64,000 bases of DNA from Massilia polaris (GTDB lineage Bacteria > Pseudomonadota > Gammaproteobacteria > Burkholderiales > Burkholderiaceae_D): the NCBI RefSeq assembly GCF_012927275.1, contig NZ_JABBGG010000009.1:124001-188000 (forward strand), read 5' to 3'. Of the stretch, positions 1 through 64,000 are shown piece after piece. The stretch's first letter is position 1. Each line of letters starts with the position of its first letter. Position numbers and translations under genes: made by a program. The notes below the pieces were generated by a model that saw nothing but the letters and a program-made list of their open reading frames with translations, had not been told where the DNA came from and did no database searches.

Positions 1-698
1 ATCGTTGGCAGCATGGTCCAGCCGAGCCATGCGCCCAGCGCGGCCAGCAGCTTGAAGTCGCCGTAGCCCATGCCTTCCTTGCCGGTCACCAGCTTGAACA
101 GCCAGTAGATGCCCCACAAGACCAGGTAGCCGGCGGCCGCGCCGATGACGGCTTCGTGCAGCGGCACGAACATGCCGTTCAGGTTGACCAGCAAACCGAG
201 CCACAGCAGCGGGTAGGTCAGGTCGTCGGGCAGCAACTGGGTGTCGAAGTCGATGAAGGTCATCGCGATCAGCAGCCACGCGAACACCAGGGCGGCCAAG
301 CCCGTCGCGCCGCTGCCGAAGGTCCATACCATCAGCGCGGAGACTACGCCGGTCAGGAGTTCAATGGCTGGATAGCGCGGCGAGATCGGCGCCTTGCAGG
401 AGCGGCATTTGCCGCGCAGTGCGAGCCAGCTGACGACGGGGATGTTTTCGATCGCGGTGATCTGGTGGCCGCAGTGCGGGCAGGCAGAGCGCGGCACCAT
501 CAGGTTGAAGCGGTCGGTGTGGGGAAGCTCCTTGCCGCTTTCGCTGGCGACGTAGTTGTCCGACTCGCGCTGCATCATTTTCGGGATGCGGTAGATGACC
601 ACATTCAGGAAGCTGCCGATCAGGAGGCCGAACAGGGCGGCGGCAAGCGCTGCGCCGCCAGACCCGGCGGGTGCGAACAAAAGTGTTTCCGGTAGCAT
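1..698 (-). CDS. pilD: Prepilin peptidase/N-methyltransferase PilD (partial, 3' end outside window)
   Basis: Inner-membrane aspartic protease of the A24 family that cleaves the leader of type IV prepilins and methylates the new N-terminus. Translated from the ATG at 698, it begins MLPETLLFAPAG. A first membrane segment (FGLLIGSFLNVVIYR) is followed by the cytoplasmic zinc loop with two CxxC pairs (CPHCG about residue 75, CRSC about 100). The catalytic aspartates follow: the first in TFIDFD, the second in the GYGDFK (GxGD) motif near the window edge. The gene runs off position 1, so only about 232 codons are present. pilC and pilB lie on the same strand but about 8 kb upstream instead of directly adjacent. 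Product assignment is secure; the missing C-terminus cannot be judged. Confidence 0.93.
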   Translation of the reverse strand, partial: MLPETLLFAPAGSGGAALAAALFGLLIGSFLNVVIYRIPKMMQRESDNYVASESGKELPHTDRFNLMVPRSACPHCGHQITAIENIPVVSWLALRGKCRSCKAPISPRYPAIELLTGVVSALMVWTFGSGATGLAALVFAWLLIAMTFIDFDTQLLPDDLTYPLLWLGLLVNLNGMFVPLHEAVIGAAAGYLVLWGIYWLFKLVTGKEGMGYGDFKLLAALGAWLGWTMLPT

Positions 699-936
699 GG
701 TGCTCCACAGTCGAGTCAAATGGGTAGTGCCCTACATCATCCTATTGTAGGGGCTTTCCGGCCCGCTTGGCACCCCCTATGCTTGCCAATCGGCAAATTT
801 CTTCAGCGTGTGCGAGGCCGGTTACGGCCGCTAATGACATTCTTTTATGCGGACGTGATTTTACAAAAGATTAATGTTAATTTAGTAGCAACTGTGACAT
901 ATTTGACGATTGATGGATGATCAGGAAGCGATAAGA

Positions 937-1788
937 ATGAAATGTCTTGTATGCGACGGTTCTACAAAAGCAGGTTTATTCGATTGGCACCGGTTTTGTC
1001 CGAGCTGCCGTTATGAGAGTGCGGACCTTGCCCCGGTGATTAACGAGGCGGGTGCACATACCCGCGTTGATGAATTGGATCGCGAGGTCGCGCTCAAGAG
1101 CTTACGGGCGGAAAACTTCAAAGTGATCGTTGACCTGATCAACCGGCTTGTTCCGGTTTCCGCAAAGCGCCTTCTTGATGTCGGCAGTGCCCATGGCTGG
1201 TTTCTCGACGAAGCAAGCAAGCGCTTCGACGTCGTCGGCGTCGAGCCGGATACCGCTGTCGCCGAGCGCGCGCGCGACCGCGGCCTGCCTGTGCGTATCG
1301 GTTACTTCCCGGACGTGCTGAACCAAAGCGAATTGTTTGACGTGATTGTGTTCAACGACGTGATCGAGCACATTCCCGACATTAATCGCGCGCTGCAAGC
1401 AAGTTATGACCAGCTCAGTCCAGATGGCCTCCTCGTGTTGAATCTACCGAGGAGCAGCGGGGTGTTCTATCGGATCGCAAAAGTGTGCGCCCGGTTTAAC
1501 TGGCACGGTCCGTTCGAGCGCATGTGGCAGAAGGATTTGCCGTCACCACATGTCCATTATTTCAACGAGAAAAACCTCGACGCGTTGGTAACGCGTCACC
1601 GCTTCCAGCCACTGCAGTCGCGCCATTTAAGCTCATTAAGTAGCGGGGGATTGCTGGAAAGGCTCCGCTTTGTCGGGCAGGTTCACCCAGTTGCGCTATA
1701 TACCCAATGCCTTATTTTGCGCTGCGCTATCCCGTTCCTGAAGCTCATGCCGAGCGATATCGTTGTTTGCACCTACCGAAAGCGATAA
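937..1788 (+). CDS. Class I SAM-dependent methyltransferase with N-terminal Cys cluster
   Basis: Predicted SAM methyltransferase of the Methyltransf_23/11 type (283 aa from the chosen start). The N-terminus has a zinc-ribbon-like pair (CLVCDG near residue 2 and CPSC near 22). The SAM-binding motif I is LLDVGSAHGWFLDEA, and the acidic loop and motif IV are VVGVEPD and DVIVFNDVIEHIPD. I chose the ATG at 937 because AGGAAG sits 8 bases upstream; an in-frame TTG at 910 is the alternative. Related proteins often modify sugars or polysaccharide precursors, but the substrate cannot be read here. The neighbouring acyltransferase gene makes a surface-glycan role plausible (inference). The gene lies in the segment that separates pilC from pilD. 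Confidence 0.8.
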   Translation: MKCLVCDGSTKAGLFDWHRFCPSCRYESADLAPVINEAGAHTRVDELDREVALKSLRAENFKVIVDLINRLVPVSAKRLLDVGSAHGWFLDEASKRFDVVGVEPDTAVAERARDRGLPVRIGYFPDVLNQSELFDVIVFNDVIEHIPDINRALQASYDQLSPDGLLVLNLPRSSGVFYRIAKVCARFNWHGPFERMWQKDLPSPHVHYFNEKNLDALVTRHRFQPLQSRHLSSLSSGGLLERLRFVGQVHPVALYTQCLILRCAIPFLKLMPSDIVVCTYRKR

Positions 1789-1803
1789 TAATCCGCCGGA
1801 GCC

Positions 1804-3243
1804 TTAGTCAGGGCGGTTCCCGCCCTGTTTAGCGCCTCGTGACGCATGCCACTCGGCGAATTTCTCGCCGATGTAGAGATCGCCTTCGTAGCTCAGGTGG
1901 TTATTGTCGCGATACAGCAGGTTGCCGTCCTTCATGGCCCAGCACAGCTTGTCGTCGCACATCAGCTGCCTGGTGCGGAACCGTTTGACGCCTGGGAAAT
2001 CACGCAGCAGGCTGGCGACGTGTGCCTCGTTCTGGGGCGTCTGCTTGTCAACCTCGGCGCGTGGCAACGCACATGGCGTCCGCGTTCCGGTGGATAGTGC
2101 GATGGCCAGCGCCACCAGCGCGGCGCGCAGCTGCGGCGCGGGCGTGCCCGATTCGACGATGTGCGCAAACGCCAGCAGCGGCCAGTGCCACAGGTAGAGC
2201 GGATAGCTGATCAGGCCAAACCAGACCAGCAGCCGGTTCGACAGCACGAAGCGGTTGAACCAGGACTGCGGGCCGGCGCCGATCATCAGCAGCGCGCCGA
2301 CGGTCGGCAGCAAGGCATACCAGCCGGGGAACTGGTGCTCGCGCGAGATGATGGCAAAGCCGATGGCGAGCAGCAGCGCGCCCGCGGCCGAACGCAGGTT
2401 CGGCGAGACGGCGGCCGCGGCGCGCGCGAACAGGACAACCGGCTGCGTCCTGAGCAGCGAACACGCCAGCACCGCGCCAAGCAGCAGTTCCCACGCGCGG
2501 CTGGCGGGGGAGTAGAAGGTCGCGCTCGGGAACGCGGCGATCCCGCCCACGTTGACGGCGAACGACAGCAGCGCCAGGCCGGCGCTGACCAGCAGCAGGT
2601 TAAGCCGCAGCCTGGATGCGAGCAGCAGTACCACCGGCCACACGATGTAGAACTGCTCCTCGATCGCCAGCGACCATAAATGCAGCAGCGGCTTGGTATC
2701 GGCGCCGCGGTCGAAGTAGCCGACTTCCTGCCACAGCACGAGGTTGGAGACGAAGCCGGCGCCGCCCGCGAGGTGCAGACCGAGCTGCTTCAGCTCGTCC
2801 GGGAACAGCGCGAACCATGCAAATGCAAGGCAGGCCGCCATTACCAGCAGCAGGGCCGGGAAGATACGTTTGATCCGGCGGGCGTAGAATCGCGCGAAGG
2901 TGAACTTGCCGTGTTCCAGCTCTCTCGCGATGATGCTGGTAATCAGGAAGCCGGAAATGACGAAGAAGATGTCGACGCCGATAAACCCGCCGGGGATCAG
3001 CGCGGGAAAGGCATGGAACAGCACAACCGCCAGCACGGCGATGGCGCGCAGGCCGTCGATGTCGGGACGGTATTTGGGGTGGTGGGAGAGATTAACACTG
3101 CCTGCGCTCGCGGGTGGCGCAAGGACGGCAATAGGGTTATCGAGTTCATGTGGGGCCGATAGTTGCTTGTGCGCAGTATACCGCAGTGCCTTCACGCAAT
3201 TGTGCAATTCAATCAATTTTCGCGGCGATTTCCAGAAGGTCAT
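1804..3243 (-). pseudogene. OafA/YrhL-type acyltransferase with internal deletion of the SGNH domain
   Basis: Membrane O-acyltransferase (Acyltransferase_3 family) that would acetylate surface polysaccharide. Residues about 57-390 show the family start (KYRPDIDGLRAIAVLAV), the GVDIFFVISGFLIT segment, the RRIKRIFPALL stretch and about ten membrane helices. At about residue 392 (near base 2070) the sequence jumps from the last helix (ALAIALST) into the tail of an SGNH hydrolase domain, which keeps its DNNHLS catalytic Asp/His segment. Family members with this architecture are normally about 620-680 aa; here there are 479. The linker, the eleventh helix and the SGNH half carrying the nucleophile GDSH-type motif are missing although the frame is kept. 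The start is uncertain: the first 50 residues before the conserved region look atypical. It may still acylate, but is probably damaged. Confidence 0.75.
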
Positions 3244-3300
3244 TTACCAATGGGAAAGAAAGTCGGACAATTCGACCCGAGGCAAGGAAGGGTGGGGAAA

Positions 3301-3732
3301 ATGATGATCGACTGGAACAACTTCACACCGTGGACGTCGCTGGCGGGAGGCCTGTTGATCGGCCTCGCGGCCGCATTGCTAATCCTGTTCAACGGCCGCA
3401 TCGCCGGCATCAGCGGGATTCTCGGCGGCCTGCTGCGGCCGGCGAGAGGCGATATCTCCTGGCGCGCCGCGTTCCTGTCGGGCCTTGTGCTTGCGCCGCT
3501 TGCTTACAGCATGTTCGCGCCGCTGCCGGCGGTGACCATCGATGCGGATACCGCGGCGCTGGTGGCCGCGGGCTTGCTGGTCGGGGCGGGAACCCGCTAC
3601 GGGTCCGGCTGCACCAGTGGCCATGGGGTCTGCGGCCTGTCGCGCCTGTCGCCACGCTCGCTGGCGGCGACCGCCGCCTTCATGGCAGCCGGTTTCGCCA
3701 CTGTGTTCCTGATCCGCCACGTCATCGCTTGA
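3301..3732 (+). CDS. YeeE/YedE family membrane protein (sulfur-compound transport)
   Basis: Small integral membrane protein (143 aa) of the YeeE/YedE (DUF395) family, members of which move thiosulfate or other reduced sulfur compounds. About four hydrophobic segments are visible. The family signature around residues 97-115 is [18 protein letters not shown], including the conserved Cys of the GC-S-GHG motif. The ATG at 3301 was chosen because AGGAAGG precedes it at a suitable distance and the family begins here; the open frame extends upstream to 3163 without family-like sequence. It forms the first gene of a compact operon: a second YeeE-like half follows after 10 bases and a persulfide-dioxygenase-like gene after that. 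This is consistent with handling of sulfide or persulfide. Confidence 0.85.
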
Positions 3733-3742
3733 GGAGGACACC

Positions 3743-4171
3743 ATGCACATCCTGATGGCTTTCGCAGTTGGGCTCCTGTTCGGTATCGGCCTGATTGTCT
3801 CCGGCATGACCGACCCGTCCAAGGTGCTGGGTTTCCTCGATTTGGCCGGGTCATGGGACCCGTCGCTGGCGTTCGTGATGGCCGGCGCGATCCTCGTCGG
3901 ACTGGTGGCGTTCCGCTTTGCCAAAGGCCGCACGCGGTCGCTGCTCGGGGAAGAGATGCACCTGCCGTCCGCCTCGCACATCGACCGCCGCCTGGTGCTC
4001 GGCGGCCTCGCCTTCGGCGCGGGCTGGGGCCTTGCGGGCTTTTGCCCTAGTCCGGCGCTCGCGTCGCTTGCCAGCGGCGGCGCCAAGCCCTTGATCTTCA
4101 CCGCCGCGATGCTTGCGGGGATGGCGATCTTCGAACTGCTGGAGTGGCGCGCATCGCGCCAGGCCGCATAA
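3743..4171 (+). CDS. YeeE/YedE (DUF6691-type) family membrane protein
   Basis: Second half-size YeeE/YedE protein (142 aa) with about four membrane helices. Typical features are the N-terminal [19 protein letters not shown] segment and the [15 protein letters not shown] motif with its conserved Cys near residue 103. It starts 10 bases after the first YeeE gene with a GAGGA ribosome site. Such pairs are usually thought to form one transporter unit for a reduced sulfur species. The metallo-beta-lactamase-fold gene immediately downstream (25-base gap) is their usual partner in proteobacteria. The exact substrate is not evident from sequence. Confidence 0.85.
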
Positions 4172-4196
4172 AAGAATAATTACACGGAGACTTCTG

Positions 4197-4898
4197 ATGA
4201 ACCTGAACCCGATCCAGCTGTTCGATGCCGAGTCATCGACCTTCACCTACATCCTGTCCGCGCCGGGCAGCGTCGACGCCGTCATCATCGACCCGGTCGA
4301 CCAGCACTGCGAGCGCGATCTGAGCCACCTGCGGCGGCTGGGACTCAAGCTCGCGTTCATCCTGGAGACGCACGCGCACGCCGACCATGTGACCTCGGCC
4401 GGCAAGCTGCGCCAGATCACCGGCGCCAAGGCGGCCGTGCCGAGCGGCTGCGGCATTCCGCCGGCGGAGATCCAGCTTAACGACGGCGATGTGATCCGCT
4501 TCGGCGACGGCGAGGAAATCCATGTGCTGCATACGCCGGGCCACACGGCCGGCAGCATGAGCTACCTGTGGCGCGGCAATGTCTTTACCGGCGATACCCT
4601 GCTGATCGACGGCTGCGGCCGGACCGACTTCCAGAGCGGCAGTTCAGGCGACCTGTATGACAGCGTGACGAGGAAGCTGTTTGCGCTGCCGGCCGACACC
4701 CGCATGTGGCCGGGGCACGACTACAAGGGGCAGTCGGTATCGACGATCGGGTGGGAGAAGCTGCACAACGCGCGCCTCGCCAACCGCAGCCGCGAACAGT
4801 TCGCCGAACTGATGGCCGGCCTGAACCTGCCGAAGCCGAAACTGCTCGAGATCGCGGTGCCGGCCAACCAGAACCTTGGCCTGGTTCACAGCATTTAA
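4197..4898 (+). CDS. MBL-fold persulfide dioxygenase-like protein (ETHE1/Blh type)
   Basis: Metallo-beta-lactamase-fold protein of 233 aa matching the ETHE1/persulfide dioxygenase group, which oxidises glutathione persulfide to sulfite with a mononuclear iron. The metal-binding motif THAHADHVTSAG is near residue 61, with later ligands in HTPGHTAGS, FTGDTLLIDGCGRTDFQ and WPGHDYKG. The length and the single-iron pattern (THxHxDH, GRTDFQ) fit the dioxygenases better than glyoxalase II. The ATG at 4197 is preceded by a GGAG site; an upstream in-frame extension to 4113 overlaps the previous gene and lacks family sequence. It is the third gene of the YeeE-YeeE operon, so sulfide detoxification is the likely role. 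No BigR/ArsR-type regulator is adjacent. Confidence 0.85.
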   Translation: MNLNPIQLFDAESSTFTYILSAPGSVDAVIIDPVDQHCERDLSHLRRLGLKLAFILETHAHADHVTSAGKLRQITGAKAAVPSGCGIPPAEIQLNDGDVIRFGDGEEIHVLHTPGHTAGSMSYLWRGNVFTGDTLLIDGCGRTDFQSGSSGDLYDSVTRKLFALPADTRMWPGHDYKGQSVSTIGWEKLHNARLANRSREQFAELMAGLNLPKPKLLEIAVPANQNLGLVHSI

Positions 4899-4935
4899 AG
4901 CAGCTGCGCGTGCATTCCATCCGCCGAAATCGCGC

Positions 4936-4959
4936 CGAAATATACTTAACTATATAACG
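4936..4959. promoter_or_regulatory. Probable ModE-molybdate operator at the mod promoter
   Basis: An imperfect inverted repeat CGAAATATA-N6-TATATAACG lies 43 bases before modA. The right arm TATATAACG matches the known ModE half-site, and 7 of 9 positions of the left arm match its reverse complement. A TATACT box at 4964-4969 lies just downstream, so bound ModE would cover the promoter. Since modE is the fourth gene of this operon, autoregulation by ModE-Mo is the natural reading. The match is by eye. Confidence 0.7.
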
Positions 4960-5002
4960 CAGGTATACTGGTGGACGTAGCGGCTTTTTAAAGGAAGCGG
5001 AG

Positions 5003-5761
5003 ATGCACGCGTCGATTATCAAGCGGCTGGCCCTGGCCCTGCTGTCATTTAGCCTTGGTGGCTTTGTGCATGCGGGCGAACTGACGGTATCGGCGGCGGC
5101 GAGCCTGACCGATGCTTTCAAGGACATCGCGCGCGGCTACGAAGCGCAGTATCCAGGTTCGAGGATCCTGCTGAACTTCGGCGCATCGGGTGCATTGCTC
5201 CAGCAAATCGCCAAAGGCGCCCCGGTCGATGTGTTTGCATCGGCCGACCAGGAAACGATGGACGAGGCAGTCAGGCTGGGGGCGGTTGCCGCAAGCGACC
5301 GGAAGGATTTCGTCCGCAACAGGCTGGTCATGATCGTGCCGCTCGACGGCGCCAACAAAGTGAATAGCCTCGACGATTTGCGCCAGCCGGCCGTCCAGCG
5401 CATTGCCGTCGGCAACCCGGCCAGCGTCCCGGTCGGGCGCTATACGCGTCACGCCCTCGAGTCCGCGAAGCTATGGGTTCTGCTCGCGCCAAAACTGGTG
5501 CATGCCACCAACGTGCGCCAGGCGCTCGACTATGTGGCGCGCGGCGAAGCGGAGGCGGGGTTCGTGTACGCGACCGATGCAGCCCTGTTCAAGGACAAGG
5601 TAAGGGTGGTGCTCGACGTTCCGCTCGCGACCACGATCAGCTATCCGATCGCGAAAACCAGCGCCGGCGCCAACAGTGCCGAGGCCGGGCGCTTCGTCGC
5701 GTATGTCATGTCGCCCGCTGCCCAAGCGATGCTGGCCAGGTACGGTTTCCTGAAGCCGTGA
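5003..5761 (+). CDS. modA: Molybdate-binding periplasmic protein ModA
   Basis: Periplasmic binding component of the ModABC molybdate importer (252 aa, usual size). A signal peptide (MHASIIKRLALALLSFSLGG, cleavage after HAG) leads into the ModA start ELTVSAAASLTDAFKDIA. Typical later motifs are NFGASGALLQQIAKGAPVD, VGNPASVPVGRY and AEAGFVYATDA; the Ser of AASL and GASG would contribute to oxyanion binding. A purine-rich GGAAGCGGAG site precedes the ATG. modB overlaps its stop by 4 bases. Expression is probably repressed by ModE-molybdate through the palindrome at 4936-4959. Molybdate is needed for the XdhB enzyme encoded elsewhere in the window. Confidence 0.95.
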   Translation: MHASIIKRLALALLSFSLGGFVHAGELTVSAAASLTDAFKDIARGYEAQYPGSRILLNFGASGALLQQIAKGAPVDVFASADQETMDEAVRLGAVAASDRKDFVRNRLVMIVPLDGANKVNSLDDLRQPAVQRIAVGNPASVPVGRYTRHALESAKLWVLLAPKLVHATNVRQALDYVARGEAEAGFVYATDAALFKDKVRVVLDVPLATTISYPIAKTSAGANSAEAGRFVAYVMSPAAQAMLARYGFLKP

Positions 5762-6441
5762 CGGTCGATATGGGCGCGGCATGGACCGCACTGGCATTGT
5801 CGCTGAAAGTCGCCTGCACGGCGACCGCGATCAACCTGGTGCTGGGTGTCGCGGTGGGCTACTTGCTGGCGCGCCGGCGCTTCCCCGGCCGCGACCTTCT
5901 CGACAGCATCCTGACGCTGCCCATGGTCATGCCTCCGACCGTACTCGGCTACTACCTGCTGGTCGTCCTCGGACGCAAGAGCGCGTTCGGCGCGTGGCTG
6001 GAAGACACGTTCGGCATCCACCTTATCTTCACCTGGCAAGGCGCGGTCATCGCGGCGTCGATCGTCGCGTTCCCGCTGGTGCTGAAACCGGCGCGTGCCG
6101 CTTTCGAAGCGATCGACGGCCGCCTGGAAGATGCCGCGCGCGTGCTTGGGCTGTCCGAATGGGCGGTGTTCTTCCGGGTTACGTTGCCGCTCGCCTGGCG
6201 CGGCATCCTCGCCGGCGTGCTGCTGGCGTTCGCGCGTGCGCTGGGCGAGTTCGGCGCCACGCTGATGGTGGCGGGGAGCATTCCGGGCCGCACGCAAACG
6301 CTGTCGATCGCCGTGTACGAGGCGGTGCAGGCCGGCCAGGACGATGTGGCAAACCTGCTGGTGATCATCACCTCGGTTGTCTGCATTGCCGTGCTGCTGA
6401 CCGCCGGGCGCCTGGCCCCCGGTCACACCGCCGGTCATTAA
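5758..6441 (+). CDS. modB: Molybdate ABC transporter permease ModB
   Basis: Inner-membrane permease of the molybdate importer, 227 aa with about five helices. The cytoplasmic EAA loop that docks on ModC reads ARVLGLSEWAVFFRVTLPLA, followed by the ALGEFGATLMVAG segment typical of ModB/CysT permeases. The start is taken as the GTG at 5758 inside a GTGA overlap with the modA stop, which is usual for tightly coupled operons; an ATG at 5770 is possible. The open frame extends far upstream to 5473, but that part only shadows modA. modC follows after 10 bases. Confidence 0.93.
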   Translation: MTVDMGAAWTALALSLKVACTATAINLVLGVAVGYLLARRRFPGRDLLDSILTLPMVMPPTVLGYYLLVVLGRKSAFGAWLEDTFGIHLIFTWQGAVIAASIVAFPLVLKPARAAFEAIDGRLEDAARVLGLSEWAVFFRVTLPLAWRGILAGVLLAFARALGEFGATLMVAGSIPGRTQTLSIAVYEAVQAGQDDVANLLVIITSVVCIAVLLTAGRLAPGHTAGH

Positions 6442-6451
6442 AGGAAGCATC

Positions 6452-7180
6452 GTGCATTTCGATATCGACATCCACAAGACGCTTCGCTCGGGAAAGCGGA
6501 CTTTCGATCTGCGGGTACGCTTCCAGTCCGACAGCCAGCGCGTCGTCATCTTCGGTCCGTCCGGCTCCGGCAAGACCCTGACCTTGAAAGCGATCGCCGG
6601 GCTGATGCGGCCGGACCAGGGCCGCATCAGTGTTGGCGATACCGTGCTGTTCGATTCAGGCAAGCGGATCGACCTGGCGGCCCAGGCGCGCCGCGTCGGC
6701 TATCTGTTCCAGGACTATGCGCTGTTTCCGCATCTGAACGTGCGCCAGAACATCGCCTTCGGCCAGGCGCGCGGCTGGCTGAACCCCGGCGCCGCGGCGC
6801 ACAGCGATGCGGTGGACTACTGGCTGCACGCCTTCCACCTCGAACACCTGGCGCATCAGTCGCCGTCCGAACTGTCGGGCGGGCAGCGGCAGCGCGTGGC
6901 GCTGGCCCGCGCACTGGTGCCTAACCCGTCCGCGCTGCTGCTCGACGAACCGTTCGCGGCGCTGGACCCGCACCTGCGTGTGCTGCTGCGCGACGAACTG
7001 GACCGGCTGCAGCGCCACCTGCAGATCCCGATGGTGCTGATCACCCACGATCCGGCCGATGCCGAGGTGTTCGGCGAACACATCGTTCGCCTGCACGAAG
7101 GCATCGTGCAGCCGGACGGCGCGCCGGTCGTCGACGAAACGGCAAGCGACGAGTACCACCTTTCGCTGGGTCCGCAATGA
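6452..7180 (+). CDS. modC: Molybdate ABC transporter ATPase ModC (short form without TOBE domain)
   Basis: ATP-binding subunit that powers molybdate import. Walker A is GPSGSGKT (about residue 35), the Q-loop is FQDYALFPHL, the ABC signature LSGGQRQRVALARAL and Walker B LLLDEPFAALDP, followed by the H-loop THD. It uses a GTG start. At 242 aa it is about 110 residues shorter than E. coli ModC and ends just after the ATPase domain, so the C-terminal TOBE/Mop molybdate-binding domain is absent. Two Mop-like repeats are instead present in the next gene, modE, whose ATG overlaps the modC stop by 4 bases. The frame is intact, so this is a short natural form rather than an obvious truncation. Confidence 0.93.
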   Translation: MHFDIDIHKTLRSGKRTFDLRVRFQSDSQRVVIFGPSGSGKTLTLKAIAGLMRPDQGRISVGDTVLFDSGKRIDLAAQARRVGYLFQDYALFPHLNVRQNIAFGQARGWLNPGAAAHSDAVDYWLHAFHLEHLAHQSPSELSGGQRQRVALARALVPNPSALLLDEPFAALDPHLRVLLRDELDRLQRHLQIPMVLITHDPADAEVFGEHIVRLHEGIVQPDGAPVVDETASDEYHLSLGPQ

Positions 7181-7992
7181 CGCAGCAAAAAGACAAGCTG
7201 CTGGCGCTGCAAGGATCGCTCTGGCTGACGGTCGACGGAGAAAACTTCGGCGGTCCGGCACGCATGGCCTTGCTGGCGAAAATTGCCGAATGCGGCTCGA
7301 TCACCCACGCCGCCAAAGCCGTCAAGATGAGCTACAAGGGTGCTTGGGATGCGATCGACATGATGAACAACCTGGCCGGCGAACCGCTGGTCGAGCGCCT
7401 GGCTGGCGGCAAGGGCGGCGGCGGCACCCGGCTGACCGCGCGCGGCGAACAGCTGGTGCGCAATTTCCAGATCGTCGAACGAGAGCACCAGCGCTTTGTC
7501 GAACAACTGGGACGGCAGGGCGGCGACCTCGCCAACGACTATTTGCTCATCAGGAGAGTCAGCATGAAAACCAGTGCGCGCAATCAGTTTTTCGGCAAGG
7601 TCAGCTCGGTCAGGCCAGGTGCGGTCAACGACGAGATTGAGCTCGACGTCGCGGGAGGCCACAAGATCGTCGCGGTGATCACGCATGCCAGCACGGCGGA
7701 ACTTGGGCTGCGTGTTGGCTCCGACGCCATCGCGCTGATCAAGGCGTCGTCGATCATTCTGGCGCTCGGAGACGACACCAGCCGCTTCTCTGCGAGCAAC
7801 CGCCTGACCGGCACCATCGGACGCCTTCAGGAAGGCGCTGTGAATACCGAAGTCGTGATCGACTTGCCGGGCGCGGGCGCAGTCACCGCCATAGTGACCA
7901 GGGAAAGCAGTATCGGCCTTGGGCTGGCGTCCGGGAAAGCGGTGTCGGCCATCTTCAATGCATCGAGCGTGATTCTCGCGATTCCGGAGTGA
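7177..7992 (+). CDS. modE: Molybdate-responsive regulator ModE with two Mop domains
   Basis: Transcription factor that binds molybdate and represses molybdate uptake genes. Residues about 1-110 form the ModE winged helix (AECGSITHAAKAVKMSYKGA). Residues about 130-197 and 201-271 are two Mop (TOBE) repeats, seen as NQFFGKVSSVRPG and NRLTGTIGRLQEG, each ending in a hydrophobic strand (ASSIILA, ASSVILA). The 271 aa length fits E. coli ModE. It is the last gene of modABC-modE and overlaps modC by 4 bases. The operator-like palindrome upstream of modA is its probable target. Confidence 0.95.
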   Translation: MTQQKDKLLALQGSLWLTVDGENFGGPARMALLAKIAECGSITHAAKAVKMSYKGAWDAIDMMNNLAGEPLVERLAGGKGGGGTRLTARGEQLVRNFQIVEREHQRFVEQLGRQGGDLANDYLLIRRVSMKTSARNQFFGKVSSVRPGAVNDEIELDVAGGHKIVAVITHASTAELGLRVGSDAIALIKASSIILALGDDTSRFSASNRLTGTIGRLQEGAVNTEVVIDLPGAGAVTAIVTRESSIGLGLASGKAVSAIFNASSVILAIPE

Positions 7993-8162
7993 CCAGGCTC
8001 TTTTACGAAAAGCTGGCGGTTCCATCAGCAAAGGCATGGCGGACGTCGCCTCGGTTGCCGTAAAGGGTTTGGTGGCAATAAACGGTTGCGGAATCGACCG
8101 GAAGAATTAGATTATCTGGATTATGATCGCGGATAGGCGACCAATCTCCCGAGGTAGCGACT

Positions 8163-8653
8163 ATGAGCGAAACTGTGAAACGGCCAGGGAGGCGTGATGT
8201 CGCTGCGATAGCCGGTTCACCGGCAGAAGTTCGCAGTTGGCTGTCCGGACTTGACGCGGAGCATGTTGTTGCTTTCGCCTTGCCTTACGGTGCGGGACGT
8301 CAAGCGGAATCAATCTTCGAAACGCTCAGTAGCCTGCCGCCCTTCATGCACGAAGTGCTCAGAAAACGCCATAGACAAACACGTGAGGGGGCTATTTTTA
8401 CCATTCGACATAATGGTGTCGATTACTATCCAAGCTTTGGCCTCGATCCGGGCGACGGCTACCGGCCACTAGAGACGCTGGCTGCAATAATGCGAGTGCT
8501 TGGAACGACAAAAGACGGTTGGGGATGGCCTACTGGTTCCAGTCCGTAAATAGCTTTTTTGGTGGGAAGCGACCGCAGGATTTATTAGTGTCCGCGCCAC
8601 GACTCGTGCTTGCTGCGGCGGAAGACGAGGTGAGAGAAATCTCGCATGGATAA
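8163..8653 (+). pseudogene. Frameshifted antitoxin-like protein with MbcA/ParS/Xre-type C-terminus
   Basis: The first frame gives 128 aa, ending shortly after YYPSFGLDPGDGYRPL and GTTKDGWG. Its natural continuation is in another frame from 8525: MAYWFQSVNSFFGGKRPQDL, then LLVSAPRLVLAAAEDEVREI, stopping at 8653. Adding one G to the run of four at 8521-8524 would join DGWG directly to MAYWF, giving about 163 aa. The tail (aromatic residue, N, GGKRPQDLL) resembles the toxin-binding domain of Xre/MbcA/ParS antitoxins, which is inference. No RES or similar toxin gene is adjacent. Either the gene is dead or one base was lost in sequencing. The gene lies between modE and pilC, in the pil-splitting segment. 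Confidence 0.72.
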
Positions 8654-8686
8654 ATGCACGAGCCGAACCCAAGCAGAATCGGCGGA

Positions 8687-8709
8687 TGCGCTCTGCTTAT
8701 CCGCCCTAC
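8687..8709. repeat. Copy of an intergenic palindromic repeat (GGCGGAT...ATCCGCC family)
   Basis: A short hairpin with arms GGCGGAT and ATCCGCC, followed by CTAC, lies between the broken gene and the pilC terminator. It resembles the repeat at 59879-59916 (arms GTAGGGTGGAT and ATCCACCCTAC) and a half-copy near 41010, suggesting a dispersed intergenic element. Confidence 0.5.
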
Positions 8710-8736
8710 GTTGGCGATTATTCGTTCTTGCAAAAG

Positions 8737-8766
8737 AAAATGGAGCCGACGTGTCGACTCCATTTT
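8737..8766 (-). terminator. Bidirectional intrinsic terminator after pilC
   Basis: The arms AAAATGGAGCCGA and TCGACTCCATTTT pair with one mismatch around a short loop. On the plus strand the stem is followed by CGTTTTTTTT and on the minus strand by CTTTT. It lies 30 bases beyond the pilC stop, so pilBC transcription probably ends here instead of running on into pilD. Confidence 0.75.
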
Positions 8767-8795
8767 CGTTTTTTTTGCCGCCCCAGACCGCAGAC

Positions 8796-10022
8796 TTACA
8801 CCACCGAGCCGAGCTTGAAGATTGGCAGGTACATCGCGATCACCAGGCCGCCGATCAGCACGCCCAGGATCACCATGATCAGCGGTTCCATCAGCGACGA
8901 CAGCGCGCCGACGGCCTCGTCGACTTCTTCTTCGTAGAAGTCGGCCACCTTGCCGAGCATCGCGTCGAGCGAGCCGGATTCTTCGCCGATCTGCACCATC
9001 TGCGTCACCATGTTCGGGAACACGTTGGCGTTTTGCATTGCCGCCGTCAGGCTGGTGCCGGTCGAGACTTCGTTCTGGATCTTGCGCGTGGCGTCGAGGT
9101 ACACCGCGTTGCCGGCCGCGCCACCGACCGAGTCGAGGGCTTCGACCAGCGGCACGCCGGCCGCGAACATGGTCGCCAGCGTGCGGGTCCAGCGGGCGAT
9201 CGTCGCCTTGCGGATCACGGCGCCGAAGATCGGCGTCTTGAGCAAGGTAATGTCCATGAAGCGTTGCACCTTCAGCGAGCGCTGCCATGCCTGGAAGAAG
9301 AAGTACAGCACGCCGAAGATGCTGCCGAATATCAGGTACCACCATTGCACGAAGAATTCGGAAATCGCCATCACCATCAGGGTCGGGGCAGGCAGGTTGG
9401 CGCCGAAGCTCTGGAACACGGATTTGAACGCAGGCACCACCCAGATCATGATGACGGCCGTCACCACGAACGCGATGGCCAGGATCGAAATCGGGTACAT
9501 CAGGGCCGACTTGATCTTGGCCTTGATCGCGATCGTCTTTTCCTTGTAGATCGCGAGGCGGGTCAGCAGGTCTTCCAGGATGCCTGCCTGTTCGCCGGCG
9601 CCGACCAGGTTGCAGAACAGCGGGTCGAAGTAGAGCGGGTATTTGCGGAACGCATTGTTCAGGCTGGTGCCGGTCTCGATGTCGCTGCGCAGGTCCATGA
9701 TCAGCTTGGCCATCGACGGGTTGGCGTGGCCCTTGCCGACGATGTCGAACGATTGCAGCAGCGGCACGCCGGCCTTCATCATCGTCGCCAGCTGGCGCGT
9801 GAACATCGAGATGTCCTTGTCGGTAATCTTCTTGCCGCTACGGTGGACCTTCTTCTTTACCTTGGTCACCATCACGCCCTGGCGGCGCAGGGTGACGTTG
9901 ACGATGGCTTCGCCGCCGGCGCGCAGTTCGCCGCGCACGGTCTTGCCGGATTTGTCCTTGCCTTCCCAGCTGTAGATGTTTTCCTTGACCGCGCCGGCCG
10001 ATTTCGATTGTGACGTTGCCAT
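8796..10022 (-). CDS. pilC: Type IV pilus inner-membrane platform protein PilC
   Basis: Polytopic inner-membrane protein on which the pilus assembly motor acts (408 aa, usual size). Two GspF/T2SSF domains are visible, starting near FTRQLATMMKAGVPLLQSFD (residue about 75) and WTRTLATMFAAGVPLVEALD (about 280). Each is followed by paired membrane helices, and the C-terminal helix reads LMEPLIMVILGVLIGGLVIA. The start at 10022 lies 9 bases after the pilB stop, so the two are co-transcribed. A strong hairpin ends the transcript at about 8750, whereas pilD is found 8 kb further on. Confidence 0.96.
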   Translation of the reverse strand: MATSQSKSAGAVKENIYSWEGKDKSGKTVRGELRAGGEAIVNVTLRRQGVMVTKVKKKVHRSGKKITDKDISMFTRQLATMMKAGVPLLQSFDIVGKGHANPSMAKLIMDLRSDIETGTSLNNAFRKYPLYFDPLFCNLVGAGEQAGILEDLLTRLAIYKEKTIAIKAKIKSALMYPISILAIAFVVTAVIMIWVVPAFKSVFQSFGANLPAPTLMVMAISEFFVQWWYLIFGSIFGVLYFFFQAWQRSLKVQRFMDITLLKTPIFGAVIRKATIARWTRTLATMFAAGVPLVEALDSVGGAAGNAVYLDATRKIQNEVSTGTSLTAAMQNANVFPNMVTQMVQIGEESGSLDAMLGKVADFYEEEVDEAVGALSSLMEPLIMVILGVLIGGLVIAMYLPIFKLGSVV

Positions 10023-10031
10023 GTATGTTCC

Positions 10032-11759
10032 CTATTCGTTGGTGCAGCCGAGCACTTCTTCCAGGCTGGTCAATCCCTGCTTTACCTTCATCAGGCCTGA
10101 ACGGCGCAAGGACTTGACGCCCTCCGCCTCCGACTGCGCCGCGATTTCCATCGAATTGCCGTGCGCAAGAATGATTTTTTCGATCGCCGGGGTGATCGGC
10201 ATGATCTGGTAGATGCCGACCCGGCCCTTGTAGCCGCTGCCCAGGCAACGCTCGCAGCCGACCGGGCGGTACGCCTTCCAGTCGCCTTCCAGTTCGTTGT
10301 CGCGGAAGCCCGCCGCCAGCAACACTTCGCGGCTGGTTTCGGCCGGCTGCTTGCAGGTGCACAGGCGGCGCGCCAGGCGCTGCGCGGTGATCATGATCAC
10401 CGACGAGGCGATGTTGAACGGCGCCACGCCCATGTTCATCAGGCGCGTCAGCGTCGACGGCGCGTCGTTGGTGTGCAGGGTCGAGAAAACCATGTGGCCG
10501 GTCTGCGCGGCTTTGATCGCGATGTCCGCCGTTTCAAGGTCGCGGATCTCGCCGACCATGATGATGTCCGGGTCCTGGCGCAGGAACGATTTCAGCGCGA
10601 CCGGGAAGGTCAGGCCGGCCTTGTCGTTGACGTTGACCTGGTTCACGCCCGGCAGGTTGATCTCGGCCGGGTCTTCCGCGGTCGAGATGTTGATGCCGGG
10701 CTTGTTGATGACGTTCAGGCAGGTGTACAGCGAGACGGTCTTGCCGGAGCCGGTCGGGCCGGTCACCAGCACCATGCCGTACGGGCGCTGGATGGCGTCG
10801 AGCAGCAGTTCTTTCTGGTCCGGGTCGTAGCCGAGCGCGTCGATGCCCATCTGGGCCTGGGTCGCGTCGAGGATACGCATGACGGTCTTTTCGCCGAACA
10901 GCGTGGGCAGCGTGCTGACCCGGAAGTCGATCGCCTTGACCGGCGACAGGATCAGGCGCATACGGCCGTCCTGCGGCACGCGCTTTTCGGAGATGTCGAG
11001 CTTGGCCAGCACCTTGATGCGCGAGACCAGCTTGTCGCGGATCGTGATCGGCGGCTGGGCATGCTCGCGCAGAATGCCGTCGACCCGCAGGCGGATGCGG
11101 TAGAACTTTTCGAACGGCTCGAAGTGGATGTCCGAGGCGCCCATGTTGACCGCGTCCATCAGGATCTTGTTCAGGAACTTGACGATCGGCGCGTCTTCGA
11201 TGTCGTTGCCGGGATCGGCCAGCGGTGCGGCCTGGGTGTCTTCTTCGGCAAACTGGATGTCCTGGTCGTCGCCGACCATGTCGCTCAGGGTCTGCTCGGC
11301 GCTCTTCATCAGCTTGGCGAGCAGGGCGACCAGGGCGTCGTGCGCCACGATCACCGGTTCGACCGATGCTTCGCTCTGGAACTTGATCTGGTCGAGGGCC
11401 TGGGTATTGGTCGGGTCCGAGATGGCGACCGACAGCTTGTTGCCGCGCTTGGCCAGCGCCACCACGCGCTGTCCCTGCATCAGCTTGTCGTCGATCGCCT
11501 TGGGCGGCAGCGCGTCCAGGTCCAGCGTCTGCAGGTCCATCAGCGGATACCCGAAGGTCTCCGCGCAGAACGCGGCGAGCGCGCGCGCGTCGATGCCGCC
11601 GCCGGCAAGCAGCGCGTCGATGAAGGGAAGCTTGTCGGCGGCAGCCTGTTTTTGCAGCGCGTCGGCCTGGGCGGCCGGCAAGCGTCCGGCCTGCACCAGC
11701 GCACGTGCCAATCCCGACATCGGTATGCCTGAAGCCGTGTTAGGGAGGACTGCTGCCAT
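10032..11759 (-). CDS. pilB: Type IV pilus assembly ATPase PilB
   Basis: Cytoplasmic hexameric ATPase that extends type IV pili (575 aa, usual length). The N-terminal MshEN-type region (residues about 10-150) is followed by the GspE domain. Walker A is GPTGSGKTVSLYT, the Asp box DIHFEPFEK, the Walker B region DPDIIMVGEIRDLETADIA and the His box TGHMVFSTLHTNDA. A tetracysteine zinc site is represented by RLCTCKQP and GCERCLGSGYKGR. It is the first gene of a pilB-pilC unit, with pilC 9 bases downstream. The ATG at 11759 is the first plausible start. Confidence 0.96.
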   Translation of the reverse strand: MAAVLPNTASGIPMSGLARALVQAGRLPAAQADALQKQAAADKLPFIDALLAGGGIDARALAAFCAETFGYPLMDLQTLDLDALPPKAIDDKLMQGQRVVALAKRGNKLSVAISDPTNTQALDQIKFQSEASVEPVIVAHDALVALLAKLMKSAEQTLSDMVGDDQDIQFAEEDTQAAPLADPGNDIEDAPIVKFLNKILMDAVNMGASDIHFEPFEKFYRIRLRVDGILREHAQPPITIRDKLVSRIKVLAKLDISEKRVPQDGRMRLILSPVKAIDFRVSTLPTLFGEKTVMRILDATQAQMGIDALGYDPDQKELLLDAIQRPYGMVLVTGPTGSGKTVSLYTCLNVINKPGINISTAEDPAEINLPGVNQVNVNDKAGLTFPVALKSFLRQDPDIIMVGEIRDLETADIAIKAAQTGHMVFSTLHTNDAPSTLTRLMNMGVAPFNIASSVIMITAQRLARRLCTCKQPAETSREVLLAAGFRDNELEGDWKAYRPVGCERCLGSGYKGRVGIYQIMPITPAIEKIILAHGNSMEIAAQSEAEGVKSLRRSGLMKVKQGLTSLEEVLGCTNE

Positions 11760-11931
11760 ATACGCGCATGGTTAAGTGATCAAGGGACGACAATGGCGCC
11801 GTGCCAGGAATGGCCCGATACGGCGTGTTGCCACAGATCATGCCTCTGGGCATCTCATTTGTAAAGAGTTGTCTCCGGGGCAGAGGCGTAGATACCACGT
11901 AGACGAAATGGCACCGCGACACAAAGTTAGC

Positions 11932-13218
11932 TTAGATGAACTGTTTTGGCGGCAGACGCTGCAGCCGGGCGACTTTGATGGCCTGGTTCTGCACGTGCAG
12001 CACTTCGATGACGCAGTTGCCCATCTTGACGGCGATCGGGGCATCCGGGATTTCCTGCAGCTGTTCGAGCAGCAGGCCGTTCAGCGTTTTCGGGCCGTCC
12101 AGCGAGAAGCCGAGCCCCAGCTGCTTGTTGATGTCGCGCAGCGGGGTGGCGCCGTCGAGCAGGCATTCGCCTTTCGGGTCCCAGGCGAAGGTCTCGCTGC
12201 GCGAGGCGCCCGGCACCGAGGTGGTGAATTCGCCGATCAGTTCCTCGATGATGTCGTCGAGCGTCACCAGGCCCTGCACTTCGCCGTATTCGTCGACGAT
12301 GATGCCGAGGCGCTCCTTGTTTTCCTGGAAATACTGCAGCTGGGCCAGCGCGCTGGTGTCTTCCGGGATGAAATAGGGCGTGCTGAGCAGGTCGCGGAAA
12401 TGCTGGACGGTCAGTTCTTCCTCTTCATTGAGCAGGGCGACCGCGTGGCGCACATGCAGGATGCCGGCGATGCGGTTGATCTCGCCTTCGTAGACCGGCA
12501 GCTTATTGTGATAGCAGGTGGTCAGCTGGCGCTTGATTTCGTCGACCGGCACGGCCAGGTTCAGCGCCTCGATCTGGGCGCGCGGCGTCATGATGTCCTC
12601 GACCGAGATGTTTTCCAGGTCGAGCAGGTTGAGCAAAATGCTCTTGTGCTTTTGCGGAATAAAGTTGCCGCCTTCGAGCACGATCGAACGCAGTTCCTCG
12701 GGCGAGACGCGCTGTGCGTCCGGGTTGATGCGTTGGAAGCGCAGCATCGACAGCATGGCCGAAACGAACAGGTTGACGAACCAGATCAGCGGCTGCGAGA
12801 CGGCCATCAGCGGACGCAGCACGGTCGCGGCCGACAGCGAGATGTTTTCCGGGTAGCGCGCGCCAATGCGCTTGGGGGTGATTTCAGCGAACACGACCAG
12901 CAGGAACACCAGCGCGCCGATGGCCAGCGCGATCATGCCTTCGTCGTAGCCGAAGAACAGGATGGCGATGCCGGTGACGAGCGCGGTGGCGGCGGCGTTG
13001 ACGACCGTGTTGGCGATCAGGATCAGCGACAGCAGCTTGTCGGTGCGGTCGAGCAGCCACAAGGTCGAACGCGCGCCGCGGTGGCCGCGTTTGGCCATCG
13101 AGCGAAGGCGGAACTTATTGGCCGACATCAGCGCCGTTTCCGCCATCGCGAAAAAGGCCGAGGACAGGATCAGGAAGGCGAGTGCGAGAAGAAGCACCCA
13201 AAGCGGCACGGTATCCAA
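11932..13218 (-). CDS. CNNM/CBS transporter-associated protein, CorC/HlyC family
   Basis: Membrane protein of the UPF0053/CorC family (428 aa), implicated in Mg2+/Co2+ efflux or ion homeostasis. The N-terminal CNNM domain (residues about 1-190) has four helices and the motif SSAFFAMAETALMSANKFRL. A pair of CBS domains follows (DIMTPRAQIEALNLAVPVDE and the LGIIVDEYGEVQGLVTLDD segment), and a C-terminal CorC_HlyC domain ends at LPPKQFI. It lies upstream of pilB on the same strand with a 172-base gap and looks like a separate gene. The old name hemolysin is not informative. The start at 13218 begins a typical N-terminal helix (VPLWVLLLALAFLILSSAFF). Confidence 0.9.
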   Translation of the reverse strand: MDTVPLWVLLLALAFLILSSAFFAMAETALMSANKFRLRSMAKRGHRGARSTLWLLDRTDKLLSLILIANTVVNAAATALVTGIAILFFGYDEGMIALAIGALVFLLVVFAEITPKRIGARYPENISLSAATVLRPLMAVSQPLIWFVNLFVSAMLSMLRFQRINPDAQRVSPEELRSIVLEGGNFIPQKHKSILLNLLDLENISVEDIMTPRAQIEALNLAVPVDEIKRQLTTCYHNKLPVYEGEINRIAGILHVRHAVALLNEEEELTVQHFRDLLSTPYFIPEDTSALAQLQYFQENKERLGIIVDEYGEVQGLVTLDDIIEELIGEFTTSVPGASRSETFAWDPKGECLLDGATPLRDINKQLGLGFSLDGPKTLNGLLLEQLQEIPDAPIAVKMGNCVIEVLHVQNQAIKVARLQRLPPKQFI

Positions 13219-13407
13219 GGTTCACCGTAAGAAAACTTGCACATGAAACTGGTCGGCACGCGTCGTGGGCCGGGGCCAGGCGGGGCGGGCCATCGGGCTA
13301 CCGCTGAGCTTTGGATTTTAGAGGAAGGGGAGGATTGATGCAAGTTTGTACACGGCTTGGAATTCGGCGGAAGAGTGCGTAGCGCATTCATTCAACCTGC
13401 CTGTGCG

Positions 13408-13968
13408 TCAGGCGTTCCACCAGTGCGACGTCCGGCCGGCTTCGGGCAGCCTGGCCTGGACGGCCTTGTGGATGATGCCGGCGGCGAGCGCCTGGTCGGC
13501 GTCGAACAGGCGGGCGTTGCCGACCAGGTTGGGGCGGATATCGACGTGGCCGGCGCAGCCGCTGGTGGCCTCGTCGAAGGCGAGGGCGTAGCGCTCGGCG
13601 TCGAAGTCGAGGCAGTCGCGCCATTCGCTGACGCGGGAGTGGTCGGCCGCCACCAGGTTGCCGAAGCCCCAATGCAGGGGATGGACCAGGAAACGGGTGC
13701 CCGGGCAGGCGTAGCGCTTGCCGCCGGCGAGGAAAATGACGATGCCGACCGATTCGATGCTGCCCACGTTATGCGTGGTCAGCGGCAGCGGCAGCGACTT
13801 GAGGAAAAAGTACAGCGCAAAGCCGGCGGTCATGTTGCCGCCTTCGGTGGACATGTGCAGCTCGATCTCGCTGGCGCCGCTTTGCAGCGCCTGCAGGCAC
13901 AGGTTGCGGATCGTGCACGCGGAGTGGTGGTTGATGGGGCCGATAAAGTGAACTATATGCAAGGACAT
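13408..13968 (-). CDS. ClpP-like serine protease (S14/crotonase fold)
   Basis: A 186 aa protein resembling the ATP-dependent Clp protease proteolytic subunit. It starts at the ATG 13968 (MSLHIVHFIGPINHHSA), preceded by a GGGAGAG site. The ClpP-like handle strand is followed by HMSTEGGNMTAGFALYFFLK; the nucleophile region is VGSIESVGIVIFLAGGKRYA and the likely His sits in TRFLVHPLHWG. It is not canonical ClpP: no clpX or trigger-factor neighbour is present and the GMAAS-type motif is altered. Similar stand-alone ClpP-like proteins exist in many bacteria with unclear substrates. It lies just downstream of uraH on the same strand. Confidence 0.7.
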   Translation of the reverse strand: MSLHIVHFIGPINHHSACTIRNLCLQALQSGASEIELHMSTEGGNMTAGFALYFFLKSLPLPLTTHNVGSIESVGIVIFLAGGKRYACPGTRFLVHPLHWGFGNLVAADHSRVSEWRDCLDFDAERYALAFDEATSGCAGHVDIRPNLVGNARLFDADQALAAGIIHKAVQARLPEAGRTSHWWNA

Positions 13969-14034
13969 TTTCTCTCCCGAGCGAATGCCCAAGGATAGCA
14001 AGTTTGACGAATTTGCATCGCCCGGCTGACGAGC

Positions 14035-14388
14035 TCAGCTGCCGCGGTAGGTCGAATACGACCACGGCGTCACCACCAGCGGCACGTGATAGTTCTGGCT
14101 TGCGTCGGCGATGCCGAAGGCGATCGTCACGCGGTCGATGAAGCGCGGCGAGGGCAGGTCGACACCCTGGGCGGCGAAATAGTCGCCCGCGGCAAACACT
14201 AGTTCATACTGCCCGGGCTGCATCGCTTCGCCTTCGAGCAGGGGGCTGGTGCAGCGGCCATCCTGGTTCGTGGTCTCGGTCTTGATCAGCCTGCGCTGGC
14301 CTTCGCTGACCGCGTACAGCTCCACCTTGACGCCTGCGCCTGGCTTGCCTTGCGTCGTGTCGAGCACGTGGGTGCTGAGTTTGCCCAT
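14035..14388 (-). CDS. uraH: 5-hydroxyisourate hydrolase (transthyretin-like)
   Basis: Hydrolyses 5-hydroxyisourate, the product of urate oxidation, on the way to allantoin. At 117 aa it has the expected size. The transthyretin-like signature is complete: THVLDTTQGKPGAGVKVELY at the N-terminus and the C-terminal YSTYRGS with the catalytic Tyr-Arg-Gly tail. It is divergently transcribed from puuE (next step of the same pathway), with a short shared control region. No urate oxidase is visible inside the window, so the enzyme making its substrate must be encoded elsewhere. Confidence 0.95.
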   Translation of the reverse strand: MGKLSTHVLDTTQGKPGAGVKVELYAVSEGQRRLIKTETTNQDGRCTSPLLEGEAMQPGQYELVFAAGDYFAAQGVDLPSPRFIDRVTIAFGIADASQNYHVPLVVTPWSYSTYRGS

Positions 14389-14483
14389 CGGGTCACCTAT
14401 AGATAGTATGTGAACGAGATCATATACCCTTGTTGGCCAGGCAATATATGATGAAGCTTATATCCCACATCCCAGCGACATCG

Positions 14484-15437
14484 ATGAACACCTACGATAA
14501 CTACCCGCGCGACATGATCGGCTACGGCCGGACTCCGCCGCATCCCCGTTGGCCGGGAAAGGCGCGCATTGCCTTGCAGTTCGTGCTGAACTACGAAGAG
14601 GGTGGCGAGAATAATGTGCTGCACGGCGATGCGGCGTCCGAGACCTTCCTGTCCGAGATCATCGGTGCGCAGGCGTTCCCGATGCGGCATATGAGCATGG
14701 AGTCCCTGTATGAATACGGCTCGCGCGCCGGGCTGTGGCGCCTGCTGCGGATGTTCGAGGACCGCAAGCTGCCGCTGACGGTGTTTGGCGTGTCGATGGC
14801 GCTCAAGCGCAATCCGGAAGCGGTCGCAGCCTTCCGTGAGCTGGGCCATGAAATCGCCTGCCACGGCCTGAAGTGGATCTCGTACCAGAACATCGACGAG
14901 GCGACCGAACGGGCCCACATGCAGGAAGCGGTGCAGATCATCCGCGAGCTGACCGGCGAAGCGCCGCTGGGCTGGTATACCGGGCGCGATTCGCCGGCGA
15001 CGCGCAAGCTGGTGGTGGAGCACGGCGGGTTTGTCTACGACGCCGACCACTATGGCGACGACCTGCCGTTCTGGCAGAAGGTCGAGTATGCGGACGCGAA
15101 TGGGACGGCTGCCGTCAAGCCGCACCTGGTGGTGCCGTACACCCTCGACACCAACGACATGCGCTTCGCCGCGATGCAGGGCTTTAACTCCGGCACCCAG
15201 TTCTTCGATTACCTGAAGGATGCGTTCGACGTTTTATATGCCGAGGGCGATCCGGACGGGCTGAACCAGCCGAAGATGCTCTCGGTCGGGTTGCATTGCC
15301 GTATTGTCGGGCGGCCGGGCCGGGCCGCCGCGCTGGCGCGCTTCCTCGACTACGTCCAGCAGCACGACAAGGTCTGGATCACGCGCCGGATCGATATCGC
15401 GCGGCACTGGCATTCGACGCATCCGTGCATAGATTGA
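14484..15437 (+). CDS. puuE: Allantoinase PuuE (polysaccharide-deacetylase-like)
   Basis: Opens the allantoin ring to allantoate using a polysaccharide-deacetylase-like fold rather than the classical metal amidohydrolase. Typical PuuE segments are YPRDMIGYGRTPPHP, FVLNYEEGGENNVLHGD, GHEIACHGLKWI, GWYTGRDSPATR and the C-terminal VWITRRIDIARHWHSTHP. I prefer the ATG at 14484 because the family begins within a few residues of YPRD; ATGs at 14448/14451 are alternatives. The stop TGA at 15435-15437 lies inside a TTGAC pentamer directly followed by an IS200/IS605-type element, so the last residues may have been altered by that insertion. Confidence 0.93.
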   Translation: MNTYDNYPRDMIGYGRTPPHPRWPGKARIALQFVLNYEEGGENNVLHGDAASETFLSEIIGAQAFPMRHMSMESLYEYGSRAGLWRLLRMFEDRKLPLTVFGVSMALKRNPEAVAAFRELGHEIACHGLKWISYQNIDEATERAHMQEAVQIIRELTGEAPLGWYTGRDSPATRKLVVEHGGFVYDADHYGDDLPFWQKVEYADANGTAAVKPHLVVPYTLDTNDMRFAAMQGFNSGTQFFDYLKDAFDVLYAEGDPDGLNQPKMLSVGLHCRIVGRPGRAAALARFLDYVQQHDKVWITRRIDIARHWHSTHPCID

Positions 15438-15438
15438 C

Positions 15439-15762
15439 ATCCTCCCCTTCGTAAACGGAAGGGGATTCCCACTGCTGGCGTCTGATGCCCCAGACGGAAG
15501 CCGGACTGAAAGTAGCCCAGCTTCTTATTCAATCCGCAGGATATCTCTCGACCTCGCCTAAAGGCGACTGCGGATCGGAAAAAACGATAGGTGACTCATG
15601 CCCCCAGCGCGTAATGGCATACTGAAGCACTTATGGAGTTTGACCATGTCCCAACACCAAAGTTCAAAACATTTTTTCACTTTGACGGTTGCGGGCGCTA
15701 CGCGCCCGGCTCCTTTCACTCCCCGTCCTGAAGGACCAGGTTTCTCGGAGTAAATCTGATGA
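15439..15762 (+). mobile_element. Non-autonomous IS200/IS605-type element (about 324 bp)
   Basis: The element begins directly after a TTGAC target (15434-15438). A left-end hairpin follows, with arms CCCCTTC (15444-15450) and GAAGGGG (15458-15464). Its right end (15707-15762) contains the hairpin around CCTGAAGG and the segment TTTCTCGGAG. That 56-base right end matches, with only four differences, the reverse complement of 63930-63985. Another strong hairpin (CGGGCG/CGCCCG) lies at about 15692-15708. No transposase or tnpB reading frame fits inside, so it is a MITE-like derivative. These ends resemble those of TnpB-carrying IS1341-type elements (from memory). It separates puuE from xdhA. Confidence 0.7.
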
Positions 15763-15886
15763 AGTATTGCCCGGACAGGTAAGTCCTGTCTCATTGAGTT
15801 TGGCTGATAACGGACATCAGTATATTTATATACATGCCCATGTCGCCGATGTTAGCCTTGTAAGCTGGGATAAAGCCGAGGCAAGA

Positions 15887-17353
15887 ATGTCAGAACCGAT
15901 TCGTTTCTACTATCAGGGCGCGGTGCGCGAGGTCAGCACTGCGTCGCCGACGCAGACTGTCTTGCAGCATTTGCGCGAGGAACTGCATTGCACCGGCACC
16001 AAGGAAGGCTGTGCCGAGGGCGACTGCGGCGCCTGCACGGTTGTCATCGGTTCCCTCGACAACGGCCAACTCCAGATGAAGGCGGTCAACTCCTGCATCC
16101 AGCTGGTCCCTACGCTGGACGGCAAGGCCCTGTTCACCGTCGAAGACATGCAGCTGCCGGACGGCACGCTGCACCCGGTCCAGCAGGCGATGGTCGAATG
16201 CCACGGCTCGCAATGCGGCTTCTGCACGCCGGGCTTCGTGATGTCGCTGTGGGGCATGTACCTGAAGCAGGAAGGCGCGCGCCCGACGCGCTGCCAGGTT
16301 AACGACGCGCTGTCGGGCAACCTGTGCCGCTGCACCGGCTACCGTCCGATCATCGACGCGGCCATGCGCATGGGCGAACTGCCGACGGTGTCGTTCGACC
16401 GTGGCGCGCTCACGCGTCAGCTGGCGTCGCTGCGGCGCGAGAAGATGGCGACCTACAGCGTCGCCGGACAGCAGTTCCATGCGCCGCGCCGCATCGACGA
16501 ACTGGTAAAGCTGCGCGCGGAGAATCCTTCGGCGCTGCTGCTGGCCGGGTCGACCGACGTCGGCCTGTGGGTCACCAAGCAGATGCGCGACCTCGGCGAC
16601 ATCATCTACCTCGGCCACGTCGATGAACTGAAAACCGTCGTTGATACCGCCGGCATGATCGAGATTGGCGCGGGCGTCACGCTGGAAGAAGCGTACAAGG
16701 CGCTGTGCCGCCACTATCCGGAAGAATTGTCGGAAATGTGGCAGCGCTTCGCATCGCTCCCGATCCGCAATGCCGGAACCCTCGGCGGCAACGTGGCAAA
16801 CGGTTCGCCGATCGGCGACTCGATGCCGTGGCTGATCGCGGTTGGCGCCCAGCTGGTGCTGCGCGGGCCGGCGGGCGAACGGGTGATGCCGCTGGAAGAC
16901 TTCTACCTCGGCTATCAGCAGAAGGATTTGCAGGCCGGCGAATTCGTGCAGGCGCTGCGCGTGCCCGTGCCGCGCGATGGCGTGCGCCTGCGCACCTACA
17001 AGCTGGCAAAGCGCTTCGACCAGGATATCTCCGCGGTATGCGCGGCGTTCGCTTTCACCTTCGACGGCGACGTGGTGACCGACGCGCGTATCGCTTTCGG
17101 CGGCATGGCCGCAACGCCGCAGCGCGCTACCGCGGCGGAAGGCGCGGTGCGCGGCCAGCGCTGGACGGAAGCGACAGTCAGTGCGGCGATGGCCGCGATG
17201 GCGCAGGATTACAAGCCGCTGTCGGACATGCGCGCGTCCGGCGAATACCGCATGAAGGCGGCGCAGAACCTGCTCAAGCGCTACTGGTTCGAGACGCGCC
17301 AGGATGCACCGCTGGCGAGTAACGAAGTCAACGCTTTTGCAGTGCGCGCTTAA
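15887..17353 (+). CDS. xdhA: Xanthine dehydrogenase small subunit (2Fe-2S and FAD)
   Basis: Electron-transfer subunit of xanthine dehydrogenase, 488 aa. The N-terminal plant-type 2Fe-2S cluster is bound by [16 protein letters not shown]. The second, alpha-helical cluster is bound by CGFCTPG and [11 protein letters not shown]. The FAD-binding domain (residues about 185-480) contains [16 protein letters not shown] and [19 protein letters not shown]. The ATG at 15887 is preceded by GAGGCAAG and starts the usual [11 protein letters not shown]; the upstream open frame is unrelated and partly derives from the mobile element. xdhB follows after 7 bases. Confidence 0.96.
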
Positions 17354-17360
17354 GGAGTAC

Positions 17361-19703
17361 ATGATGAACGACGCAGGTTCGCAAGCCCTGAAGTCCGCCG
17401 CGTGGAGCGTGGTCGGCAAGCCGCGCCCGCACGAATCGGCCGAACTGCACGTGCTCGGTCAGGCGACCTACACCGACGATATCCCGGAAGTGCAGGGCAC
17501 GCTGCATGGCGCGCTGGGACTGTCCGCCAAGCCGCACGCGATGATTGTGTCGATGGACCTGGCGCCGGTGCGCGCCAGCCGCGGCGTGGTTGCCGTCTAC
17601 ACCGCCGAGGACATCCCGGGCACCAACGACTGCGGCCCGATCATCCACGACGACCCGATTTTCGCCGACGGCATCGTGATGTACGTGGGGCAGCCGCTGT
17701 TCATCGTCGTCGCCGACACGCACGACAACGCGCGCCGCGCCGCCCGCCTCGCGAAGGTCACGTACGACGAACTGCCGGCGATCTTGACGCCGCAAGCGGC
17801 CAGGGCGGCCGGGTCGTACGTGCTGCCGCCGATGCACCTTGCGCGCGGCGATTACCAGGCTGCTTTCGAACGCGCGCCGCACTCGGTCAAGGGCGAGCTG
17901 TATGTCGGCGGACAGGAGCAGTTCTACCTCGAAGGCCAGGTCGCCTACGCGATCCCGAAGGAGAACAAGGGCATGCTGGTGCAGTGCTCGACCCAGCACC
18001 CGAGCGAGATGCAGCATGTGGTCGCGCATGCGCTCGGCGTCCACTCGCACAACATCGTGGTTGAATGCAGGCGCATGGGCGGCGGCTTTGGCGGCAAGGA
18101 GTCGCAATCTGCCCTGTGGTGCGCCGCATCCGCCATCGCGGCCAATCACCTGACGCGTCCCGTCAAGCTGCGCGCCGACCGCGACGACGACATGCTCGTC
18201 ACCGGCAAGCGCCACTGCTTCTATTACGAATACGAAGTCGGATACGGCGACGACGGAAAGATCATCGCGGCGAAAGTCGACATGGTCAGCCGCGCCGGTT
18301 ATTCGGCCGACCTGTCCGGGCCTGTCGCCACACGCGCGGTCTGCCACTTCGATAATACGTATTACCTGTCCGATGTCGACATCCGGGCCGCCTGCGGCAA
18401 GACCAACACGCAGTCGAACACCGCGTTCCGTGGCTTCGGCGGCCCGCAGGGTGCGATCGCGATCGAATACGTGATCGACGAAATCGCGCGCAATCTCGGA
18501 CGCGATTCGCTGGATATCCGCCGCGTCAACTTCTACGGGAAGACTGACAACAACGTTACGCCGTACGGGCAGGTGGTGGTCGATAACGTTATCCATGAAC
18601 TGGTGGCGGAACTGGAAGAGAGCAGCGAATACCGCACGCGCCGCGAGGCGATTGGCGCGTTCAATGCCTCGAGTCCAGTGCTGAAGAAAGGCCTGGCGCT
18701 CACGCCGGTGAAGTTCGGCATCGCGTTCAACGTCACCCACCTGAACCAGGCCGGCGCGCTGGTGCACGTGTATGTCGACGGCTCGATCATCGTCAACCAC
18801 GGCGGCACCGAGATGGGGCAGGGCATCAACACCAAGGTGATGCAGGTGGTCGCCCATGAACTGGGCGTCGACCTGTCGCACGTGCGCGCCACCGCCACCG
18901 ACACCAGCAAAGTGTCGAACACCTCGGCAACCGCCGCGTCAACCGGCGCAGACCTGAACGGCAAGGCCGCGCAGGATGCCGCGCGCCAGATCCGCGAACG
19001 GCTGGCGGCGTACGCGGTCAAGCTGTACGGCGGCGAGGTGGCGGACGTTCGCTTTGCGGCCGATACCGTGTTCGTCAACGGCCATGAAGAACCGTTCCCG
19101 ATCCTGGTCCAGAAGGCATATCTGGCCCGCGTGCAGCTCTGGTCCGACGGCTTCTACGCGACGCCGGGCCTGCACTGGGATCCGAAAACCATGAAGGGCC
19201 ACCCGTTCTCGTACTACGCCTACGGCGCGGCCGTGTCTGAAGTCGTGGTCGATACGCTGACCGGCGAATGGAAGCTGCTGCGCGCCGACGCGCTGTATGA
19301 TGCGGGCCGGTCGCTGAACCCGGCCATCGACATCGGCCAGGTCGAAGGCGCCTTCATCCAGGGCATGGGCTGGCTGACGACCGAACAGCTGTGGTGGAAC
19401 GACGGCGGCAAGCTGATGACGCACGCACCGTCGACCTACAAGATTCCCGGTGTATCAGACTGTCCGGAAGACTTCCGCGTGCGCCTGTTCGACAATGGCA
19501 ATGTGGAAGACAGCATCCACCGCTCGAAGGCGGTGGGCGAGCCGCCGCTGCTGCTTCCGTTCTCTGTGTTCTTCGCGATTCGCGATGCGGTGTCCAGCGT
19601 CGGCGGCCACAAGGTCAACCCGCCGCTGAACGCCCCCGCGACCAGCGAGGAGATCCTGAAGTCGATCGCCGCTGTGGAAGCGGCACTGCAAACGGCCGGG
19701 TGA
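17361..19703 (+). CDS. xdhB: Xanthine dehydrogenase molybdenum-binding subunit
   Basis: Catalytic subunit carrying the molybdenum cofactor; converts hypoxanthine to xanthine and xanthine to urate with XdhA. It has 780 aa, the usual size. Recognisable Moco contacts are GGGFGGKE, TAFRGFGGPQG, GGTEMGQGINTK and the C-terminal KAVGEPPLLL with the catalytic Glu. AAGGAG precedes the ATG at 17361, just after the xdhA stop. The stop shares one base with the xdhC start, indicating tight coupling. The enzyme needs molybdate, for which modABC is encoded 10 kb upstream. Confidence 0.97.
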   Translation: MMNDAGSQALKSAAWSVVGKPRPHESAELHVLGQATYTDDIPEVQGTLHGALGLSAKPHAMIVSMDLAPVRASRGVVAVYTAEDIPGTNDCGPIIHDDPIFADGIVMYVGQPLFIVVADTHDNARRAARLAKVTYDELPAILTPQAARAAGSYVLPPMHLARGDYQAAFERAPHSVKGELYVGGQEQFYLEGQVAYAIPKENKGMLVQCSTQHPSEMQHVVAHALGVHSHNIVVECRRMGGGFGGKESQSALWCAASAIAANHLTRPVKLRADRDDDMLVTGKRHCFYYEYEVGYGDDGKIIAAKVDMVSRAGYSADLSGPVATRAVCHFDNTYYLSDVDIRAACGKTNTQSNTAFRGFGGPQGAIAIEYVIDEIARNLGRDSLDIRRVNFYGKTDNNVTPYGQVVVDNVIHELVAELEESSEYRTRREAIGAFNASSPVLKKGLALTPVKFGIAFNVTHLNQAGALVHVYVDGSIIVNHGGTEMGQGINTKVMQVVAHELGVDLSHVRATATDTSKVSNTSATAASTGADLNGKAAQDAARQIRERLAAYAVKLYGGEVADVRFAADTVFVNGHEEPFPILVQKAYLARVQLWSDGFYATPGLHWDPKTMKGHPFSYYAYGAAVSEVVVDTLTGEWKLLRADALYDAGRSLNPAIDIGQVEGAFIQGMGWLTTEQLWWNDGGKLMTHAPSTYKIPGVSDCPEDFRVRLFDNGNVEDSIHRSKAVGEPPLLLPFSVFFAIRDAVSSVGGHKVNPPLNAPATSEEILKSIAAVEAALQTAG

Positions 19704-20659
19704 TGGAAGTGCTGGTCACGGTCGCCATTGCCGAAGGGTCGGTCCCGCGCGATCCCGGCACAAGGATGCTTGTGGATGCGGACACGGTGACCGGCACGAT
19801 CGGCGGCGGCCACCTCGAACTGCGCGCCATCGAAATCGCGCGGACAATGCTGGCGGGCGAACGTGCACGCCACTTCGAACGGTTCGCACTCGGTCCGGGT
19901 CTGGGGCAGTGCTGTGGCGGCGTGGTCCACTTGCTGTTCGAACGGACCGATACCGAGCTGGCAGCGCTGCTGCGCGAACGCGCGCGGGAGGACAGCTGGC
20001 GCATGGTGGCAATCGACGGCGCTCCCGACGCCGCGCTGTTCGATGCGACGGGCGCGCGGATTGCCGGTTCGCCGGCGCCCGCGTTTGTGCGCGGCCGGGG
20101 TAGCCATGTCATGCGGGACGAGACTGGGCGCCGCTGGCTGGCCGATGCCGTATTCGCCCCGCGTTCGCACCTGGTACTGTTTGGTGCAGGCCATGTCGGC
20201 GCGGCGATTGTGCGCGCCCTGGCGGACTTGCCATGTACAGTAAGCTGGGTGGACGAGCGCGACGACATGTTCCCGAGGGATGTGCCGGCGAACGTAACGG
20301 TCGAAGCCACCGACATGCCGGAAGCGCTGGTCGCCGCCGCGCCGGAAGGGGCGAGCTACCTCGTCATGACGCACAGCCACGCGCTTGACCAGCGTTTGAC
20401 CGAAGCGATCATGGCGCGGAAAGGTGTCGGCTGGTTTGGCCTGATCGGTTCGCACACCAAGCGCAAGCAGTTCGAACACCGCTTGCGCGACAAGGGCGTC
20501 GACCCGGCCCGCATTGAAGCGATGGTATGCCCGATCGGGCTGCCCGGAATTACGAACAAGGCGCCTGCGGTCATCGCGGCGTCGGTATGCGCCCAGCTGC
20601 TGGGCGTATGGGAAGCGCAGGAAGCTTCCCTGCCCAAGATTGAACGAGAAAGAACCTGA
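19703..20659 (+). CDS. xdhC: Xanthine dehydrogenase accessory protein XdhC
   Basis: Chaperone that binds the molybdenum cofactor, helps sulfurate it and inserts it into XdhB. At 318 aa it has the N-terminal XdhC_CoxI region (AIAEGSVPRDPGTRMLVDAD, GTIGGGHLELRAI, GPGLGQCCGGVV) and a C-terminal Rossmann-like domain (LVLFGAGHVGAAIVRALADL, IGLPGITNKAPAVIAASV). The CCGG Cys pair is typical. The start ATG at 19703 overlaps the xdhB stop by one base; an upstream in-frame extension to 19391 only shadows xdhB. guaD begins in its stop codon region at 20659. Confidence 0.95.
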   Translation: MEVLVTVAIAEGSVPRDPGTRMLVDADTVTGTIGGGHLELRAIEIARTMLAGERARHFERFALGPGLGQCCGGVVHLLFERTDTELAALLRERAREDSWRMVAIDGAPDAALFDATGARIAGSPAPAFVRGRGSHVMRDETGRRWLADAVFAPRSHLVLFGAGHVGAAIVRALADLPCTVSWVDERDDMFPRDVPANVTVEATDMPEALVAAAPEGASYLVMTHSHALDQRLTEAIMARKGVGWFGLIGSHTKRKQFEHRLRDKGVDPARIEAMVCPIGLPGITNKAPAVIAASVCAQLLGVWEAQEASLPKIERERT

Positions 20660-21978
20660 TGTCGATAGCTCCACCAAACAAACTGCAAGCCTACCGCGCA
20701 AGCGTGCTGCACTTCCACGCCGACCCGGCCTTCACGCCAGATGCGTTCAGCTGGCACGAGGACGGGCTGCTGATCGTCGACGGCGACAAGGTCCAGGCGG
20801 CGGGCGACTACGCCACGCTTGCCGCGACGCTGCCGGAGGGAGTCGCCGTGCACGACTACCGCGGCAAGCTGATCATGCCCGGCTTTATCGACACGCACCT
20901 GCACTTCCCGCAGACCGACATGATCGCCTCGCCGGCCCCAAGCCTGCTGCCGTGGCTCGAGAAGTATACCTTCCCGACCGAGCGCCAGTTCGGCGACCAG
21001 CAGCACGCGCGCGAGGTGGCCGAGTTCTTCCTCGACGAGTTGCTGCGCTGCGGGACCACCACCGCGATGGTCTACTGCACCGTCCACAAGGAATCGGTCG
21101 ACGCCTTCTTCGAGGCCAGCGAGGCGCGCAACCTGCGCATGGTGGCCGGTAAGATCCTGATGGACCGCCACTGCCCGGACTTCCTGTGCGATACCGCGGA
21201 GGGTGGGGCGCGCGAAAGCGAAGACCTGATCCGCAAATGGCACAAACGCGGACGTTCGCTGTATGCGATCACGCCGCGCTTCGCGCCGACATCGAGCGAG
21301 GCCCAGCTGGCGCTGGCCGGCGAACTGGCGGCCGCTTATCCGGACACCTTCATCCAGACCCACGTATCGGAAAACCACGCCGAATGCGCCTGGGTACGCG
21401 AGCTGTATCCCAAGTCGCGCAGTTATCTTGACGTGTACGACAGCCATGGCCTGATGCGCGCGCGGTCGATGTTCGGCCACTGCATCTGGCTCGACGACGC
21501 CGACTTCGCGCGCATGGCCGAAACCGGCGCGGCCGCCGCGATCTGCCCGACCTCCAACTTCTTCCTCGGCAGCGGGCTGTTCGATTTCGAGAAGGCCGAT
21601 GCGGCCAGGGTCCATCTCTCGCTGGCGACGGACGTGGGCGGCGGCACTTCGTTCTCGATGTTGCAAACAATGAATGAAGCCTATAAAGTAGCGCGCTTGA
21701 AGGGCAGCTACCTGCCGGCGGCGCGCATGTTCTACCTCGCTACGCTCGGTGCGGCACGCAGCATGCAACTCGAGGACAGCATCGGCAGCTTCGCGCCGGG
21801 GACAGAGGCGGACTTCATCGTGCTCGATCCTGCGTGTACGCCGCTGCTGGCGCGCCGCACGGAGCGCTGCGCCAACCTCGATGAACTGCTGTTTGTGCTG
21901 GCGCTGCTCGGCGACGACCGCGCGGTGAGCGCGACCTACGCCGCCGGGCGAAAAGTGCACGAGCGCCTGCCTGCATAA
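20659..21978 (+). CDS. guaD: Guanine deaminase
   Basis: Zinc amidohydrolase that converts guanine to xanthine, feeding xanthine dehydrogenase. At 439 aa it shows the metal-binding PGFIDTHLHFPQTD, the later QTHVSENHAEC and FGHCIWLD His residues, and SLATDVGGGTSFSML with the catalytic Asp. Its ATG overlaps the xdhC stop by one base, so it is translationally coupled to the xdh operon. The adenosine deaminase gene follows after 33 bases, which places all purine-base producing steps in one transcript. Confidence 0.96.
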   Translation: MSIAPPNKLQAYRASVLHFHADPAFTPDAFSWHEDGLLIVDGDKVQAAGDYATLAATLPEGVAVHDYRGKLIMPGFIDTHLHFPQTDMIASPAPSLLPWLEKYTFPTERQFGDQQHAREVAEFFLDELLRCGTTTAMVYCTVHKESVDAFFEASEARNLRMVAGKILMDRHCPDFLCDTAEGGARESEDLIRKWHKRGRSLYAITPRFAPTSSEAQLALAGELAAAYPDTFIQTHVSENHAECAWVRELYPKSRSYLDVYDSHGLMRARSMFGHCIWLDDADFARMAETGAAAAICPTSNFFLGSGLFDFEKADAARVHLSLATDVGGGTSFSMLQTMNEAYKVARLKGSYLPAARMFYLATLGAARSMQLEDSIGSFAPGTEADFIVLDPACTPLLARRTERCANLDELLFVLALLGDDRAVSATYAAGRKVHERLPA

Positions 21979-22011
21979 TTTTTGGCAGTTCCACACACCG
22001 AGAGAAGAACA

Positions 22012-23505
22012 ATGCACATCAAGATTCGCAGCCTGGCGATCGCCCTGGCGTTCGCCGCCGCGCAGCCGGCCGTCCAAGCGCGCGCACCATCGGCCAAGGC
22101 CAACGAGGTTCTCACCGCGCGCCACTATGCTTCGCTGATCGCGGGCGAGACGCCGAAAACGTCGGAGCTGACCTTGTTCTTCACCCGCATGCCAAAGGGC
22201 GCGGACCTGCACCACCACTATTCGGGCGCCATCTATGCCGAGCAGTATCTCGACTGGATCGACAAGCAGGGCTGGTGCGTCGACATGGGCAGCTACCAGA
22301 TTGAAACGAAACAGGACAAGGTCGCTGCCCAGCGCGCGCTGCCGCAGTCCGAGCGCAGCTGCCTGTCGACCGGCGAAGTGATCGCCAACGACAACCTCTA
22401 CCGCGAACTGCTGCAGCGCTGGTCGACCAAGGACTTCGACAACCACGGCGCGGTACAGCCGCCGCCTGACCAGCGTTTCTTCCAGACCTTCATGTACTTC
22501 GGCGCGGTCTCGAACACCAATTTCAACGAAGGCCTGCTGACGCTGAAGAAGCGCGCGGTCGAGGAAAACGTCTCATACATCGAGACCATGTTCAAATCGG
22601 CCCCGCAGGGCGACAGCCCCGACTTCGACGCCAGGGTGCGCCAGGCCGGCGCCAGCGACGCCGCGCTCGACGAGGCGATGGCCGCATGGCTGGCCGTCCT
22701 CGACAACGACGCGAAGTTCAGCCAGAGCGTCGCTGACTACACCGGCACGATCGCCGCATCGCACGCCGGCGTCGACGACGCCAATTTCACGATGCGCTAC
22801 CAGTCGTACGTATTCCGCCTGCAGTCGCCATCGCGCGTGTTTTCCTCGATGGCAGGGGGCTTCAAGGCGGCCGCGCAGGGCGGGCTGGTGGTTGGGCTGA
22901 ACATCGTCGGCCAGGAAAGCTCGCACATCTCGATGCGCGACTACACCCTGCACATGAAGATGTTCAGGTTCCTCAAGACGCGCTACCCGGGGGTGAAGCT
23001 GGCGCTGCATGCGGGCGAGCTGGCGCTCGGCGACGTGCCGCCGGAAGGCCTGAAGTTCCACATCGACGAAGCCCTGAACGTGGCCGGCGCCGACCGCATC
23101 GGCCATGGCATCGACCTGGCGCACGAGGCGAACGCGATCGCGATCATGAAGACGATGCGCGACAAGGACATTCCGGTCGAGATCAACCTGACCAGCAACG
23201 CCTTCATCAGCGGCATCAAGGGCGACAACCATCCGCTGACGCTTTACCGTAAGTATGGCGTGCCATATGTGATCTCGACCGACGACGCCGGCGTGACGCG
23301 GCATACGCTGTCAAACGAATACGTGCTGTTCGCAAGCCGCTACAAGCCGGATTACAGCGAGGTCAAGAGAGCGTCATACAACAGCCTGCGCTACGCCTTC
23401 CTCCCGGCCCAGGAAAAGAAGCGCCTGACCGCGCAGCTCGACGCGCGCTACGCGAAGTTCGAAGCCGACATCGCCGCGCTGGCCGCCAAAGCCAAAAAGC
23501 ACTGA
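22012..23505 (+). CDS. Exported adenosine deaminase (ADGF-like)
   Basis: Adenosine deaminase family enzyme of 497 aa that should turn adenosine into inosine outside the cytoplasm. The ATG at 22012 starts a clear signal peptide (IRSLAIALAFAAAQPAVQA). Zinc and active-site motifs are ADLHHHYSGAIY, LALHAGELALG, RIGHGIDLAHE and VISTDDAGVTR. It is much longer than the cytoplasmic E. coli enzyme (about 333 aa). The extra region (residues about 60-250, including DNLYRELLQRW) resembles the secreted growth-factor type deaminases. It is the last gene of the xdh-guaD transcript, closed by the terminator at 23529. Export fits with the exported nuclease and nucleotidase nearby. Confidence 0.9.
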   Translation: MHIKIRSLAIALAFAAAQPAVQARAPSAKANEVLTARHYASLIAGETPKTSELTLFFTRMPKGADLHHHYSGAIYAEQYLDWIDKQGWCVDMGSYQIETKQDKVAAQRALPQSERSCLSTGEVIANDNLYRELLQRWSTKDFDNHGAVQPPPDQRFFQTFMYFGAVSNTNFNEGLLTLKKRAVEENVSYIETMFKSAPQGDSPDFDARVRQAGASDAALDEAMAAWLAVLDNDAKFSQSVADYTGTIAASHAGVDDANFTMRYQSYVFRLQSPSRVFSSMAGGFKAAAQGGLVVGLNIVGQESSHISMRDYTLHMKMFRFLKTRYPGVKLALHAGELALGDVPPEGLKFHIDEALNVAGADRIGHGIDLAHEANAIAIMKTMRDKDIPVEINLTSNAFISGIKGDNHPLTLYRKYGVPYVISTDDAGVTRHTLSNEYVLFASRYKPDYSEVKRASYNSLRYAFLPAQEKKRLTAQLDARYAKFEADIAALAAKAKKH

Positions 23506-23528
23506 TACCGCCGCATCCAGCTTCATGA

Positions 23529-23560
23529 AAAACCGGGCCATTGTCGGGCCCGGTTTTTTT
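23529..23560 (+). terminator. Intrinsic terminator after the adenosine deaminase gene
   Basis: The arms AACCGGGCC and GGGCCCGGTT pair around ATTGTC and are followed by a run of seven or more T. It lies about 25 bases beyond the adenosine deaminase stop and probably ends the xdhABC-guaD-ada transcript. Confidence 0.85.
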
Positions 23561-23798
23561 ACGCCCATTTACCGCCCAGCCCGGTTCAATACCAGTCGCC
23601 CGAGGCCGTCTTTACCCACGCCGACGCCGCACCGCCGCAGTGCGAACCTGTGGTCATCCTGCGACACAATTGCTGTTGTCGAGACAACTTTTCCCATTTT
23701 TTCCTAGAAACAATTTCAAGGAGAATTGACTCATTTATAATCGCGCCTTGTTCGCGGTGCCCGTCTTTAGCTATGACAGCACGGCAAATTTATCATGA

Positions 23799-23821
23799 AT
23801 TTATATTAACTTCATATAAAT
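23799..23821. promoter_or_regulatory. Shared palindromic operator, copy A (upstream of first TonB receptor)
   Basis: The perfect palindrome ATTTATAT-N7-ATATAAAT (spacer TAACTTC) lies 217 bases before the receptor start at 24039. Fifteen bases further on, TATTTG begins a stretch ending in AATGCATAGT. Copy B at 51197 has the same arrangement. The rest of the 478-base gap 23561-24038 is AT-rich, with no other gene recognised; it presumably holds a long leader. The regulator is unknown. Confidence 0.72.
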
Positions 23822-24038
23822 AAAGCAAAAAAATCGTATTTGTCTTGCAACTTTCCTTAATGCATAGTCCGAGCGATGAGTGCGGAAATCCCTGTTGCGC
23901 AAAAGTCATTTTGGTTGTGTAACAGACAGGAAATATAAGAACAGTACACTGCCGTACTCTGGGCGCCGCCCTACCTTTCGCCGCAGGCGTTTCGCTTGCA
24001 GCAGCAGTATTTACAATAACACTCTAGGGAGTTTTTTA

Positions 24039-26420
24039 ATGCAATCTGCTTTGAACCCAAATCCGACATTGCGCCTGAGCCTGTTGGCTGTGGCATGCCA
24101 GCTGGCTTGCCTGAGCCTGTCGGCAAATGCGCAAACGGCCCCGGCGGCGACGGACGTACCGAAAGTGAATGAAGTCATCATCACCGGCAAGAAAATCGGT
24201 ATGGGCCTGATGGTTGCAGAGGATGCTCCTAAAGCACGTTCGACGATTACCGCGGAAGAGCTGGAAAAACAGCGCCCGACCGGTAACGCCTATGAAGCCC
24301 TGGAAATGATGCCAGCGGTTAACAGCTTCAACCACGACTCGACCGGCCTGTTCGGTGGCGGCCTGACCCTGCGCGGCTTCAACAGCGACCAAATCGGCGC
24401 GACCATCAACGGCGTACCAGTCAACGACTCGGGCAGCTTCTCGGTATTCCCGCAAGAATACGTCGACCAGGAAAACACCTGCAGCCAGTTCGTGACCCAG
24501 GGTTCGACCGACGTCGACTCCCCGCAAGTTGGCGCTACCGGCGGTAACTTCGGCATCATCACCTGCAACCCGGAAAACACCCAGCGCTTCCGCGTGATGC
24601 AGACCCTCGGTCAGCTCAACAGCTACAAGACCTTCCTGCGCTACGACACCGGCCGTCTGGCCGATGGCCGTTCGAAGGCGTTCATCTCCGTGTCGCGCGC
24701 TGAAGCCGACAAGTGGAAGGGCCAGGGCGGCGCCAAGCGCGACCACATCGACGCTGGCTTCAACTACGACTGGGATCGTTTCAACTACGTCCACGCCACC
24801 CTGCTGTGGAACGATGCACTGAACAACAACATCGGCAGCTGGAGCCTGAGCGACCTGAACAAGTTCGGCTACTACCACGAATTCGCGCGCGACTTCACCC
24901 CAGGCCACCTGACGCCAGTGAAGGGCACCGCACAGAAGGAAACCGGCCCATCGCCACAGTACTACAAGCTGTCGACCAACCCGTTCAAGAACGGCATCGC
25001 TTCGGCTGAAGCCAAGTTCCGCCTGGCCGACAACCTCGACCTGAAAGTGCTGCCTTACTACTGGTACGGCTTCGGCAACGGCGGCGTCCAGCAGAAGCTG
25101 CTGTCGGAAACCGGCTTCCTGAACCCGGCCACCGGCAAGATCGGCGCAGCAGCGGACATCAATGGCGACGGCGATACGCTCGACACCATCATCGTCGCCA
25201 ACGCCAGCGTCACCCACACCCAGCGTCCTGGCATCACCTCGTCGCTGACCTACTCGGTCGGCAACCACACGATCCTGGGCGGCTTCTGGTTCGAGCGCGC
25301 CAAGCACGACCAGACCGGTACCGCAGTGCGCGTGCGCGACGACGGCACCCCGGTCGACTACTTCCTGCAAGACGGCGAGATCCTGCGTCCGGACGGCGTG
25401 GCTTACCAGTCGCGTAACTGGAGGACGATCTCCACCGCGTATCAGGCATTCCTGCAAGATACCGTCACGATGATGGACGACCGCCTGACCGTGAATTTCG
25501 GCGTGCGCACCCCGCACATCAAGCGCGACTTCACCAACATCGCCAACGAAGGCACCAACTCGGGCGTTACCTACCAGATCAAGAAGACTTACAACGACGT
25601 GCTGCCGCAGCTGGGCGCCCGCTTCAAGCTGACCGCTGACGACCAGCTGTACGCTTCGATCGCCAAGAACATGAAGGCGCCGCCGAACTTCGTGTTCGCG
25701 ACCACCGGTTCGAACGTCAAGGTGACCAATGGCGTAGCCGCCCTGGTTGGCGACGTGAAGGAAGAGACTTCGTACAACCTCGACGTCGGTATCCGTCACC
25801 AGACCAACAAGTGGATCGGTTCGTTCAACGTCTACTCGATCAACTTCCGTGACCGCCAGGCCACCGCGTTCGATCCGAACACCCTGACCAGCACCCTGAC
25901 CAACGTCGGCAAGGTCAAGAACAACGGTTTCGAAATCGAAGCAGGCAACACCCCGTTCCACGGCTGGTCGTTCTACGGTTCTTACGGTTACAGCAAGAGC
26001 GAAGTTGAAAACGACCTGCGCGTAAGCGCAACCGCGTTCCTGCCGACCGCTGGCAAGGAAATGCCACTGACCCCACGCCACAAGGCTGGCCTGTCGGCTG
26101 AGTACCAGCAAGGCGCGTTCTGGATTCGCGGCAAGGCGAAAGCCACCGGCAAGCAGCAGGCTACCCTGACCAACGACGAAGTCGTTCCAGGCTACACCGT
26201 GTTCGGCATCGACGGCGGCTACACCTTCGCTAACTTCGGCATCTTCAAGCGTCCGAAGCTGAACGTCAACGTCAGCAACATCACGAGCAAGCAGTACCGC
26301 AACCCGTCGTCGCAGAGTGTGACCAATGCTGTTGCCTACCCAGGCGCATCGGCACGCACTGTGTTCTACTACCTCGGCGCGCCACGCTTCGCTTCGGTCA
26401 CGCTGTCGGTCGACATCTAA
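24039..26420 (+). CDS. TonB-dependent outer-membrane receptor (candidate nucleoside/nucleotide uptake)
   Basis: Outer-membrane active transporter of 793 aa. The ATG at 24039 (TAGGGA upstream) opens a signal peptide ending ANAQTAPA. A TonB-box-like EVIITGKK is followed by the plug domain (LEKQRPTGNAYEALEMMPAV, GLTLRGFNSDQIGATINGVP) and a long beta-barrel ending in an aromatic-rich strand (FASVTLSVDI). The substrate cannot be read from sequence. It sits between genes for an exported adenosine deaminase and exported nucleotidase/nuclease, and shares a palindromic operator with the nucleoside phosphorylase operon. I therefore infer uptake of nucleosides, nucleotides or oligonucleotides. The upstream open frame to 23880 is not family-like. 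Confidence 0.85.
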   Translation: MQSALNPNPTLRLSLLAVACQLACLSLSANAQTAPAATDVPKVNEVIITGKKIGMGLMVAEDAPKARSTITAEELEKQRPTGNAYEALEMMPAVNSFNHDSTGLFGGGLTLRGFNSDQIGATINGVPVNDSGSFSVFPQEYVDQENTCSQFVTQGSTDVDSPQVGATGGNFGIITCNPENTQRFRVMQTLGQLNSYKTFLRYDTGRLADGRSKAFISVSRAEADKWKGQGGAKRDHIDAGFNYDWDRFNYVHATLLWNDALNNNIGSWSLSDLNKFGYYHEFARDFTPGHLTPVKGTAQKETGPSPQYYKLSTNPFKNGIASAEAKFRLADNLDLKVLPYYWYGFGNGGVQQKLLSETGFLNPATGKIGAAADINGDGDTLDTIIVANASVTHTQRPGITSSLTYSVGNHTILGGFWFERAKHDQTGTAVRVRDDGTPVDYFLQDGEILRPDGVAYQSRNWRTISTAYQAFLQDTVTMMDDRLTVNFGVRTPHIKRDFTNIANEGTNSGVTYQIKKTYNDVLPQLGARFKLTADDQLYASIAKNMKAPPNFVFATTGSNVKVTNGVAALVGDVKEETSYNLDVGIRHQTNKWIGSFNVYSINFRDRQATAFDPNTLTSTLTNVGKVKNNGFEIEAGNTPFHGWSFYGSYGYSKSEVENDLRVSATAFLPTAGKEMPLTPRHKAGLSAEYQQGAFWIRGKAKATGKQQATLTNDEVVPGYTVFGIDGGYTFANFGIFKRPKLNVNVSNITSKQYRNPSSQSVTNAVAYPGASARTVFYYLGAPRFASVTLSVDI

Positions 26421-26446
26421 GCCGCACGATGATGTGACATAATTCG

Positions 26447-26470
26447 ACAGGCCCTTCGGGGCCTGTTTTT
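26447..26470 (+). terminator. Intrinsic terminator after the first TonB receptor
   Basis: ACAGGCCC-TTCG-GGGCCTGT followed by five T lies 26 bases after the receptor stop. It separates the receptor from the 5'-nucleotidase gene, which begins 32 bases later, so the latter depends on read-through or its own promoter. Confidence 0.88.
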
Positions 26471-26501
26471 ACTTGTGCATAGCAAAAGGTATTGACACCC
26501 C

Positions 26502-28190
26502 ATGCGTATTTTCCCGCCCGGCCGCAGCGCGATCCTGCTGGCTACCATCCTGCTGGCCAGTGGCTGCGCCACGCGCCCGCAAGCGCCGCTTGAACTGAAC
26601 GTGGTCGCGCTGAACGACTTCCACGGCCACCTCGAAGGCGGCAAATTCAATTACAAGATCAACGGGCAGCAGGCGACCGTCCAGGCTGGCGGCATCGATG
26701 CCATCGGCGCCGCGCTGCAGGCCTGGCGCGCTGAAGACAAGGACCTGATGTTCGTCGGTGCCGGCGACCTGGTTGGCGCCAGCCCGGCGATGTCGTCGAT
26801 GTGGGCTGATGAAGCGAGCTTGACCGCGCTGTCGATGCTGGGCATGAACGCCAGCTCGGCGGGCAACCACGAGTTCGACCAGGGCCGCACGGAGCTGCTG
26901 CGCCAGCAGCATGGCGGCTGCGAGTCGCACCGCGCCGACAAGGCCTGCAAGCTCGATCCGGACTACCGCGGCGCCTCGTTTACCTACCTGGCCGCGAACG
27001 TGATCGATACGGCCACCGGCAAGACACTCCTGCCGGCTTATAAAATCGAAGAAGCCAAGGGCGTCAAGGTGGCCTACATCGGCGCCGTGTTGAAGGATAC
27101 GCCATCGGTGGTGCTGGCGTCGGGCATCGCGGGGCTGTCGTTCCTCGACGAAGCCGACTCGATCAACAAGGCGCTGGCCGAAGTACGCGCCAAGGGCGCG
27201 ACCGTGTTCGTGGTGCTGATCCACGAAGGCGGCCACACCGATGAAGCCTTCAACGAGCCTGACTGCAAAAATCTCAAGGGCCCGATCGTCAGCATCGCCA
27301 AGCGCCTCGACCCGGAACTGAAACTGATCATCAGCGGCCACACGCACCAGGGATTCCAGTGCAAGGTGGACGGTCGCACCATTACACAGGCCGAGATGGG
27401 CGGGCACGTCCTGTCGCGCATCAAGCTGGCGGTCGATCCTCAGTCGCGCGCGCTGCGCGGCATCACCGTGCGCAATGTCGTGGTCAAGCCGGGCGAATAT
27501 CCGGCCGACCCGCGCCTGGCCGGCTACCTGAAGCAGGTCAGGGAGCGCAGCGAGAGCGCACTGGCGCGCCCGGTCGCGCGCCTCGGCGCCAAATCGATTC
27601 CGCGCAAGCTCAATGCGGCAGGCGAAGCACCGCTTGGCAACCTGATCGCCGATGCGGTCCTCGAAGCCAGCAAAGACGAGGGCGTGCAGATCGCCTTCAT
27701 GAACGGCGGCGGCATGCGCAAGGACCTCGAGGCCGGCGACAACCTTGTCACCACCTACGGCCAGGCACAGGTCGTGCTGCCGTTTTCGAACACCATCGTC
27801 GTGATGGACATGACCGGTGCGCAGCTGCGCACGGCGCTCGAACAGCAGTGGATCCGCAAGCACGCCGACAGCCAGGCCGCGATGCTGCATCCTTCGCGCG
27901 GCTTCGCCTACCGCTGGGACGGCGCCAGGCCGAAAGGGCAGCGCGTGGTGCCGGGCAGCGTCAAGCTGGATGGTGTTGCGCTGGACGAAGCAAAGACCTA
28001 CCGCGTGGCAGTTAATAATTTCCTGGCCGAAGGCGGCGACGGCTTCACGGCATTCGCGCAAGCGGCCAACAAACGCAACACACAGATGCTCGACCTCGAT
28101 GCCTTCGTACGCTACCTGTCCGACAACGACCGCGCCGGCAAGCCGGCGGGCAGCAGCGCCGTCGCTGGCCGCGTCGAGACCACAAAATAA
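26502..28190 (+). CDS. Lipoprotein bifunctional 5'-nucleotidase/metallophosphatase (UshA-like)
   Basis: Removes phosphate from nucleotides outside the cytoplasm (562 aa). The N-terminus is a lipoprotein signal with lipobox LASGC (Cys near residue 24), so the enzyme should be membrane anchored. The metallophosphatase domain (about 35-330) has NDFHGHLEGG, GAGDLVGASP, GNHEFDQGR, VLIHEGGH and ISGHTHQGF. The C-terminal 5'-nucleotidase domain (about 365-530) has APLGNLIADAVLEAS, AFMNGGGMRKDLEAG and the substrate-stacking region FLAEGGDGF. The gene lies between the TonB receptor and an exported S1/P1 nuclease, with 18 bases to the nuclease, suggesting one transcript for stepwise nucleic acid breakdown. 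Confidence 0.93.
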   Translation: MRIFPPGRSAILLATILLASGCATRPQAPLELNVVALNDFHGHLEGGKFNYKINGQQATVQAGGIDAIGAALQAWRAEDKDLMFVGAGDLVGASPAMSSMWADEASLTALSMLGMNASSAGNHEFDQGRTELLRQQHGGCESHRADKACKLDPDYRGASFTYLAANVIDTATGKTLLPAYKIEEAKGVKVAYIGAVLKDTPSVVLASGIAGLSFLDEADSINKALAEVRAKGATVFVVLIHEGGHTDEAFNEPDCKNLKGPIVSIAKRLDPELKLIISGHTHQGFQCKVDGRTITQAEMGGHVLSRIKLAVDPQSRALRGITVRNVVVKPGEYPADPRLAGYLKQVRERSESALARPVARLGAKSIPRKLNAAGEAPLGNLIADAVLEASKDEGVQIAFMNGGGMRKDLEAGDNLVTTYGQAQVVLPFSNTIVVMDMTGAQLRTALEQQWIRKHADSQAAMLHPSRGFAYRWDGARPKGQRVVPGSVKLDGVALDEAKTYRVAVNNFLAEGGDGFTAFAQAANKRNTQMLDLDAFVRYLSDNDRAGKPAGSSAVAGRVETTK

Positions 28191-28208
28191 CTCCTGAAAG
28201 AACGAGCA

Positions 28209-29291
28209 ATGAAAAAACTAGTTTGCGTACTCGCGCTGTCCAGCGCCTTTGCGTCGTTTGACGCGCTTGCATGGGGCCATGAGGGCCACCGCGTGGTCGG
28301 CTCGATCGCCCAGAAGCTGATCAAGGGCAGCAACGCGGAAAAGCAGGTGCAGGCGCTGCTGCTGCCGGGCGAGACGCTCGAGTCGATCACCAACTGGGCC
28401 GATGAAGCCAAGGCCGGCGTGGGCTACCCAGCCGCGACGCCGGAACAGGCTGAATACACGGCAGTCAATCCGAAACACGACGAGTACCACTACGTCAATA
28501 TCCCGTTCCAGAGCCTGCATTACCACCACGGCCACGTCGGCACCACGGAGCACGACATCGTGCAGACGCTGAGCCAGGCCATCGCCGTCCTGCAGGGCAA
28601 GACCGGCCCCGGTGCGAATCCGCACAATTTCACAAGGCGGCAGGCGCTGCTGCTGATCGCCCACATGACCGGCGACATCCACCAGCCGCTGCATGTGGGT
28701 GCGGCCTACGTCGGCAAGGACGGCAGCTTCGTCGTGCCGAAGTCGCGTGCGGAAGTCGACGCGGTGAACATCTTCGATTCGCGCGGCGGTAACAACCTGC
28801 TGCTCGACGACGACAAGCTGTCGGCGCTGTCGAAGGCACTGATCCCCGGCGAAGACAAGCCACTGCCGGAAGGCGCGAAGAAGTGGACCACGCGTCCGTT
28901 CCACTCGTACTGGGACAGTACCTTGGTCAACTACGCGATGCGCCGCATTGCCACAAAAACGCCGGACGAGTTCGCGCAGAAAGTGTTGGGCAACCCTGAC
29001 AACTTCAGCAACTGCGAAATCTGCCCGGTGCTTCCGATCAATACCGCAACAGACCCGTCCATCTGGCCTTACGAGTGGGCGAACGATTCGCTTGAGGTGG
29101 CCAAGCGGGCGTATGATGACGTAAAGCCCGGCAAGATCACTGCGCAGACCAACCGCAAGGGCGAAACGTATTACACCTTCAACCTGGAAACCACGCCGAA
29201 CTATCCGGTTCCGAGCTCGGCCATTGCCAAAACGCAGCTGATCAAGGGTGGCCACAACCTGGCAGCGGTATTGAAGGCAATTTGGCCGTAA
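28209..29291 (+). CDS. Exported S1/P1-type nuclease
   Basis: Zinc-dependent single-strand nuclease/3'-nucleotidase of the S1/P1 family (360 aa). A signal peptide (MKKLVCVLALSSAFASFDA) is cleaved just before LAWGHEGHRVVG, so that the conserved Trp lies at the mature N-terminus as this family requires. Other zinc-site motifs are KHDEYHYVNIP, LLIAHMTGDIHQPLHVG and NIFDSRGGNNLLL. It follows the 5'-nucleotidase after 18 bases. Together they would turn external DNA or RNA into 5'-nucleotides and then nucleosides. Confidence 0.95.
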   Translation: MKKLVCVLALSSAFASFDALAWGHEGHRVVGSIAQKLIKGSNAEKQVQALLLPGETLESITNWADEAKAGVGYPAATPEQAEYTAVNPKHDEYHYVNIPFQSLHYHHGHVGTTEHDIVQTLSQAIAVLQGKTGPGANPHNFTRRQALLLIAHMTGDIHQPLHVGAAYVGKDGSFVVPKSRAEVDAVNIFDSRGGNNLLLDDDKLSALSKALIPGEDKPLPEGAKKWTTRPFHSYWDSTLVNYAMRRIATKTPDEFAQKVLGNPDNFSNCEICPVLPINTATDPSIWPYEWANDSLEVAKRAYDDVKPGKITAQTNRKGETYYTFNLETTPNYPVPSSAIAKTQLIKGGHNLAAVLKAIWP

Positions 29292-29357
29292 GCAAACGCC
29301 GGCTGGCAACTCAGACGGTGGCTTCGGGTCGAATCAGAATCTGAACGGAGGCACCCG

Positions 29358-30179
29358 ATGCTTGACTTCATGCGTGCGTTGTTGTGCGGCGCACTGCTGG
29401 CGCTGCCCAGTGCGGCAGCGGCCCAGCAAGACCGTCCTCTGTGGGAAATCGGCGTCGTCGGCGGCGCGGTTTCCACGCCTGCCTATCCCGGCGCCGATGA
29501 CCGCTCGTCGCGCCTGCTGGTCCTTCCGGCGCCCATCTACCGCGGCAAAATTTTCCGGTCCGATGAATCGGGCATCGGCGCGCGTCTGTTCCGCAGCGAC
29601 CGCGCCGAATTCGATGTCGGCTTCGCGGCCTCGCTGCCATCCCGGTCCGACGATGTCGATGCGCGCGCGGGCATGCCCGATCTCGGCACGCTGGTCGAAT
29701 TCGGACCGCGGCTGAAACTGACGCTGTTGCGGCGCGAGTTCAGCCGCCTGCGGCTCGACCTGCCGCTGCGCACCGTCATTGAAGGCAGGGGAGGGCTGCG
29801 CAACCAGGGATGGAATTTCGCGCCGCGCCTGGTGTACGAGATGGCCGATAGCGGCACCGGGTGGAACGGCGACCTGCACGTCGGTTTTGTCGCGGCAAAC
29901 GAAAAGCTGAATAGCTACTTCTACGAGGTGCGGCCTGAGTTCGCGACCGCGCAGCGGCCCGCGTACGATGCGAAAAAGGGGCTGGTGCTGGTGCGCGCAG
30001 GCGGCTTCGCTGCCCGCAAGATCAGCCCGGACGTGCGCGTGTTCGGCTATCTCTGGTACGAGAACTACGCGCGCTCGGCCAATGAAGAAAGCCCGCTGTT
30101 CAGGAAGAACAGCGGGGCTTCGGCTGGTATCGGATTTATGTGGACGCTGGCGCGCTCATCGCGCCGCGCCAACGACTAG
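29358..30179 (+). CDS. MipA/OmpV family outer-membrane protein
   Basis: Outer-membrane beta-barrel protein of the MipA/OmpV family (273 aa), whose members scaffold peptidoglycan enzymes or act as small porins. A signal peptide (RALLCGALLALPSAAAAQQ) precedes the typical start WEIGVVGGAVSTPAYPGAD, and the C-terminus ends in a barrel strand (SGASAGIGFMWTLAR). GGAGG precedes the ATG by about 8 bases. The gene stands alone, 66 bases after the nuclease gene, and is convergent with doxX. A role in the nucleic acid pathway is possible but not shown. Confidence 0.85.
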   Translation: MLDFMRALLCGALLALPSAAAAQQDRPLWEIGVVGGAVSTPAYPGADDRSSRLLVLPAPIYRGKIFRSDESGIGARLFRSDRAEFDVGFAASLPSRSDDVDARAGMPDLGTLVEFGPRLKLTLLRREFSRLRLDLPLRTVIEGRGGLRNQGWNFAPRLVYEMADSGTGWNGDLHVGFVAANEKLNSYFYEVRPEFATAQRPAYDAKKGLVLVRAGGFAARKISPDVRVFGYLWYENYARSANEESPLFRKNSGASAGIGFMWTLARSSRRAND

Positions 30180-30180
30180 C

Positions 30181-30603
30181 TTAGTTCCACTTGCCGTTGA
30201 TGCCGCCGATGCTGTAACGGCCGGCGCCAAGCAATGCCACGGCGATTGCACCGAACAGGAACATGCCTTGCAGTTCAAGCGCCCAGCCGCCCATGTCGTT
30301 CATTTTGGCGAGGTCGCCCATGTGGGCGAGGACGATCGCGACGACCATGTTGATCACCATGACGACGGCGGCAGCGCGGGTCCACAGGCCGATCAGCACC
30401 AGGATCGGGGCGATCACTTCGCCGACGTACACGCCGTAGGCAAGGATGGCCGGCAGGCCGGCGTTGGTCACCATTCCGGTGATGCCGTCGATGCCGCCGG
30501 TAAGCTTGGAGATCCCGTGCAGCAGCACCATGAGGGCGACGGCCGCGCGGATGACGAGTTTGCCGAGGTCGTCGTTGGAGGTGGTGGTTACAGTGGTTTG
30601 CAT
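30181..30603 (-). CDS. DoxX family membrane protein
   Basis: Small membrane protein with four helices (140 aa) of the DoxX family. Recognisable elements are the N-terminal RAAVALMVLLHGISKLTGGI, GVYVGEVIAPILVLIGLWTR and the C-terminal ALLGAGRYSIGGINGKW. The ATG at 30603 starts the family-like region; the longer frame to 30687 adds unrelated residues. It lies 80 bases downstream of the DOPA-dioxygenase-like gene on the same strand, a pairing often seen in proteobacteria under a LysR regulator. The biochemical function is unresolved. Confidence 0.88.
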   Translation of the reverse strand: MQTTVTTTSNDDLGKLVIRAAVALMVLLHGISKLTGGIDGITGMVTNAGLPAILAYGVYVGEVIAPILVLIGLWTRAAAVVMVINMVVAIVLAHMGDLAKMNDMGGWALELQGMFLFGAIAVALLGAGRYSIGGINGKWN

Positions 30604-30683
30604 GTCGATTCCTTTTGTTAATTGATTTATTAATAAGAACGGCACCGCGGCATATTCTACCCTTGCCGGGGACGTTAGTGGGT

Positions 30684-31469
30684 TCATGTGAAAGCGTAGG
30701 CGTCCATCGCCAGGATGCCGTACTCGTAGCTGGCGTGGAGACGCGCGGCCCGCGCGTTGTCACCCGCCGCGCCCATCGCGACATAGAGCGGCATCAGGTG
30801 CTCGTCGGTCGGGTGATTGCGCTCGGCGTGCGGCGCGCGGGTGCGGTATTCGCGCAGCGCCTGCAGGTCGTTGTCGTCGAGCCGTGCCTTCATCCAGTCG
30901 CCGAAGCCGCTGACCCAGTCCGGAGCAGGGACGTCAATCGGCTGGCCGCGGAACTCGTACAAGTTGTGGGTCAGCGAACCGGAACCGATGATTAACACGC
31001 CTTGCTCGCGCAGCGACGCCAGTGCGCGGCCGATGCGTTCATGCTCCGCCGGTGAGCCGCCGCGCACGATCGAGATCTGCGCGACCGGGATGTCGGCATC
31101 CGGATACATCAGGTGCAGCGGCACCCAGGCGCCGTGGTCGAGGCCACGGGTCGGGCTCTGCGCGACCGCGAGGCCGGCCTGCGTCAGCAGCGATGCGGCG
31201 CGCGCGGCTACCTCTGGCGCGCCGGGCGCCGGGTACTGGATCGCAAACAGCGCGGCGGGAAAACCGCCGAAGTCGTGGATGGTTTCCGGCTTGGTCGCCA
31301 GGCTGACGGCGGGACCGCCGCGCGACTCCCAGTGCGCCGAGGCGACCAGGATCGCTTTCGGACGCGGCAGCGTCCGGCCCAGCTCGCGCAGGAAGCGGTT
31401 GGCGGGACTGTCGACGATGGCGAGCGTCGGCGCGCCGTGGGATACGAATAGTGTCGGTAAGGTGCTCAT
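30684..31469 (-). CDS. Class III extradiol ring-cleavage dioxygenase (DODA/YgiD type)
   Basis: LigB-fold dioxygenase of 261 aa resembling E. coli YgiD (4,5-DOPA extradiol dioxygenase). The start LPTLFVSHGAPTLAI carries the first metal His. Later conserved parts are KAILVASAHWESRG, GLDHGAWVPLHLMYPDA, GSGSLTHNLYEF and HLMPLYVAMGAA. AAGGAGG lies at the right distance from the ATG at 31469. It is divergent from a LysR gene, with about 95 bases between them containing likely regulator sites, and is followed by doxX. The natural catechol substrate is not known. Confidence 0.9.
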   Translation of the reverse strand: MSTLPTLFVSHGAPTLAIVDSPANRFLRELGRTLPRPKAILVASAHWESRGGPAVSLATKPETIHDFGGFPAALFAIQYPAPGAPEVAARAASLLTQAGLAVAQSPTRGLDHGAWVPLHLMYPDADIPVAQISIVRGGSPAEHERIGRALASLREQGVLIIGSGSLTHNLYEFRGQPIDVPAPDWVSGFGDWMKARLDDNDLQALREYRTRAPHAERNHPTDEHLMPLYVAMGAAGDNARAARLHASYEYGILAMDAYAFT

Positions 31470-31563
31470 ACAGGCCTCCTTGAAGTCATGCATCCAGTGT
31501 ATCTGTCTCTATAAATGAGATAAATATGCTTTAATGAGATACTTTGTTCCACATTTAGAGATA

Positions 31564-32454
31564 ATGGATAAGTTCCAGGAAATGCAGGCTTTCGTGGCAG
31601 TGGTGGACGCCGGCAGCTTTGTGCGCGCGGCGGAGGCGCTGGGCAGCTCGAAAGCGGCGGTGTCGCGCTATGTCAGCGAACTGGAAGACCGCCTGGGCGT
31701 GCGCCTGCTCAACCGCACCACGCGCAGCCTGTCGATGACCGACGACGGCCACGCTTTCTACTACCACTGCACCGAGCTGCTGGCGGCGCTGGAGGAAGCC
31801 GAGGGCGACCTGAGTACCCGCAGCGTGGAGGCCAGCGGCCTGCTGCGGGTCAGCGCCCCCGTCACCTTCGGCATCCTGCACCTGGCGCCGTTGTGGGGCG
31901 ACTTCCTCGAGCGCTATCCGAAGGTCAGGCTGGACGTGTCGTTATCGGACCGGGCGGTCGACCTGGTCGAGGATGGCTTCGACCTCGCGATCCGCATCTC
32001 GAGCGTCATGCAGCCGTCGCTGATCGCGCGCCGGCTGGCGACCACGCGGCTGGTGCTGTGCGCGGCGCCTTCGTATCTTGAACGGCGCGGCACCCCGCAG
32101 CACGCGCGCGAACTGGCGCAACACGATGTCGTCGCCTACACCTACGGCGCATTCCGCGACGAATGGACCTTTGATGGCCCCGATGGAGAAGTGACGGTCA
32201 AGGTCAGCCCGCGCCTGTACGCGAATAACGGCGACACCTGCCGCGCCGCCGCGCTGCGCGGGCAGGGCGTGATTTTGCAGCCGGACTTCCTGGTCGGCGG
32301 CGACTTGCGCTCCGGTGAGCTGGTTGAAATCCTGCCGGAATACCGTACCGGTGAACTGGGTGTGTACGCGCTCTACGCGTCGCGCCGCCACCTGCCGCTG
32401 AAACTGCGCTACCTGATCGACTTTCTCGCGGAAGCGTTCAGGCCTGCGGCCTAG
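31564..32454 (+). CDS. LysR-family transcriptional regulator
   Basis: LysR regulator of 296 aa. The N-terminal winged helix is seen in MDKFQEMQAFVAVVDAGSFV and ALGSSKAAVSRYVSELEDRL, and the substrate-binding domain follows from about residue 90. It belongs to the CrgA-like group (LNRTTRSLSMTDDGHAFY). It is transcribed divergently from the YgiD-like dioxygenase gene, which it most likely controls. The shared spacer (31470-31563) is AT-rich with repeated GAGATA-type elements. The ATG at 31564 is chosen over 31534 because the family starts with this methionine. Confidence 0.93.
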   Translation: MDKFQEMQAFVAVVDAGSFVRAAEALGSSKAAVSRYVSELEDRLGVRLLNRTTRSLSMTDDGHAFYYHCTELLAALEEAEGDLSTRSVEASGLLRVSAPVTFGILHLAPLWGDFLERYPKVRLDVSLSDRAVDLVEDGFDLAIRISSVMQPSLIARRLATTRLVLCAAPSYLERRGTPQHARELAQHDVVAYTYGAFRDEWTFDGPDGEVTVKVSPRLYANNGDTCRAAALRGQGVILQPDFLVGGDLRSGELVEILPEYRTGELGVYALYASRRHLPLKLRYLIDFLAEAFRPAA

Positions 32455-33164
32455 CCCTTGCAGGCGATGCCGTAAGGCGTGGCTACGCACGAGCGCTTGA
32501 TGCACTGCCCGGCGTGATAGCCGGCCGCGCGGCACTGGCGCAGCGTCTCGGCCTTTTGGGATTGGCGGATGGCCGCTGGATCAGGCGCAGGCGGCGGCGT
32601 ACGGCGAGGGACCTTCGCAATAGCGCGTACGCGGCTGCGCTTGGCGGCGACCGGCGCCGGTGAGAAATCCGGAACCGCTGCTTGAAAGTCGATGGCAAGC
32701 GGCGGCAGTTCGGATGCCTGCACGGCGATTGGTTCAACGGGGCCGATCGGAGCGCGCGTCACGTACGCGGGGAGCGGCGTGTCGAGCGCGGCTGACGCAA
32801 CGGACAGTGCCTGGCTGGTCTTGCTGTCGTTGTACACCCATGCCGCGCCGCCTGCGACCAGCACGGCTGCCGCAAGGCCCCCGCTCCACGCTGCTGCGCT
32901 GCGTCCCCAGCGTTCGAACCAGGACGCTTCGACGTCGGGATTCGCGATCGCCCAGCACTCAGCCAGCGGATCGGGGTTCAGACTGTGGGCAGGGGGCGGA
33001 GGGGATGGCGGCGCAGGTTCCGCAAAGGGAGCCGCCGCAGCGGCCGTGTCGCGGTGACGCCACGATCCCGCATGCCACTTGCCTGCGGTCGCATGTGTAT
33101 TCTTGGGGGGGATTATCGGCACGGAATGATTTTCGCCGATGTCTTCTAACAGTTGGGTTTTCAT
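32451..33164 (-). CDS. Unknown single-pass membrane protein with Pro/Ala-rich linkers
   Basis: A 237 aa protein of unrecognised family. It has a hydrophilic Pro-rich N-terminal part (residues about 40-60), one membrane helix (GGLAAAVLVAGGAAWVYN, about residue 95), a long Ala/Pro-rich linker with a basic patch (AAKRSRVRAIAKVPRR), and a Cys-containing C-terminus (LRQCRAAGYHAGQCIKRSC). Its stop overlaps the end of the convergent LysR gene by 4 bases. The topology suggests a cytoplasmic N-terminus and an extracytoplasmic tail with disulfide potential. Similar short Cys-rich tails occur in other Oxalobacteraceae hypothetical proteins (from memory). No function is proposed. Confidence 0.6.
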   Translation of the reverse strand: MKTQLLEDIGENHSVPIIPPKNTHATAGKWHAGSWRHRDTAAAAAPFAEPAPPSPPPPAHSLNPDPLAECWAIANPDVEASWFERWGRSAAAWSGGLAAAVLVAGGAAWVYNDSKTSQALSVASAALDTPLPAYVTRAPIGPVEPIAVQASELPPLAIDFQAAVPDFSPAPVAAKRSRVRAIAKVPRRTPPPAPDPAAIRQSQKAETLRQCRAAGYHAGQCIKRSCVATPYGIACKG

Positions 33165-33218
33165 GTTTCAGTGCTACGCCCACTTAAACAGTACCCAAAG
33201 TCTAGAACAATCCTGCAA

Positions 33219-33239
33219 GCGGGGGCGCACGGCCCCCGC
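33219..33239 (-). terminator. GC-rich hairpin ending the nucleoside ABC operon
   Basis: The perfect 8-bp arms GCGGGGGC and GCCCCCGC lie 10 bases beyond the second permease gene. The T run behind it on the minus strand is weak (TTGCAGG), so termination may be inefficient. Confidence 0.6.
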
Positions 33240-33248
33240 CTTTCCTGG

Positions 33249-34217
33249 TCAGCGCGACTTGACGAACGGCTTGCCGATGGCTTTCGGCGCCACCGACTTG
33301 GCCATCAGGCCAGCCAGCACGATCACGGTGACAACGTATGGGATCATCTGGATCAGCGAGCCCGGAATGCGGCCGATGCCCGGCAAATCGACGCCTTCGA
33401 TCTGGATCTGCACGGCGCTGAAGAAGCCGAACATGACGCAGCCGAGGGCCGTGTACACCGGGCGCCAGTTACCGAACACCATTGCTGTCAGCGCCAGGTA
33501 GCCCGCGCCTGCCGACATATCGCGCAGGAAGAAGCCGCTCTGCACAATCGCCAGGTAAGCGCCCGAGAACGAGCACAGGATGCCGCACACGAGCATCGCC
33601 ATGTAGCGGGTGCGCTCGACGCTGATGCCCGCTGCGTCGGCCGCATGCGGGTTCTCGCCGCAGGCGCGCAGGCGCAGGCCGAAGCGGCTGTGGTAAATCA
33701 CCCAGTGCACCAGCGGGATCAGCGCGAACGCCAGGTACACCAGCGCCGAATGGCCGCCGATCACATGGCCGTAGAACCAGCCGAGGAAGGGCACGTCGGC
33801 CAGCGCCGCGGTGCCTGGCAATACGATGTCGAGCAGGCGCGCTTCGCCCAGGTCCGGCGTGCGGCCGCCCTGCTGGTAGAAGAACTGCGCCAGAACGAAG
33901 GTCAGGCCGCTCATGGCGATGTTGATCGCGATGCCACCCACCAGCTGGTTGCCCTTTTGCGTGATGCTGACATAACCCTGCAGCAGCGCCAGCGCGGCCG
34001 ATACGGCGACGCCTGCAGCCACGCCGTACCAGGCGTTCTGCGTGGTGTAAGCGACGGCGGCGGAGACAAAGGCGCTGGCGAGCATCTTGCCCTCGAGCGC
34101 GAGGTCGATCACGCCGCTGCGTTCAGCGAACAGGCCGGCCATCGCCGCGAAAATCAGTACCGGCGCATTGCGGATGGTCGATACGACGATGCTGGCTAAG
34201 TGGAAGTCTTCGAACAT
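33249..34217 (-). CDS. Nucleoside-type ABC transporter permease 2 (BPD_transp_2)
   Basis: Inner-membrane permease of 322 aa of the branched-chain/ribose type used by BMP-family nucleoside importers (NupQ/YufQ-like). Typical segments are FAERSGVIDLALEGKMLASA near residue 30, the GMSGLT-like region LVGGIAINIAMSGLTFVLAQ, and LRACGENPHAADAAGISVER, which includes the ATPase-docking loop. It is the last gene of the bmp-ATPase-permease-permease locus, 4 bases after the other permease. Nucleoside specificity is inferred from family and context. Confidence 0.88.
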   Translation of the reverse strand: MFEDFHLASIVVSTIRNAPVLIFAAMAGLFAERSGVIDLALEGKMLASAFVSAAVAYTTQNAWYGVAAGVAVSAALALLQGYVSITQKGNQLVGGIAINIAMSGLTFVLAQFFYQQGGRTPDLGEARLLDIVLPGTAALADVPFLGWFYGHVIGGHSALVYLAFALIPLVHWVIYHSRFGLRLRACGENPHAADAAGISVERTRYMAMLVCGILCSFSGAYLAIVQSGFFLRDMSAGAGYLALTAMVFGNWRPVYTALGCVMFGFFSAVQIQIEGVDLPGIGRIPGSLIQMIPYVVTVIVLAGLMAKSVAPKAIGKPFVKSR

Positions 34218-34221
34218 GGCT

Positions 34222-35322
34222 TTATCCTTTCACCGGCGCCGTCGTGCGCGTCATGTTGATCATCCTGAGGATCGCGGGGCCGTACAGGTTTTCCATCGCG
34301 CCGCAGAACAAGATGATCAGGCCCTGGATGAAGATGAAGGTCTCTTGCGGGATGTTCGGTTTCTCCAGCGACAGGTCGAAGCCGCCCTGGATCAGCGCGC
34401 CGAACAGCACCGACGACAGGAAGATGCCGACCGGGTGCTGGCGTCCCATCAGCGCAATCGCGATGCCGACAAAGCCCGCGCCTGCCGGGAAGTTCAGCGA
34501 CAGGTAGTGGGTCGAGCCCATGATCGAATTGACCGCGCCGAGGCCGGCGAGGGCGCCGGAGATCAGCATCGCGACGATGATCATGCGGCTGATCGACACG
34601 CCGGCGTAGTGCGCCGCGCTCTGGTTCAGGCCAGTGGCGCGCAGCTTGTAGCCCCACGACGAACGCCACATCATCACGCCGTAGATCGCCAGCGCGATGA
34701 TCGCGATGATGAAGCTGACGTTAAGCGGGGTGTCGCCCAGCGCCGGGAACCACTGGCCCAGGCGCGGCATTTCGCCGGCGGCGGAAAACACGCGGCTGGC
34801 CGGATTCTGCTGGCCTTCAGGGATCAGGTATTTGACGATGATGAAGTTCATCAGGCTGGCGGCGATGAAGTTGAACATGATCGTCGTGACCACCACATGG
34901 CTTCCGCGTTTGGCCTGAAGGTAGCCGGGCAGGAACGCCCAGCCGGCGCCGAACACCGCCGCGCCCAGCATCGCGGCCGGGATCAGCAGGAAGGCAGGGA
35001 GGGTCTGGTCGAGGGTGAGCATGACGACGGTCAGCCCGAGGCCGCCGAGGTACAGCTGGCCTTCGCTGCCGATGTTGAACAGGCCTGCCTTCATCGCGAT
35101 CGACACCGACAGGCCGGTGAAGATGAAGGTGCTGGCGTAGAACAGCGTGTAGGCCAGGCCTTCCGGATTGAGCACCGCGCTGTCGATCAGGATCGCCAGC
35201 GATTCGGTCGGGCTTTCGCCCAGCAGGTGGATCACCAGCGCGGCGACCAGCAGCGCGGATACCAGGTTCAGGACGGGCAGGACGAAACCTGTGGCCCAGC
35301 GTGGGAGTTCAGTGATTTTCAT
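34222..35322 (-). CDS. Nucleoside-type ABC transporter permease 1 (BPD_transp_2)
   Basis: Partner permease of 366 aa (NupP/YufP-like). It shows GLFNIGSEGQLYLGGLGLTV, the docking loop LRATGLNQSAAHYAGVSISR, and LNFPAGAGFVGIAIALMGRQ with the conserved GxxGIAVALMG motif. Its start overlaps the ATPase gene by 4 bases and its stop is 4 bases from the next permease, so these three genes are translationally coupled. Together they would move nucleosides across the inner membrane. Confidence 0.9.
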   Translation of the reverse strand: MKITELPRWATGFVLPVLNLVSALLVAALVIHLLGESPTESLAILIDSAVLNPEGLAYTLFYASTFIFTGLSVSIAMKAGLFNIGSEGQLYLGGLGLTVVMLTLDQTLPAFLLIPAAMLGAAVFGAGWAFLPGYLQAKRGSHVVVTTIMFNFIAASLMNFIIVKYLIPEGQQNPASRVFSAAGEMPRLGQWFPALGDTPLNVSFIIAIIALAIYGVMMWRSSWGYKLRATGLNQSAAHYAGVSISRMIIVAMLISGALAGLGAVNSIMGSTHYLSLNFPAGAGFVGIAIALMGRQHPVGIFLSSVLFGALIQGGFDLSLEKPNIPQETFIFIQGLIILFCGAMENLYGPAILRMINMTRTTAPVKG

Positions 35323-36848
35323 GATTTATGCATTCCGCCCATCAGCAGGCCGAGGCGGGTGGTGTCGAATTCTTCAATCTTAAGTTCGCCGGTGATGCGT
35401 CCGCCCGACATGACGATGATGCGGTCGGCCAGCGCCCGCACTTCTTCCAGTTCCACCGACACCAGCAGGATGGCGACGCCTTCGTCGCGCATCTTCAGCA
35501 ATTGGGTGTGGATGCTTTCGATGGTGCCGATGTCGACGCCGCGGGTCGGCTGGCCGACCAGCATCAGCTTCGGCTTGGCCGACACTTCGCGCGCGATCAC
35601 CACCTTCTGCTGGTTGCCGCCCGAGAGCAGGCCGATGCGCAGTTCAGGGTCGGAAGGGCGCACGTCGAAAGCCTTGAGCAGGCCGGCGCAGCGCGCCGCG
35701 ATCGCCTCGAAGTCGAACAGGCCGGCGCGGTTCGTGACGCGGTCCTGGTAGCCGAACACGGTGTTCTGCATGACCGAAAAGTCTTTGATCACGCCGTCGC
35801 GCAGGCGGTCTTCCGGAATGTGGGCGATGCCCAGGTCGCGGAACACCTTCGGCAGGCCGTCGGCGTCGCCGCGCTTTGCGTAGGGCAGGTCGCTGCCGAG
35901 GAATTCAACGTTGCCGGACGTCGGCAGGCGCATTCCCGACAAAATCTGCAGCAGTTCGCTTTGGCCGTTGCCCGAGACGCCCGCGATTGCGACGATTTCG
36001 CCGGCGCGCAAGGTGAAGTCGATGTCGGCCAGCAGGCGCACGCCCTGCTTGTCGGTCAGCTGCAGGCTCTTGACCGTCATGACCGGCGCGCCAGGGTTGT
36101 AAGGGGCGCGCGGCAGTTCGCTCTGGATCGGGCGGCCGACCATCATGTTGGCCAGTTCTTCCTTCGAGGTGGTGGCGGTAGCCACAGTGCCGATCACGCG
36201 GCCGGCGCGCATCACCGTCACCTGGTCGGTGATTTCCATGATCTCGCCGAGCTTGTGGGTGATCAGGATGATGGTCTTGCCCTGTTCCTTGAACAGCCGC
36301 AGGATCTCGAACAGCGACGCGGTTTCCTGCGCCGTCAGCACCGCGGTCGGTTCGTCGAGGATCAGGATCTCGGCGCTGCGGTAGATCTGCTTGAGGATCT
36401 CGACGCGCTGCTGCGCGCCGACCGACAGGTCTTCGATTTTCGCCAGCGGGTCGACGTCGAGGCGGTAGCGCGCGCAGATCTCGCGCAGCTTCGCCTCGGT
36501 CTCGCTGCGCTTGGCAGCCAGCTTGAATCCGCCTTCGGTGCCGAGCATGACGTTATCGAGGACGGTGAAATTCTCGACCAGCATGAAGTGCTGGTGCACC
36601 ATGCCGATGCCCAGTTCGATCGCTTCGTGGCTGGTGCGGATATTGCGCTCGTGGCCGTCGATCAGCGTCTCACCGCTGTCGGCGTTGTAGTAGCCGTACA
36701 GGATGCTCATCAAAGTGGACTTGCCCGCGCCGTTTTCCCCAATCACGCCATGGATCGAGCCCTTGGCGATGGAGAAGCTGACGCCGGCGTTCGCCTGCAC
36801 GGCCCCGAAGGCCTTGCTGATATTGCGAAATTCTACGGCTGGCTGCAT
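35319..36848 (-). CDS. Nucleoside-type ABC transporter ATPase with two ATPase domains
   Basis: Double ATPase of 509 aa, like NupO/YufO and RbsA. The first domain has Walker A GENGAGKSTLMSILYG, signature LSVGAQQRVEILK and Walker B ILILDEPTAVL. The second has the degenerate A loop GVSGNGQSELLQ, signature LSGGNQQKVVIARE and the LMLVGQPTRGVDIG segment. It lies between the binding-protein gene (89 bases away, with a hairpin between) and the coupled permease. The start is the ATG at 36848 (MQPAVEFRNISKAFG). Confidence 0.92.
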   Translation of the reverse strand: MQPAVEFRNISKAFGAVQANAGVSFSIAKGSIHGVIGENGAGKSTLMSILYGYYNADSGETLIDGHERNIRTSHEAIELGIGMVHQHFMLVENFTVLDNVMLGTEGGFKLAAKRSETEAKLREICARYRLDVDPLAKIEDLSVGAQQRVEILKQIYRSAEILILDEPTAVLTAQETASLFEILRLFKEQGKTIILITHKLGEIMEITDQVTVMRAGRVIGTVATATTSKEELANMMVGRPIQSELPRAPYNPGAPVMTVKSLQLTDKQGVRLLADIDFTLRAGEIVAIAGVSGNGQSELLQILSGMRLPTSGNVEFLGSDLPYAKRGDADGLPKVFRDLGIAHIPEDRLRDGVIKDFSVMQNTVFGYQDRVTNRAGLFDFEAIAARCAGLLKAFDVRPSDPELRIGLLSGGNQQKVVIAREVSAKPKLMLVGQPTRGVDIGTIESIHTQLLKMRDEGVAILLVSVELEEVRALADRIIVMSGGRITGELKIEEFDTTRLGLLMGGMHKS

Positions 36849-36880
36849 AGAGGTCAGTGGTAAGTGGTGGTGATATATTC

Positions 36881-36922
36881 AAAAGCGCGCCGGGCCGGAT
36901 AACCGGCGCGGCGCGCTTTTTT
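36881..36922 (-). terminator. Hairpin between binding-protein and ATPase genes (attenuator)
   Basis: The arms AAAAGCGCGCCG and CGGCGCGCTTTT flank a GC-rich inner stem. The structure lies directly after the binding-protein stop and before the ATPase start. On the minus strand the stem ends in TTTTGAATAT, a moderate T run. It can lower transporter subunit expression relative to the binding protein. Confidence 0.7.
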
Positions 36923-36936
36923 AACGCGGGTGAAAA

Positions 36937-37932
36937 TCAGACCGGGCAGCTGCCCGCTACGCGGTAGTCGACTACCTTGATCTTGCCGTTGATGATGTTG
37001 GTCTTTACTTCATTGACCTTCTTCTCGATCGCCGGCGTGACAACCGCGCGGTTGTCCTTGTCCACTACCCAGTCGACGCCGCCTTCTTTCAGGCCGCGGT
37101 GCGAGACGCCTGCCTTCCAGGTGCCGTTCTGCATCTGCTTGAACGAGTCGTAGATCGCCAGGTCGACGCGCTTGACCATCGAGGTCAGCATGCTGCCCGG
37201 GTGGAGGTAGTTCTGGTTGGAGTCGACGCCGATACCCAGCTTGCCTTTTTCCTTGGCCATCTGCAGCGTGCCCATGCCGCTGCCGCCGGCGACCGCGAAT
37301 ACCACGTCGACGCCGCGGTCGAACTGCGCACGCGCCAGCTCGCCGCCCTTGGCTGGATCGTTCCATGCAGCGGCGGTGGTGCCGACCATGTTCTGCATCG
37401 TTTCGATCTTCGGGTTGACCGCTTTGGCGCCCTGGTTGTAGCCGCAGGCGAAAGCGCGGATCAACGGGATGTCCATGCCGCCGACAAAGCCGATCTTCTT
37501 GGATTTCGACGCCATCGCTGCCGCGACGCCGACGAGGTAGGAGCCTTCTTCTTCCTTGAACAGGATCGAGCTGACGTTGTTACCCTTGGCGACCGCATCG
37601 ATCAGCACGAAGCGCACGTTCGGGAATTCCTGCGCGACCTTCTGCACGGCCTGCGTTTGCGAGAAGCCCACCGCTGCGATCAGGTCGAGCTTTTTGCGGG
37701 CCAGGCCGCGCATGACTTGCTCGGCCTGGGTGTCGCTGCTGGCCTGGACTTCGATGTATTTAATGCCGGTCTCTTTTTTGAAACGCTCTGCGCCTTCGAA
37801 CGCGGACTGGTTGAACGACTTGTCGAACTTGCCGCCCGCATCGTAGACGATGCCCAGCTTCGGCGTGGCAGCGGAAGCGCCGGCGGTCACGCAGAGTACG
37901 GCCATCGTCATGCTGAGGTGCTTAAATTTCAT
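36937..37932 (-). CDS. BMP-family nucleoside-binding protein (periplasmic)
   Basis: Substrate-binding protein of the BMP/PnrA/Med family (331 aa), which binds purine and pyrimidine nucleosides. The N-terminus is a normal signal peptide (LSMTMAVLCVTAGASA), without the lipobox Cys of Gram-positive homologues, so it should be a soluble periplasmic protein. Family segments are GIVYDAGGKFDKSFNQSAFE, FVLIDAVAKGNN, KIGFVGGMDIPLIRAFACGY, DVVFAVAGGSGMGTL and GIGVDSNQ. AGGAG precedes the ATG. It is the first gene of the importer locus and is divergent from the second TonB receptor across a 692-base gap. Confidence 0.92.
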   Translation of the reverse strand: MKFKHLSMTMAVLCVTAGASAATPKLGIVYDAGGKFDKSFNQSAFEGAERFKKETGIKYIEVQASSDTQAEQVMRGLARKKLDLIAAVGFSQTQAVQKVAQEFPNVRFVLIDAVAKGNNVSSILFKEEEGSYLVGVAAAMASKSKKIGFVGGMDIPLIRAFACGYNQGAKAVNPKIETMQNMVGTTAAAWNDPAKGGELARAQFDRGVDVVFAVAGGSGMGTLQMAKEKGKLGIGVDSNQNYLHPGSMLTSMVKRVDLAIYDSFKQMQNGTWKAGVSHRGLKEGGVDWVVDKDNRAVVTPAIEKKVNEVKTNIINGKIKVVDYRVAGSCPV

Positions 37933-38425
37933 ATAAGTGAACTCCTGGAATTTCGATATTGTACCCGGCGCTACTGCTGCGTTGGGACGAAGACTGCGTA
38001 AGCTTAAACGGACTAGGCAAGCAAGGCCAGCAAATTGGCGCCAGCCGGATCGAATTGTGACAGTCAGGCGCCCACGGCTGGGTTACCAATTGTATCGAGC
38101 GTAACCGTCGCATGACGGCGGCTTCGGGGCGCCGTAGCCCCGTTCTGTTCTATTGTCTCGAAGCAGTTCTTTTGGGCAATATCAATCCAGCAAAAAGTAG
38201 GTATTGTCGTAATGACGCAACAGACATTGTTGCTTGTGACTACTAGAGTATTCCCTCAGTTTTTGCAAAATCGCAACATCCTGCTGGTCCGCCACGCCAC
38301 CTGCCTGGCATCGCACCGAAAACCATAGAAACCCTTAGCCGGCGCGGGTTGTGCGCGCGCGAACAGCTGAGTTTCGGAACTATGCATCATGGTTTATATG
38401 TATGGCAAATATGTTTTTGCTTTGT

Positions 38426-38450
38426 CATTTATATCGATGAAGTATAAATG
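38426..38450. promoter_or_regulatory. Shared palindromic operator, copy C (upstream of second TonB receptor)
   Basis: CATTTATA-N9-TATAAATG, i.e. ATTTATAT-N7-GTATAAAT with one mismatch to copies A and B, lies 174 bases before the receptor start at 38625. A possible promoter follows: TTTACA at 38459-38464, then TAGCAT after 16 bases. The rest of the gap 37933-38624 contains no recognisable gene. No second copy was found on the side facing the nucleoside-binding protein gene. Confidence 0.68.
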
Positions 38451-38624
38451 AAAAGATATTTACACCACTTTTGGACGTGCTAGCATCGATTTTTCTTTGC
38501 TTATTAAAAAGAAAAACCCCGTTGGTGCGGCTAGAATCACGCCGAAATTTGTGCGCTGCATAAGCGCTTGCCGGGAAGATGCCGGTGCCGTCGAGATTGA
38601 TTATTTCAAAAAGGGAACTCCACA

Positions 38625-40922
38625 ATGCATAACAAGAGCAAGCAATCGAGCACAGCCGCACGTTCGCTGATCGCCCTGGCCATCGCCAGCGCCTTCCCGC
38701 TGCACGCTGCAATGGCGCAGGAAGCCACCGCAGCCACCGAGAAAGCCCAGCCGGGCCAGCTCGAGACCGTGATCGTGACGGCGCAGCGCCGTTCCGAGAA
38801 TATCAAGGACGTGCCGATGGCGATCACCACCCTGAAGGGTGAAAAACTCGACGTGCTGACCTCCGGCGGCCAGGACATCCGCTTCCTGTCGGGCCGTTCG
38901 CCAAGCCTGACCATCGAATCCGACTACGGCCGCTCGTTCCCGCGCTTCTACATCCGCGGCCAGGGCAACACCGATTTCGACCTGAACGCATCGCAGCCGG
39001 TCGGCCTGGTGGTCGACGACATCGTGCAGGAAAGCCCGATGCTGAAAGGCTTCCCTGTGTTCGACGTGGACCAGGTTGAAGTGCTGCGCGGCCCGCAGGG
39101 CACGCTGTTCGGCCGTAACTCGCCCGCTGGCGTGATCAAGTTCGACTCGGCCAAGCCAGTCATCGGCAAGACCGAAGGCTACGCAACGCTCGGCTTCGGC
39201 AACGAAAGCGCCGTCAATGCCGAAGGCGCGGTCAACCTGCCGATCAGCGACACGATGGCCGCGCGCATCTCGGTGCAGTCGCAGAACCGCGACGACCGCG
39301 TTCACAATCCGCGTCCAAATGCAAAGACCAAAGACTTCGAAGGCTACGGCGACCACGCCGCGCGCCTGCAGTTGCTGGTCAAGCCGACGCGCGACTTCAG
39401 CGCCCTGTTCAACGTGCATGCGCGCGACATGAAGGGCAGCGCCACGCTGTTCCGCGCGAACATCATGAAGAAGGGTACGAACGACCTCGTGGATGGTTTC
39501 GACTACGACACCTACGAGACCGACGGCGGCAACGAGCAGACCCTGAAGACCAAAGGCGCCAGCATGCGCCTGCGCTGGGACATGGAAGGCATCACCCTGC
39601 ACTCGATCACCGGTTACGAGACCGCGGACTTCTTCAGCCGCGGCGACGTTGACGGCGGCTTCGGCGCTGTGTATGCCCCGCCGATGGGCCCGAACTATCC
39701 AGGCCAGCCTGCCTACATCCCGTTCACGGTCGAAACGGCTGACGTGCTGCCGGAGCACAAGCAGTTCACCCAGGAGTTCCGGGTCGAATCGAACAACAAG
39801 GGACCGCTCCAGTGGATCGGTGGCCTGTTCTACTTTAGCGAAGACATCCAGATCGACAGTATCGAATTCGCGACGCTGGCACCGGGAAATCCGCAAGGTC
39901 CGAACTTTGCGACCCAGACCCAGGACACGAAATCGTGGGCGGCCTTCGGTTCGCTGAATTACACGGTATCGGACAAGCTGAAACTGCGCGGCGGCCTGCG
40001 CTACACCAGCGACAAGAAGGACTTCTCGGCGAAACGCGTTGAGGCGACCACCTCCGGCCCCTTCCTCATCAACAATTCGTCGAACAACGTGAGTTGGGAC
40101 CTGTCGGGTACTTATGCGCTGACCCCGAACACCAACCTGTTCGGCCGCATCGCGACCGGCTACCGTGCACCGAGCATGGTGGGCCGCCTGATCTTCCTGA
40201 GCAGCGTGCCGTCGTTTGCCGATGCGGAAAAGGCGCTGTCGTATGAAGCCGGCATCAAGCAAGATTTGTTCAACAATCGCGCGCGCCTGTCGGCCAGCGT
40301 ATTCCAGTACCGCGTCAAGGACAAGCAGCTCACCGCGACCTCGGGCACGATCAACCTGAACCAGCTGATCAATGCTGACAAGGCCACCGGCCAGGGCGTG
40401 GAACTGGACTTCCAGGCCAACCTGTCCGAGTCGTTGCGCATGACGCTTGGCGGCAGCTATAACGACACCGAGATCAAGGACGCCAGCCTGTACGTCCAGA
40501 CCTGCGGCAACCAGCCGAATACCAATAACCTGAACGGCTGCACCCCGACCGGCGTGCCTGGTCCCTTCGCCTACACCCAGCGCCTGAACGGCAACCCGCT
40601 GCCGCGTGCGCCGAAGTGGCAAGGTAACGTCACGCTGCGTTACAGCACCCCGATCGGCAATGGCGAGCTCTATGCTTACACCGACTGGGCGTACCGCAGC
40701 ACGTACAACATGTTCCTGTACGAAGCGAAGGAATACAAGGCCAAGTCGCTGGTGGAAGGCGGCCTGCGTGTCGGCTACAAGTGGGATAACTACGAAGTGG
40801 CGGCATTCGCACGCAACATCACCGACAAGTTGCAGACCGTCGGCGCGATCGACTTCAACAACCTGACCGGCATGGTCAACGAACCGCGCACCCTCGGCGT
40901 TCAGATGAAGGCATCGTTCTAA
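38625..40922 (+). CDS. TonB-dependent outer-membrane receptor (second)
   Basis: Outer-membrane active transporter of 765 aa. The signal peptide ends near LHAAMAQEA, the TonB box is LETVIVTAQRR, and the plug contains VPMAITTLKGEKLD, RFYIRGQGNTDFDL and VEVLRGPQGTLFGRNSPAG. The barrel ends with TLGVQMKASF. It is more similar in style to the common catecholate/ferric receptor-like group than the first receptor. However, it is divergent from the nucleoside importer and shares the palindromic operator with the PNP operon, so a nucleoside-related substrate is likely (inference). A strong terminator follows at 40939. Confidence 0.85.
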   Translation: MHNKSKQSSTAARSLIALAIASAFPLHAAMAQEATAATEKAQPGQLETVIVTAQRRSENIKDVPMAITTLKGEKLDVLTSGGQDIRFLSGRSPSLTIESDYGRSFPRFYIRGQGNTDFDLNASQPVGLVVDDIVQESPMLKGFPVFDVDQVEVLRGPQGTLFGRNSPAGVIKFDSAKPVIGKTEGYATLGFGNESAVNAEGAVNLPISDTMAARISVQSQNRDDRVHNPRPNAKTKDFEGYGDHAARLQLLVKPTRDFSALFNVHARDMKGSATLFRANIMKKGTNDLVDGFDYDTYETDGGNEQTLKTKGASMRLRWDMEGITLHSITGYETADFFSRGDVDGGFGAVYAPPMGPNYPGQPAYIPFTVETADVLPEHKQFTQEFRVESNNKGPLQWIGGLFYFSEDIQIDSIEFATLAPGNPQGPNFATQTQDTKSWAAFGSLNYTVSDKLKLRGGLRYTSDKKDFSAKRVEATTSGPFLINNSSNNVSWDLSGTYALTPNTNLFGRIATGYRAPSMVGRLIFLSSVPSFADAEKALSYEAGIKQDLFNNRARLSASVFQYRVKDKQLTATSGTINLNQLINADKATGQGVELDFQANLSESLRMTLGGSYNDTEIKDASLYVQTCGNQPNTNNLNGCTPTGVPGPFAYTQRLNGNPLPRAPKWQGNVTLRYSTPIGNGELYAYTDWAYRSTYNMFLYEAKEYKAKSLVEGGLRVGYKWDNYEVAAFARNITDKLQTVGAIDFNNLTGMVNEPRTLGVQMKASF

Positions 40923-40938
40923 GCGATAGCAGTTCCTT

Positions 40939-40976
40939 AAAAAGCCCGCGGACCTTTCGGTGCGCGGGCTTTTTTA
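40939..40976 (+). terminator. Intrinsic terminator after the second TonB receptor
   Basis: AAAAAGCCCGCGGACC and GGTGCGCGGGCTTTTTT pair around TTTC and end in a T run, 17 bases after the receptor stop. Confidence 0.9.
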
Positions 40977-41060
40977 CGCCCGCCGTAAAGGCATCGTGCT
41001 TACCACGTAGGGCGGGTAAGCGTTAAACCTGGTCCCAGTCGACATGATTATGCTAGAGCC

Positions 41061-41474
41061 ATGACCATTAAAAAATTCCCAGAAGATGGCAAGGACGGCG
41101 CACCGAGGAATCCGGTTGCGGACGGAGGAGGACCTCCCTATGATGGAGAGATGGAAGCCCGGATCGCAAAGCTGGCGGAGTTCTTTGTCGAGGCAGGCAC
41201 GGAGCTGCGTGCAATCGACGTTCGACTTGGCAAGATCGAAATGCGCCTCGATGTCACCGCCACCAGGGCCGACATCCAGGAAAGTGCGAACGCAACAATA
41301 AAGTGGGTTGTGGCGACTGCCGCATTGCTGGGCGTCGCAGCGATCACCGTGATGACGTTCGTCCTGAATAATGCAATCCCAAAGGCAAGCGCGGCCGCGC
41401 CAGCGCCCGTTGTCATCGCCGTCCCGGTCCAACCAGGCGCGCAAGCTGCGCCGACGGCATTGCCGGCAAAATAG
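41061..41474 (+). CDS. Unknown small protein with coiled-coil and one membrane helix
   Basis: A 137 aa protein of no recognised family. The N-terminus is hydrophilic and Gly/Pro-rich. Residues about 31-75 (ARIAKLAEFFVEAGTELRAI and the following VRLGKIEMRLDVT) form a likely amphipathic coiled-coil. One membrane helix follows (WVVATAALLGVAAITVMTFV, about 82-102), then an Ala/Pro/Val tail. The architecture resembles phage- or hemolysin-XhlA-like membrane proteins, but no lysis partner is adjacent. A terminator follows at 41498. A promoter-like GATTATGCT lies just upstream. Confidence 0.65.
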   Translation: MTIKKFPEDGKDGAPRNPVADGGGPPYDGEMEARIAKLAEFFVEAGTELRAIDVRLGKIEMRLDVTATRADIQESANATIKWVVATAALLGVAAITVMTFVLNNAIPKASAAAPAPVVIAVPVQPGAQAAPTALPAK

Positions 41475-41497
41475 GCCTTCTCTTGTTTCACACTCTA

Positions 41498-41522
41498 ACC
41501 CGCCCCGAAGCGGGTTTTTTTA
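41498..41522 (+). terminator. Intrinsic terminator after the small membrane protein gene
   Basis: AACCCGC-CCCGAA-GCGGGTT followed by further T residues, 24 bases after the stop codon. Confidence 0.88.
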
Positions 41523-41601
41523 TATTTAGGAACAGCAACGAGTCGATGGCTGCTGCTCGATGGTAATATCTTCGCCGCCCCTTTCCCGCAGTGGAGAATC
41601 A

Positions 41602-42294
41602 ATGCAATCAGCAGTCAACTTGTGGCCCCTGGCCGGCGTGGCAGTCATCGTGCTTGGTTTCGTCCTGCGCGCGCACCCGGTACTGGTGGTGGTAGCCGCT
41701 TGCGGCGTTACCGGCGTCGCCGCCGCGATGCCGGTCGAAACCATCCTCGCTTCCATCGGCACCGCCTTCATCAAAACCCGCAACCTGCCGCTGATCCTGT
41801 TGCTGCCTTTGGCTGCCATCGGCCTGCTCGAACGCTTCGGCCTCAAAGAACACGCGCAGGCCTCGATCGCCAAAATCCGCTCCGCGACCGCCGGCCGCTT
41901 GCTGATCTTTTACCTGTTCGTGCGCGAACTGACCGCTGCCGGCGGACTGACCAGCCTTGGCGGACACGCGTCAATGGTGCGGCCGCTGGTTGCGCCGATG
42001 GCTGAAGCGGCCGCCGAACTGCAGAACGCCTCGCTGCCTGAGAAAATGCGCTACCAGATCCGCGCGATGGCTGCGGCGACCGACAACGTCGGGCTGTTCT
42101 TCGGCGAGGACATATTCGTGGCTTTCGGCGCGATCGTGCTGATGCAGACCATCCTCAACGCCGAAGGCATCGCAGTCAATCCGCTGCACATGGCGCTGTG
42201 GGGCATACCGACGGCGATTACGGCGTTCATCATCCATGCATGGCGTCTCGGCCGCCTTGACGGCCAGATCCGCCGCGCGGGAGCAGCGCAATGA
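41602..42294 (+). CDS. DUF969 family membrane protein (putative 5-oxoproline transporter part)
   Basis: Polytopic membrane protein of 230 aa of the DUF969 family. Recognisable stretches are LWPLAGVAVIVLGFVLRAHP, the IGTAFIKTRNLPLILLLPLA segment and FGLKEHAQ. The start at 41602 follows a GGAG site. It overlaps the DUF979 gene by 4 bases, and both are followed by pyroglutamyl-peptidase. This conserved trio has been linked to 5-oxoproline (pyroglutamate) metabolism, with the two DUF proteins as a candidate permease; direct transport evidence is not known to me. Confidence 0.85.
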   Translation: MQSAVNLWPLAGVAVIVLGFVLRAHPVLVVVAACGVTGVAAAMPVETILASIGTAFIKTRNLPLILLLPLAAIGLLERFGLKEHAQASIAKIRSATAGRLLIFYLFVRELTAAGGLTSLGGHASMVRPLVAPMAEAAAELQNASLPEKMRYQIRAMAAATDNVGLFFGEDIFVAFGAIVLMQTILNAEGIAVNPLHMALWGIPTAITAFIIHAWRLGRLDGQIRRAGAAQ

Positions 42295-43247
42295 TCATCC
42301 TGCTCGACTACTTCTACCTCGTGCTGGGCGCGATGCTGACGATCGCCGCCTTCATGACGCTGCGCGACAAGCACAACCCGAAGCGCTTCACCACCGCGCT
42401 GTTCTGGGGCCTGTACGCCGTCGTGTACCTGGCCGGCGAACGCATTCCGCCGGTGGCCGCAGGCGCCATCATGGTGCTGATGGCCCTGATCGCCGGCTTC
42501 GGCGGCATCGCGCTGGGCAAGTATGGCTTCCTGCCCGAAGGCGAACGCCGCGCCAGTGCAAAGCGCCTTGGTAACCGCCTGTTCATCCCCGCGCTGATCA
42601 TCCCCATCGTGACGATGCTCGGCTCGACGCTGCTCAAGGACGTGACCATCAACGGCATGCTGCTGTTCGAGCAAAAGCACCTGACGCTGGTGGCGCTTGG
42701 CTGCGCATCGCTGCTGGCAGTGGCCGCAGCGTGCTGGCTGACCCGCGCGACGCCAGTGCAGGGCATGCGCGAATGGCGCCGCCTGGTCGACTCGATTGGC
42801 TGGGCGCTGGTCCTGCCGCACATGCTGGCGGTGCTCGGGCTGCTGTTCTCCGAGGCGGGCGTGGGCAAGGCAGTGGCGCATATCGCCACCTCGTACGTCG
42901 CGATGGATTCGCGGTTTATCGCCGTCGCGGTGTACTGCATCGGGATGGCGCTGTTCACTATCGTAATGGGAAATGGTTTCGCGGCCTTCCCTGTCATGGC
43001 GGGTGGCGTCGGCATTCCGATCCTGATCGGGGTGTATGACGCCAATCCCGCAGTGATGGCGGCCATCGGGATGTTCAGCGCATATTGCGGAACCCTGATG
43101 ACGCCAATGGCCGCCAACTTCAACATCGTTCCGGCCGTACTGCTTGAACTGCCCGACAAGAACGCGGTGATCAAGGCGCAGATCCCGACGGCGCTGCCCC
43201 TGCTGGGTGCGAACATCCTGCTGCTGTATTTTTTGATGAACATGTAA
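42291..43247 (+). CDS. DUF979 family membrane protein (putative 5-oxoproline transporter part)
   Basis: Polytopic membrane protein of 318 aa of the DUF979 family, with about nine helices. Conserved-looking parts are [60 protein letters not shown] and [20 protein letters not shown], which resembles ion-transporter hairpins. It overlaps DUF969 by 4 bases, and pcp follows after 13 bases. The pair likely forms one permease. Confidence 0.85.
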
Positions 43248-43260
43248 CGAGGCGATTGCC

Positions 43261-43905
43261 ATGACCAAGACAGTGCTGCTGACCGGCTTCGAGCCATTCA
43301 ACAAGGAGACCATCAACCCCGCATGGGAAGCCGTGCGCGCGCTGGCCGGTTGGGAAGGGGAGGGCTTTGTCGTCGAAGTGCTCCAGCTGCCTTGTGTATT
43401 CGGCCACGCGCAGGAAGTGCTGAAGGACGCGATCGCATCGCTGCAGCCGGACGTGGTGATCGCCGTCGGCCAGGCTGGCGGCAGGGTGGACATGTCGGTC
43501 GAACGAGTCGCGATAAACGTCGACGACGCGCCGATTCCGGATAACGCGAAAAAACAGCTGGTCGACAAGCCGATTGTGGCGGATGGTCCCGCTGCCTATT
43601 TCTCGACGCTGCCGATCAAGGCTATCGTGCGTGCCTTGCGTGATGCGGGACTGCCGGCGTCGGTGTCGCAGACCGCCGGCACCTTCGTATGCAACCACGT
43701 GTTCTACGGATTGATGCACCACACCGAAGGATCAGGCATCAAGGCTGGCTTCATCCACATTCCTTACCTGCCGCAGCAGGCAGCTGCGCATCCAGGCGCT
43801 GCGAGCATGTCGCTGGCCGAAGTCGTAAGAGGGTTGAAGATTGCGGTCGATGCGGCACTGGCGCCGGCGGTCGATATCAGCGAAGTCGGCGGCGCCACAC
43901 ATTAA
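43261..43905 (+). CDS. pcp: Pyroglutamyl-peptidase I (pyrrolidone-carboxylate peptidase)
   Basis: Cysteine peptidase (C15) that removes N-terminal pyroglutamate from peptides, releasing 5-oxoproline. At 214 aa it has the expected size. The family start [20 protein letters not shown], the catalytic Glu region [18 protein letters not shown], the nucleophile in [16 protein letters not shown] and the His in [12 protein letters not shown] are all present. It is the third gene of the DUF969-DUF979-pcp operon, which suggests that peptide breakdown and transport of pyroglutamate are coupled. Confidence 0.96.
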
Positions 43906-43993
43906 GGGACGCCAGTCGCGCACGATTCGGCGTGGTCAAGAAGTGATTCCAAGTTTTCCCATATCTCGATAAACGCCGTCCAAAGGGCATCTA

Positions 43994-44173
43994 ATGAAAC
44001 GTCCACACCTGACCGCCGCCGTGTGTTTTGCTATTGCGGCTTTCCTTTACGTTGTCGGCATGTCGAGGGATTTTTTCGCAGGCTTCATCCTGTTGGCTCT
44101 CTTCGTTGAGGTGATCGCGTGGAAAAATGTCATCAAGGCTGCGCGGGAAAAACGCGCGGCTTCGGGCCACTAG
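43994..44173 (+). CDS. Small two-helix membrane protein (59 aa)
   Basis: A short reading frame starting MKRPHLTAAVCFAIAAFLYV. The first hydrophobic stretch is followed by a second (FFAGFILLALFVEVIAW) and a basic tail (KAAREKRAASGH). The layout of two helices with a positive C-terminus is typical of small bacterial inner-membrane proteins. No clear ribosome site beyond GGGCAT is visible, so coding status is moderate. It is convergent with the alpha/beta hydrolase gene. Confidence 0.55.
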   Translation: MKRPHLTAAVCFAIAAFLYVVGMSRDFFAGFILLALFVEVIAWKNVIKAAREKRAASGH

Positions 44174-44185
44174 CCTCTACGATCC

Positions 44186-45448
44186 CTACTGTGCGAGCGC
44201 CTGTTTGGCCTTGGCCAAATTGCTGCGGTAGCCACCGAGCACGCGCTTACTCTTACCCTGCTTCTCCGCGATCGCAATCGCATTCTCGAACTGCGCCTTG
44301 GCTTCCGCCGCTTTCTTCGCGCCGAGCAGTACCTCGCCATAACTGTCCTGCGCATTATCCGATTGCTCGTGGGTCAGCGCATTCGCCTTGAGCACCAGTT
44401 CAGCCACCTGCGGTTGCTCGCGTTTGCCCAACAACTCGTACCCGATCCGATTGATATCGGCTTCACTGAATTTGCTGGCGCTGATCGCCTCCGCCACCAC
44501 TTTGCCCGCGTCGGCTTCCCGTCCGGCCTTCAGCAATTCCGGAACTCGATCCAATTGGCTGAAGAGCGTGGCGCGCGCCTGCGCGTACAGCCGGCGCTTT
44601 TCCTGATCGCTGGCGAGTGAGATGACCTGCTCGATGGCGGCGATGACGAGCTGGGGCTGCTCAAGTTGGATGTTGTGCCCAGCGTTTGCCGTCACCGTGT
44701 GGACGCCTGTACTGAACTGGCGGAAGAAGTGCTCGTGTAGGCTGCGCCACGCTTTCATGCCCTCCGGGGAGTTAAGGAAGAATTCGGGATTCTCGTGCTT
44801 CATCGACGAGGTAAGGACGGCGACCGGAACATCGGGAAGCGCGCCGGCAGTCGTCAGCCTGCCGCTGTCGAAAATAGCCTGCACATGCTTTAACTCCGCC
44901 TTGAACTTCGGCGGCGTATAGCTCTCGCTCATCTTGATGTCCTGCGCCGTCTTTGCCGGATCGATCTTGCGCAGTTCGACCTCGATGCGTTCGTCGCTGG
45001 CATCGACGAAGACCATGCCCGCCACCTGGGCCGGGTGCTTCGCCGCGAAGTCGCGGATCAGGAAGCCGCCGTACGAATGCCCGACCAGGATGAAGGGCGG
45101 GCGCAGCTGTGCGGCGACGATCATCTGTTCGAGGTCCGTCGTATTGGCCGATACGGTACGCTCGCCCGCGCGAGCCTGCGACTTTCCGTGTCCGGCGCGC
45201 GAGTAGGCGACCACTTGCGCCGACTTGGCAACCGCAGGGGCGACGTTGCGCCACACGGTCAGGTCCGATGCGAAGCCGGATTCGAAAATGACGGTATACG
45301 GGCCTGCGCCCATCCGAACCATATTGACCTGGTGTCCCGCGACGCTGATCATGTCGGCCGGTTCGTTCGCATGGACGGCAGGGGACGTGGACAGGGCGGC
45401 GGCGATAACGGCGGCGCTGAACAGGCGCTTGAGGGGGATGCTCAACAT
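44186..45448 (-). CDS. Exported alpha/beta hydrolase with C-terminal helical repeat region
   Basis: Secreted or periplasmic alpha/beta-fold hydrolase of 420 aa. A signal peptide (FSAAVIAAALSTSPAVHANE) precedes the hydrolase domain. The oxyanion region is YTVIFESGFASDLTVWRNVA, the nucleophile elbow VGHSYGGFLIRDFA, and likely acid and base residues lie in VFVDASDERIE and NAGHNIQLEQP. After about residue 275 comes an alpha-helical TPR-like tail (EAKAQFENAIAIAEKQGKSK), unusual for simple esterases and perhaps for protein contact. The substrate is unknown. It stands alone. Confidence 0.82.
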   Translation of the reverse strand: MLSIPLKRLFSAAVIAAALSTSPAVHANEPADMISVAGHQVNMVRMGAGPYTVIFESGFASDLTVWRNVAPAVAKSAQVVAYSRAGHGKSQARAGERTVSANTTDLEQMIVAAQLRPPFILVGHSYGGFLIRDFAAKHPAQVAGMVFVDASDERIEVELRKIDPAKTAQDIKMSESYTPPKFKAELKHVQAIFDSGRLTTAGALPDVPVAVLTSSMKHENPEFFLNSPEGMKAWRSLHEHFFRQFSTGVHTVTANAGHNIQLEQPQLVIAAIEQVISLASDQEKRRLYAQARATLFSQLDRVPELLKAGREADAGKVVAEAISASKFSEADINRIGYELLGKREQPQVAELVLKANALTHEQSDNAQDSYGEVLLGAKKAAEAKAQFENAIAIAEKQGKSKRVLGGYRSNLAKAKQALAQ

Positions 45449-45757
45449 GGACTCCTTCGTGGGCGGGACGTGGTCGATTCCGGATTGTAGGAGGAGCGAT
45501 GCTTTTCCACTACTGTCAGAAGTGACAGCGCCGGATGGTCCGCTCTCGCCGCGTCAATTGATAGATGTAGTGTGACCATCTGCTCACCGGCGCGACTGAC
45601 CGGTGATCCTCGTCGGCGAGGACGATGTATCCACCATCAGGCCGTAATGCCGCTTAGTTAAGCCCGTCATTACCGCACAGGCGGGAATCGGCATCAAATT
45701 CGGATGTGGCCCGGCTGAATGCTGAGCCTGCCCGTCATCGCCGGTTTGCAGCGAAGG
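45449..45757. other. Intergenic region with a degenerate REP-like hairpin
   Basis: This gap between the alpha/beta hydrolase promoter side and the AraC gene end contains no convincing gene. At about 45664-45689 there is a degenerate single copy of the CGTCATTNCCGC...GCGGGAATC palindrome, related to the doublet at 56825-56904. Confidence 0.5.
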
Positions 45758-46576
45758 TCAAGGCCGGCGGCGCCTGCCTCCGAATTCGCGTGCGTAGGCC
45801 GCGGGCGTCACCCCGACATGCAAGCGGAAGCGCCGAGTGAAATAGCTTTGATCGGCATAACCGACCAGCATCGCGACCTGGGCAAGCGGAATGCCGCCTA
45901 CCCGTATCAGTGCCTGGGCGCGCGCCATGCGCGCCCGTTCCAGAAATGTCATGGCGCTGACACCTGCACTCTGGCGGAACATGCGCGCAAAGTGAAACCG
46001 GCTGACATTTGCCAATGATGCCAGGGTGTCGAGGGTGATATGTTGTTCCAGATTTTCCTGGATATAGTCTTTCACGCGTTGTACGGCGCGTGTGTGCATG
46101 TCGACCGGCACCGGCTGGACCGGCAAGCCTTGACTGTTGAAGCGGCATACTATGTGGCAGGCTAGAGCGCTGGACAGCGCTTGAGTGATGTAGGTCTGCG
46201 CCGGATGGGGCGGTGCTCGCAGCTCATCCAAAAACAAAGTAATGATGCGTTCGACGAAAACATCCTTCCGGCCAAAGCAATTCGGCAGTTCAATCGCAGC
46301 CGGGGGCGCCTTTAGTGCGGACTCGGCCGCATCAAGCAACAGTGTGGGAGGAATACGTACGATCGCGACCGCGCCTGGCTTATCCCATGACCATTTCGAC
46401 TCCATCCCACGCGGATCGAGCGTCACGTTGCCAGGCATCGCTATCGAGGGGTGGGTCTTGCCATCTCGGGCCTGCATCAGACGCACTGTTCCTGATATGC
46501 GCAAGGCGACGACATCATGATCGAGGGCAGGGGAACTTGCGTAGCCATCGCTTTTCCAGTCGTGCCAGTCCACCAC
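45758..46576 (-). CDS. AraC-family transcriptional regulator
   Basis: Regulator of 272 aa. The C-terminal AraC domain (about residues 170-268) has both helix-turn-helix motifs: HITLDTLASLANVSRFHFAR and LAQVAMLVGYADQSYFTRRF, then the typical FRLHVGVTPAAYAREF. The N-terminal effector domain is not clearly assignable (HDVVALRISGTVRLMQAR). The neighbouring esterase gene is broken, so if the regulator once served it, its target is lost. Start at 46576 is the first methionine; an upstream alternative is not evident. Confidence 0.9.
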   Translation of the reverse strand: MVDWHDWKSDGYASSPALDHDVVALRISGTVRLMQARDGKTHPSIAMPGNVTLDPRGMESKWSWDKPGAVAIVRIPPTLLLDAAESALKAPPAAIELPNCFGRKDVFVERIITLFLDELRAPPHPAQTYITQALSSALACHIVCRFNSQGLPVQPVPVDMHTRAVQRVKDYIQENLEQHITLDTLASLANVSRFHFARMFRQSAGVSAMTFLERARMARAQALIRVGGIPLAQVAMLVGYADQSYFTRRFRLHVGVTPAAYAREFGGRRRRP

Positions 46577-46644
46577 AACACCGTGCCAGTCACGATAGAG
46601 CAGACAGTTGTTAGAGCAGACAAGTTGTTAGCGCAACATTGCCG

Positions 46645-46822
46645 TCAGGAACTGCATTGTCCGGCTGATCGAGAGCCATGAAGCTGTCGCTCATGCGGCG
46701 GCTTGTCTCGGATGTCCGCTTCGATCACGTACAGTTCACCGATTCGACATAACGCTTCGGTCGTCAGTGCCGATGGCTGGCTGCGATCATGTGCGCCCAC
46801 AACCTGCGGCCGGCCCTGGCGC
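46645..46822 (-). mobile_element. IS66 transposase (TnpC) remnant
   Basis: On the minus strand this piece encodes TTEALCRIGELYVIEADIRD followed by KPPHERQ. This closely resembles the inner part of IS66 TnpC proteins (EALRRIxxLYxIExxIRGxPPxxR). Both the DDE core and the element ends are missing; only about 50 codons can be recognised. It directly abuts the truncated esterase, so an IS66 insertion followed by deletion probably destroyed that gene. Limits are approximate. Confidence 0.65.
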
Positions 46823-46823
46823 A

Positions 46824-47099
46824 CTACTGCGACGGCATGATCTCTTCGACACCGTGCATGCCGGTTCCGAGCCGCCTGGCGATGCTGCGGATCAGTGGGA
46901 ACGCGTAGTCGGCGTCGGTGACGCATACGACGGGATAGCGCCTGGTCGATTTTTCGTACGATGGGGGCAGGCTCACGAACAGCTGATAGTCCCGATTGAG
47001 GCGGATGGCCCGGACATCGACTACCTCGGTGCTTTTCATGAGGTAAGGCGTTTTGTCGGCAGCGTGTGCGGAATTGGTCAGGCCGACGAGGCTAAACAT
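46824..47099 (-). pseudogene. Truncated exported esterase (alpha/beta hydrolase, Fes/IroE-like)
   Basis: Only 91 codons remain. They start in a signal-peptide-like segment (MFSLVGLTNSAHAADK) and continue with the N-terminal strand pattern of putative esterases (YQLFVSLPPSYEKSTRRYPV, VVCVTDADYAFPL, IARRLG). The frame then ends at EEIMPSQ, before any nucleophile Ser motif. Sequence upstream of the ATG stays in frame and hydrophobic (SSLIAAL) without a start codon, so the 5' end may also be damaged. IS66-derived sequence follows immediately. Confidence 0.68.
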
Positions 47100-47190
47100 C
47101 AGGGCTGCGATTAACGAAGAATTCCAGGTTGCTCCGACAGTTTGGATGTTCGCACCTTAGCTGTCTTGGCAGAGCCTGTCAAAAGGCCAG

Positions 47191-47745
47191 TCAGGCCGTC
47201 CGGGCTTTCCAGTCCCGCCTCAGCAAGCCATACAGCGCGGAGTCGCAGACTTCTCCGCCGACGATCCAGCGCTCGCGCAGCAGGCCCTCGCAGACAAAGC
47301 CTAAACGTTCGAGGCACCCTCGTGACGCCGCGTTGCGCGGGTCGATATCGGCTTCGAGGCGATTCAGGTCGAGGTCATCGAAGCAGTGCGCCAGTAAGGC
47401 GCTGAGCGCTTCATTCATGTAACCCTTACCCCAGTGCTGCCGTTGCAGTGCGTAGCCGATTTCGGCGCGGCGGTTCTGCCGGTGCAGCGCGAACAGGGTG
47501 CAGTTACCGATCAGGTGCTGGGTTTCGTTCAATACGATCGCGAAGCGGACGTAGTCGCCGCGTTCGAATGCGGCTGCGTCGTCATCGACCTGGCGCGTGG
47601 CGCGCTCAGGATCGGTCCACGGCGGTTCGCTGAAGTAGCGCATCACCTCCGCATCCGAATGCAGGGCGAATAACGCGTCCTCGTCGCCCCTGCACGGCGG
47701 GCGCAGGGTGAGGCGTGTTGTAGAAATGGTCTTAGAACTGGCCAT
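47191..47745 (-). CDS. GNAT N-acetyltransferase (RimJ/RimL type)
   Basis: Acetyl-CoA-dependent N-acetyltransferase of 184 aa. The N-terminus STTRLTLRPPCRGDEDALFA and the acetyl-CoA-binding loop with preceding strand RAEIGYALQRQHWGKGYMNE, then LNRLEADIDPRNAASRGCLE with ERLGF, are characteristic of the RimJ/RimL group acting on ribosomal proteins, antibiotics or amino acids. The substrate is not evident. It lies between the esterase remnant and the LysR gene as a single gene. Confidence 0.9.
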   Translation of the reverse strand: MASSKTISTTRLTLRPPCRGDEDALFALHSDAEVMRYFSEPPWTDPERATRQVDDDAAAFERGDYVRFAIVLNETQHLIGNCTLFALHRQNRRAEIGYALQRQHWGKGYMNEALSALLAHCFDDLDLNRLEADIDPRNAASRGCLERLGFVCEGLLRERWIVGGEVCDSALYGLLRRDWKARTA

Positions 47746-47775
47746 GGCTGTAATGTTAGATCGGCTGCTGGTGGG

Positions 47776-48678
47776 CTAAGGCGGTGTGGGATTCAGGATA
47801 TTCAGGAATGCGCGTATGACCGGTGCGTCATCCTGCGTCGTGTATGCAATGTACAGGTTTGCCGACGGCGGATTGGTTTTGATGGGCAGGAAGCGTACGC
47901 CCGGCCAGCCGATCCTGCCGGTCGTCTCGGGCATCAGCGCGACGCCAAGGCCGACGCCGACCATCGCCAGCAAGGTCTGCGGCTCGTTCGCTTCCTGGAA
48001 AATCGTCGGCTGGAAGCCCGCGTTGACGCAGCACTGGATCAGGTAGCGCGGGAAGGCCGACTTGTCGAGGGCCAGGGTCAGCATTGGCTCGTTGGCCAGG
48101 TCCGTCAGCTCGATGTGCGGACGCGTGGCCAGCGGGTGGTGCTCGTTCACCGCCACGCACACGTTCTCGCGGAAGCACAGCTCCTGGCGCAGGTTGTCGT
48201 TCCTTAGCTCGTCGTCGTTCATCTTCGGCTCGCGCCAGAATCCAACGTCGATCTGCTTGGCGCGCAGCGCTTCATATTGGACGGTCGGGCCCAGCTCGTG
48301 CAGCGTCCACGTCACGCGCGGGAATTTGGTCTGGAATTCTTCCAGCAGGCTCGGGATCGGGCCCCACATCGCGGACCCCACGATGCCGACCCGCAGCCGG
48401 CCGACTTCACCACGGTCGATCTGGCGGATCGTGTCGATCGTCATCCGCATCTTGGCCAGCATGTCGGACGCTTCGCCCATCAGCGCCTTGCCCGCCACCG
48501 TCAGCTCAAAGGTGCGGGTGGTGCGGGCGAACAGCTTCACGCCAAGTTCGCTCTCCAGCTTCATGATCTGCTGCGACAGCGGAGGCTGCGAGATGTGCAG
48601 GCGTTCAGCCGCACGGCTGAAGCTTTTTTCTTCAGCGACGGCGAGGAAGTACTTCAGCTGCTTGAGGTCGATCGACAT
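47776..48678 (-). CDS. LysR-family regulator linked to pseudouridine genes
   Basis: LysR regulator of 300 aa. The winged helix reads LKQLKYFLAVAEEKSFSRAA and HISQPPLSQQIMKLESELGV; the effector domain follows. It is only 15 bases downstream of psuG on the same strand and so appears to be the third gene of psuK-psuG-lysR. Control of pseudouridine catabolism is a reasonable guess, though it is also possible that it is only co-transcribed. Family features resemble BenM/CatR-type regulators. Confidence 0.9.
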   Translation of the reverse strand: MSIDLKQLKYFLAVAEEKSFSRAAERLHISQPPLSQQIMKLESELGVKLFARTTRTFELTVAGKALMGEASDMLAKMRMTIDTIRQIDRGEVGRLRVGIVGSAMWGPIPSLLEEFQTKFPRVTWTLHELGPTVQYEALRAKQIDVGFWREPKMNDDELRNDNLRQELCFRENVCVAVNEHHPLATRPHIELTDLANEPMLTLALDKSAFPRYLIQCCVNAGFQPTIFQEANEPQTLLAMVGVGLGVALMPETTGRIGWPGVRFLPIKTNPPSANLYIAYTTQDDAPVIRAFLNILNPTPP

Positions 48679-48693
48679 TACGGTGTTTCCTGG

Positions 48694-49625
<932 letters not shown>

Positions 49626-49629
<4 letters not shown>

Positions 49630-50807
49630 TCCTGGTAAAGGGCGTTGAACGGCTGGCCGTCCGCCGTGGGAAGGGGGGCCGCGATCGCGTCGAGCGTATC
49701 GGGGGCGAGGGAAGGGCAGACGGTCTGGGCGCAGGCCACGGTCATCGCGGACAGGACCAGGCCGCGGCGGCACGCGAGGGCGAGGTCGTCGCTGCCCTGG
49801 TAAAGGGTCCAGCTGACGGCCGCTGCGAAGGCGTCGCCCGCGCCGGTTACGTCGACGACGGTGGCGTCGAGGGCGTCAAGGTGGGCGATGCCGCCTGGGC
49901 TGGTGTGGCTGACGCCGCGGGCGCCGCGCGTGACGATGATGTCTTGCGCGCCCTGCGCCTGGATCGTGGCGCAGGCTGTCGCCAGCGCGGCAGCGGAGCC
50001 GACCGCGTGGCCGACCCGCGTTTCCAGTTCGCCTTCGTTCAGGATCAACAGGCGAACGCCGGCCAGGCTGGCGGGCAGGCGGTCCATTTTCGGCTGCGAC
50101 ACGGCGACCACGATGAGCGGCACGCCGAAGCGCTCGGCATCGTCGAGGAGCGACCGCAGCGTGTCGATCGGAAGGTTCATGTCGGCCACGGTGAGCGCAG
50201 CGTTGGCGCGCTGCTGCTGCGTGCGGGAGAGGGCGTCCGGCGTGAGCTGGTCGTACAGGGCCATGTCGGCGAGGGCCAGCAGCATGTCGCCTTGCTGGTC
50301 GAGCACCGCGGTGTAGGTGCCGCTGCCGGTGCCGGCCAACCGCAGGCTGCCGCCCGTGTCGATACCGACGGCTTCGGCCTGCGCCATCAGCGCGGCGCCG
50401 GATGCGTCATCGCCGACCGCCGTGATCAGGCCGGCCGGCGTGCCGAGGCGCGCCAGGTTCTCGGCGATGTTGCGGGCGACGCCGCCGAACGACTCGTGCT
50501 GGCGGGCCGGGTTCGAGGTGCCCATCTGGACGGCGCCGAGGGAGCGCAGCTTGCGGTCGAGGTTGGCCGCGCCGATGCACATGATGGCGCGCCGGTCGGC
50601 CAGCACATAGGCCCGGCCGAGCAGGCGGCGTTCGCGGATCAGGCCCGCGATGTGGCCGGCGACGGCGGAACGCGACAAGCCGAGCTGCACGCCGAGGTCG
50701 TGCTGCGAGATGAAAGGGTTTGCGCGGATCAGTTCGAACAACTGGTCCTTTTTGGAAAGGTCGGTCACATGAGCAGTCGTTAAACAAGTGTTTGAAATGG
50801 TAGACAT
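49626..50807 (-). CDS. psuK: Pseudouridine kinase with N-terminal helix-turn-helix
   Basis: PfkB-family kinase that phosphorylates pseudouridine for PsuG. From the ATG at 50807 the protein has 393 aa. A winged helix-turn-helix occupies residues about 15-70 ([33 protein letters not shown]), as in other PsuK/YeiI-type proteins. The kinase domain has [14 protein letters not shown], the ribose-binding [16 protein letters not shown] and the catalytic [15 protein letters not shown]. The open frame continues upstream to 50912 with no family sequence. The DNA-binding domain suggests that the kinase may also act as a regulator. Confidence 0.93.
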
Positions 50808-50926
50808 TTGTTTGCGCGAAGTCAATCGACTTTTCCCACCGGCTGCACCAATCTGTGGGCAAACGAACGGTTGGGCCGGGAATAAATCCAGATACTTGAT
50901 GGACGCCGCCATATACTGCCAGGAAC

Positions 50927-51115
50927 ATGATGAACAAGACCACTGCCGGCCTCCAGCCGAATTCCCGCATCGAGGCCGAGATCCAGCGCGAGCGCAACGA
51001 GCGCCTGCACAATGACGACGTCAAGACCGGCGCGAACGCCGGCGACGATGTCCGCATCAAGGATGCGCGCGAAAACGACAGCTCGACCAAGCTGCACCGT
51101 CCGCAGGGACGCTGA
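50927..51115 (+). CDS. Small charged hypothetical protein
   Basis: A 62 aa reading frame rich in Arg, Asp, Glu and Asn (IEAEIQRERNERLHNDDVKT), probably soluble and partly helical. AGGAA precedes the two adjacent ATG codons (50927 and 50930). It lies in the gap between psuK and the PNP operon control region. No family is recognised. Its composition is unlike a shadow frame, and a -10-like TATACT lies 12 bases ahead, so it is probably expressed. Confidence 0.5.
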   Translation: MMNKTTAGLQPNSRIEAEIQRERNERLHNDDVKTGANAGDDVRIKDARENDSSTKLHRPQGR

Positions 51116-51196
51116 TCCGGCCAAACTGGCGCCGCCGCCCCGGCTGCGCCCGCATTGATTGTTGAGCCCTGGCTGACCGCAACAGGGCGATCTCGA

Positions 51197-51223
51197 CTAT
51201 TTATATCTCAGCCATATAAATAG
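51197..51223. promoter_or_regulatory. Shared palindromic operator, copy B (upstream of the PNP-deo operon)
   Basis: CTATTTATAT-N7-ATATAAATAG is a perfect palindrome with 10-base arms, 172 bases before the PNP start codon. As in copy A, TATTTG starts exactly 15 bases after the core arm, and AATGCATAGT follows; TTTGCC and CATAGT/TATAAT could serve as promoter elements. This is the best of the three copies. The bound protein is not known. Confidence 0.75.
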
Positions 51224-51395
51224 TGAAGAAAAATGGTATTTGCCATACATATCGAGAATAATGCATAGTTATAATGTCTAGCAAGCCCATTCCCACTACC
51301 GCAGTACGGACCCATGTGTCCGGCGACTGCCGTATTCGCATGACCGGCACGACCGGGCCGCTACCACCTCAACGCCGAAAACATCAAGGAAGACC

Positions 51396-52238
51396 ATGTC
51401 CAACAATACCCCTTTTGAAGCCGTCGATATCATCAAAGCCCGCAAGCCCGGTTTCGCGCCGCGCGTGGCCATGATCCTCGGTTCCGGACTGGGCGTGCTG
51501 GCCGAGCAGATGACCGACGCCGTTTCGATCGGCTTCGACGAACTGCCAGGCTTCCCGATCAGCACCGTGCACGGCCACGCCGGCGAACTGGTGCTCGGCA
51601 CGCTGGCGGGCGTGGAGGTGGCATGCATGAAGGGCCGCGGCCACTTCTACGAAGGCTACGGCATGGGCGTGATGACCAGCGCCGTGCGCACCATGAAGCT
51701 GCTCGGCTGCGAGATGCTGTTCGTGACCAATGCCGCCGGTTCGCTGCGTCCTGAAGTCGACGCGGGCAGCCTGGTGGTCATCACCGACCATATCAACCTG
51801 CTGCCGGGCACCCCGATGATCGGCGCGAACGACGACCGCTTCGGTCCGCGCTTCTTTAGCATGTCCAACGCCTACGACGCGGACATCCGCAACGTCGTCA
51901 AGGACACCGCCGCGGCAAACGGCATCACGCTGCACGAAGGCGTGTTCGTCGCCTACCCTGGCCCTAACTTCGAAACCGCCGCCGAGATCCGCATGATGTC
52001 GCGCCTGGGCGCCGACACGGTCGGCATGTCGGTGGTGCCTGAAGTGATTTCGGCGCGCCACTGCGGCCTGAGGGTGGCCGGCGTTTCGGTTATCACCAAC
52101 CTGGCCGAAGGCCTGTCGCCGTTCCAGCTGTCGCACGAGCAGACCCTGAAGTACGCCTCCATCGGCGCCAAGGACCTGGTCGCGCTGATCCTGGCGTTCC
52201 TGGCACGCGTGGCGAAAGAGCCACGCGCCGCAACCTGA
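51396..52238 (+). CDS. Purine nucleoside phosphorylase (trimeric, PunA/XapA type)
   Basis: Phosphorolyses inosine, guanosine and deoxy forms to base and (deoxy)ribose 1-phosphate. The 280 aa protein belongs to the trimeric PNP group rather than E. coli DeoD. Characteristic parts are VAMILGSGLGVLAEQ, GRGHFYEGY, FVTNAAGSLRPEV, ITDHINLLPGTPMIG, GVFVAYPGPNFETAAEIRMM and the base-site VISVITNLAEG-like GVSVITNLAEGLSP. It is the first gene of PNP-deoB-deoC-ALDH16-deoA-cdd, under the palindromic operator at 51197. Confidence 0.95.
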   Translation: MSNNTPFEAVDIIKARKPGFAPRVAMILGSGLGVLAEQMTDAVSIGFDELPGFPISTVHGHAGELVLGTLAGVEVACMKGRGHFYEGYGMGVMTSAVRTMKLLGCEMLFVTNAAGSLRPEVDAGSLVVITDHINLLPGTPMIGANDDRFGPRFFSMSNAYDADIRNVVKDTAAANGITLHEGVFVAYPGPNFETAAEIRMMSRLGADTVGMSVVPEVISARHCGLRVAGVSVITNLAEGLSPFQLSHEQTLKYASIGAKDLVALILAFLARVAKEPRAAT

Positions 52239-52262
52239 CCCATTTTTATATCGAGCGATACC

Positions 52263-53456
52263 ATGTCCCGCGCATTCATCCTCCTGCTTGACTCATTCGG
52301 CCTCGGGGCCACGCCGGACGCCGTCACCTACGGCGACGTCGGCGCCAACACCTTCGGCCATATCGCCGAGTGGGCCGCCAAAGAAGGCAAGCCGATGTCG
52401 CTGCCTAACCTGGAACGCCTCGGCCTCGCGGCTGCCGCCCACAAGGCGAGCGGCGAGTGGGCCGCCGGCTTCGACCAGCGCGACGGCTTCACCGGCGCCT
52501 GGAGCGCGGCGCGCGAGCGCTCGACCGGCAAGGACACCCAGAGCGGCCACTGGGAAATCGCCGGCGTGCCGGTCGATTTCGACTGGGGCTACTTCCCGCG
52601 CACCGTGCCGTCGTTCCCGAAAGAGCTGACCGACAAGCTGCAGCAACTGAGCGGCGTGCCTGGCTTCCTCGGCAACTGCCACGCATCGGGCACCGAGATC
52701 ATCAACCTGCACGGCGACGAATCCGTCGCCACCGGCAAGCCGATCCTGTACACCTCGTCCGACTCGGTGTTCCAGATCGCGGCCCACGAAGAGCACTTCG
52801 GCCTCGACAAGCTGTACGCGATGTGCGAAGCGGCGTATGAGCTGGTCAAGCCGTACAACATCGGCCGCGTCATCGCGCGCCCGTTCGTCGGCGCGAACGG
52901 CGACTATCGCCGCACCAGCAACCGCCACGACTACGCGGTGCCGCCGCCAGCCAAGACGCTGCTCGACCACGTCAAGGAAGAGGGCGGCGAGGTTGTCGCG
53001 CTGGGCAAGATCAGCGATATCTTCGCAGCCCAGGGCGTGTCGCGCATGGTCAAGGGCGCCGACAACATGGCCTTGTTCGACGCGCTGCTGAAGGTCACCG
53101 ATGAAGTCGGCGACAAGTCGCTGACCTTCGTGAACTTCGTCGACTTCGACATGATGTTCGGCCACCGCCGCGACATCAAGGGCTACTCGAACGCGCTGCA
53201 CGAACTCGACGCGCGCCTGCCGGAGTTCATCGCCAAACTGAAGGAGGGCGACATGGTTGTCGTCACCGCCGACCACGGCTGCGACCCGAGCTGGCCTGGT
53301 TCGGACCATACCCGCGAACACATCCCGATGATTTTCTTCGGCCCGGCTGTCAAGCCGCAGGAACTGCCGATCTCCGAAACCTTCGCCGACATCGGCGCCA
53401 CGCTGGCCAGGCATCTCGGCGTCACACCACTTTCCAACGGAACCAGTCTGCTATGA
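52263..53456 (+). CDS. deoB: Phosphopentomutase
   Basis: Interconverts (deoxy)ribose 1- and 5-phosphates (397 aa). Alkaline-phosphatase-superfamily metal-binding segments are FILLLDSFGLGATPDA, VTADHGCDPSWPGSDHTREH, and the phosphorylated Thr region AARERSTGKDTQSGHWEIAG; FVNFVDFDMMFGHRRDIKGY is also typical. It follows PNP after 24 bases and overlaps deoC by 4 bases. Converts PNP and DeoA products into the substrate of DeoC. Confidence 0.97.
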   Translation: MSRAFILLLDSFGLGATPDAVTYGDVGANTFGHIAEWAAKEGKPMSLPNLERLGLAAAAHKASGEWAAGFDQRDGFTGAWSAARERSTGKDTQSGHWEIAGVPVDFDWGYFPRTVPSFPKELTDKLQQLSGVPGFLGNCHASGTEIINLHGDESVATGKPILYTSSDSVFQIAAHEEHFGLDKLYAMCEAAYELVKPYNIGRVIARPFVGANGDYRRTSNRHDYAVPPPAKTLLDHVKEEGGEVVALGKISDIFAAQGVSRMVKGADNMALFDALLKVTDEVGDKSLTFVNFVDFDMMFGHRRDIKGYSNALHELDARLPEFIAKLKEGDMVVVTADHGCDPSWPGSDHTREHIPMIFFGPAVKPQELPISETFADIGATLARHLGVTPLSNGTSLL

Positions 53457-54409
53457 CCCATAACTCCGCATTCAAACGCAATGAGGCCGCCGGCCTCGAC
53501 CTCGGCTGGGTCAACCAGATCAAAGTCAACCGCAACGCCGCCGACCGCCGCGCCGCCAGCCTGGCGAACCGCCGCACCGTCAAGAAGGAATACCAGGCTG
53601 CGTGGCTGGTCAAGGCGATCCAGTGCATCGACCTGACCACCCTCGGCGGCGACGATACGCCGGGCCGCGTCGAGCGCCTGTGCATGAAGGCGCTGCGCCC
53701 GCTGCGCACCGACCTGATGGACGCGCTGGGCGTGCAGGGGCTGACCACCGGCGCCGTGTGCGTGTACCACGAGATGATCGCGCCCGCGCTCAAGGTACTG
53801 AACGGCCGCTTGCCGATCGCCGCCGTGTCGACCGCGTTCCCGGCCGGCCTGTCGAGTTTAGAGACCAAGCTGCGCGAGATCGAGCTGTCGGTCGCCGCAG
53901 GCGCCACCGAAATCGACATCGTCATCACCCGCCAGCACGTCCTGACCGGCAACTGGACGGCGCTGTACGATGAGATGCTGGCCTACCGCAAGGCTTGCGG
54001 CGATGCCCACGTCAAGGCGATCCTCGCCACCGGCGACCTGGTCACGCTCGAAAACGTCGCCAAGGCGTCGTGGGTCTGCATGATGGCGGGCTCCGACTTC
54101 ATCAAGACCTCGACCGGCAAGGAAGGCGTCAACGCCACCATCCCGGTATCGCTGGTGATGGTGCGGGCGATCCGCGAATACTACGAACAGACCGGCTTCC
54201 AGGTTGGCTACAAGCCGGCCGGCGGCGTCAGCACCGCGAAGAGCGCGCTGCAGTACCTGACCGTCATGAAGGAAGAACTGGGCAATGAATGGCTGGAACC
54301 CCACCTGTTCCGCATCGGTGCTTCGAGCCTGCTGACCGACATCGAGCGCCAGCTCGAACACTACGTCACTGGTAACTACTCGGCGAGCCACCGCCACGCG
54401 CAACCTTAA
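53453..54409 (+). CDS. deoC: Deoxyribose-phosphate aldolase
   Basis: Class I aldolase that splits deoxyribose 5-phosphate into acetaldehyde and glyceraldehyde 3-phosphate. The Schiff-base Lys is in SDFIKTSTGKEGV, the proton-relay Lys in VGYKPAGGVS, and the acidic partner region in EIDIVITRQHVLTG. At 318 aa it is longer than E. coli DeoC (259 aa), with an N-terminal extension of about 50 residues, as in mammalian-type DeoC proteins. It overlaps deoB by 4 bases. The acetaldehyde is probably taken by the next gene's product. Confidence 0.96.
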   Translation: MTHNSAFKRNEAAGLDLGWVNQIKVNRNAADRRAASLANRRTVKKEYQAAWLVKAIQCIDLTTLGGDDTPGRVERLCMKALRPLRTDLMDALGVQGLTTGAVCVYHEMIAPALKVLNGRLPIAAVSTAFPAGLSSLETKLREIELSVAAGATEIDIVITRQHVLTGNWTALYDEMLAYRKACGDAHVKAILATGDLVTLENVAKASWVCMMAGSDFIKTSTGKEGVNATIPVSLVMVRAIREYYEQTGFQVGYKPAGGVSTAKSALQYLTVMKEELGNEWLEPHLFRIGASSLLTDIERQLEHYVTGNYSASHRHAQP

Positions 54410-54422
54410 ACACGGATTCGTC

Positions 54423-56804
54423 ATGCCAACAATTAACGAGATTCTTCAGACTATGGACTACGGCCCAGCACCCGAGAGCACCAAAGAAACGCAAGCGTGG
54501 CTGGACCAGCATGAGCGCCGCTTCGGCCTGTTCATCGACAACGCATGGACGCAGGCGGCAGACACCTTCGCTTCGGTGAACCCTGCCGACGGCAAGGAAC
54601 TGGCGCAGGTAACGCAGGCCGCCGGCAGCGACGTCGACCGCGCCGTGGAAGCCGCGCGCCGCGCGCAGCCGGGCTGGGTAGCCCTCGGCGGCCATGGCCG
54701 TGCGCGCGTCATGTACGCGCTGGCACGCCTGCTGCAAAAGCACGCACGCCTGTTCGCGGTGCTCGAAACCCTCGACAACGGCAAGACCATCCGCGAAACG
54801 CGCGATGCCGACCTGCCGCTGGCCGCACGCCACTTCTATCATCACGCAGGCTGGGCGCAGCTGCAGTCGGAAGAATTCGCCGACTACCGCGCCGTTGGCG
54901 TCGTCGGCCAGATCGTTCCCTGGAACTTCCCGCTGCTGATGCTGGCCTGGAAAATCGCGCCTGCCATGGCAGCCGGTAACACCATCGTCTTCAAGCCGGC
55001 CGAATTCACTTCGCTGACCGCGCTGCTGTTCGCCGAGATCTGCCAGCAGGCAGGCGTACCGGCAGGCGTCGTCAACATCGTCACCGGCGACGGCCGCGTA
55101 GGCGAAGCGATCGTCAACCATGCGGGCATCGACAAGATCGCCTTCACCGGCTCGACCGAGGTTGGCCGCATCATTCGCCAGGCCACGGCAGGCAGCGGCA
55201 AGAAGCTGTCGCTGGAATTGGGCGGCAAATCGCCATTCATCGTCTTTGAAGACGCGGACCTCGACGCAGCCGTCGAAGGCCTGGTCGATTCGATCTGGTT
55301 CAACCAGGGCCAGGTTTGCTGCGCCGGTTCGCGCCTGCTGGTGCAGGAATCGATTGAAGAACGCTTCTACGCCAAGCTGCGTTCGCGCATGGACAACCTG
55401 CGCCTCGGCTCGCCGCTCGACAAGTCGATGGACATCGGCGCACTGGTCGATCCGGTTCAGCGCCAGCGCATCCACGGCCTGGTCGAATCGGCACGCGCCG
55501 AAGGCTGCACGATCTACCAGCCGGCCGCATGCGAAATGCCGGCTGACGGTTCGTGGTTCCCGCCGACCCTGATCACCGGCGCATCGACGTCGGCCGGTAT
55601 CGCGCAGACCGAAGTCTTCGGCCCTGTGCTGGTGGCGATGAGCTTCCGCACCCCGGGTGAAGCGGTCCAGCTGGCGAACAACACCGTGTACGGCCTCGCC
55701 GCGTGCGTGTGGTCCGAGTCGATCAGCCTCGCGCTGGACGTCGCGCCGCAGATCAAGGCCGGCGTCGTATGGATCAACACCGCCAACCAGTTCGACGCAG
55801 CCTGCGGCTTCGGCGGATACAAGGAATCCGGCTTCGGCCGTGAAGGCGGCCGCGAAGGCATGTACGAGTACATGACGGCGCTGTCGGAAGATGCACGCCC
55901 GGCCGCGCCTGTGGTTGAAGCCACGGGCAAGGCCAAGCAGGCCGACAGCGATGCACCGTTCGCGATCGACCGCACCGCCAAGCTGTACATCGGCGGCAAG
56001 CAGGCACGCCCTGACGGCGCCTACAGCCGCGCCATCAACGGCGCCAGCGGCCAGTTCCTCGCCGACGTCGGCGAAGGCAACCGCAAGGACATCCGTAACG
56101 CGGTTGAAGCTGCGCACAAGGCGTCCGGCTGGGCCAAGGCCACCTCGCACAACCGCGCGCAGGTGCTGTACTACATCGCTGAAAACCTCGCGATCCGCGC
56201 TGACGAATTCGCAGCCCGCCTTGCCGCGATGACGGGTTCGAAAGACCCGCAGCGCGAAGTTCAGGCATCGATCGAGCGCCTGTTCTACTACGCGGCGTGG
56301 GCCGACAAGTACGACGGCCTGGCGCACCAGCCGCCGATGCACGGCATCACCGTCGCGCTGAACGAGCCGGTTGGCGTGATCGGCATCATCTGCCCGAACG
56401 AGAACCCGCTGCTCGGCTTCATCTCGCTGGTCGCACCGGCGCTGGCGCTGGGTAACCGCGTTGTGGCGGTGCCTTCGGAAGCGTTCCCGCTGTCGGCCAC
56501 CGACCTGTACCAGGTGCTGGATACGTCCGACCTGCCGGGCGGCGCGCTGAACATCGTGACCGGCAGCGCCGACGAACTGGCCAAGACGCTGGCGTCGCAC
56601 GCTGACGTGGACGCGGTGTGGCGCCACGACGGTTCGGCCGAAGGCTGCGCGGAAGTCGAGCGCCTGTCGGCTGCATCGCTCAAGCGCACCTGGGTCGGCG
56701 GCGCGAAGGGCCGCGACTGGTTCGACACGAAGCAGGCAGGCGGCCGCGCGGTGCTGGCGCACGCAAGCCAGGTCAAGAACGTCTGGATTCCGTACGGCGT
56801 ATAA
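54423..56804 (+). CDS. ALDH16-type double aldehyde dehydrogenase
   Basis: A 793 aa protein with two aldehyde dehydrogenase modules. The first (about residues 1-490) has VVGQIVPWNFPLLMLAWKIA, FTGSTEVGR, the catalytic Glu in LSLELGGKSPFIVFEDAD and the catalytic Cys in FNQGQVCCAGSRLLVQE. The second (about 515-790) has IGIICPNENPLLGFISLVAP and PGGALNIVTGSADELA but no catalytic Cys/Glu pair and lacks the C-terminal part. This build is the mark of the ALDH16 family (about 800 aa). The position between deoC and deoA suggests oxidation of the acetaldehyde made by DeoC (inference). A REP-like doublet separates it from deoA. Confidence 0.88.
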   Translation: MPTINEILQTMDYGPAPESTKETQAWLDQHERRFGLFIDNAWTQAADTFASVNPADGKELAQVTQAAGSDVDRAVEAARRAQPGWVALGGHGRARVMYALARLLQKHARLFAVLETLDNGKTIRETRDADLPLAARHFYHHAGWAQLQSEEFADYRAVGVVGQIVPWNFPLLMLAWKIAPAMAAGNTIVFKPAEFTSLTALLFAEICQQAGVPAGVVNIVTGDGRVGEAIVNHAGIDKIAFTGSTEVGRIIRQATAGSGKKLSLELGGKSPFIVFEDADLDAAVEGLVDSIWFNQGQVCCAGSRLLVQESIEERFYAKLRSRMDNLRLGSPLDKSMDIGALVDPVQRQRIHGLVESARAEGCTIYQPAACEMPADGSWFPPTLITGASTSAGIAQTEVFGPVLVAMSFRTPGEAVQLANNTVYGLAACVWSESISLALDVAPQIKAGVVWINTANQFDAACGFGGYKESGFGREGGREGMYEYMTALSEDARPAAPVVEATGKAKQADSDAPFAIDRTAKLYIGGKQARPDGAYSRAINGASGQFLADVGEGNRKDIRNAVEAAHKASGWAKATSHNRAQVLYYIAENLAIRADEFAARLAAMTGSKDPQREVQASIERLFYYAAWADKYDGLAHQPPMHGITVALNEPVGVIGIICPNENPLLGFISLVAPALALGNRVVAVPSEAFPLSATDLYQVLDTSDLPGGALNIVTGSADELAKTLASHADVDAVWRHDGSAEGCAEVERLSAASLKRTWVGGAKGRDWFDTKQAGGRAVLAHASQVKNVWIPYGV

Positions 56805-56824
56805 CGTCCGGACACATCGAACAC

Positions 56825-56904
56825 CGTCATTCCCGCGAACGCGGGAATCCATACTGACCCTGCATGCCAGCGACGTATGGATTCCCGCTTTCGCGGGAAC
56901 GACG
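56825..56904. repeat. REP-type palindrome doublet between ALDH16 and deoA
   Basis: Two head-to-head copies of a palindromic unit: CGTCATTCCCGCGAACG with CGGGAATCCATAC, and GTATGGATTCCCGC with TTTCGCGGGAACGACG. They form an 80-base inverted repeat able to fold into nested hairpins. A decayed single copy lies near 45664. Such units are usual intergenic repeats; here one sits inside an operon and could affect mRNA stability. Confidence 0.75.
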
Positions 56905-56920
56905 TTTTGGAGCTGATAAA

Positions 56921-58243
56921 ATGTTTTTAACCCAAGAAATCATCCGCAAAAAGCGCGATGGCGGCGCCCTGAGCGCAGAAGAAATCAAGTTCTTCGTCAG
57001 CGGCATCCCTGACGGCAGCGTCACCGAAGGCCAGATCGCCGCGTTCGCGATGGCCGTCTATTTCAACGACATGAACATGGACGAACGCGTCGCCTTCACG
57101 CTGGCGATGCGCGATTCCGGCCAGGTCATGGAATGGCGTTCGCTGAACCTGCCAGGCCCGGTCGTCGACAAGCACTCCACCGGCGGCGTCGGCGACGTGG
57201 TCTCGCTGATGCTCGGCCCGATGATCGCTGCCTGCGGCGGCTTCGTGCCGATGATCTCCGGCCGTGGCCTCGGCCACACCGGCGGCACCCTCGACAAGTT
57301 CGATTCGATCCCCGGCTACTGCACCGTGCCCGACCCTGAGCTGTTCCGCAAGGTGGTCAAGGATATCGGCGTGGCCATCATCGGCCAGACCGCGCAGCTG
57401 GCGCCGTCGGACAAGCGCTTCTACAGCATCCGCGACACCACCGCGACGGTGGAATCGGTGGCGATGATCACCGGCTCGATCCTGTCGAAGAAGCTGGCCG
57501 CGGGCCTCGACGCGCTGGTGATGGACGTGAAGGTCGGCTCCGGCGCCTTCATGCCAAGCTACGAAAAATCGGTCGAACTGGCGGAGAGCATTGTCGCCGT
57601 CGGCAACGGCGCTGGCACCCGCACGTCGGCCCTGCTGACCGAGATGAACGAGTCGCTCGGACCGGTCGCCGGCAACGCGCTTGAAGTGCGCCTGGCGATG
57701 GACTACCTGACCGGCCGTTCGCGTCCGGCGCGCCTGCATGAAGTGACGATGGCGCTGTGCGCCGAGATGCTCATCCTCGGCAAGCTGGCCGCCAACGAAA
57801 CCGAAGCGCGCGCCAAGCTGCAGGCTGGCCTCGATTCGGGTGAAGCGGCCGAGCGCTTCGCGCGCATGGTCGCGGCGCTGGGCGGCCCGGCCGACCTGGT
57901 CGAGCGTCCGGATGCCTACCTCGAAAAAGCGCCAATCGTGGTGCCGGTTCCTGCACTGGAAGCCGGCTTTGCGACCCAGACCGACACGCGCGGCCTCGGC
58001 CTGGCCGTGGTCAGCCTTGGCGGCGGCCGCCGCCGTCCGGAAGACGCGATCGACTTCGCCGTCGGCCTGACCGGCCTGGCGGAACTGGGCGACGCGATCG
58101 CCGTCGGCCAGCCGCTGGCGATGGTCCACGCACGCACGCAGGCAGCAGTCGAGCAGGCGGTCCGCGAGGTGCGGGCTGCCTACAAGATCGGCGCGCAGAA
58201 GCCAGCACCGAACCCGATCATCTACCGCACCATCCGTCCTTAA
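56921..58243 (+). CDS. deoA: Thymidine phosphorylase
   Basis: Phosphorolyses thymidine and deoxyuridine to base and deoxyribose 1-phosphate (440 aa). The phosphate-binding signature [20 protein letters not shown] and [29 protein letters not shown], and the C-terminal [11 protein letters not shown] are typical. The ATG at 56921 ([20 protein letters not shown]) is chosen; the upstream frame to 56864 runs through the REP palindrome. cdd follows after 10 bases, so pyrimidine nucleosides are handled in the same transcript. Confidence 0.96.
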
Positions 58244-58253
58244 GAGGAACAGC

Positions 58254-58658
58254 ATGAAATACCAAAAACTGATCGACGAAGCACGCGCAGCGCGTGAACT
58301 GGCTTACACGCCTTACTCCAACTTCAAGGTCGGCGCGGCGCTGGAGTGCAAGGATGGCCGTATCTTCCGCGGCTGTAATGTGGAAAACGCATCCTACGGC
58401 TTGTGCAACTGCGGCGAACGCACGGCGATGTTCAGCGCGGTCGCGCACGGCTACAAGCCGGGCGACTTCACCGCGCTGGCAGTCATCGGCGACACCGAAG
58501 GCCCGATCGCACCGTGCGGCGCCTGCCGCCAGGTGATCCTCGAGTTGGGCGGCAACGACCTGGCGGTCGTGCTGACCAACCTGAAGGGCGACATCTTCGA
58601 AACCACGGCCGCGGAGCAACTGCCAAACGCATTCGGCGGCTGGGACCTGAAGAAGTAA
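58254..58658 (+). CDS. cdd: Cytidine deaminase (homotetrameric type)
   Basis: Converts cytidine and deoxycytidine to uridine and deoxyuridine (134 aa). The zinc site is complete: GCNVENASYGLCNCGERTA (Cys and catalytic Glu) and PCGACRQVILEL. YTPYSNFKVGAAL is the usual N-terminal segment. GAGGA precedes the ATG. It supplies deoxyuridine for DeoA, whose gene is 10 bases upstream. Confidence 0.97.
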   Translation: MKYQKLIDEARAARELAYTPYSNFKVGAALECKDGRIFRGCNVENASYGLCNCGERTAMFSAVAHGYKPGDFTALAVIGDTEGPIAPCGACRQVILELGGNDLAVVLTNLKGDIFETTAAEQLPNAFGGWDLKK

Positions 58659-59916
<1,258 letters not shown>

Positions 59917-59929
59917 AGTTAATGGCAGT

Positions 59930-60322
59930 TCAGGCGGCGGAAGCCAGCATGTTGGCGTCCCGCGTCAATACCCACCTGCCATCCGCGCCCTTGCGCAGTA
60001 TCGACAGTGTATCGCCGCTGCGCAGCATCGGCAGATTGCCATGCTTTGACGTAATCGTGATCGTCAGCTTGGTGCGGCAGTACGCCAGATCGCCCGATAC
60101 CTCGATCTCCGCTATCTCGCTGGTCGATTCGATCACATGTTCCGACAGCACTTTGCTCAAGCCGCGCGCGAACGCGTCGCGTCCGACCATCGGCTGCTGG
60201 CCTGCAGACAGGAACATCGCGTCCTCCGCCATCAGCGACAGCACCGCCGTCACATCGCCTGCCTGCGTGGCGCTAAGCCACGATTCAATCAACTGGCGGA
60301 TATCCTGTTCATCCTGGTTCAC
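59930..60322 (-). CDS. NTF2-like/SnoaL-type (SgcJ/EcaC family) protein
   Basis: A 130 aa NTF2-like fold protein. The N-terminus QDIRQLIESWLSATQAGDVT and AVLSLMAEDAMFLSAGQQP, with VGRDAFARGLSKVL, are typical of the DUF4440/SgcJ group with diverse small-molecule or unknown roles. Its start overlaps the stop of a VOC-family gene by 4 bases, and a second VOC gene precedes, so the three form one transcript on the minus strand. Confidence 0.85.
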   Translation of the reverse strand: MNQDEQDIRQLIESWLSATQAGDVTAVLSLMAEDAMFLSAGQQPMVGRDAFARGLSKVLSEHVIESTSEIAEIEVSGDLAYCRTKLTITITSKHGNLPMLRSGDTLSILRKGADGRWVLTRDANMLASAA

Positions 60323-60711
60323 GCTGCCTCCGGGTCTTCTTGCATCATGCCGAAAATGTTCCCATCCGGGTCCCTGGCGTAGCCAAGCCAGCCGATTCCG
60401 GGCACCGGCATTTTAGGAACGACAATCGCGCCGCCCGATCCTTCCGCGGCGGCCCTGTCCAGCGCCGCATCGAGGTCCGCGACATCGACCGTGATGACGA
60501 AGGCATTCACCGCCGCCATCGCTTCCGGGACCGGTCCGCGCCGCGGCAGCAGGCCGCCGTTGATGCCGGGCTTTTCCTCCGGCCCGGTGTGGATCAGCCA
60601 GTACTCGCCGCCTTCCCATTTGTTGAACGACCAGCCGAACAGGCCGGTGTAGTAGTCGATCAGCGCCTGCGGATTGGACGCCTGGATCTCGAAGTGGACT
60701 GCGCGGGACAT
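60319..60711 (-). CDS. VOC-family protein (glyoxalase-like)
   Basis: A 130 aa vicinal-oxygen-chelate fold protein. It starts MSRAVHFEIQASNPQALIDY and shows the paired beta-alpha-beta-beta-beta units, FVITVDVADLDAALDRAA and GIGWLGYARDPDGNIFGMMQ, typical of the PhnB/CFP32-like group. The ATG at 60711 is chosen because GGAGAA lies just upstream; the longer frame shadows the next gene. It is co-transcribed with its neighbours. Substrate unknown. Confidence 0.88.
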   Translation of the reverse strand: MSRAVHFEIQASNPQALIDYYTGLFGWSFNKWEGGEYWLIHTGPEEKPGINGGLLPRRGPVPEAMAAVNAFVITVDVADLDAALDRAAAEGSGGAIVVPKMPVPGIGWLGYARDPDGNIFGMMQEDPEAA

Positions 60712-60724
60712 GCGGTTCTCCTTC

Positions 60725-61156
60725 TTACGCAAATGGGTCGTAGGTGCCGAAGGTCCAGACGTGGCCTTCGGGATCGCGGCAGCTGAAGCCGCGGCCGCCG
60801 TAATCCTCGTCCTTGATGTCCATGACGATCTGCGCGCGCGCGTCGAGCACGCGGCCGTAGACGGCGTCGGCGTCCTCGACGACCACATACACGGTCTGGG
60901 TCTGCGCCCCGCCGATATCGCCGGGCTGCCTGATGAGTTTTGCGTATTCGCTGTCGACGTTGCTGGCAGAGCCGAGCATGATCATGCCGTTGCCGAACGC
61001 CAGCTGGGCGTGGACGATGGTGTTGCCTTCGCCGGGAACGACCAGGTGCTGCTCGAATCCGAAGGTGGCGCACAGCCATTCGATCGCCGCCGGCGCGTCG
61101 CGGTAGCGAAGGCAGGGGATGACGTTGGAGCTGGTTTGCCTGGGTGCGACTGACAT
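60725..61156 (-). CDS. VOC-family protein (PhnB/glyoxalase-bleomycin resistance type)
   Basis: A 143 aa VOC-fold protein of the PhnB-like group. Typical stretches are NVIPCLRYRDAPAAIEWLCA, TFGFEQHLVVPGEGNTIVHA, and YGGRGFSCRDPEGHVWTFGT. It is the first gene of a three-gene unit (VOC, VOC, NTF2-like). The upstream AT-rich spacer 61157-61230 separates it from the response regulator gene. Such proteins may bind electrophiles or antibiotics, but no specific role is supported. Confidence 0.88.
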   Translation of the reverse strand: MSVAPRQTSSNVIPCLRYRDAPAAIEWLCATFGFEQHLVVPGEGNTIVHAQLAFGNGMIMLGSASNVDSEYAKLIRQPGDIGGAQTQTVYVVVEDADAVYGRVLDARAQIVMDIKDEDYGGRGFSCRDPEGHVWTFGTYDPFA

Positions 61157-61230
61157 ATCAATCTCCTCTCAAACATGAAAACCAAGGTATATATTAGTTC
61201 ATTATTTGATTGGAGCGCGCCCGTTGCGGG

Positions 61231-61995
61231 TCACATCTGCTGGAACCGGCTGGCGTGATTCCGGCTGACCTCAAGTTCGCGCGGATGATTGCGTAGTTTG
61301 ACCATCTGGCGCCCGCGGTCGTCGCGCGTGACCTCGACGATGGCGTCCACACGCACCAGGGTGGAGCGGTGGATGCGCCAGAACTCGTCCGGATCGAGTT
61401 CGTCGGCCAGCTCCTTGAGCGTTTTGCGGATCAAGAGTTCGGCCGACGCGGTTTGCACCAGCGTGTACTTGTCGTCCGACTGGAAGAATAATATTTCTTT
61501 GGTGCTGATCATGCGCAGGCTGGTGCCGACCTGCGCCTGGATCCAGCGCAGGTACTGCTGCGGCTTCGCGCCCTGTCCACGCTCGAGGATTTGGGCCAGC
61601 GCCGCCAGCTTCTGGTCGATGTCGGCCGGCGGCTTGCCGATGCGCTGGCGCAGGCGGTCGCAGGTCAGGCGCAGGCGGTCGGCCGCGACTGGCTTGAGCA
61701 GGTAGTCCATCGCGCCGTGCTCGAACGCTTCGACCGCGTACTGGTCGTAGGCGGTAACGAACACCACGTGGCTCTGGCTGTACAGCTGGCGCGCGGTTTC
61801 GATGCCGCTGGGGCCGGGCATGCGGATGTCGAGGAAGACGATGTCCGGCTTCAGGCGCGCGGTCATCTCCATCGCTTCGATGCCGTTGGCGGCCTCGCCG
61901 GCGATGCCGAGTTCCGGCCACACCTCGGCCAGCCGCGCGCGCAGCTGGTCGCGCATCGGCGATTCGTCGTCGACGATCAGTGCGGTGACAGTCAT
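61231..61995 (-). CDS. LytTR-type response regulator
   Basis: Response regulator of 254 aa. Residues about 1-120 form the receiver, with acidic pocket VDDE, phospho-acceptor Asp in DIVFLDIRMPG and Lys in YLLKPV. Residues about 150-254 form the LytTR DNA-binding domain (RMISTKEILFFQSDDKYTLV, WRIHRSTLVRVDAI). Its start overlaps the histidine kinase stop by 4 bases, so it is the second gene of a two-component pair. Targets are not evident within the window. Confidence 0.95.
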   Translation of the reverse strand: MTVTALIVDDESPMRDQLRARLAEVWPELGIAGEAANGIEAMEMTARLKPDIVFLDIRMPGPSGIETARQLYSQSHVVFVTAYDQYAVEAFEHGAMDYLLKPVAADRLRLTCDRLRQRIGKPPADIDQKLAALAQILERGQGAKPQQYLRWIQAQVGTSLRMISTKEILFFQSDDKYTLVQTASAELLIRKTLKELADELDPDEFWRIHRSTLVRVDAIVEVTRDDRGRQMVKLRNHPRELEVSRNHASRFQQM

Positions 61996-62885
61996 GCTGC
62001 TTTCTCCGTAACGATGTAAGGGACGCGGATCGAGGCCAGCGCGCCGCCTTCGGCCGGCATCTCGATCGCCAGCTCGGCGCGGCTTCCGTACAGCAGCCGC
62101 AGGCGTTCGCGGATGTTGGCCAGGCCGACGCCTTCTCCTGCATGCATGTTAAATCCAATGCCGTTGTCCTGCACGTCGACGTGCATGGTGCCGTCGATCA
62201 GGGTGGCGCGCACGTCGATGCGGCCGCCTGCGATCTTCGGCTCCAGCCCGTGCTTGATCGAATTCTCGATCAGGATCTGCAGCATCGTCGGCGGGAACAC
62301 GGCGCTCTCGAGATAGTCGGGCACATCGAAGCGGAATTCGAGGCGTTCCTTCATCCGCGCCTGCATGATGGCCAGGTAGGCGCGCGCCAGTTCCACCTGG
62401 TGGCGCAGGGTGCCGCCGTTGGGCGCGCGCATTTGCGGCAGGGTCGAGCGCAGGTACTCGATCAGGTTCGCGTGAATGCGCGCGGCCTGCGGCGGATCGG
62501 TTTCGATCAGCTGGCCGATCAAGGCCAGTGTGTTGAACAAGAAGTGCGGCTCGACCTGCGCCTGCAGCGCCGCCATCTGCGCCTCCATCAGGCGGCGCTC
62601 CAGTTCCGAGACATCGGCCTGCTTGGTCGCCTCCTTGGCCTGCAGTTCGGCCTTGCGCTTGCCGCCGGCCAGCACCTTGACGCCGAACGACACGAACACG
62701 AACCAGATCGCAGGCTCCGAATAACCTGACATGAGGCCGAACGCGAACACGAGGAAGGCGATGATCGCCAGCTGGCGCCATTCGACCATCGCCAGCCAGT
62801 CGAAGAAGCGCCACCACACCACCGCGGCCTCCGCCACGATTTCGCGCAGCAGGTCGACAATCCGGTTCAGGCTACGGGCGCTCAT
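61992..62885 (-). CDS. LytS/YehU-type sensor histidine kinase
   Basis: Sensor kinase of 297 aa. Two membrane helices lie near residues 36-70 (LAIIAFLVFAFGLMSGY), without an obvious sensing domain. The His_kinase domain has the phospho-acceptor in VEPHFLFNTLALIGQ, and the ATPase domain has LIENSIKHGLEP (N box) and the G boxes VQDNGIGFN and GEGVGLANIRERL. It pairs with the LytTR regulator by a 4-base overlap. The small membrane protein gene just upstream, 1 base away, may be a third partner. Confidence 0.94.
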   Translation of the reverse strand: MSARSLNRIVDLLREIVAEAAVVWWRFFDWLAMVEWRQLAIIAFLVFAFGLMSGYSEPAIWFVFVSFGVKVLAGGKRKAELQAKEATKQADVSELERRLMEAQMAALQAQVEPHFLFNTLALIGQLIETDPPQAARIHANLIEYLRSTLPQMRAPNGGTLRHQVELARAYLAIMQARMKERLEFRFDVPDYLESAVFPPTMLQILIENSIKHGLEPKIAGGRIDVRATLIDGTMHVDVQDNGIGFNMHAGEGVGLANIRERLRLLYGSRAELAIEMPAEGGALASIRVPYIVTEKAA

Positions 62886-62886
62886 T

Positions 62887-63168
62887 TTATTCTCCTGCGT
62901 CGCCGACGGTGCGGTATGGCGTGGCCGGGCCGCGGCGTTTGCGGCTGGCGCAGGCGATGACCACCATACGCGCCGTCATGAAGATCACGAACAGGAACAG
63001 CGCCAGCGGAATGATGGTGATCGCCAGTGCCAGTGCGACGCAGCTGACCAGCAGCGCCGGCCAGGACATGGACGCCATGGCGCGCGCCACGTAGCGGCCG
63101 GCACGGATGAATGCGTTGCCCATGTCGGCGAGCAGGGCGGCAAAGGCGTCGAAACTTGCGTTTTTCAT
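62887..63168 (-). CDS. Small membrane protein preceding the histidine kinase
   Basis: A 93 aa protein from the ATG at 63168 (MKNASFDAFAALLADMGNAF). It has an amphipathic N-terminal part and two adjacent hydrophobic stretches (WPALLVSCVALALAITIIPL then ALFLFVIFMTARMVVIACAS), with a basic tail. Its stop is one base before the kinase start, so it belongs to the same transcript. The family is not recognised. It could be an accessory to the two-component system (inference from position only). Confidence 0.65.
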   Translation of the reverse strand: MKNASFDAFAALLADMGNAFIRAGRYVARAMASMSWPALLVSCVALALAITIIPLALFLFVIFMTARMVVIACASRKRRGPATPYRTVGDAGE

Positions 63169-63297
63169 TACGGTCTCCCAGTGGAATGGATCAATGAGGC
63201 CACTGTAACGCCGGGCCGCGCCAGCATCCACACGAGTCCGACGAAATGCATATTAGGAGGGTTGACCGGTTGCTGGACGGGATTAATCGCGCGCCCT

Positions 63298-63933
63298 TCA
63301 GGCGGGAGGGATGGCGACTGCCGACAGCACCATGTTTGCAATTAATGTTTCGCCATCGTCGAAGTCGTCGCTGCTGAGTTGCTCACGATTCAACACAAGG
63401 TTCATCTGCGCGGAAAAATCCGCGTAGGCCTGGGTCATGTGCCAGATCGCGAACAGCAGGTGCGTCGCGTTCACCGGCGCGATGCGGCCCTCGCGGATCC
63501 AGCCTTCGAACACGTCGATATCCTTGCGTAGCAGCGGCACCACCCGCTCGCGGATCTGCTGTCCATACAGCTGGGCGCCGCCGATCACTTCGAGCGCATA
63601 CACGCGCGAGGCCAGCGGCTGCTCGCGCGAAAAGCGCATCTTGGCCTGGATGTACGAGCGCAGCACGTCGCGCGGATCGCGTTCGCGGTCGGCCAGCTTG
63701 TCCATGCGTTCGAGCCAGTCATCCAGCACGCTGTCCAGGACCCGCTCGTACAAGGCCTGCTTGGTGGGGAAGTAGTACATCAGGTTCTGCTTCGACAGCC
63801 CGGCATTTTCGGCGATGGCCGCGACCGAGGCGCCTTCATAGCCGCATTCGGCGAACACGCGCACGGCTTCGGCGAGGATGTCCGCTTCGAGCTTGTCGCG
63901 GTTGATCACGCGGCGTTTGACGGGGACGGTCAT
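63298..63933 (-). CDS. TetR-family regulator, RutR-like
   Basis: Regulator of 211 aa. The N-terminal TetR helix-turn-helix is EGASVAAIAENAGLSKQNLM with YYFPTKQALYERVL. The C-terminal domain strongly resembles RutR (REQPLASRVYALEVIGGAQL, RIAPVNATHLLFAIWHMTQA with YADFSAQMN). RutR senses uracil and controls pyrimidine degradation, so this protein probably regulates base catabolism genes beyond the window edge. The ATG at 63933 lies within sequence shared with the right end of an IS200/IS605 element; a GTG eight codons further is an alternative start. Confidence 0.9.
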   Translation of the reverse strand: MTVPVKRRVINRDKLEADILAEAVRVFAECGYEGASVAAIAENAGLSKQNLMYYFPTKQALYERVLDSVLDDWLERMDKLADRERDPRDVLRSYIQAKMRFSREQPLASRVYALEVIGGAQLYGQQIRERVVPLLRKDIDVFEGWIREGRIAPVNATHLLFAIWHMTQAYADFSAQMNLVLNREQLSSDDFDDGETLIANMVLSAVAIPPA

Positions 63934-63985
63934 CAGATTTGCTCCGAGAAACCTCGTCCTTCAGGGCGAGGAGTGAAAGGAGCCG
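63930..63985 (-). mobile_element. IS200/IS605-type element right end (element continues beyond the window)
   Basis: The reverse complement of this 56-base segment matches 15707-15762 at 52 positions. Its hairpin arms CCTCGCCC and GGACGAGG (one mismatch) flank TGAA, followed by TTTCTCGGAG. It is the same right end in opposite orientation, so the element body, possibly with tnpB, should lie past position 64000 on the minus strand. The match reaches the ATGA of the TetR start codon. Confidence 0.65.
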
Positions 63986-64000
63986 ACTGCGAATTGCGCA

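Follow-up and report, generated by a model that had tools for sequence, protein, structure and literature searches.

In enterobacteria, nucleoside uptake and the deo genes are coordinated by CytR and DeoR, which are LacI- and DeoR-family proteins. LysR-type regulators, as a rule, recognize a dyad with T-N11-A lying about 65 bases before the transcription start, together with a second site near -35. BenM and CatM, LysR-type regulators of Acinetobacter (benzoate/catechol), have a Site 1 motif in which T-N11-A falls within the dyad ATAC-N7-GTAT, and the strong Site 1 is accompanied by weaker sites, according to the relevant sections of PMC6628147. E. coli XapR is portrayed in portions of PMC7205307 as an activator induced by xanthosine, and is said there to have two sites at xapAB, at -35 and further upstream. 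These sites were still called low-evidence in the pertinent excerpt of a 2020 survey (PMC7567609).

Here, we analyze a 64,000-nucleotide stretch of the Massilia polaris genome (the window), in which the palindrome ATTTATAT-N7-ATATAAAT, a mirror-image word, stands before genes for nucleoside capture, import and breakdown. We propose, with a probability of roughly 0.83, that this palindrome is the recognition site of an XapR-family LysR-type activator encoded in the window, which would bind as a dimer and run four promoters from three sites (A, B and C; Table 1). The locus resembles E. coli xapAB in its regulator family, in its type of phosphorylase (66% identical to XapA, and encoded by a gene linked to the regulator gene) and in the palindrome itself, of which a 2-mismatch copy occurs in the xapA promoter, within 248 bases upstream of the gene. 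Among simulated regions, 64 of 20,000 did as well as this upstream region, and 13 of 200 shuffles of a 12-kb E. coli stretch contain a site with at most three mismatches. The two systems also differ. E. coli XapR has one known target operon, which includes the permease XapB, whereas no match to XapB was found in the Massilia genome at E 1e-5, in a search run without a positive control; XapB is better regarded as characteristic of the E. coli operon than of the regulators as a family. Unlike in E. coli, the genes behind the site here include those for TonB receptors, a nucleotidase, a nuclease and an ABC importer, as well as deo genes, and the -35 box of the Massilia layout is not evident in E. 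coli when the sequence is read by eye. With BenM and CatM the locus shares the N7 dyad and T-N11-A, and both proteins are among the best solved-structure sequence matches of the regulator; however, their effectors and genes differ, and the regulator scores far below the cut-offs of their models (141.7 of 600 and 130.5 of 580). CytR and DeoR are of a different family from the LysR-type regulator proposed here, and the word TonB is absent from PMC3454398, which concerns CytR/DeoR nucleoside control.

Table 1. Coordinates of the sites, predicted promoters and genes in the window
Feature	Coordinates	Strand	Remarks
Palindrome A	23799..23821	none	0 mismatches; proposed XapR-type regulator site, receptor/nucleotidase genes; 0-1 mismatches in 17/17 genus members
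Promoter A	23837..23868	+	TATTTG 23837-23842 (-35 region), AATGCATAGT 23859-23868 (-10 region); layout conserved, promoter role putative
TonB-dependent receptor, 793 aa	24039..26420	+	PF00593, PF07715
5'-nucleotidase	26502..28190	+	PF02872, PF00149
S1/P1 nuclease	28209..29291	+	PF02265
Second LysR protein	31534-32454		same cluster
ABC transporter	33249..36848	-	permeases 33249-34217, 34222-35322 (PF02653 twice); ATPase 35319-36848 (PF00005)
PnrA-like (Bmp) binding protein	36937..37932	-	PF02608; first gene of ABC operon
Promoter C(-)	38379..38411	-	TATTTG 38411-38406, GCATAGT 38385-38379; both elements in 17/17; predicted to read into ABC operon
Palindrome C	38427..38449	none	1 mismatch; proposed common to two divergent promoters
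Promoter C(+)	38478..38486	+	TGCTAGCAT, extended -10-like element before second TonB receptor; promoter role putative
Second TonB-dependent receptor, 765 aa	38625..40922	+	PF00593, PF07715
XapR-family LysR-type regulator, proposed palindrome reader	47776..48678	-	PF00126, PF03466; 300 aa
Indigoidine_A family protein	48694..49773	-	PF04227; from its family, probably pseudouridine glycosidase (PsuG)
PfkB-type kinase, possible N-terminal winged helix	49626..50912	-	PF00294; HTH_24 sub-cut-off, 19.4 of 21.9 bits
Palindrome B	51199..51221	none	0 mismatches; separates kinase-glycosidase-lysR genes from PNP-deo genes
Promoter B	51237..51269	+	TATTTG 51237-51242, AATGCATAGT 51260-51269; predicted
Purine nucleoside (xanthosine-type) phosphorylase	51396..52238	+	TIGR01699 404.4 bits, cut-off 370.9
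deoB phosphopentomutase, deoC aldolase	52263..54409	+	52263-53456 and 53453-54409; TIGR01696, TIGR00126 above cut-off
Aldehyde dehydrogenase	54423..56804	+	PF00171
deoA thymidine phosphorylase	56864-58243	+	TIGR02643
Cytidine deaminase-like protein	58254-58658	+	PF00383, PF08211

The three sites lie where the first-pass annotation placed them, and its remark that the window holds no other also stands: none with three or fewer mismatches was found besides A, B and C, and none of 100 shuffled windows contains a site at that tolerance. With the start codons chosen in our analysis, the palindrome precedes its gene by 217 (A), 175 (C) and 174 (B) bases, close to the 175-217 originally given. The 4.52-Mb genome has three copies with at most one mismatch, all inside the window, against 0.0005 expected per genome from a first-order Markov model of the window, a value that is too low, since the A+T content of intergenic DNA exceeds that of the full window. 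The palindrome is therefore not present at random frequency. The rest of the genome has one 2-mismatch and one 3-mismatch site; the former (on C23, L061) was discarded as a member of the regulon, its flanking open frames matching none of the window's proteins.

Each of the three sites recurs at its orthologous position in all 17 genomes of the genus, the site classes having been listed by hand, and the palindrome is kept in further genera. The arms are near-invariant and the spacers vary: in sets of 11, 10 and 8 promoters, restricted to those sharing less than 75% pairwise identity, the arms carry 1.79-1.92 bits versus 0.59-0.80 for the spacers. The arms are thus kept as a dyad, in line with the earlier claim that they reflect more than shared ancestry. 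Palindrome B has 0-2 mismatches in all 17 genus members and in 77 of 79 named relatives. The site before the phosphorylase gene has 3-4 mismatches in 2 of 79 named loci, the total being 79 of 80 because one locus (L160) is without that gene; the site before bmp has 4-5 mismatches in 2 of 42 named loci, and one genome (G055) has no site with three or fewer mismatches there. The cluster as a whole, with largely nucleoside and nucleotide genes behind the palindrome, is kept across Massilia, Duganella, Janthinobacterium, Pseudoduganella and Rugamonas.

The sites are embedded in a fixed layout. TATTTG follows exactly 15 bases past the palindrome in 51 of 51 promoters (17 genomes, sites A, B and C), and GCATA(G/T)T lies 40-41 bases past it in 50 of 51. 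The common promoter layout suggested from copies A and B, with TATTTG at exactly this distance in both, thus extends to all three sites; AATGCATAGT is separated from TATTTG by 16 bases at A and 17 at B, rather than the reported 17-18. At site C this layout is on the minus strand, where it reads into a nucleoside-type ABC transporter operon. The first-pass annotation overlooked it and assigned the site to the TonB receptor, which would indeed be served, by a second element on the plus strand. Judged from sequence, site C belongs first to the minus-strand Bmp-ABC transporter operon and second to the receptor. The plus-strand element, TG(C/T)TANNAT, is present in 15 of the 17 genomes, its hexamer lying 42 bases past the palindrome in 11 and 31-32 bases past it in 4, including this genome. 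A scan of the genome for the right arm plus 15 bases plus TATTTGNCA recovers the three known promoters at 0, 0 and 1 mismatches, one other 1-mismatch place (C3), where there is no palindrome with three or fewer mismatches, and 26 places at 3 mismatches. The conserved box over the -35 region is GTATTTGyCA. The idea that this box repeats the palindrome in weak form, 35 bases further downstream, is poorly supported and only partly borne out: at this offset, a mean of 9.8 of 16 arm letters match at C(-) (12 in the window), 8.9 at B and 5.9 at A, versus means of 4.1-5.2 over all offsets, and at A other offsets do better.

The regulator, left unnamed at first, now has a candidate, to which both co-occurrence and family point. 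The proposed reader has the HTH and substrate-binding domains of LysR proteins. It scores 327.9 bits on NF007439 (PRK09986), above the equivalog cut-off of 290, and its relative in a divergent genome (G034) scores 319.6. We take this model, which is labeled only 'LysR family transcriptional regulator', to represent XapR; E. coli XapR itself scores 531 bits. The protein's scores on the HcaR and CynR models are lower (167.6 and 142.2). It is 40% identical to E. coli XapR and is the best match of XapR in this genome (201.4 bits; next paralog 139.8). In a tree with long branches and few outgroups, one paralog row of which (L170) looks like a wrong reading frame, it joins E. coli XapR apart from the paralogs, with support of 94/91 against a firm-branch mark of 95/80. 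At E 1e-52, a search of 369 genomes from the class yielded no XapR relative beyond this genome, and relatives of the window protein were found in 4 of 300 genomes of the order at E 1e-75, all in the same family; such relatives may be overlooked, because at most 6-7 first-look candidates were scored per genome.

Searches for the regulator and the kinase covered 42 of 74 genomes (G000-G073), the other 32 all coming from the family draw and having no site with at most one mismatch. The regulator gene is present in 25 of the 42. Of these, 24 have at least one site with at most one mismatch beside nucleoside genes, and the 25th (G070) has 3-mismatch sites with the full layout, a co-occurrence that partly reflects shared inheritance because the regulator gene sits among its targets. 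In G034, the start codon of the regulator gene is 32 bases away from the site, and the ABC-PNP-deo genes flank the site on the opposite side. Sites with at most one mismatch also occur in six genomes without a regulator match (G025, G027, G031, G057, G059 and G067). These were set aside, as their neighbors match none of the window's nucleoside genes, apart from an ABC-ATPase with a 36% match that is located 8 kb from the site in G031; that site adjoins another LysR gene and may belong to its product.

It is conceivable that a different protein reads the palindrome. The PfkB-type kinase, whose gene adjoins site B and which has a sub-threshold HTH match, might do so and repress the operons until a nucleoside is present. 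Its gene is found in 25 of the 42 genomes and in 79 of 80 named loci. Only two genomes separate the two candidates, and both favor the regulator: G034 has the regulator, the site and the layout but no kinase-HTH match, whereas G017 has the kinase-HTH, with no regulator match and no site. Across the other 16 members of the genus, identity to the window protein is also lower for the kinase (65-89%) than for the LysR protein (86-97%). Moreover, the form of the palindrome, T-N11-A, is that of LysR-type sites, and its position, about 65 bases upstream of a start that rests on predicted promoters, would suit an activator. We consider the kinase a very unlikely reader. Since regulators need not adjoin their own sites, the reader could also be encoded elsewhere, as a global regulator or as the second LysR protein of the same cluster. 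A global regulator, though, would be expected to have more strong sites than three in a 4.52-Mb genome, and among the cluster stretches compared, the second LysR gene is found in only 3 of the 16 other genus members (G001, G005 and G010), all 16 of which retain the sites, which argues against its product. This reading, too, is unlikely.

The palindrome is A+T-rich, and might instead be a structural element (a terminator stem or a curved A+T-rich upstream element) or a product of shared ancestry; the extended layout common to the three promoters means that one may descend from another by duplication. Against this, the arms are kept as a dyad and the spacers vary, the dyad at C stands between two divergent promoters, and its distance to C(+) varies among relatives by about one helical turn (42 or 31-32 bases). 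The palindrome also lies upstream of the predicted transcription start and so should not be in the RNA. We regard a structural or purely ancestral origin as extremely improbable.

If the XapR-family protein is the reader, a dimer of it would sit on the palindrome, centered some 65-66 bases upstream of where transcription is predicted to start at A, B and C(-); at C(+), this distance would be about 55 bases here and 66 in most relatives. By the rule of thumb that transcription begins 7 bases past the -10 element, the starts are predicted near 23875 (A), 51276 (B), 38372 (C(-), minus strand) and 38493 (C(+), plus strand). A second dimer would probably touch a weaker place over the -35 region (GTATTTGyCA), as in other LysR systems. 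Binding of a nucleoside (xanthosine, inosine or the like) would then lead the regulator to aid RNA polymerase at four promoters. Site A would drive the TonB receptor, 5'-nucleotidase and nuclease genes; site B would drive PNP-deoB-deoC-aldehyde dehydrogenase-deoA-cdd; and site C would drive, from one common palindrome, the ABC importer genes in one direction and the second TonB receptor gene in the other. These operon extents are predicted, and nucleosides or nucleotides are the probable cargo of the receptors. From its family and its cluster, the PnrA-like (Bmp) protein probably binds a nucleoside.

The conserved sites, together with the nucleoside and nucleotide genes behind them, support the original suggestion of a nucleoside regulon that joins outer-membrane uptake to intracellular catabolism. 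It had also been called undescribed. No description was found in the open-access literature, among the matches listed; however, as a relative of E. coli XapR-xapAB, the regulon has a precedent. The family of the regulator and the copy of the palindrome at xapA suggest an enlarged XapR-type regulon, comprising receptors, nucleotidase, nuclease, ABC importer and the PNP-deo pathway. Among the open-access papers listed that pair TonB with nucleoside uptake, none has a title about such a TonB-dependent receptor. Behind promoter A, this genome and one other (G013) have a receptor, 793 aa long here, that is unrelated to the 1141-aa receptor standing there in 18 of 20 genomes compared.

Finally, we would give even odds to a broader view, in which the XapR family has kept one recognition box across the beta- and gamma-proteobacteria. 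In the Oxalobacteraceae, this box would run a path that begins with extracellular nucleic acid and leads into pentose metabolism, and TonB receptors would serve as gates dedicated to nucleosides or nucleotides. What is conserved as a unit would be the promoter and not the receptor, unrelated receptors having been exchanged behind it, and one palindrome would fire two opposite promoters. For the nucleoside-scavenging cluster of Massilia and related genera, we thus propose which protein is the regulator, which box it recognizes and which genes are its targets. A footprint-based box is also put forward for the XapR family, and TonB receptors of two unrelated kinds emerge as likely receptors for nucleosides or nucleotides.

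Scanned with at most one mismatch across the whole 4.52-Mb genome, the pattern ATTTATAT-N7-ATATAAAT yields three sites, all inside the window and all as placed by the first-pass annotation; beyond these the genome holds one site with two mismatches and one with three. A Markov model of the window predicts about 0.0005 sites with at most one mismatch per genome, and the observed frequency is thus not random. The hexamer TATTTG lies exactly 15 bases past both A and B, again as described. The gap from there to AATGCATAGT had been put at 17–18 bases and has to be corrected to 16 at A and 17 at B.

Sites and genes of the nucleoside cluster (window positions unless a locus is named)
Feature	Position	Setting or remark
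Palindrome A	23799-23821	before receptor, nucleotidase and nuclease genes
Palindrome B	51199-51221	before the PNP-deo genes
Palindrome C	38427-38449	between the Bmp-ABC operon and the second TonB receptor gene
LysR protein	47776-48678	proposed reader of the palindrome
Kinase-HTH	49626-50912	PfkB-type kinase, rival regulator candidate
Receptor slot at A	24039-26420; L024 10254-13679	filled in different Massilia relatives by one or the other of two outer-membrane receptor families, unrelated to each other, behind one and the same promoter

The pattern occurs in all 17 genomes of the genus that were scanned. We fetched the clusters of 16 relatives for site-by-site comparison, and recovered A, B and C in every one, with gene order unchanged; conservation at the orthologous promoters, on which the regulon proposal had been staked, thus extends to 17/17 genomes. 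In the relatives, A lies 3′ of an adenosine-deaminase gene and 5′ of the receptor, nucleotidase and nuclease genes, and B lies between the kinase gene and the purine nucleoside phosphorylase (PNP) gene. C adjoins the Bmp-ABC operon in 16 of 17 genomes (the G006 stretch ends short of that operon) and the second receptor gene in 15. Mismatches number 0 in 14 genomes and 1 in 3 at A; 0 in 5, 1 in 10 and 2 in 2 at B; and 0 in 12, 1 in 4 and 2 in 1 at C. With near-duplicates removed (sets of 11, 10 and 8 promoters), the arms carry 1.92, 1.79 and 1.87 bits per position and the spacers 0.71, 0.59 and 0.80. In one relative, G013 (L052, L053), frame breaks leave most cluster genes in pieces, perhaps reflecting a low-quality assembly (completeness 48), and the palindromes are kept with 0, 0 and 1 mismatches. 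Purine degradation genes (14430-23505: allantoinase PuuE, xanthine dehydrogenase, XdhC, guanine deaminase, adenosine deaminase-like) lie 5′ of A here and in the fetched relatives; no palindrome with two or fewer mismatches was found before them in the fetched stretches. Genes for DUF969, DUF979 and pyroglutamyl peptidase stand in a row inside the cluster (41560-43905); the DUF969 gene is present in 13 of the 16 fetched relatives, with no evident link to nucleosides.

The promoter layout is constant. TATTTG follows exactly 15 bases past the palindrome in 17/17 genomes at A, at B and at C read on the minus strand, and GCATA(G/T)T follows at 40 or 41 bases in 16, 17 and 17 genomes, respectively. 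Among eight other genomes of the family, TATTTG keeps its offset at 14 of 16 sites examined; one exception reads TATTAG and the other, a place with three mismatches, is probably no true site. None of the 17 genomes shows this layout on the plus strand of C. TG(C/T)TANNAT is found there in 15, with the hexamer 42 bases past the palindrome in 11 and 31–32 bases in 4, a difference of about one helical turn; the two genomes lacking it (G007, G011) are also the two in which no second-receptor relative was found beside C. Next to C, the 40 minus-side bases are the better kept, with 1.50 bits versus 0.50 for the 100 plus-side bases, and in two genomes of another genus (G019, G060) the palindrome lies directly 5′ of bmp, with no second-receptor relative found in the fetched stretches. 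From this comparison of sequences, the ABC importer has the first claim on C, and the second receptor, where one exists, probably uses the site too. The earlier assignment had given C to the receptor alone.

A relative (at least 55% identity) of a 1141-aa receptor-like outer-membrane protein, with a PF25183 barrel, CarboxypepD_reg and a weak Plug, occupies the slot at A in 18 of 20 genomes compared. In the source genome and G013 the slot holds an unrelated 793-aa TonB receptor (in pieces in G013), and no match to the 1141-aa protein was found in the source genome at E 1e-60. That palindrome, layout and downstream nucleotidase are the same with either receptor argues that the exchanged receptors would have a common task, probably nucleoside or nucleotide uptake.

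Which protein might read the palindrome? The LysR protein and the kinase-HTH are each matched in 25 of 42 genomes, and the two sets differ in two genomes. In G034 the full layout accompanies a 69%-identical LysR protein, and no kinase-HTH match was found; the palindrome there lies 32 bases from the LysR start codon, with the promoter pointing the opposite way, into the ABC-PNP-deo genes. G017 has the kinase-HTH, and neither a LysR match nor a site with at most one mismatch was found there. Every one of the 25 genomes that carry the LysR protein has the palindrome beside nucleoside genes (G070 only with three mismatches); the 17 genomes without a match comprise 11 without a site at one mismatch or fewer and 6 with one elsewhere. 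In G031, a one-mismatch palindrome (L076 9195-9217) lies 25 bases 5′ of a different LysR gene of only distant relationship, and LysR proteins other than this one may thus use boxes of similar sequence. A further LysR gene in the window (31534-32454) is divergent from a LigB-type gene (30684-31493); YafC is the model on which it scores highest, without reaching the cut-off, and it turned up within the stretches fetched for 3 of the 16 relatives.

We also collected 80 named loci, each encoding a LysR-protein relative; they are the best 80 of 209 candidates and hence close relatives by choice: mostly Massilia, Duganella, Janthinobacterium, Pseudoduganella and Rugamonas, with some metagenome bins. 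PNP is present in 79, its best upstream palindrome having 0, 1, 2, 3 and 4 mismatches in 15, 52, 10, 1 and 1 loci; bmp is present in 42, with 0, 1 and 2 mismatches in 20, 9 and 11, and 4 and 5 once each. Among the matches listed, Massilia soli (98%) and M. agrisoli (97%) have the nearest relatives of the LysR protein, which points to a Massilia or something close to it, in the family Oxalobacteraceae, as the source of the window.

Many LysR proteins occupy, besides their main site, a weaker one around −35. Measured back from the predicted start, the palindrome centre lies at 65–66 bases for A, B and C(-), the predicted promoter into the ABC operon, and at about 55 for C(+), that into the second receptor, in the window. 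Compared with the palindrome at offset 35, the −35 box of C(-) matches a mean of 9.8 of 16 arm letters (12 in the window) and that of B 8.9, with offset 33 equally good, against a background of 4.1–5.2 averaged over offsets; A, at 5.9 and with three other offsets better, has no resemblance. Palindrome-like −35 boxes with 3–4 mismatches occur in three named loci (L090, L145, L160). With the likeness strongest in C(-), weaker in B and absent in A, the conserved box may combine two roles, in part touching the regulator and in part acting as the −35 element. The palindrome shares its T-N11-A dyad, a reported LysR-type form, with Site 1 of BenM/CatM, as reported in PMC6628147. Bound to the palindrome, the regulator would activate transcription in response to a nucleoside.

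Aligned with E. coli XapR over 296 columns, the LysR protein shows 40% identity; it is XapR's top match in the genome (201 versus 140 bits for the next), exceeds the NCBIfam NF007439 cut-off and groups with XapR in a tree (support 94/91). The phosphorylase is 66% identical to XapA and above the xanthosine phosphorylase model cut-off. A search run without a positive control found no XapB match in the genome. In E. coli, XapR responds to xanthosine and, according to PMC7205307, has a pair of sites at xapAB, the first at −35 and the other further upstream; both are rated low-evidence in PMC7567609. The 248 bases upstream of E. coli xapA contain a two-mismatch palindrome, 110 bases before the start codon and equalled in 64 of 20000 simulated regions, which is suggestive of a shared XapR-family box but does not prove one; no −35 box is evident there. 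The regulon is described in none of the titles and abstract openings of the open-access matches listed. By type, the proposed regulon falls within the XapR family of LysR-type activators.
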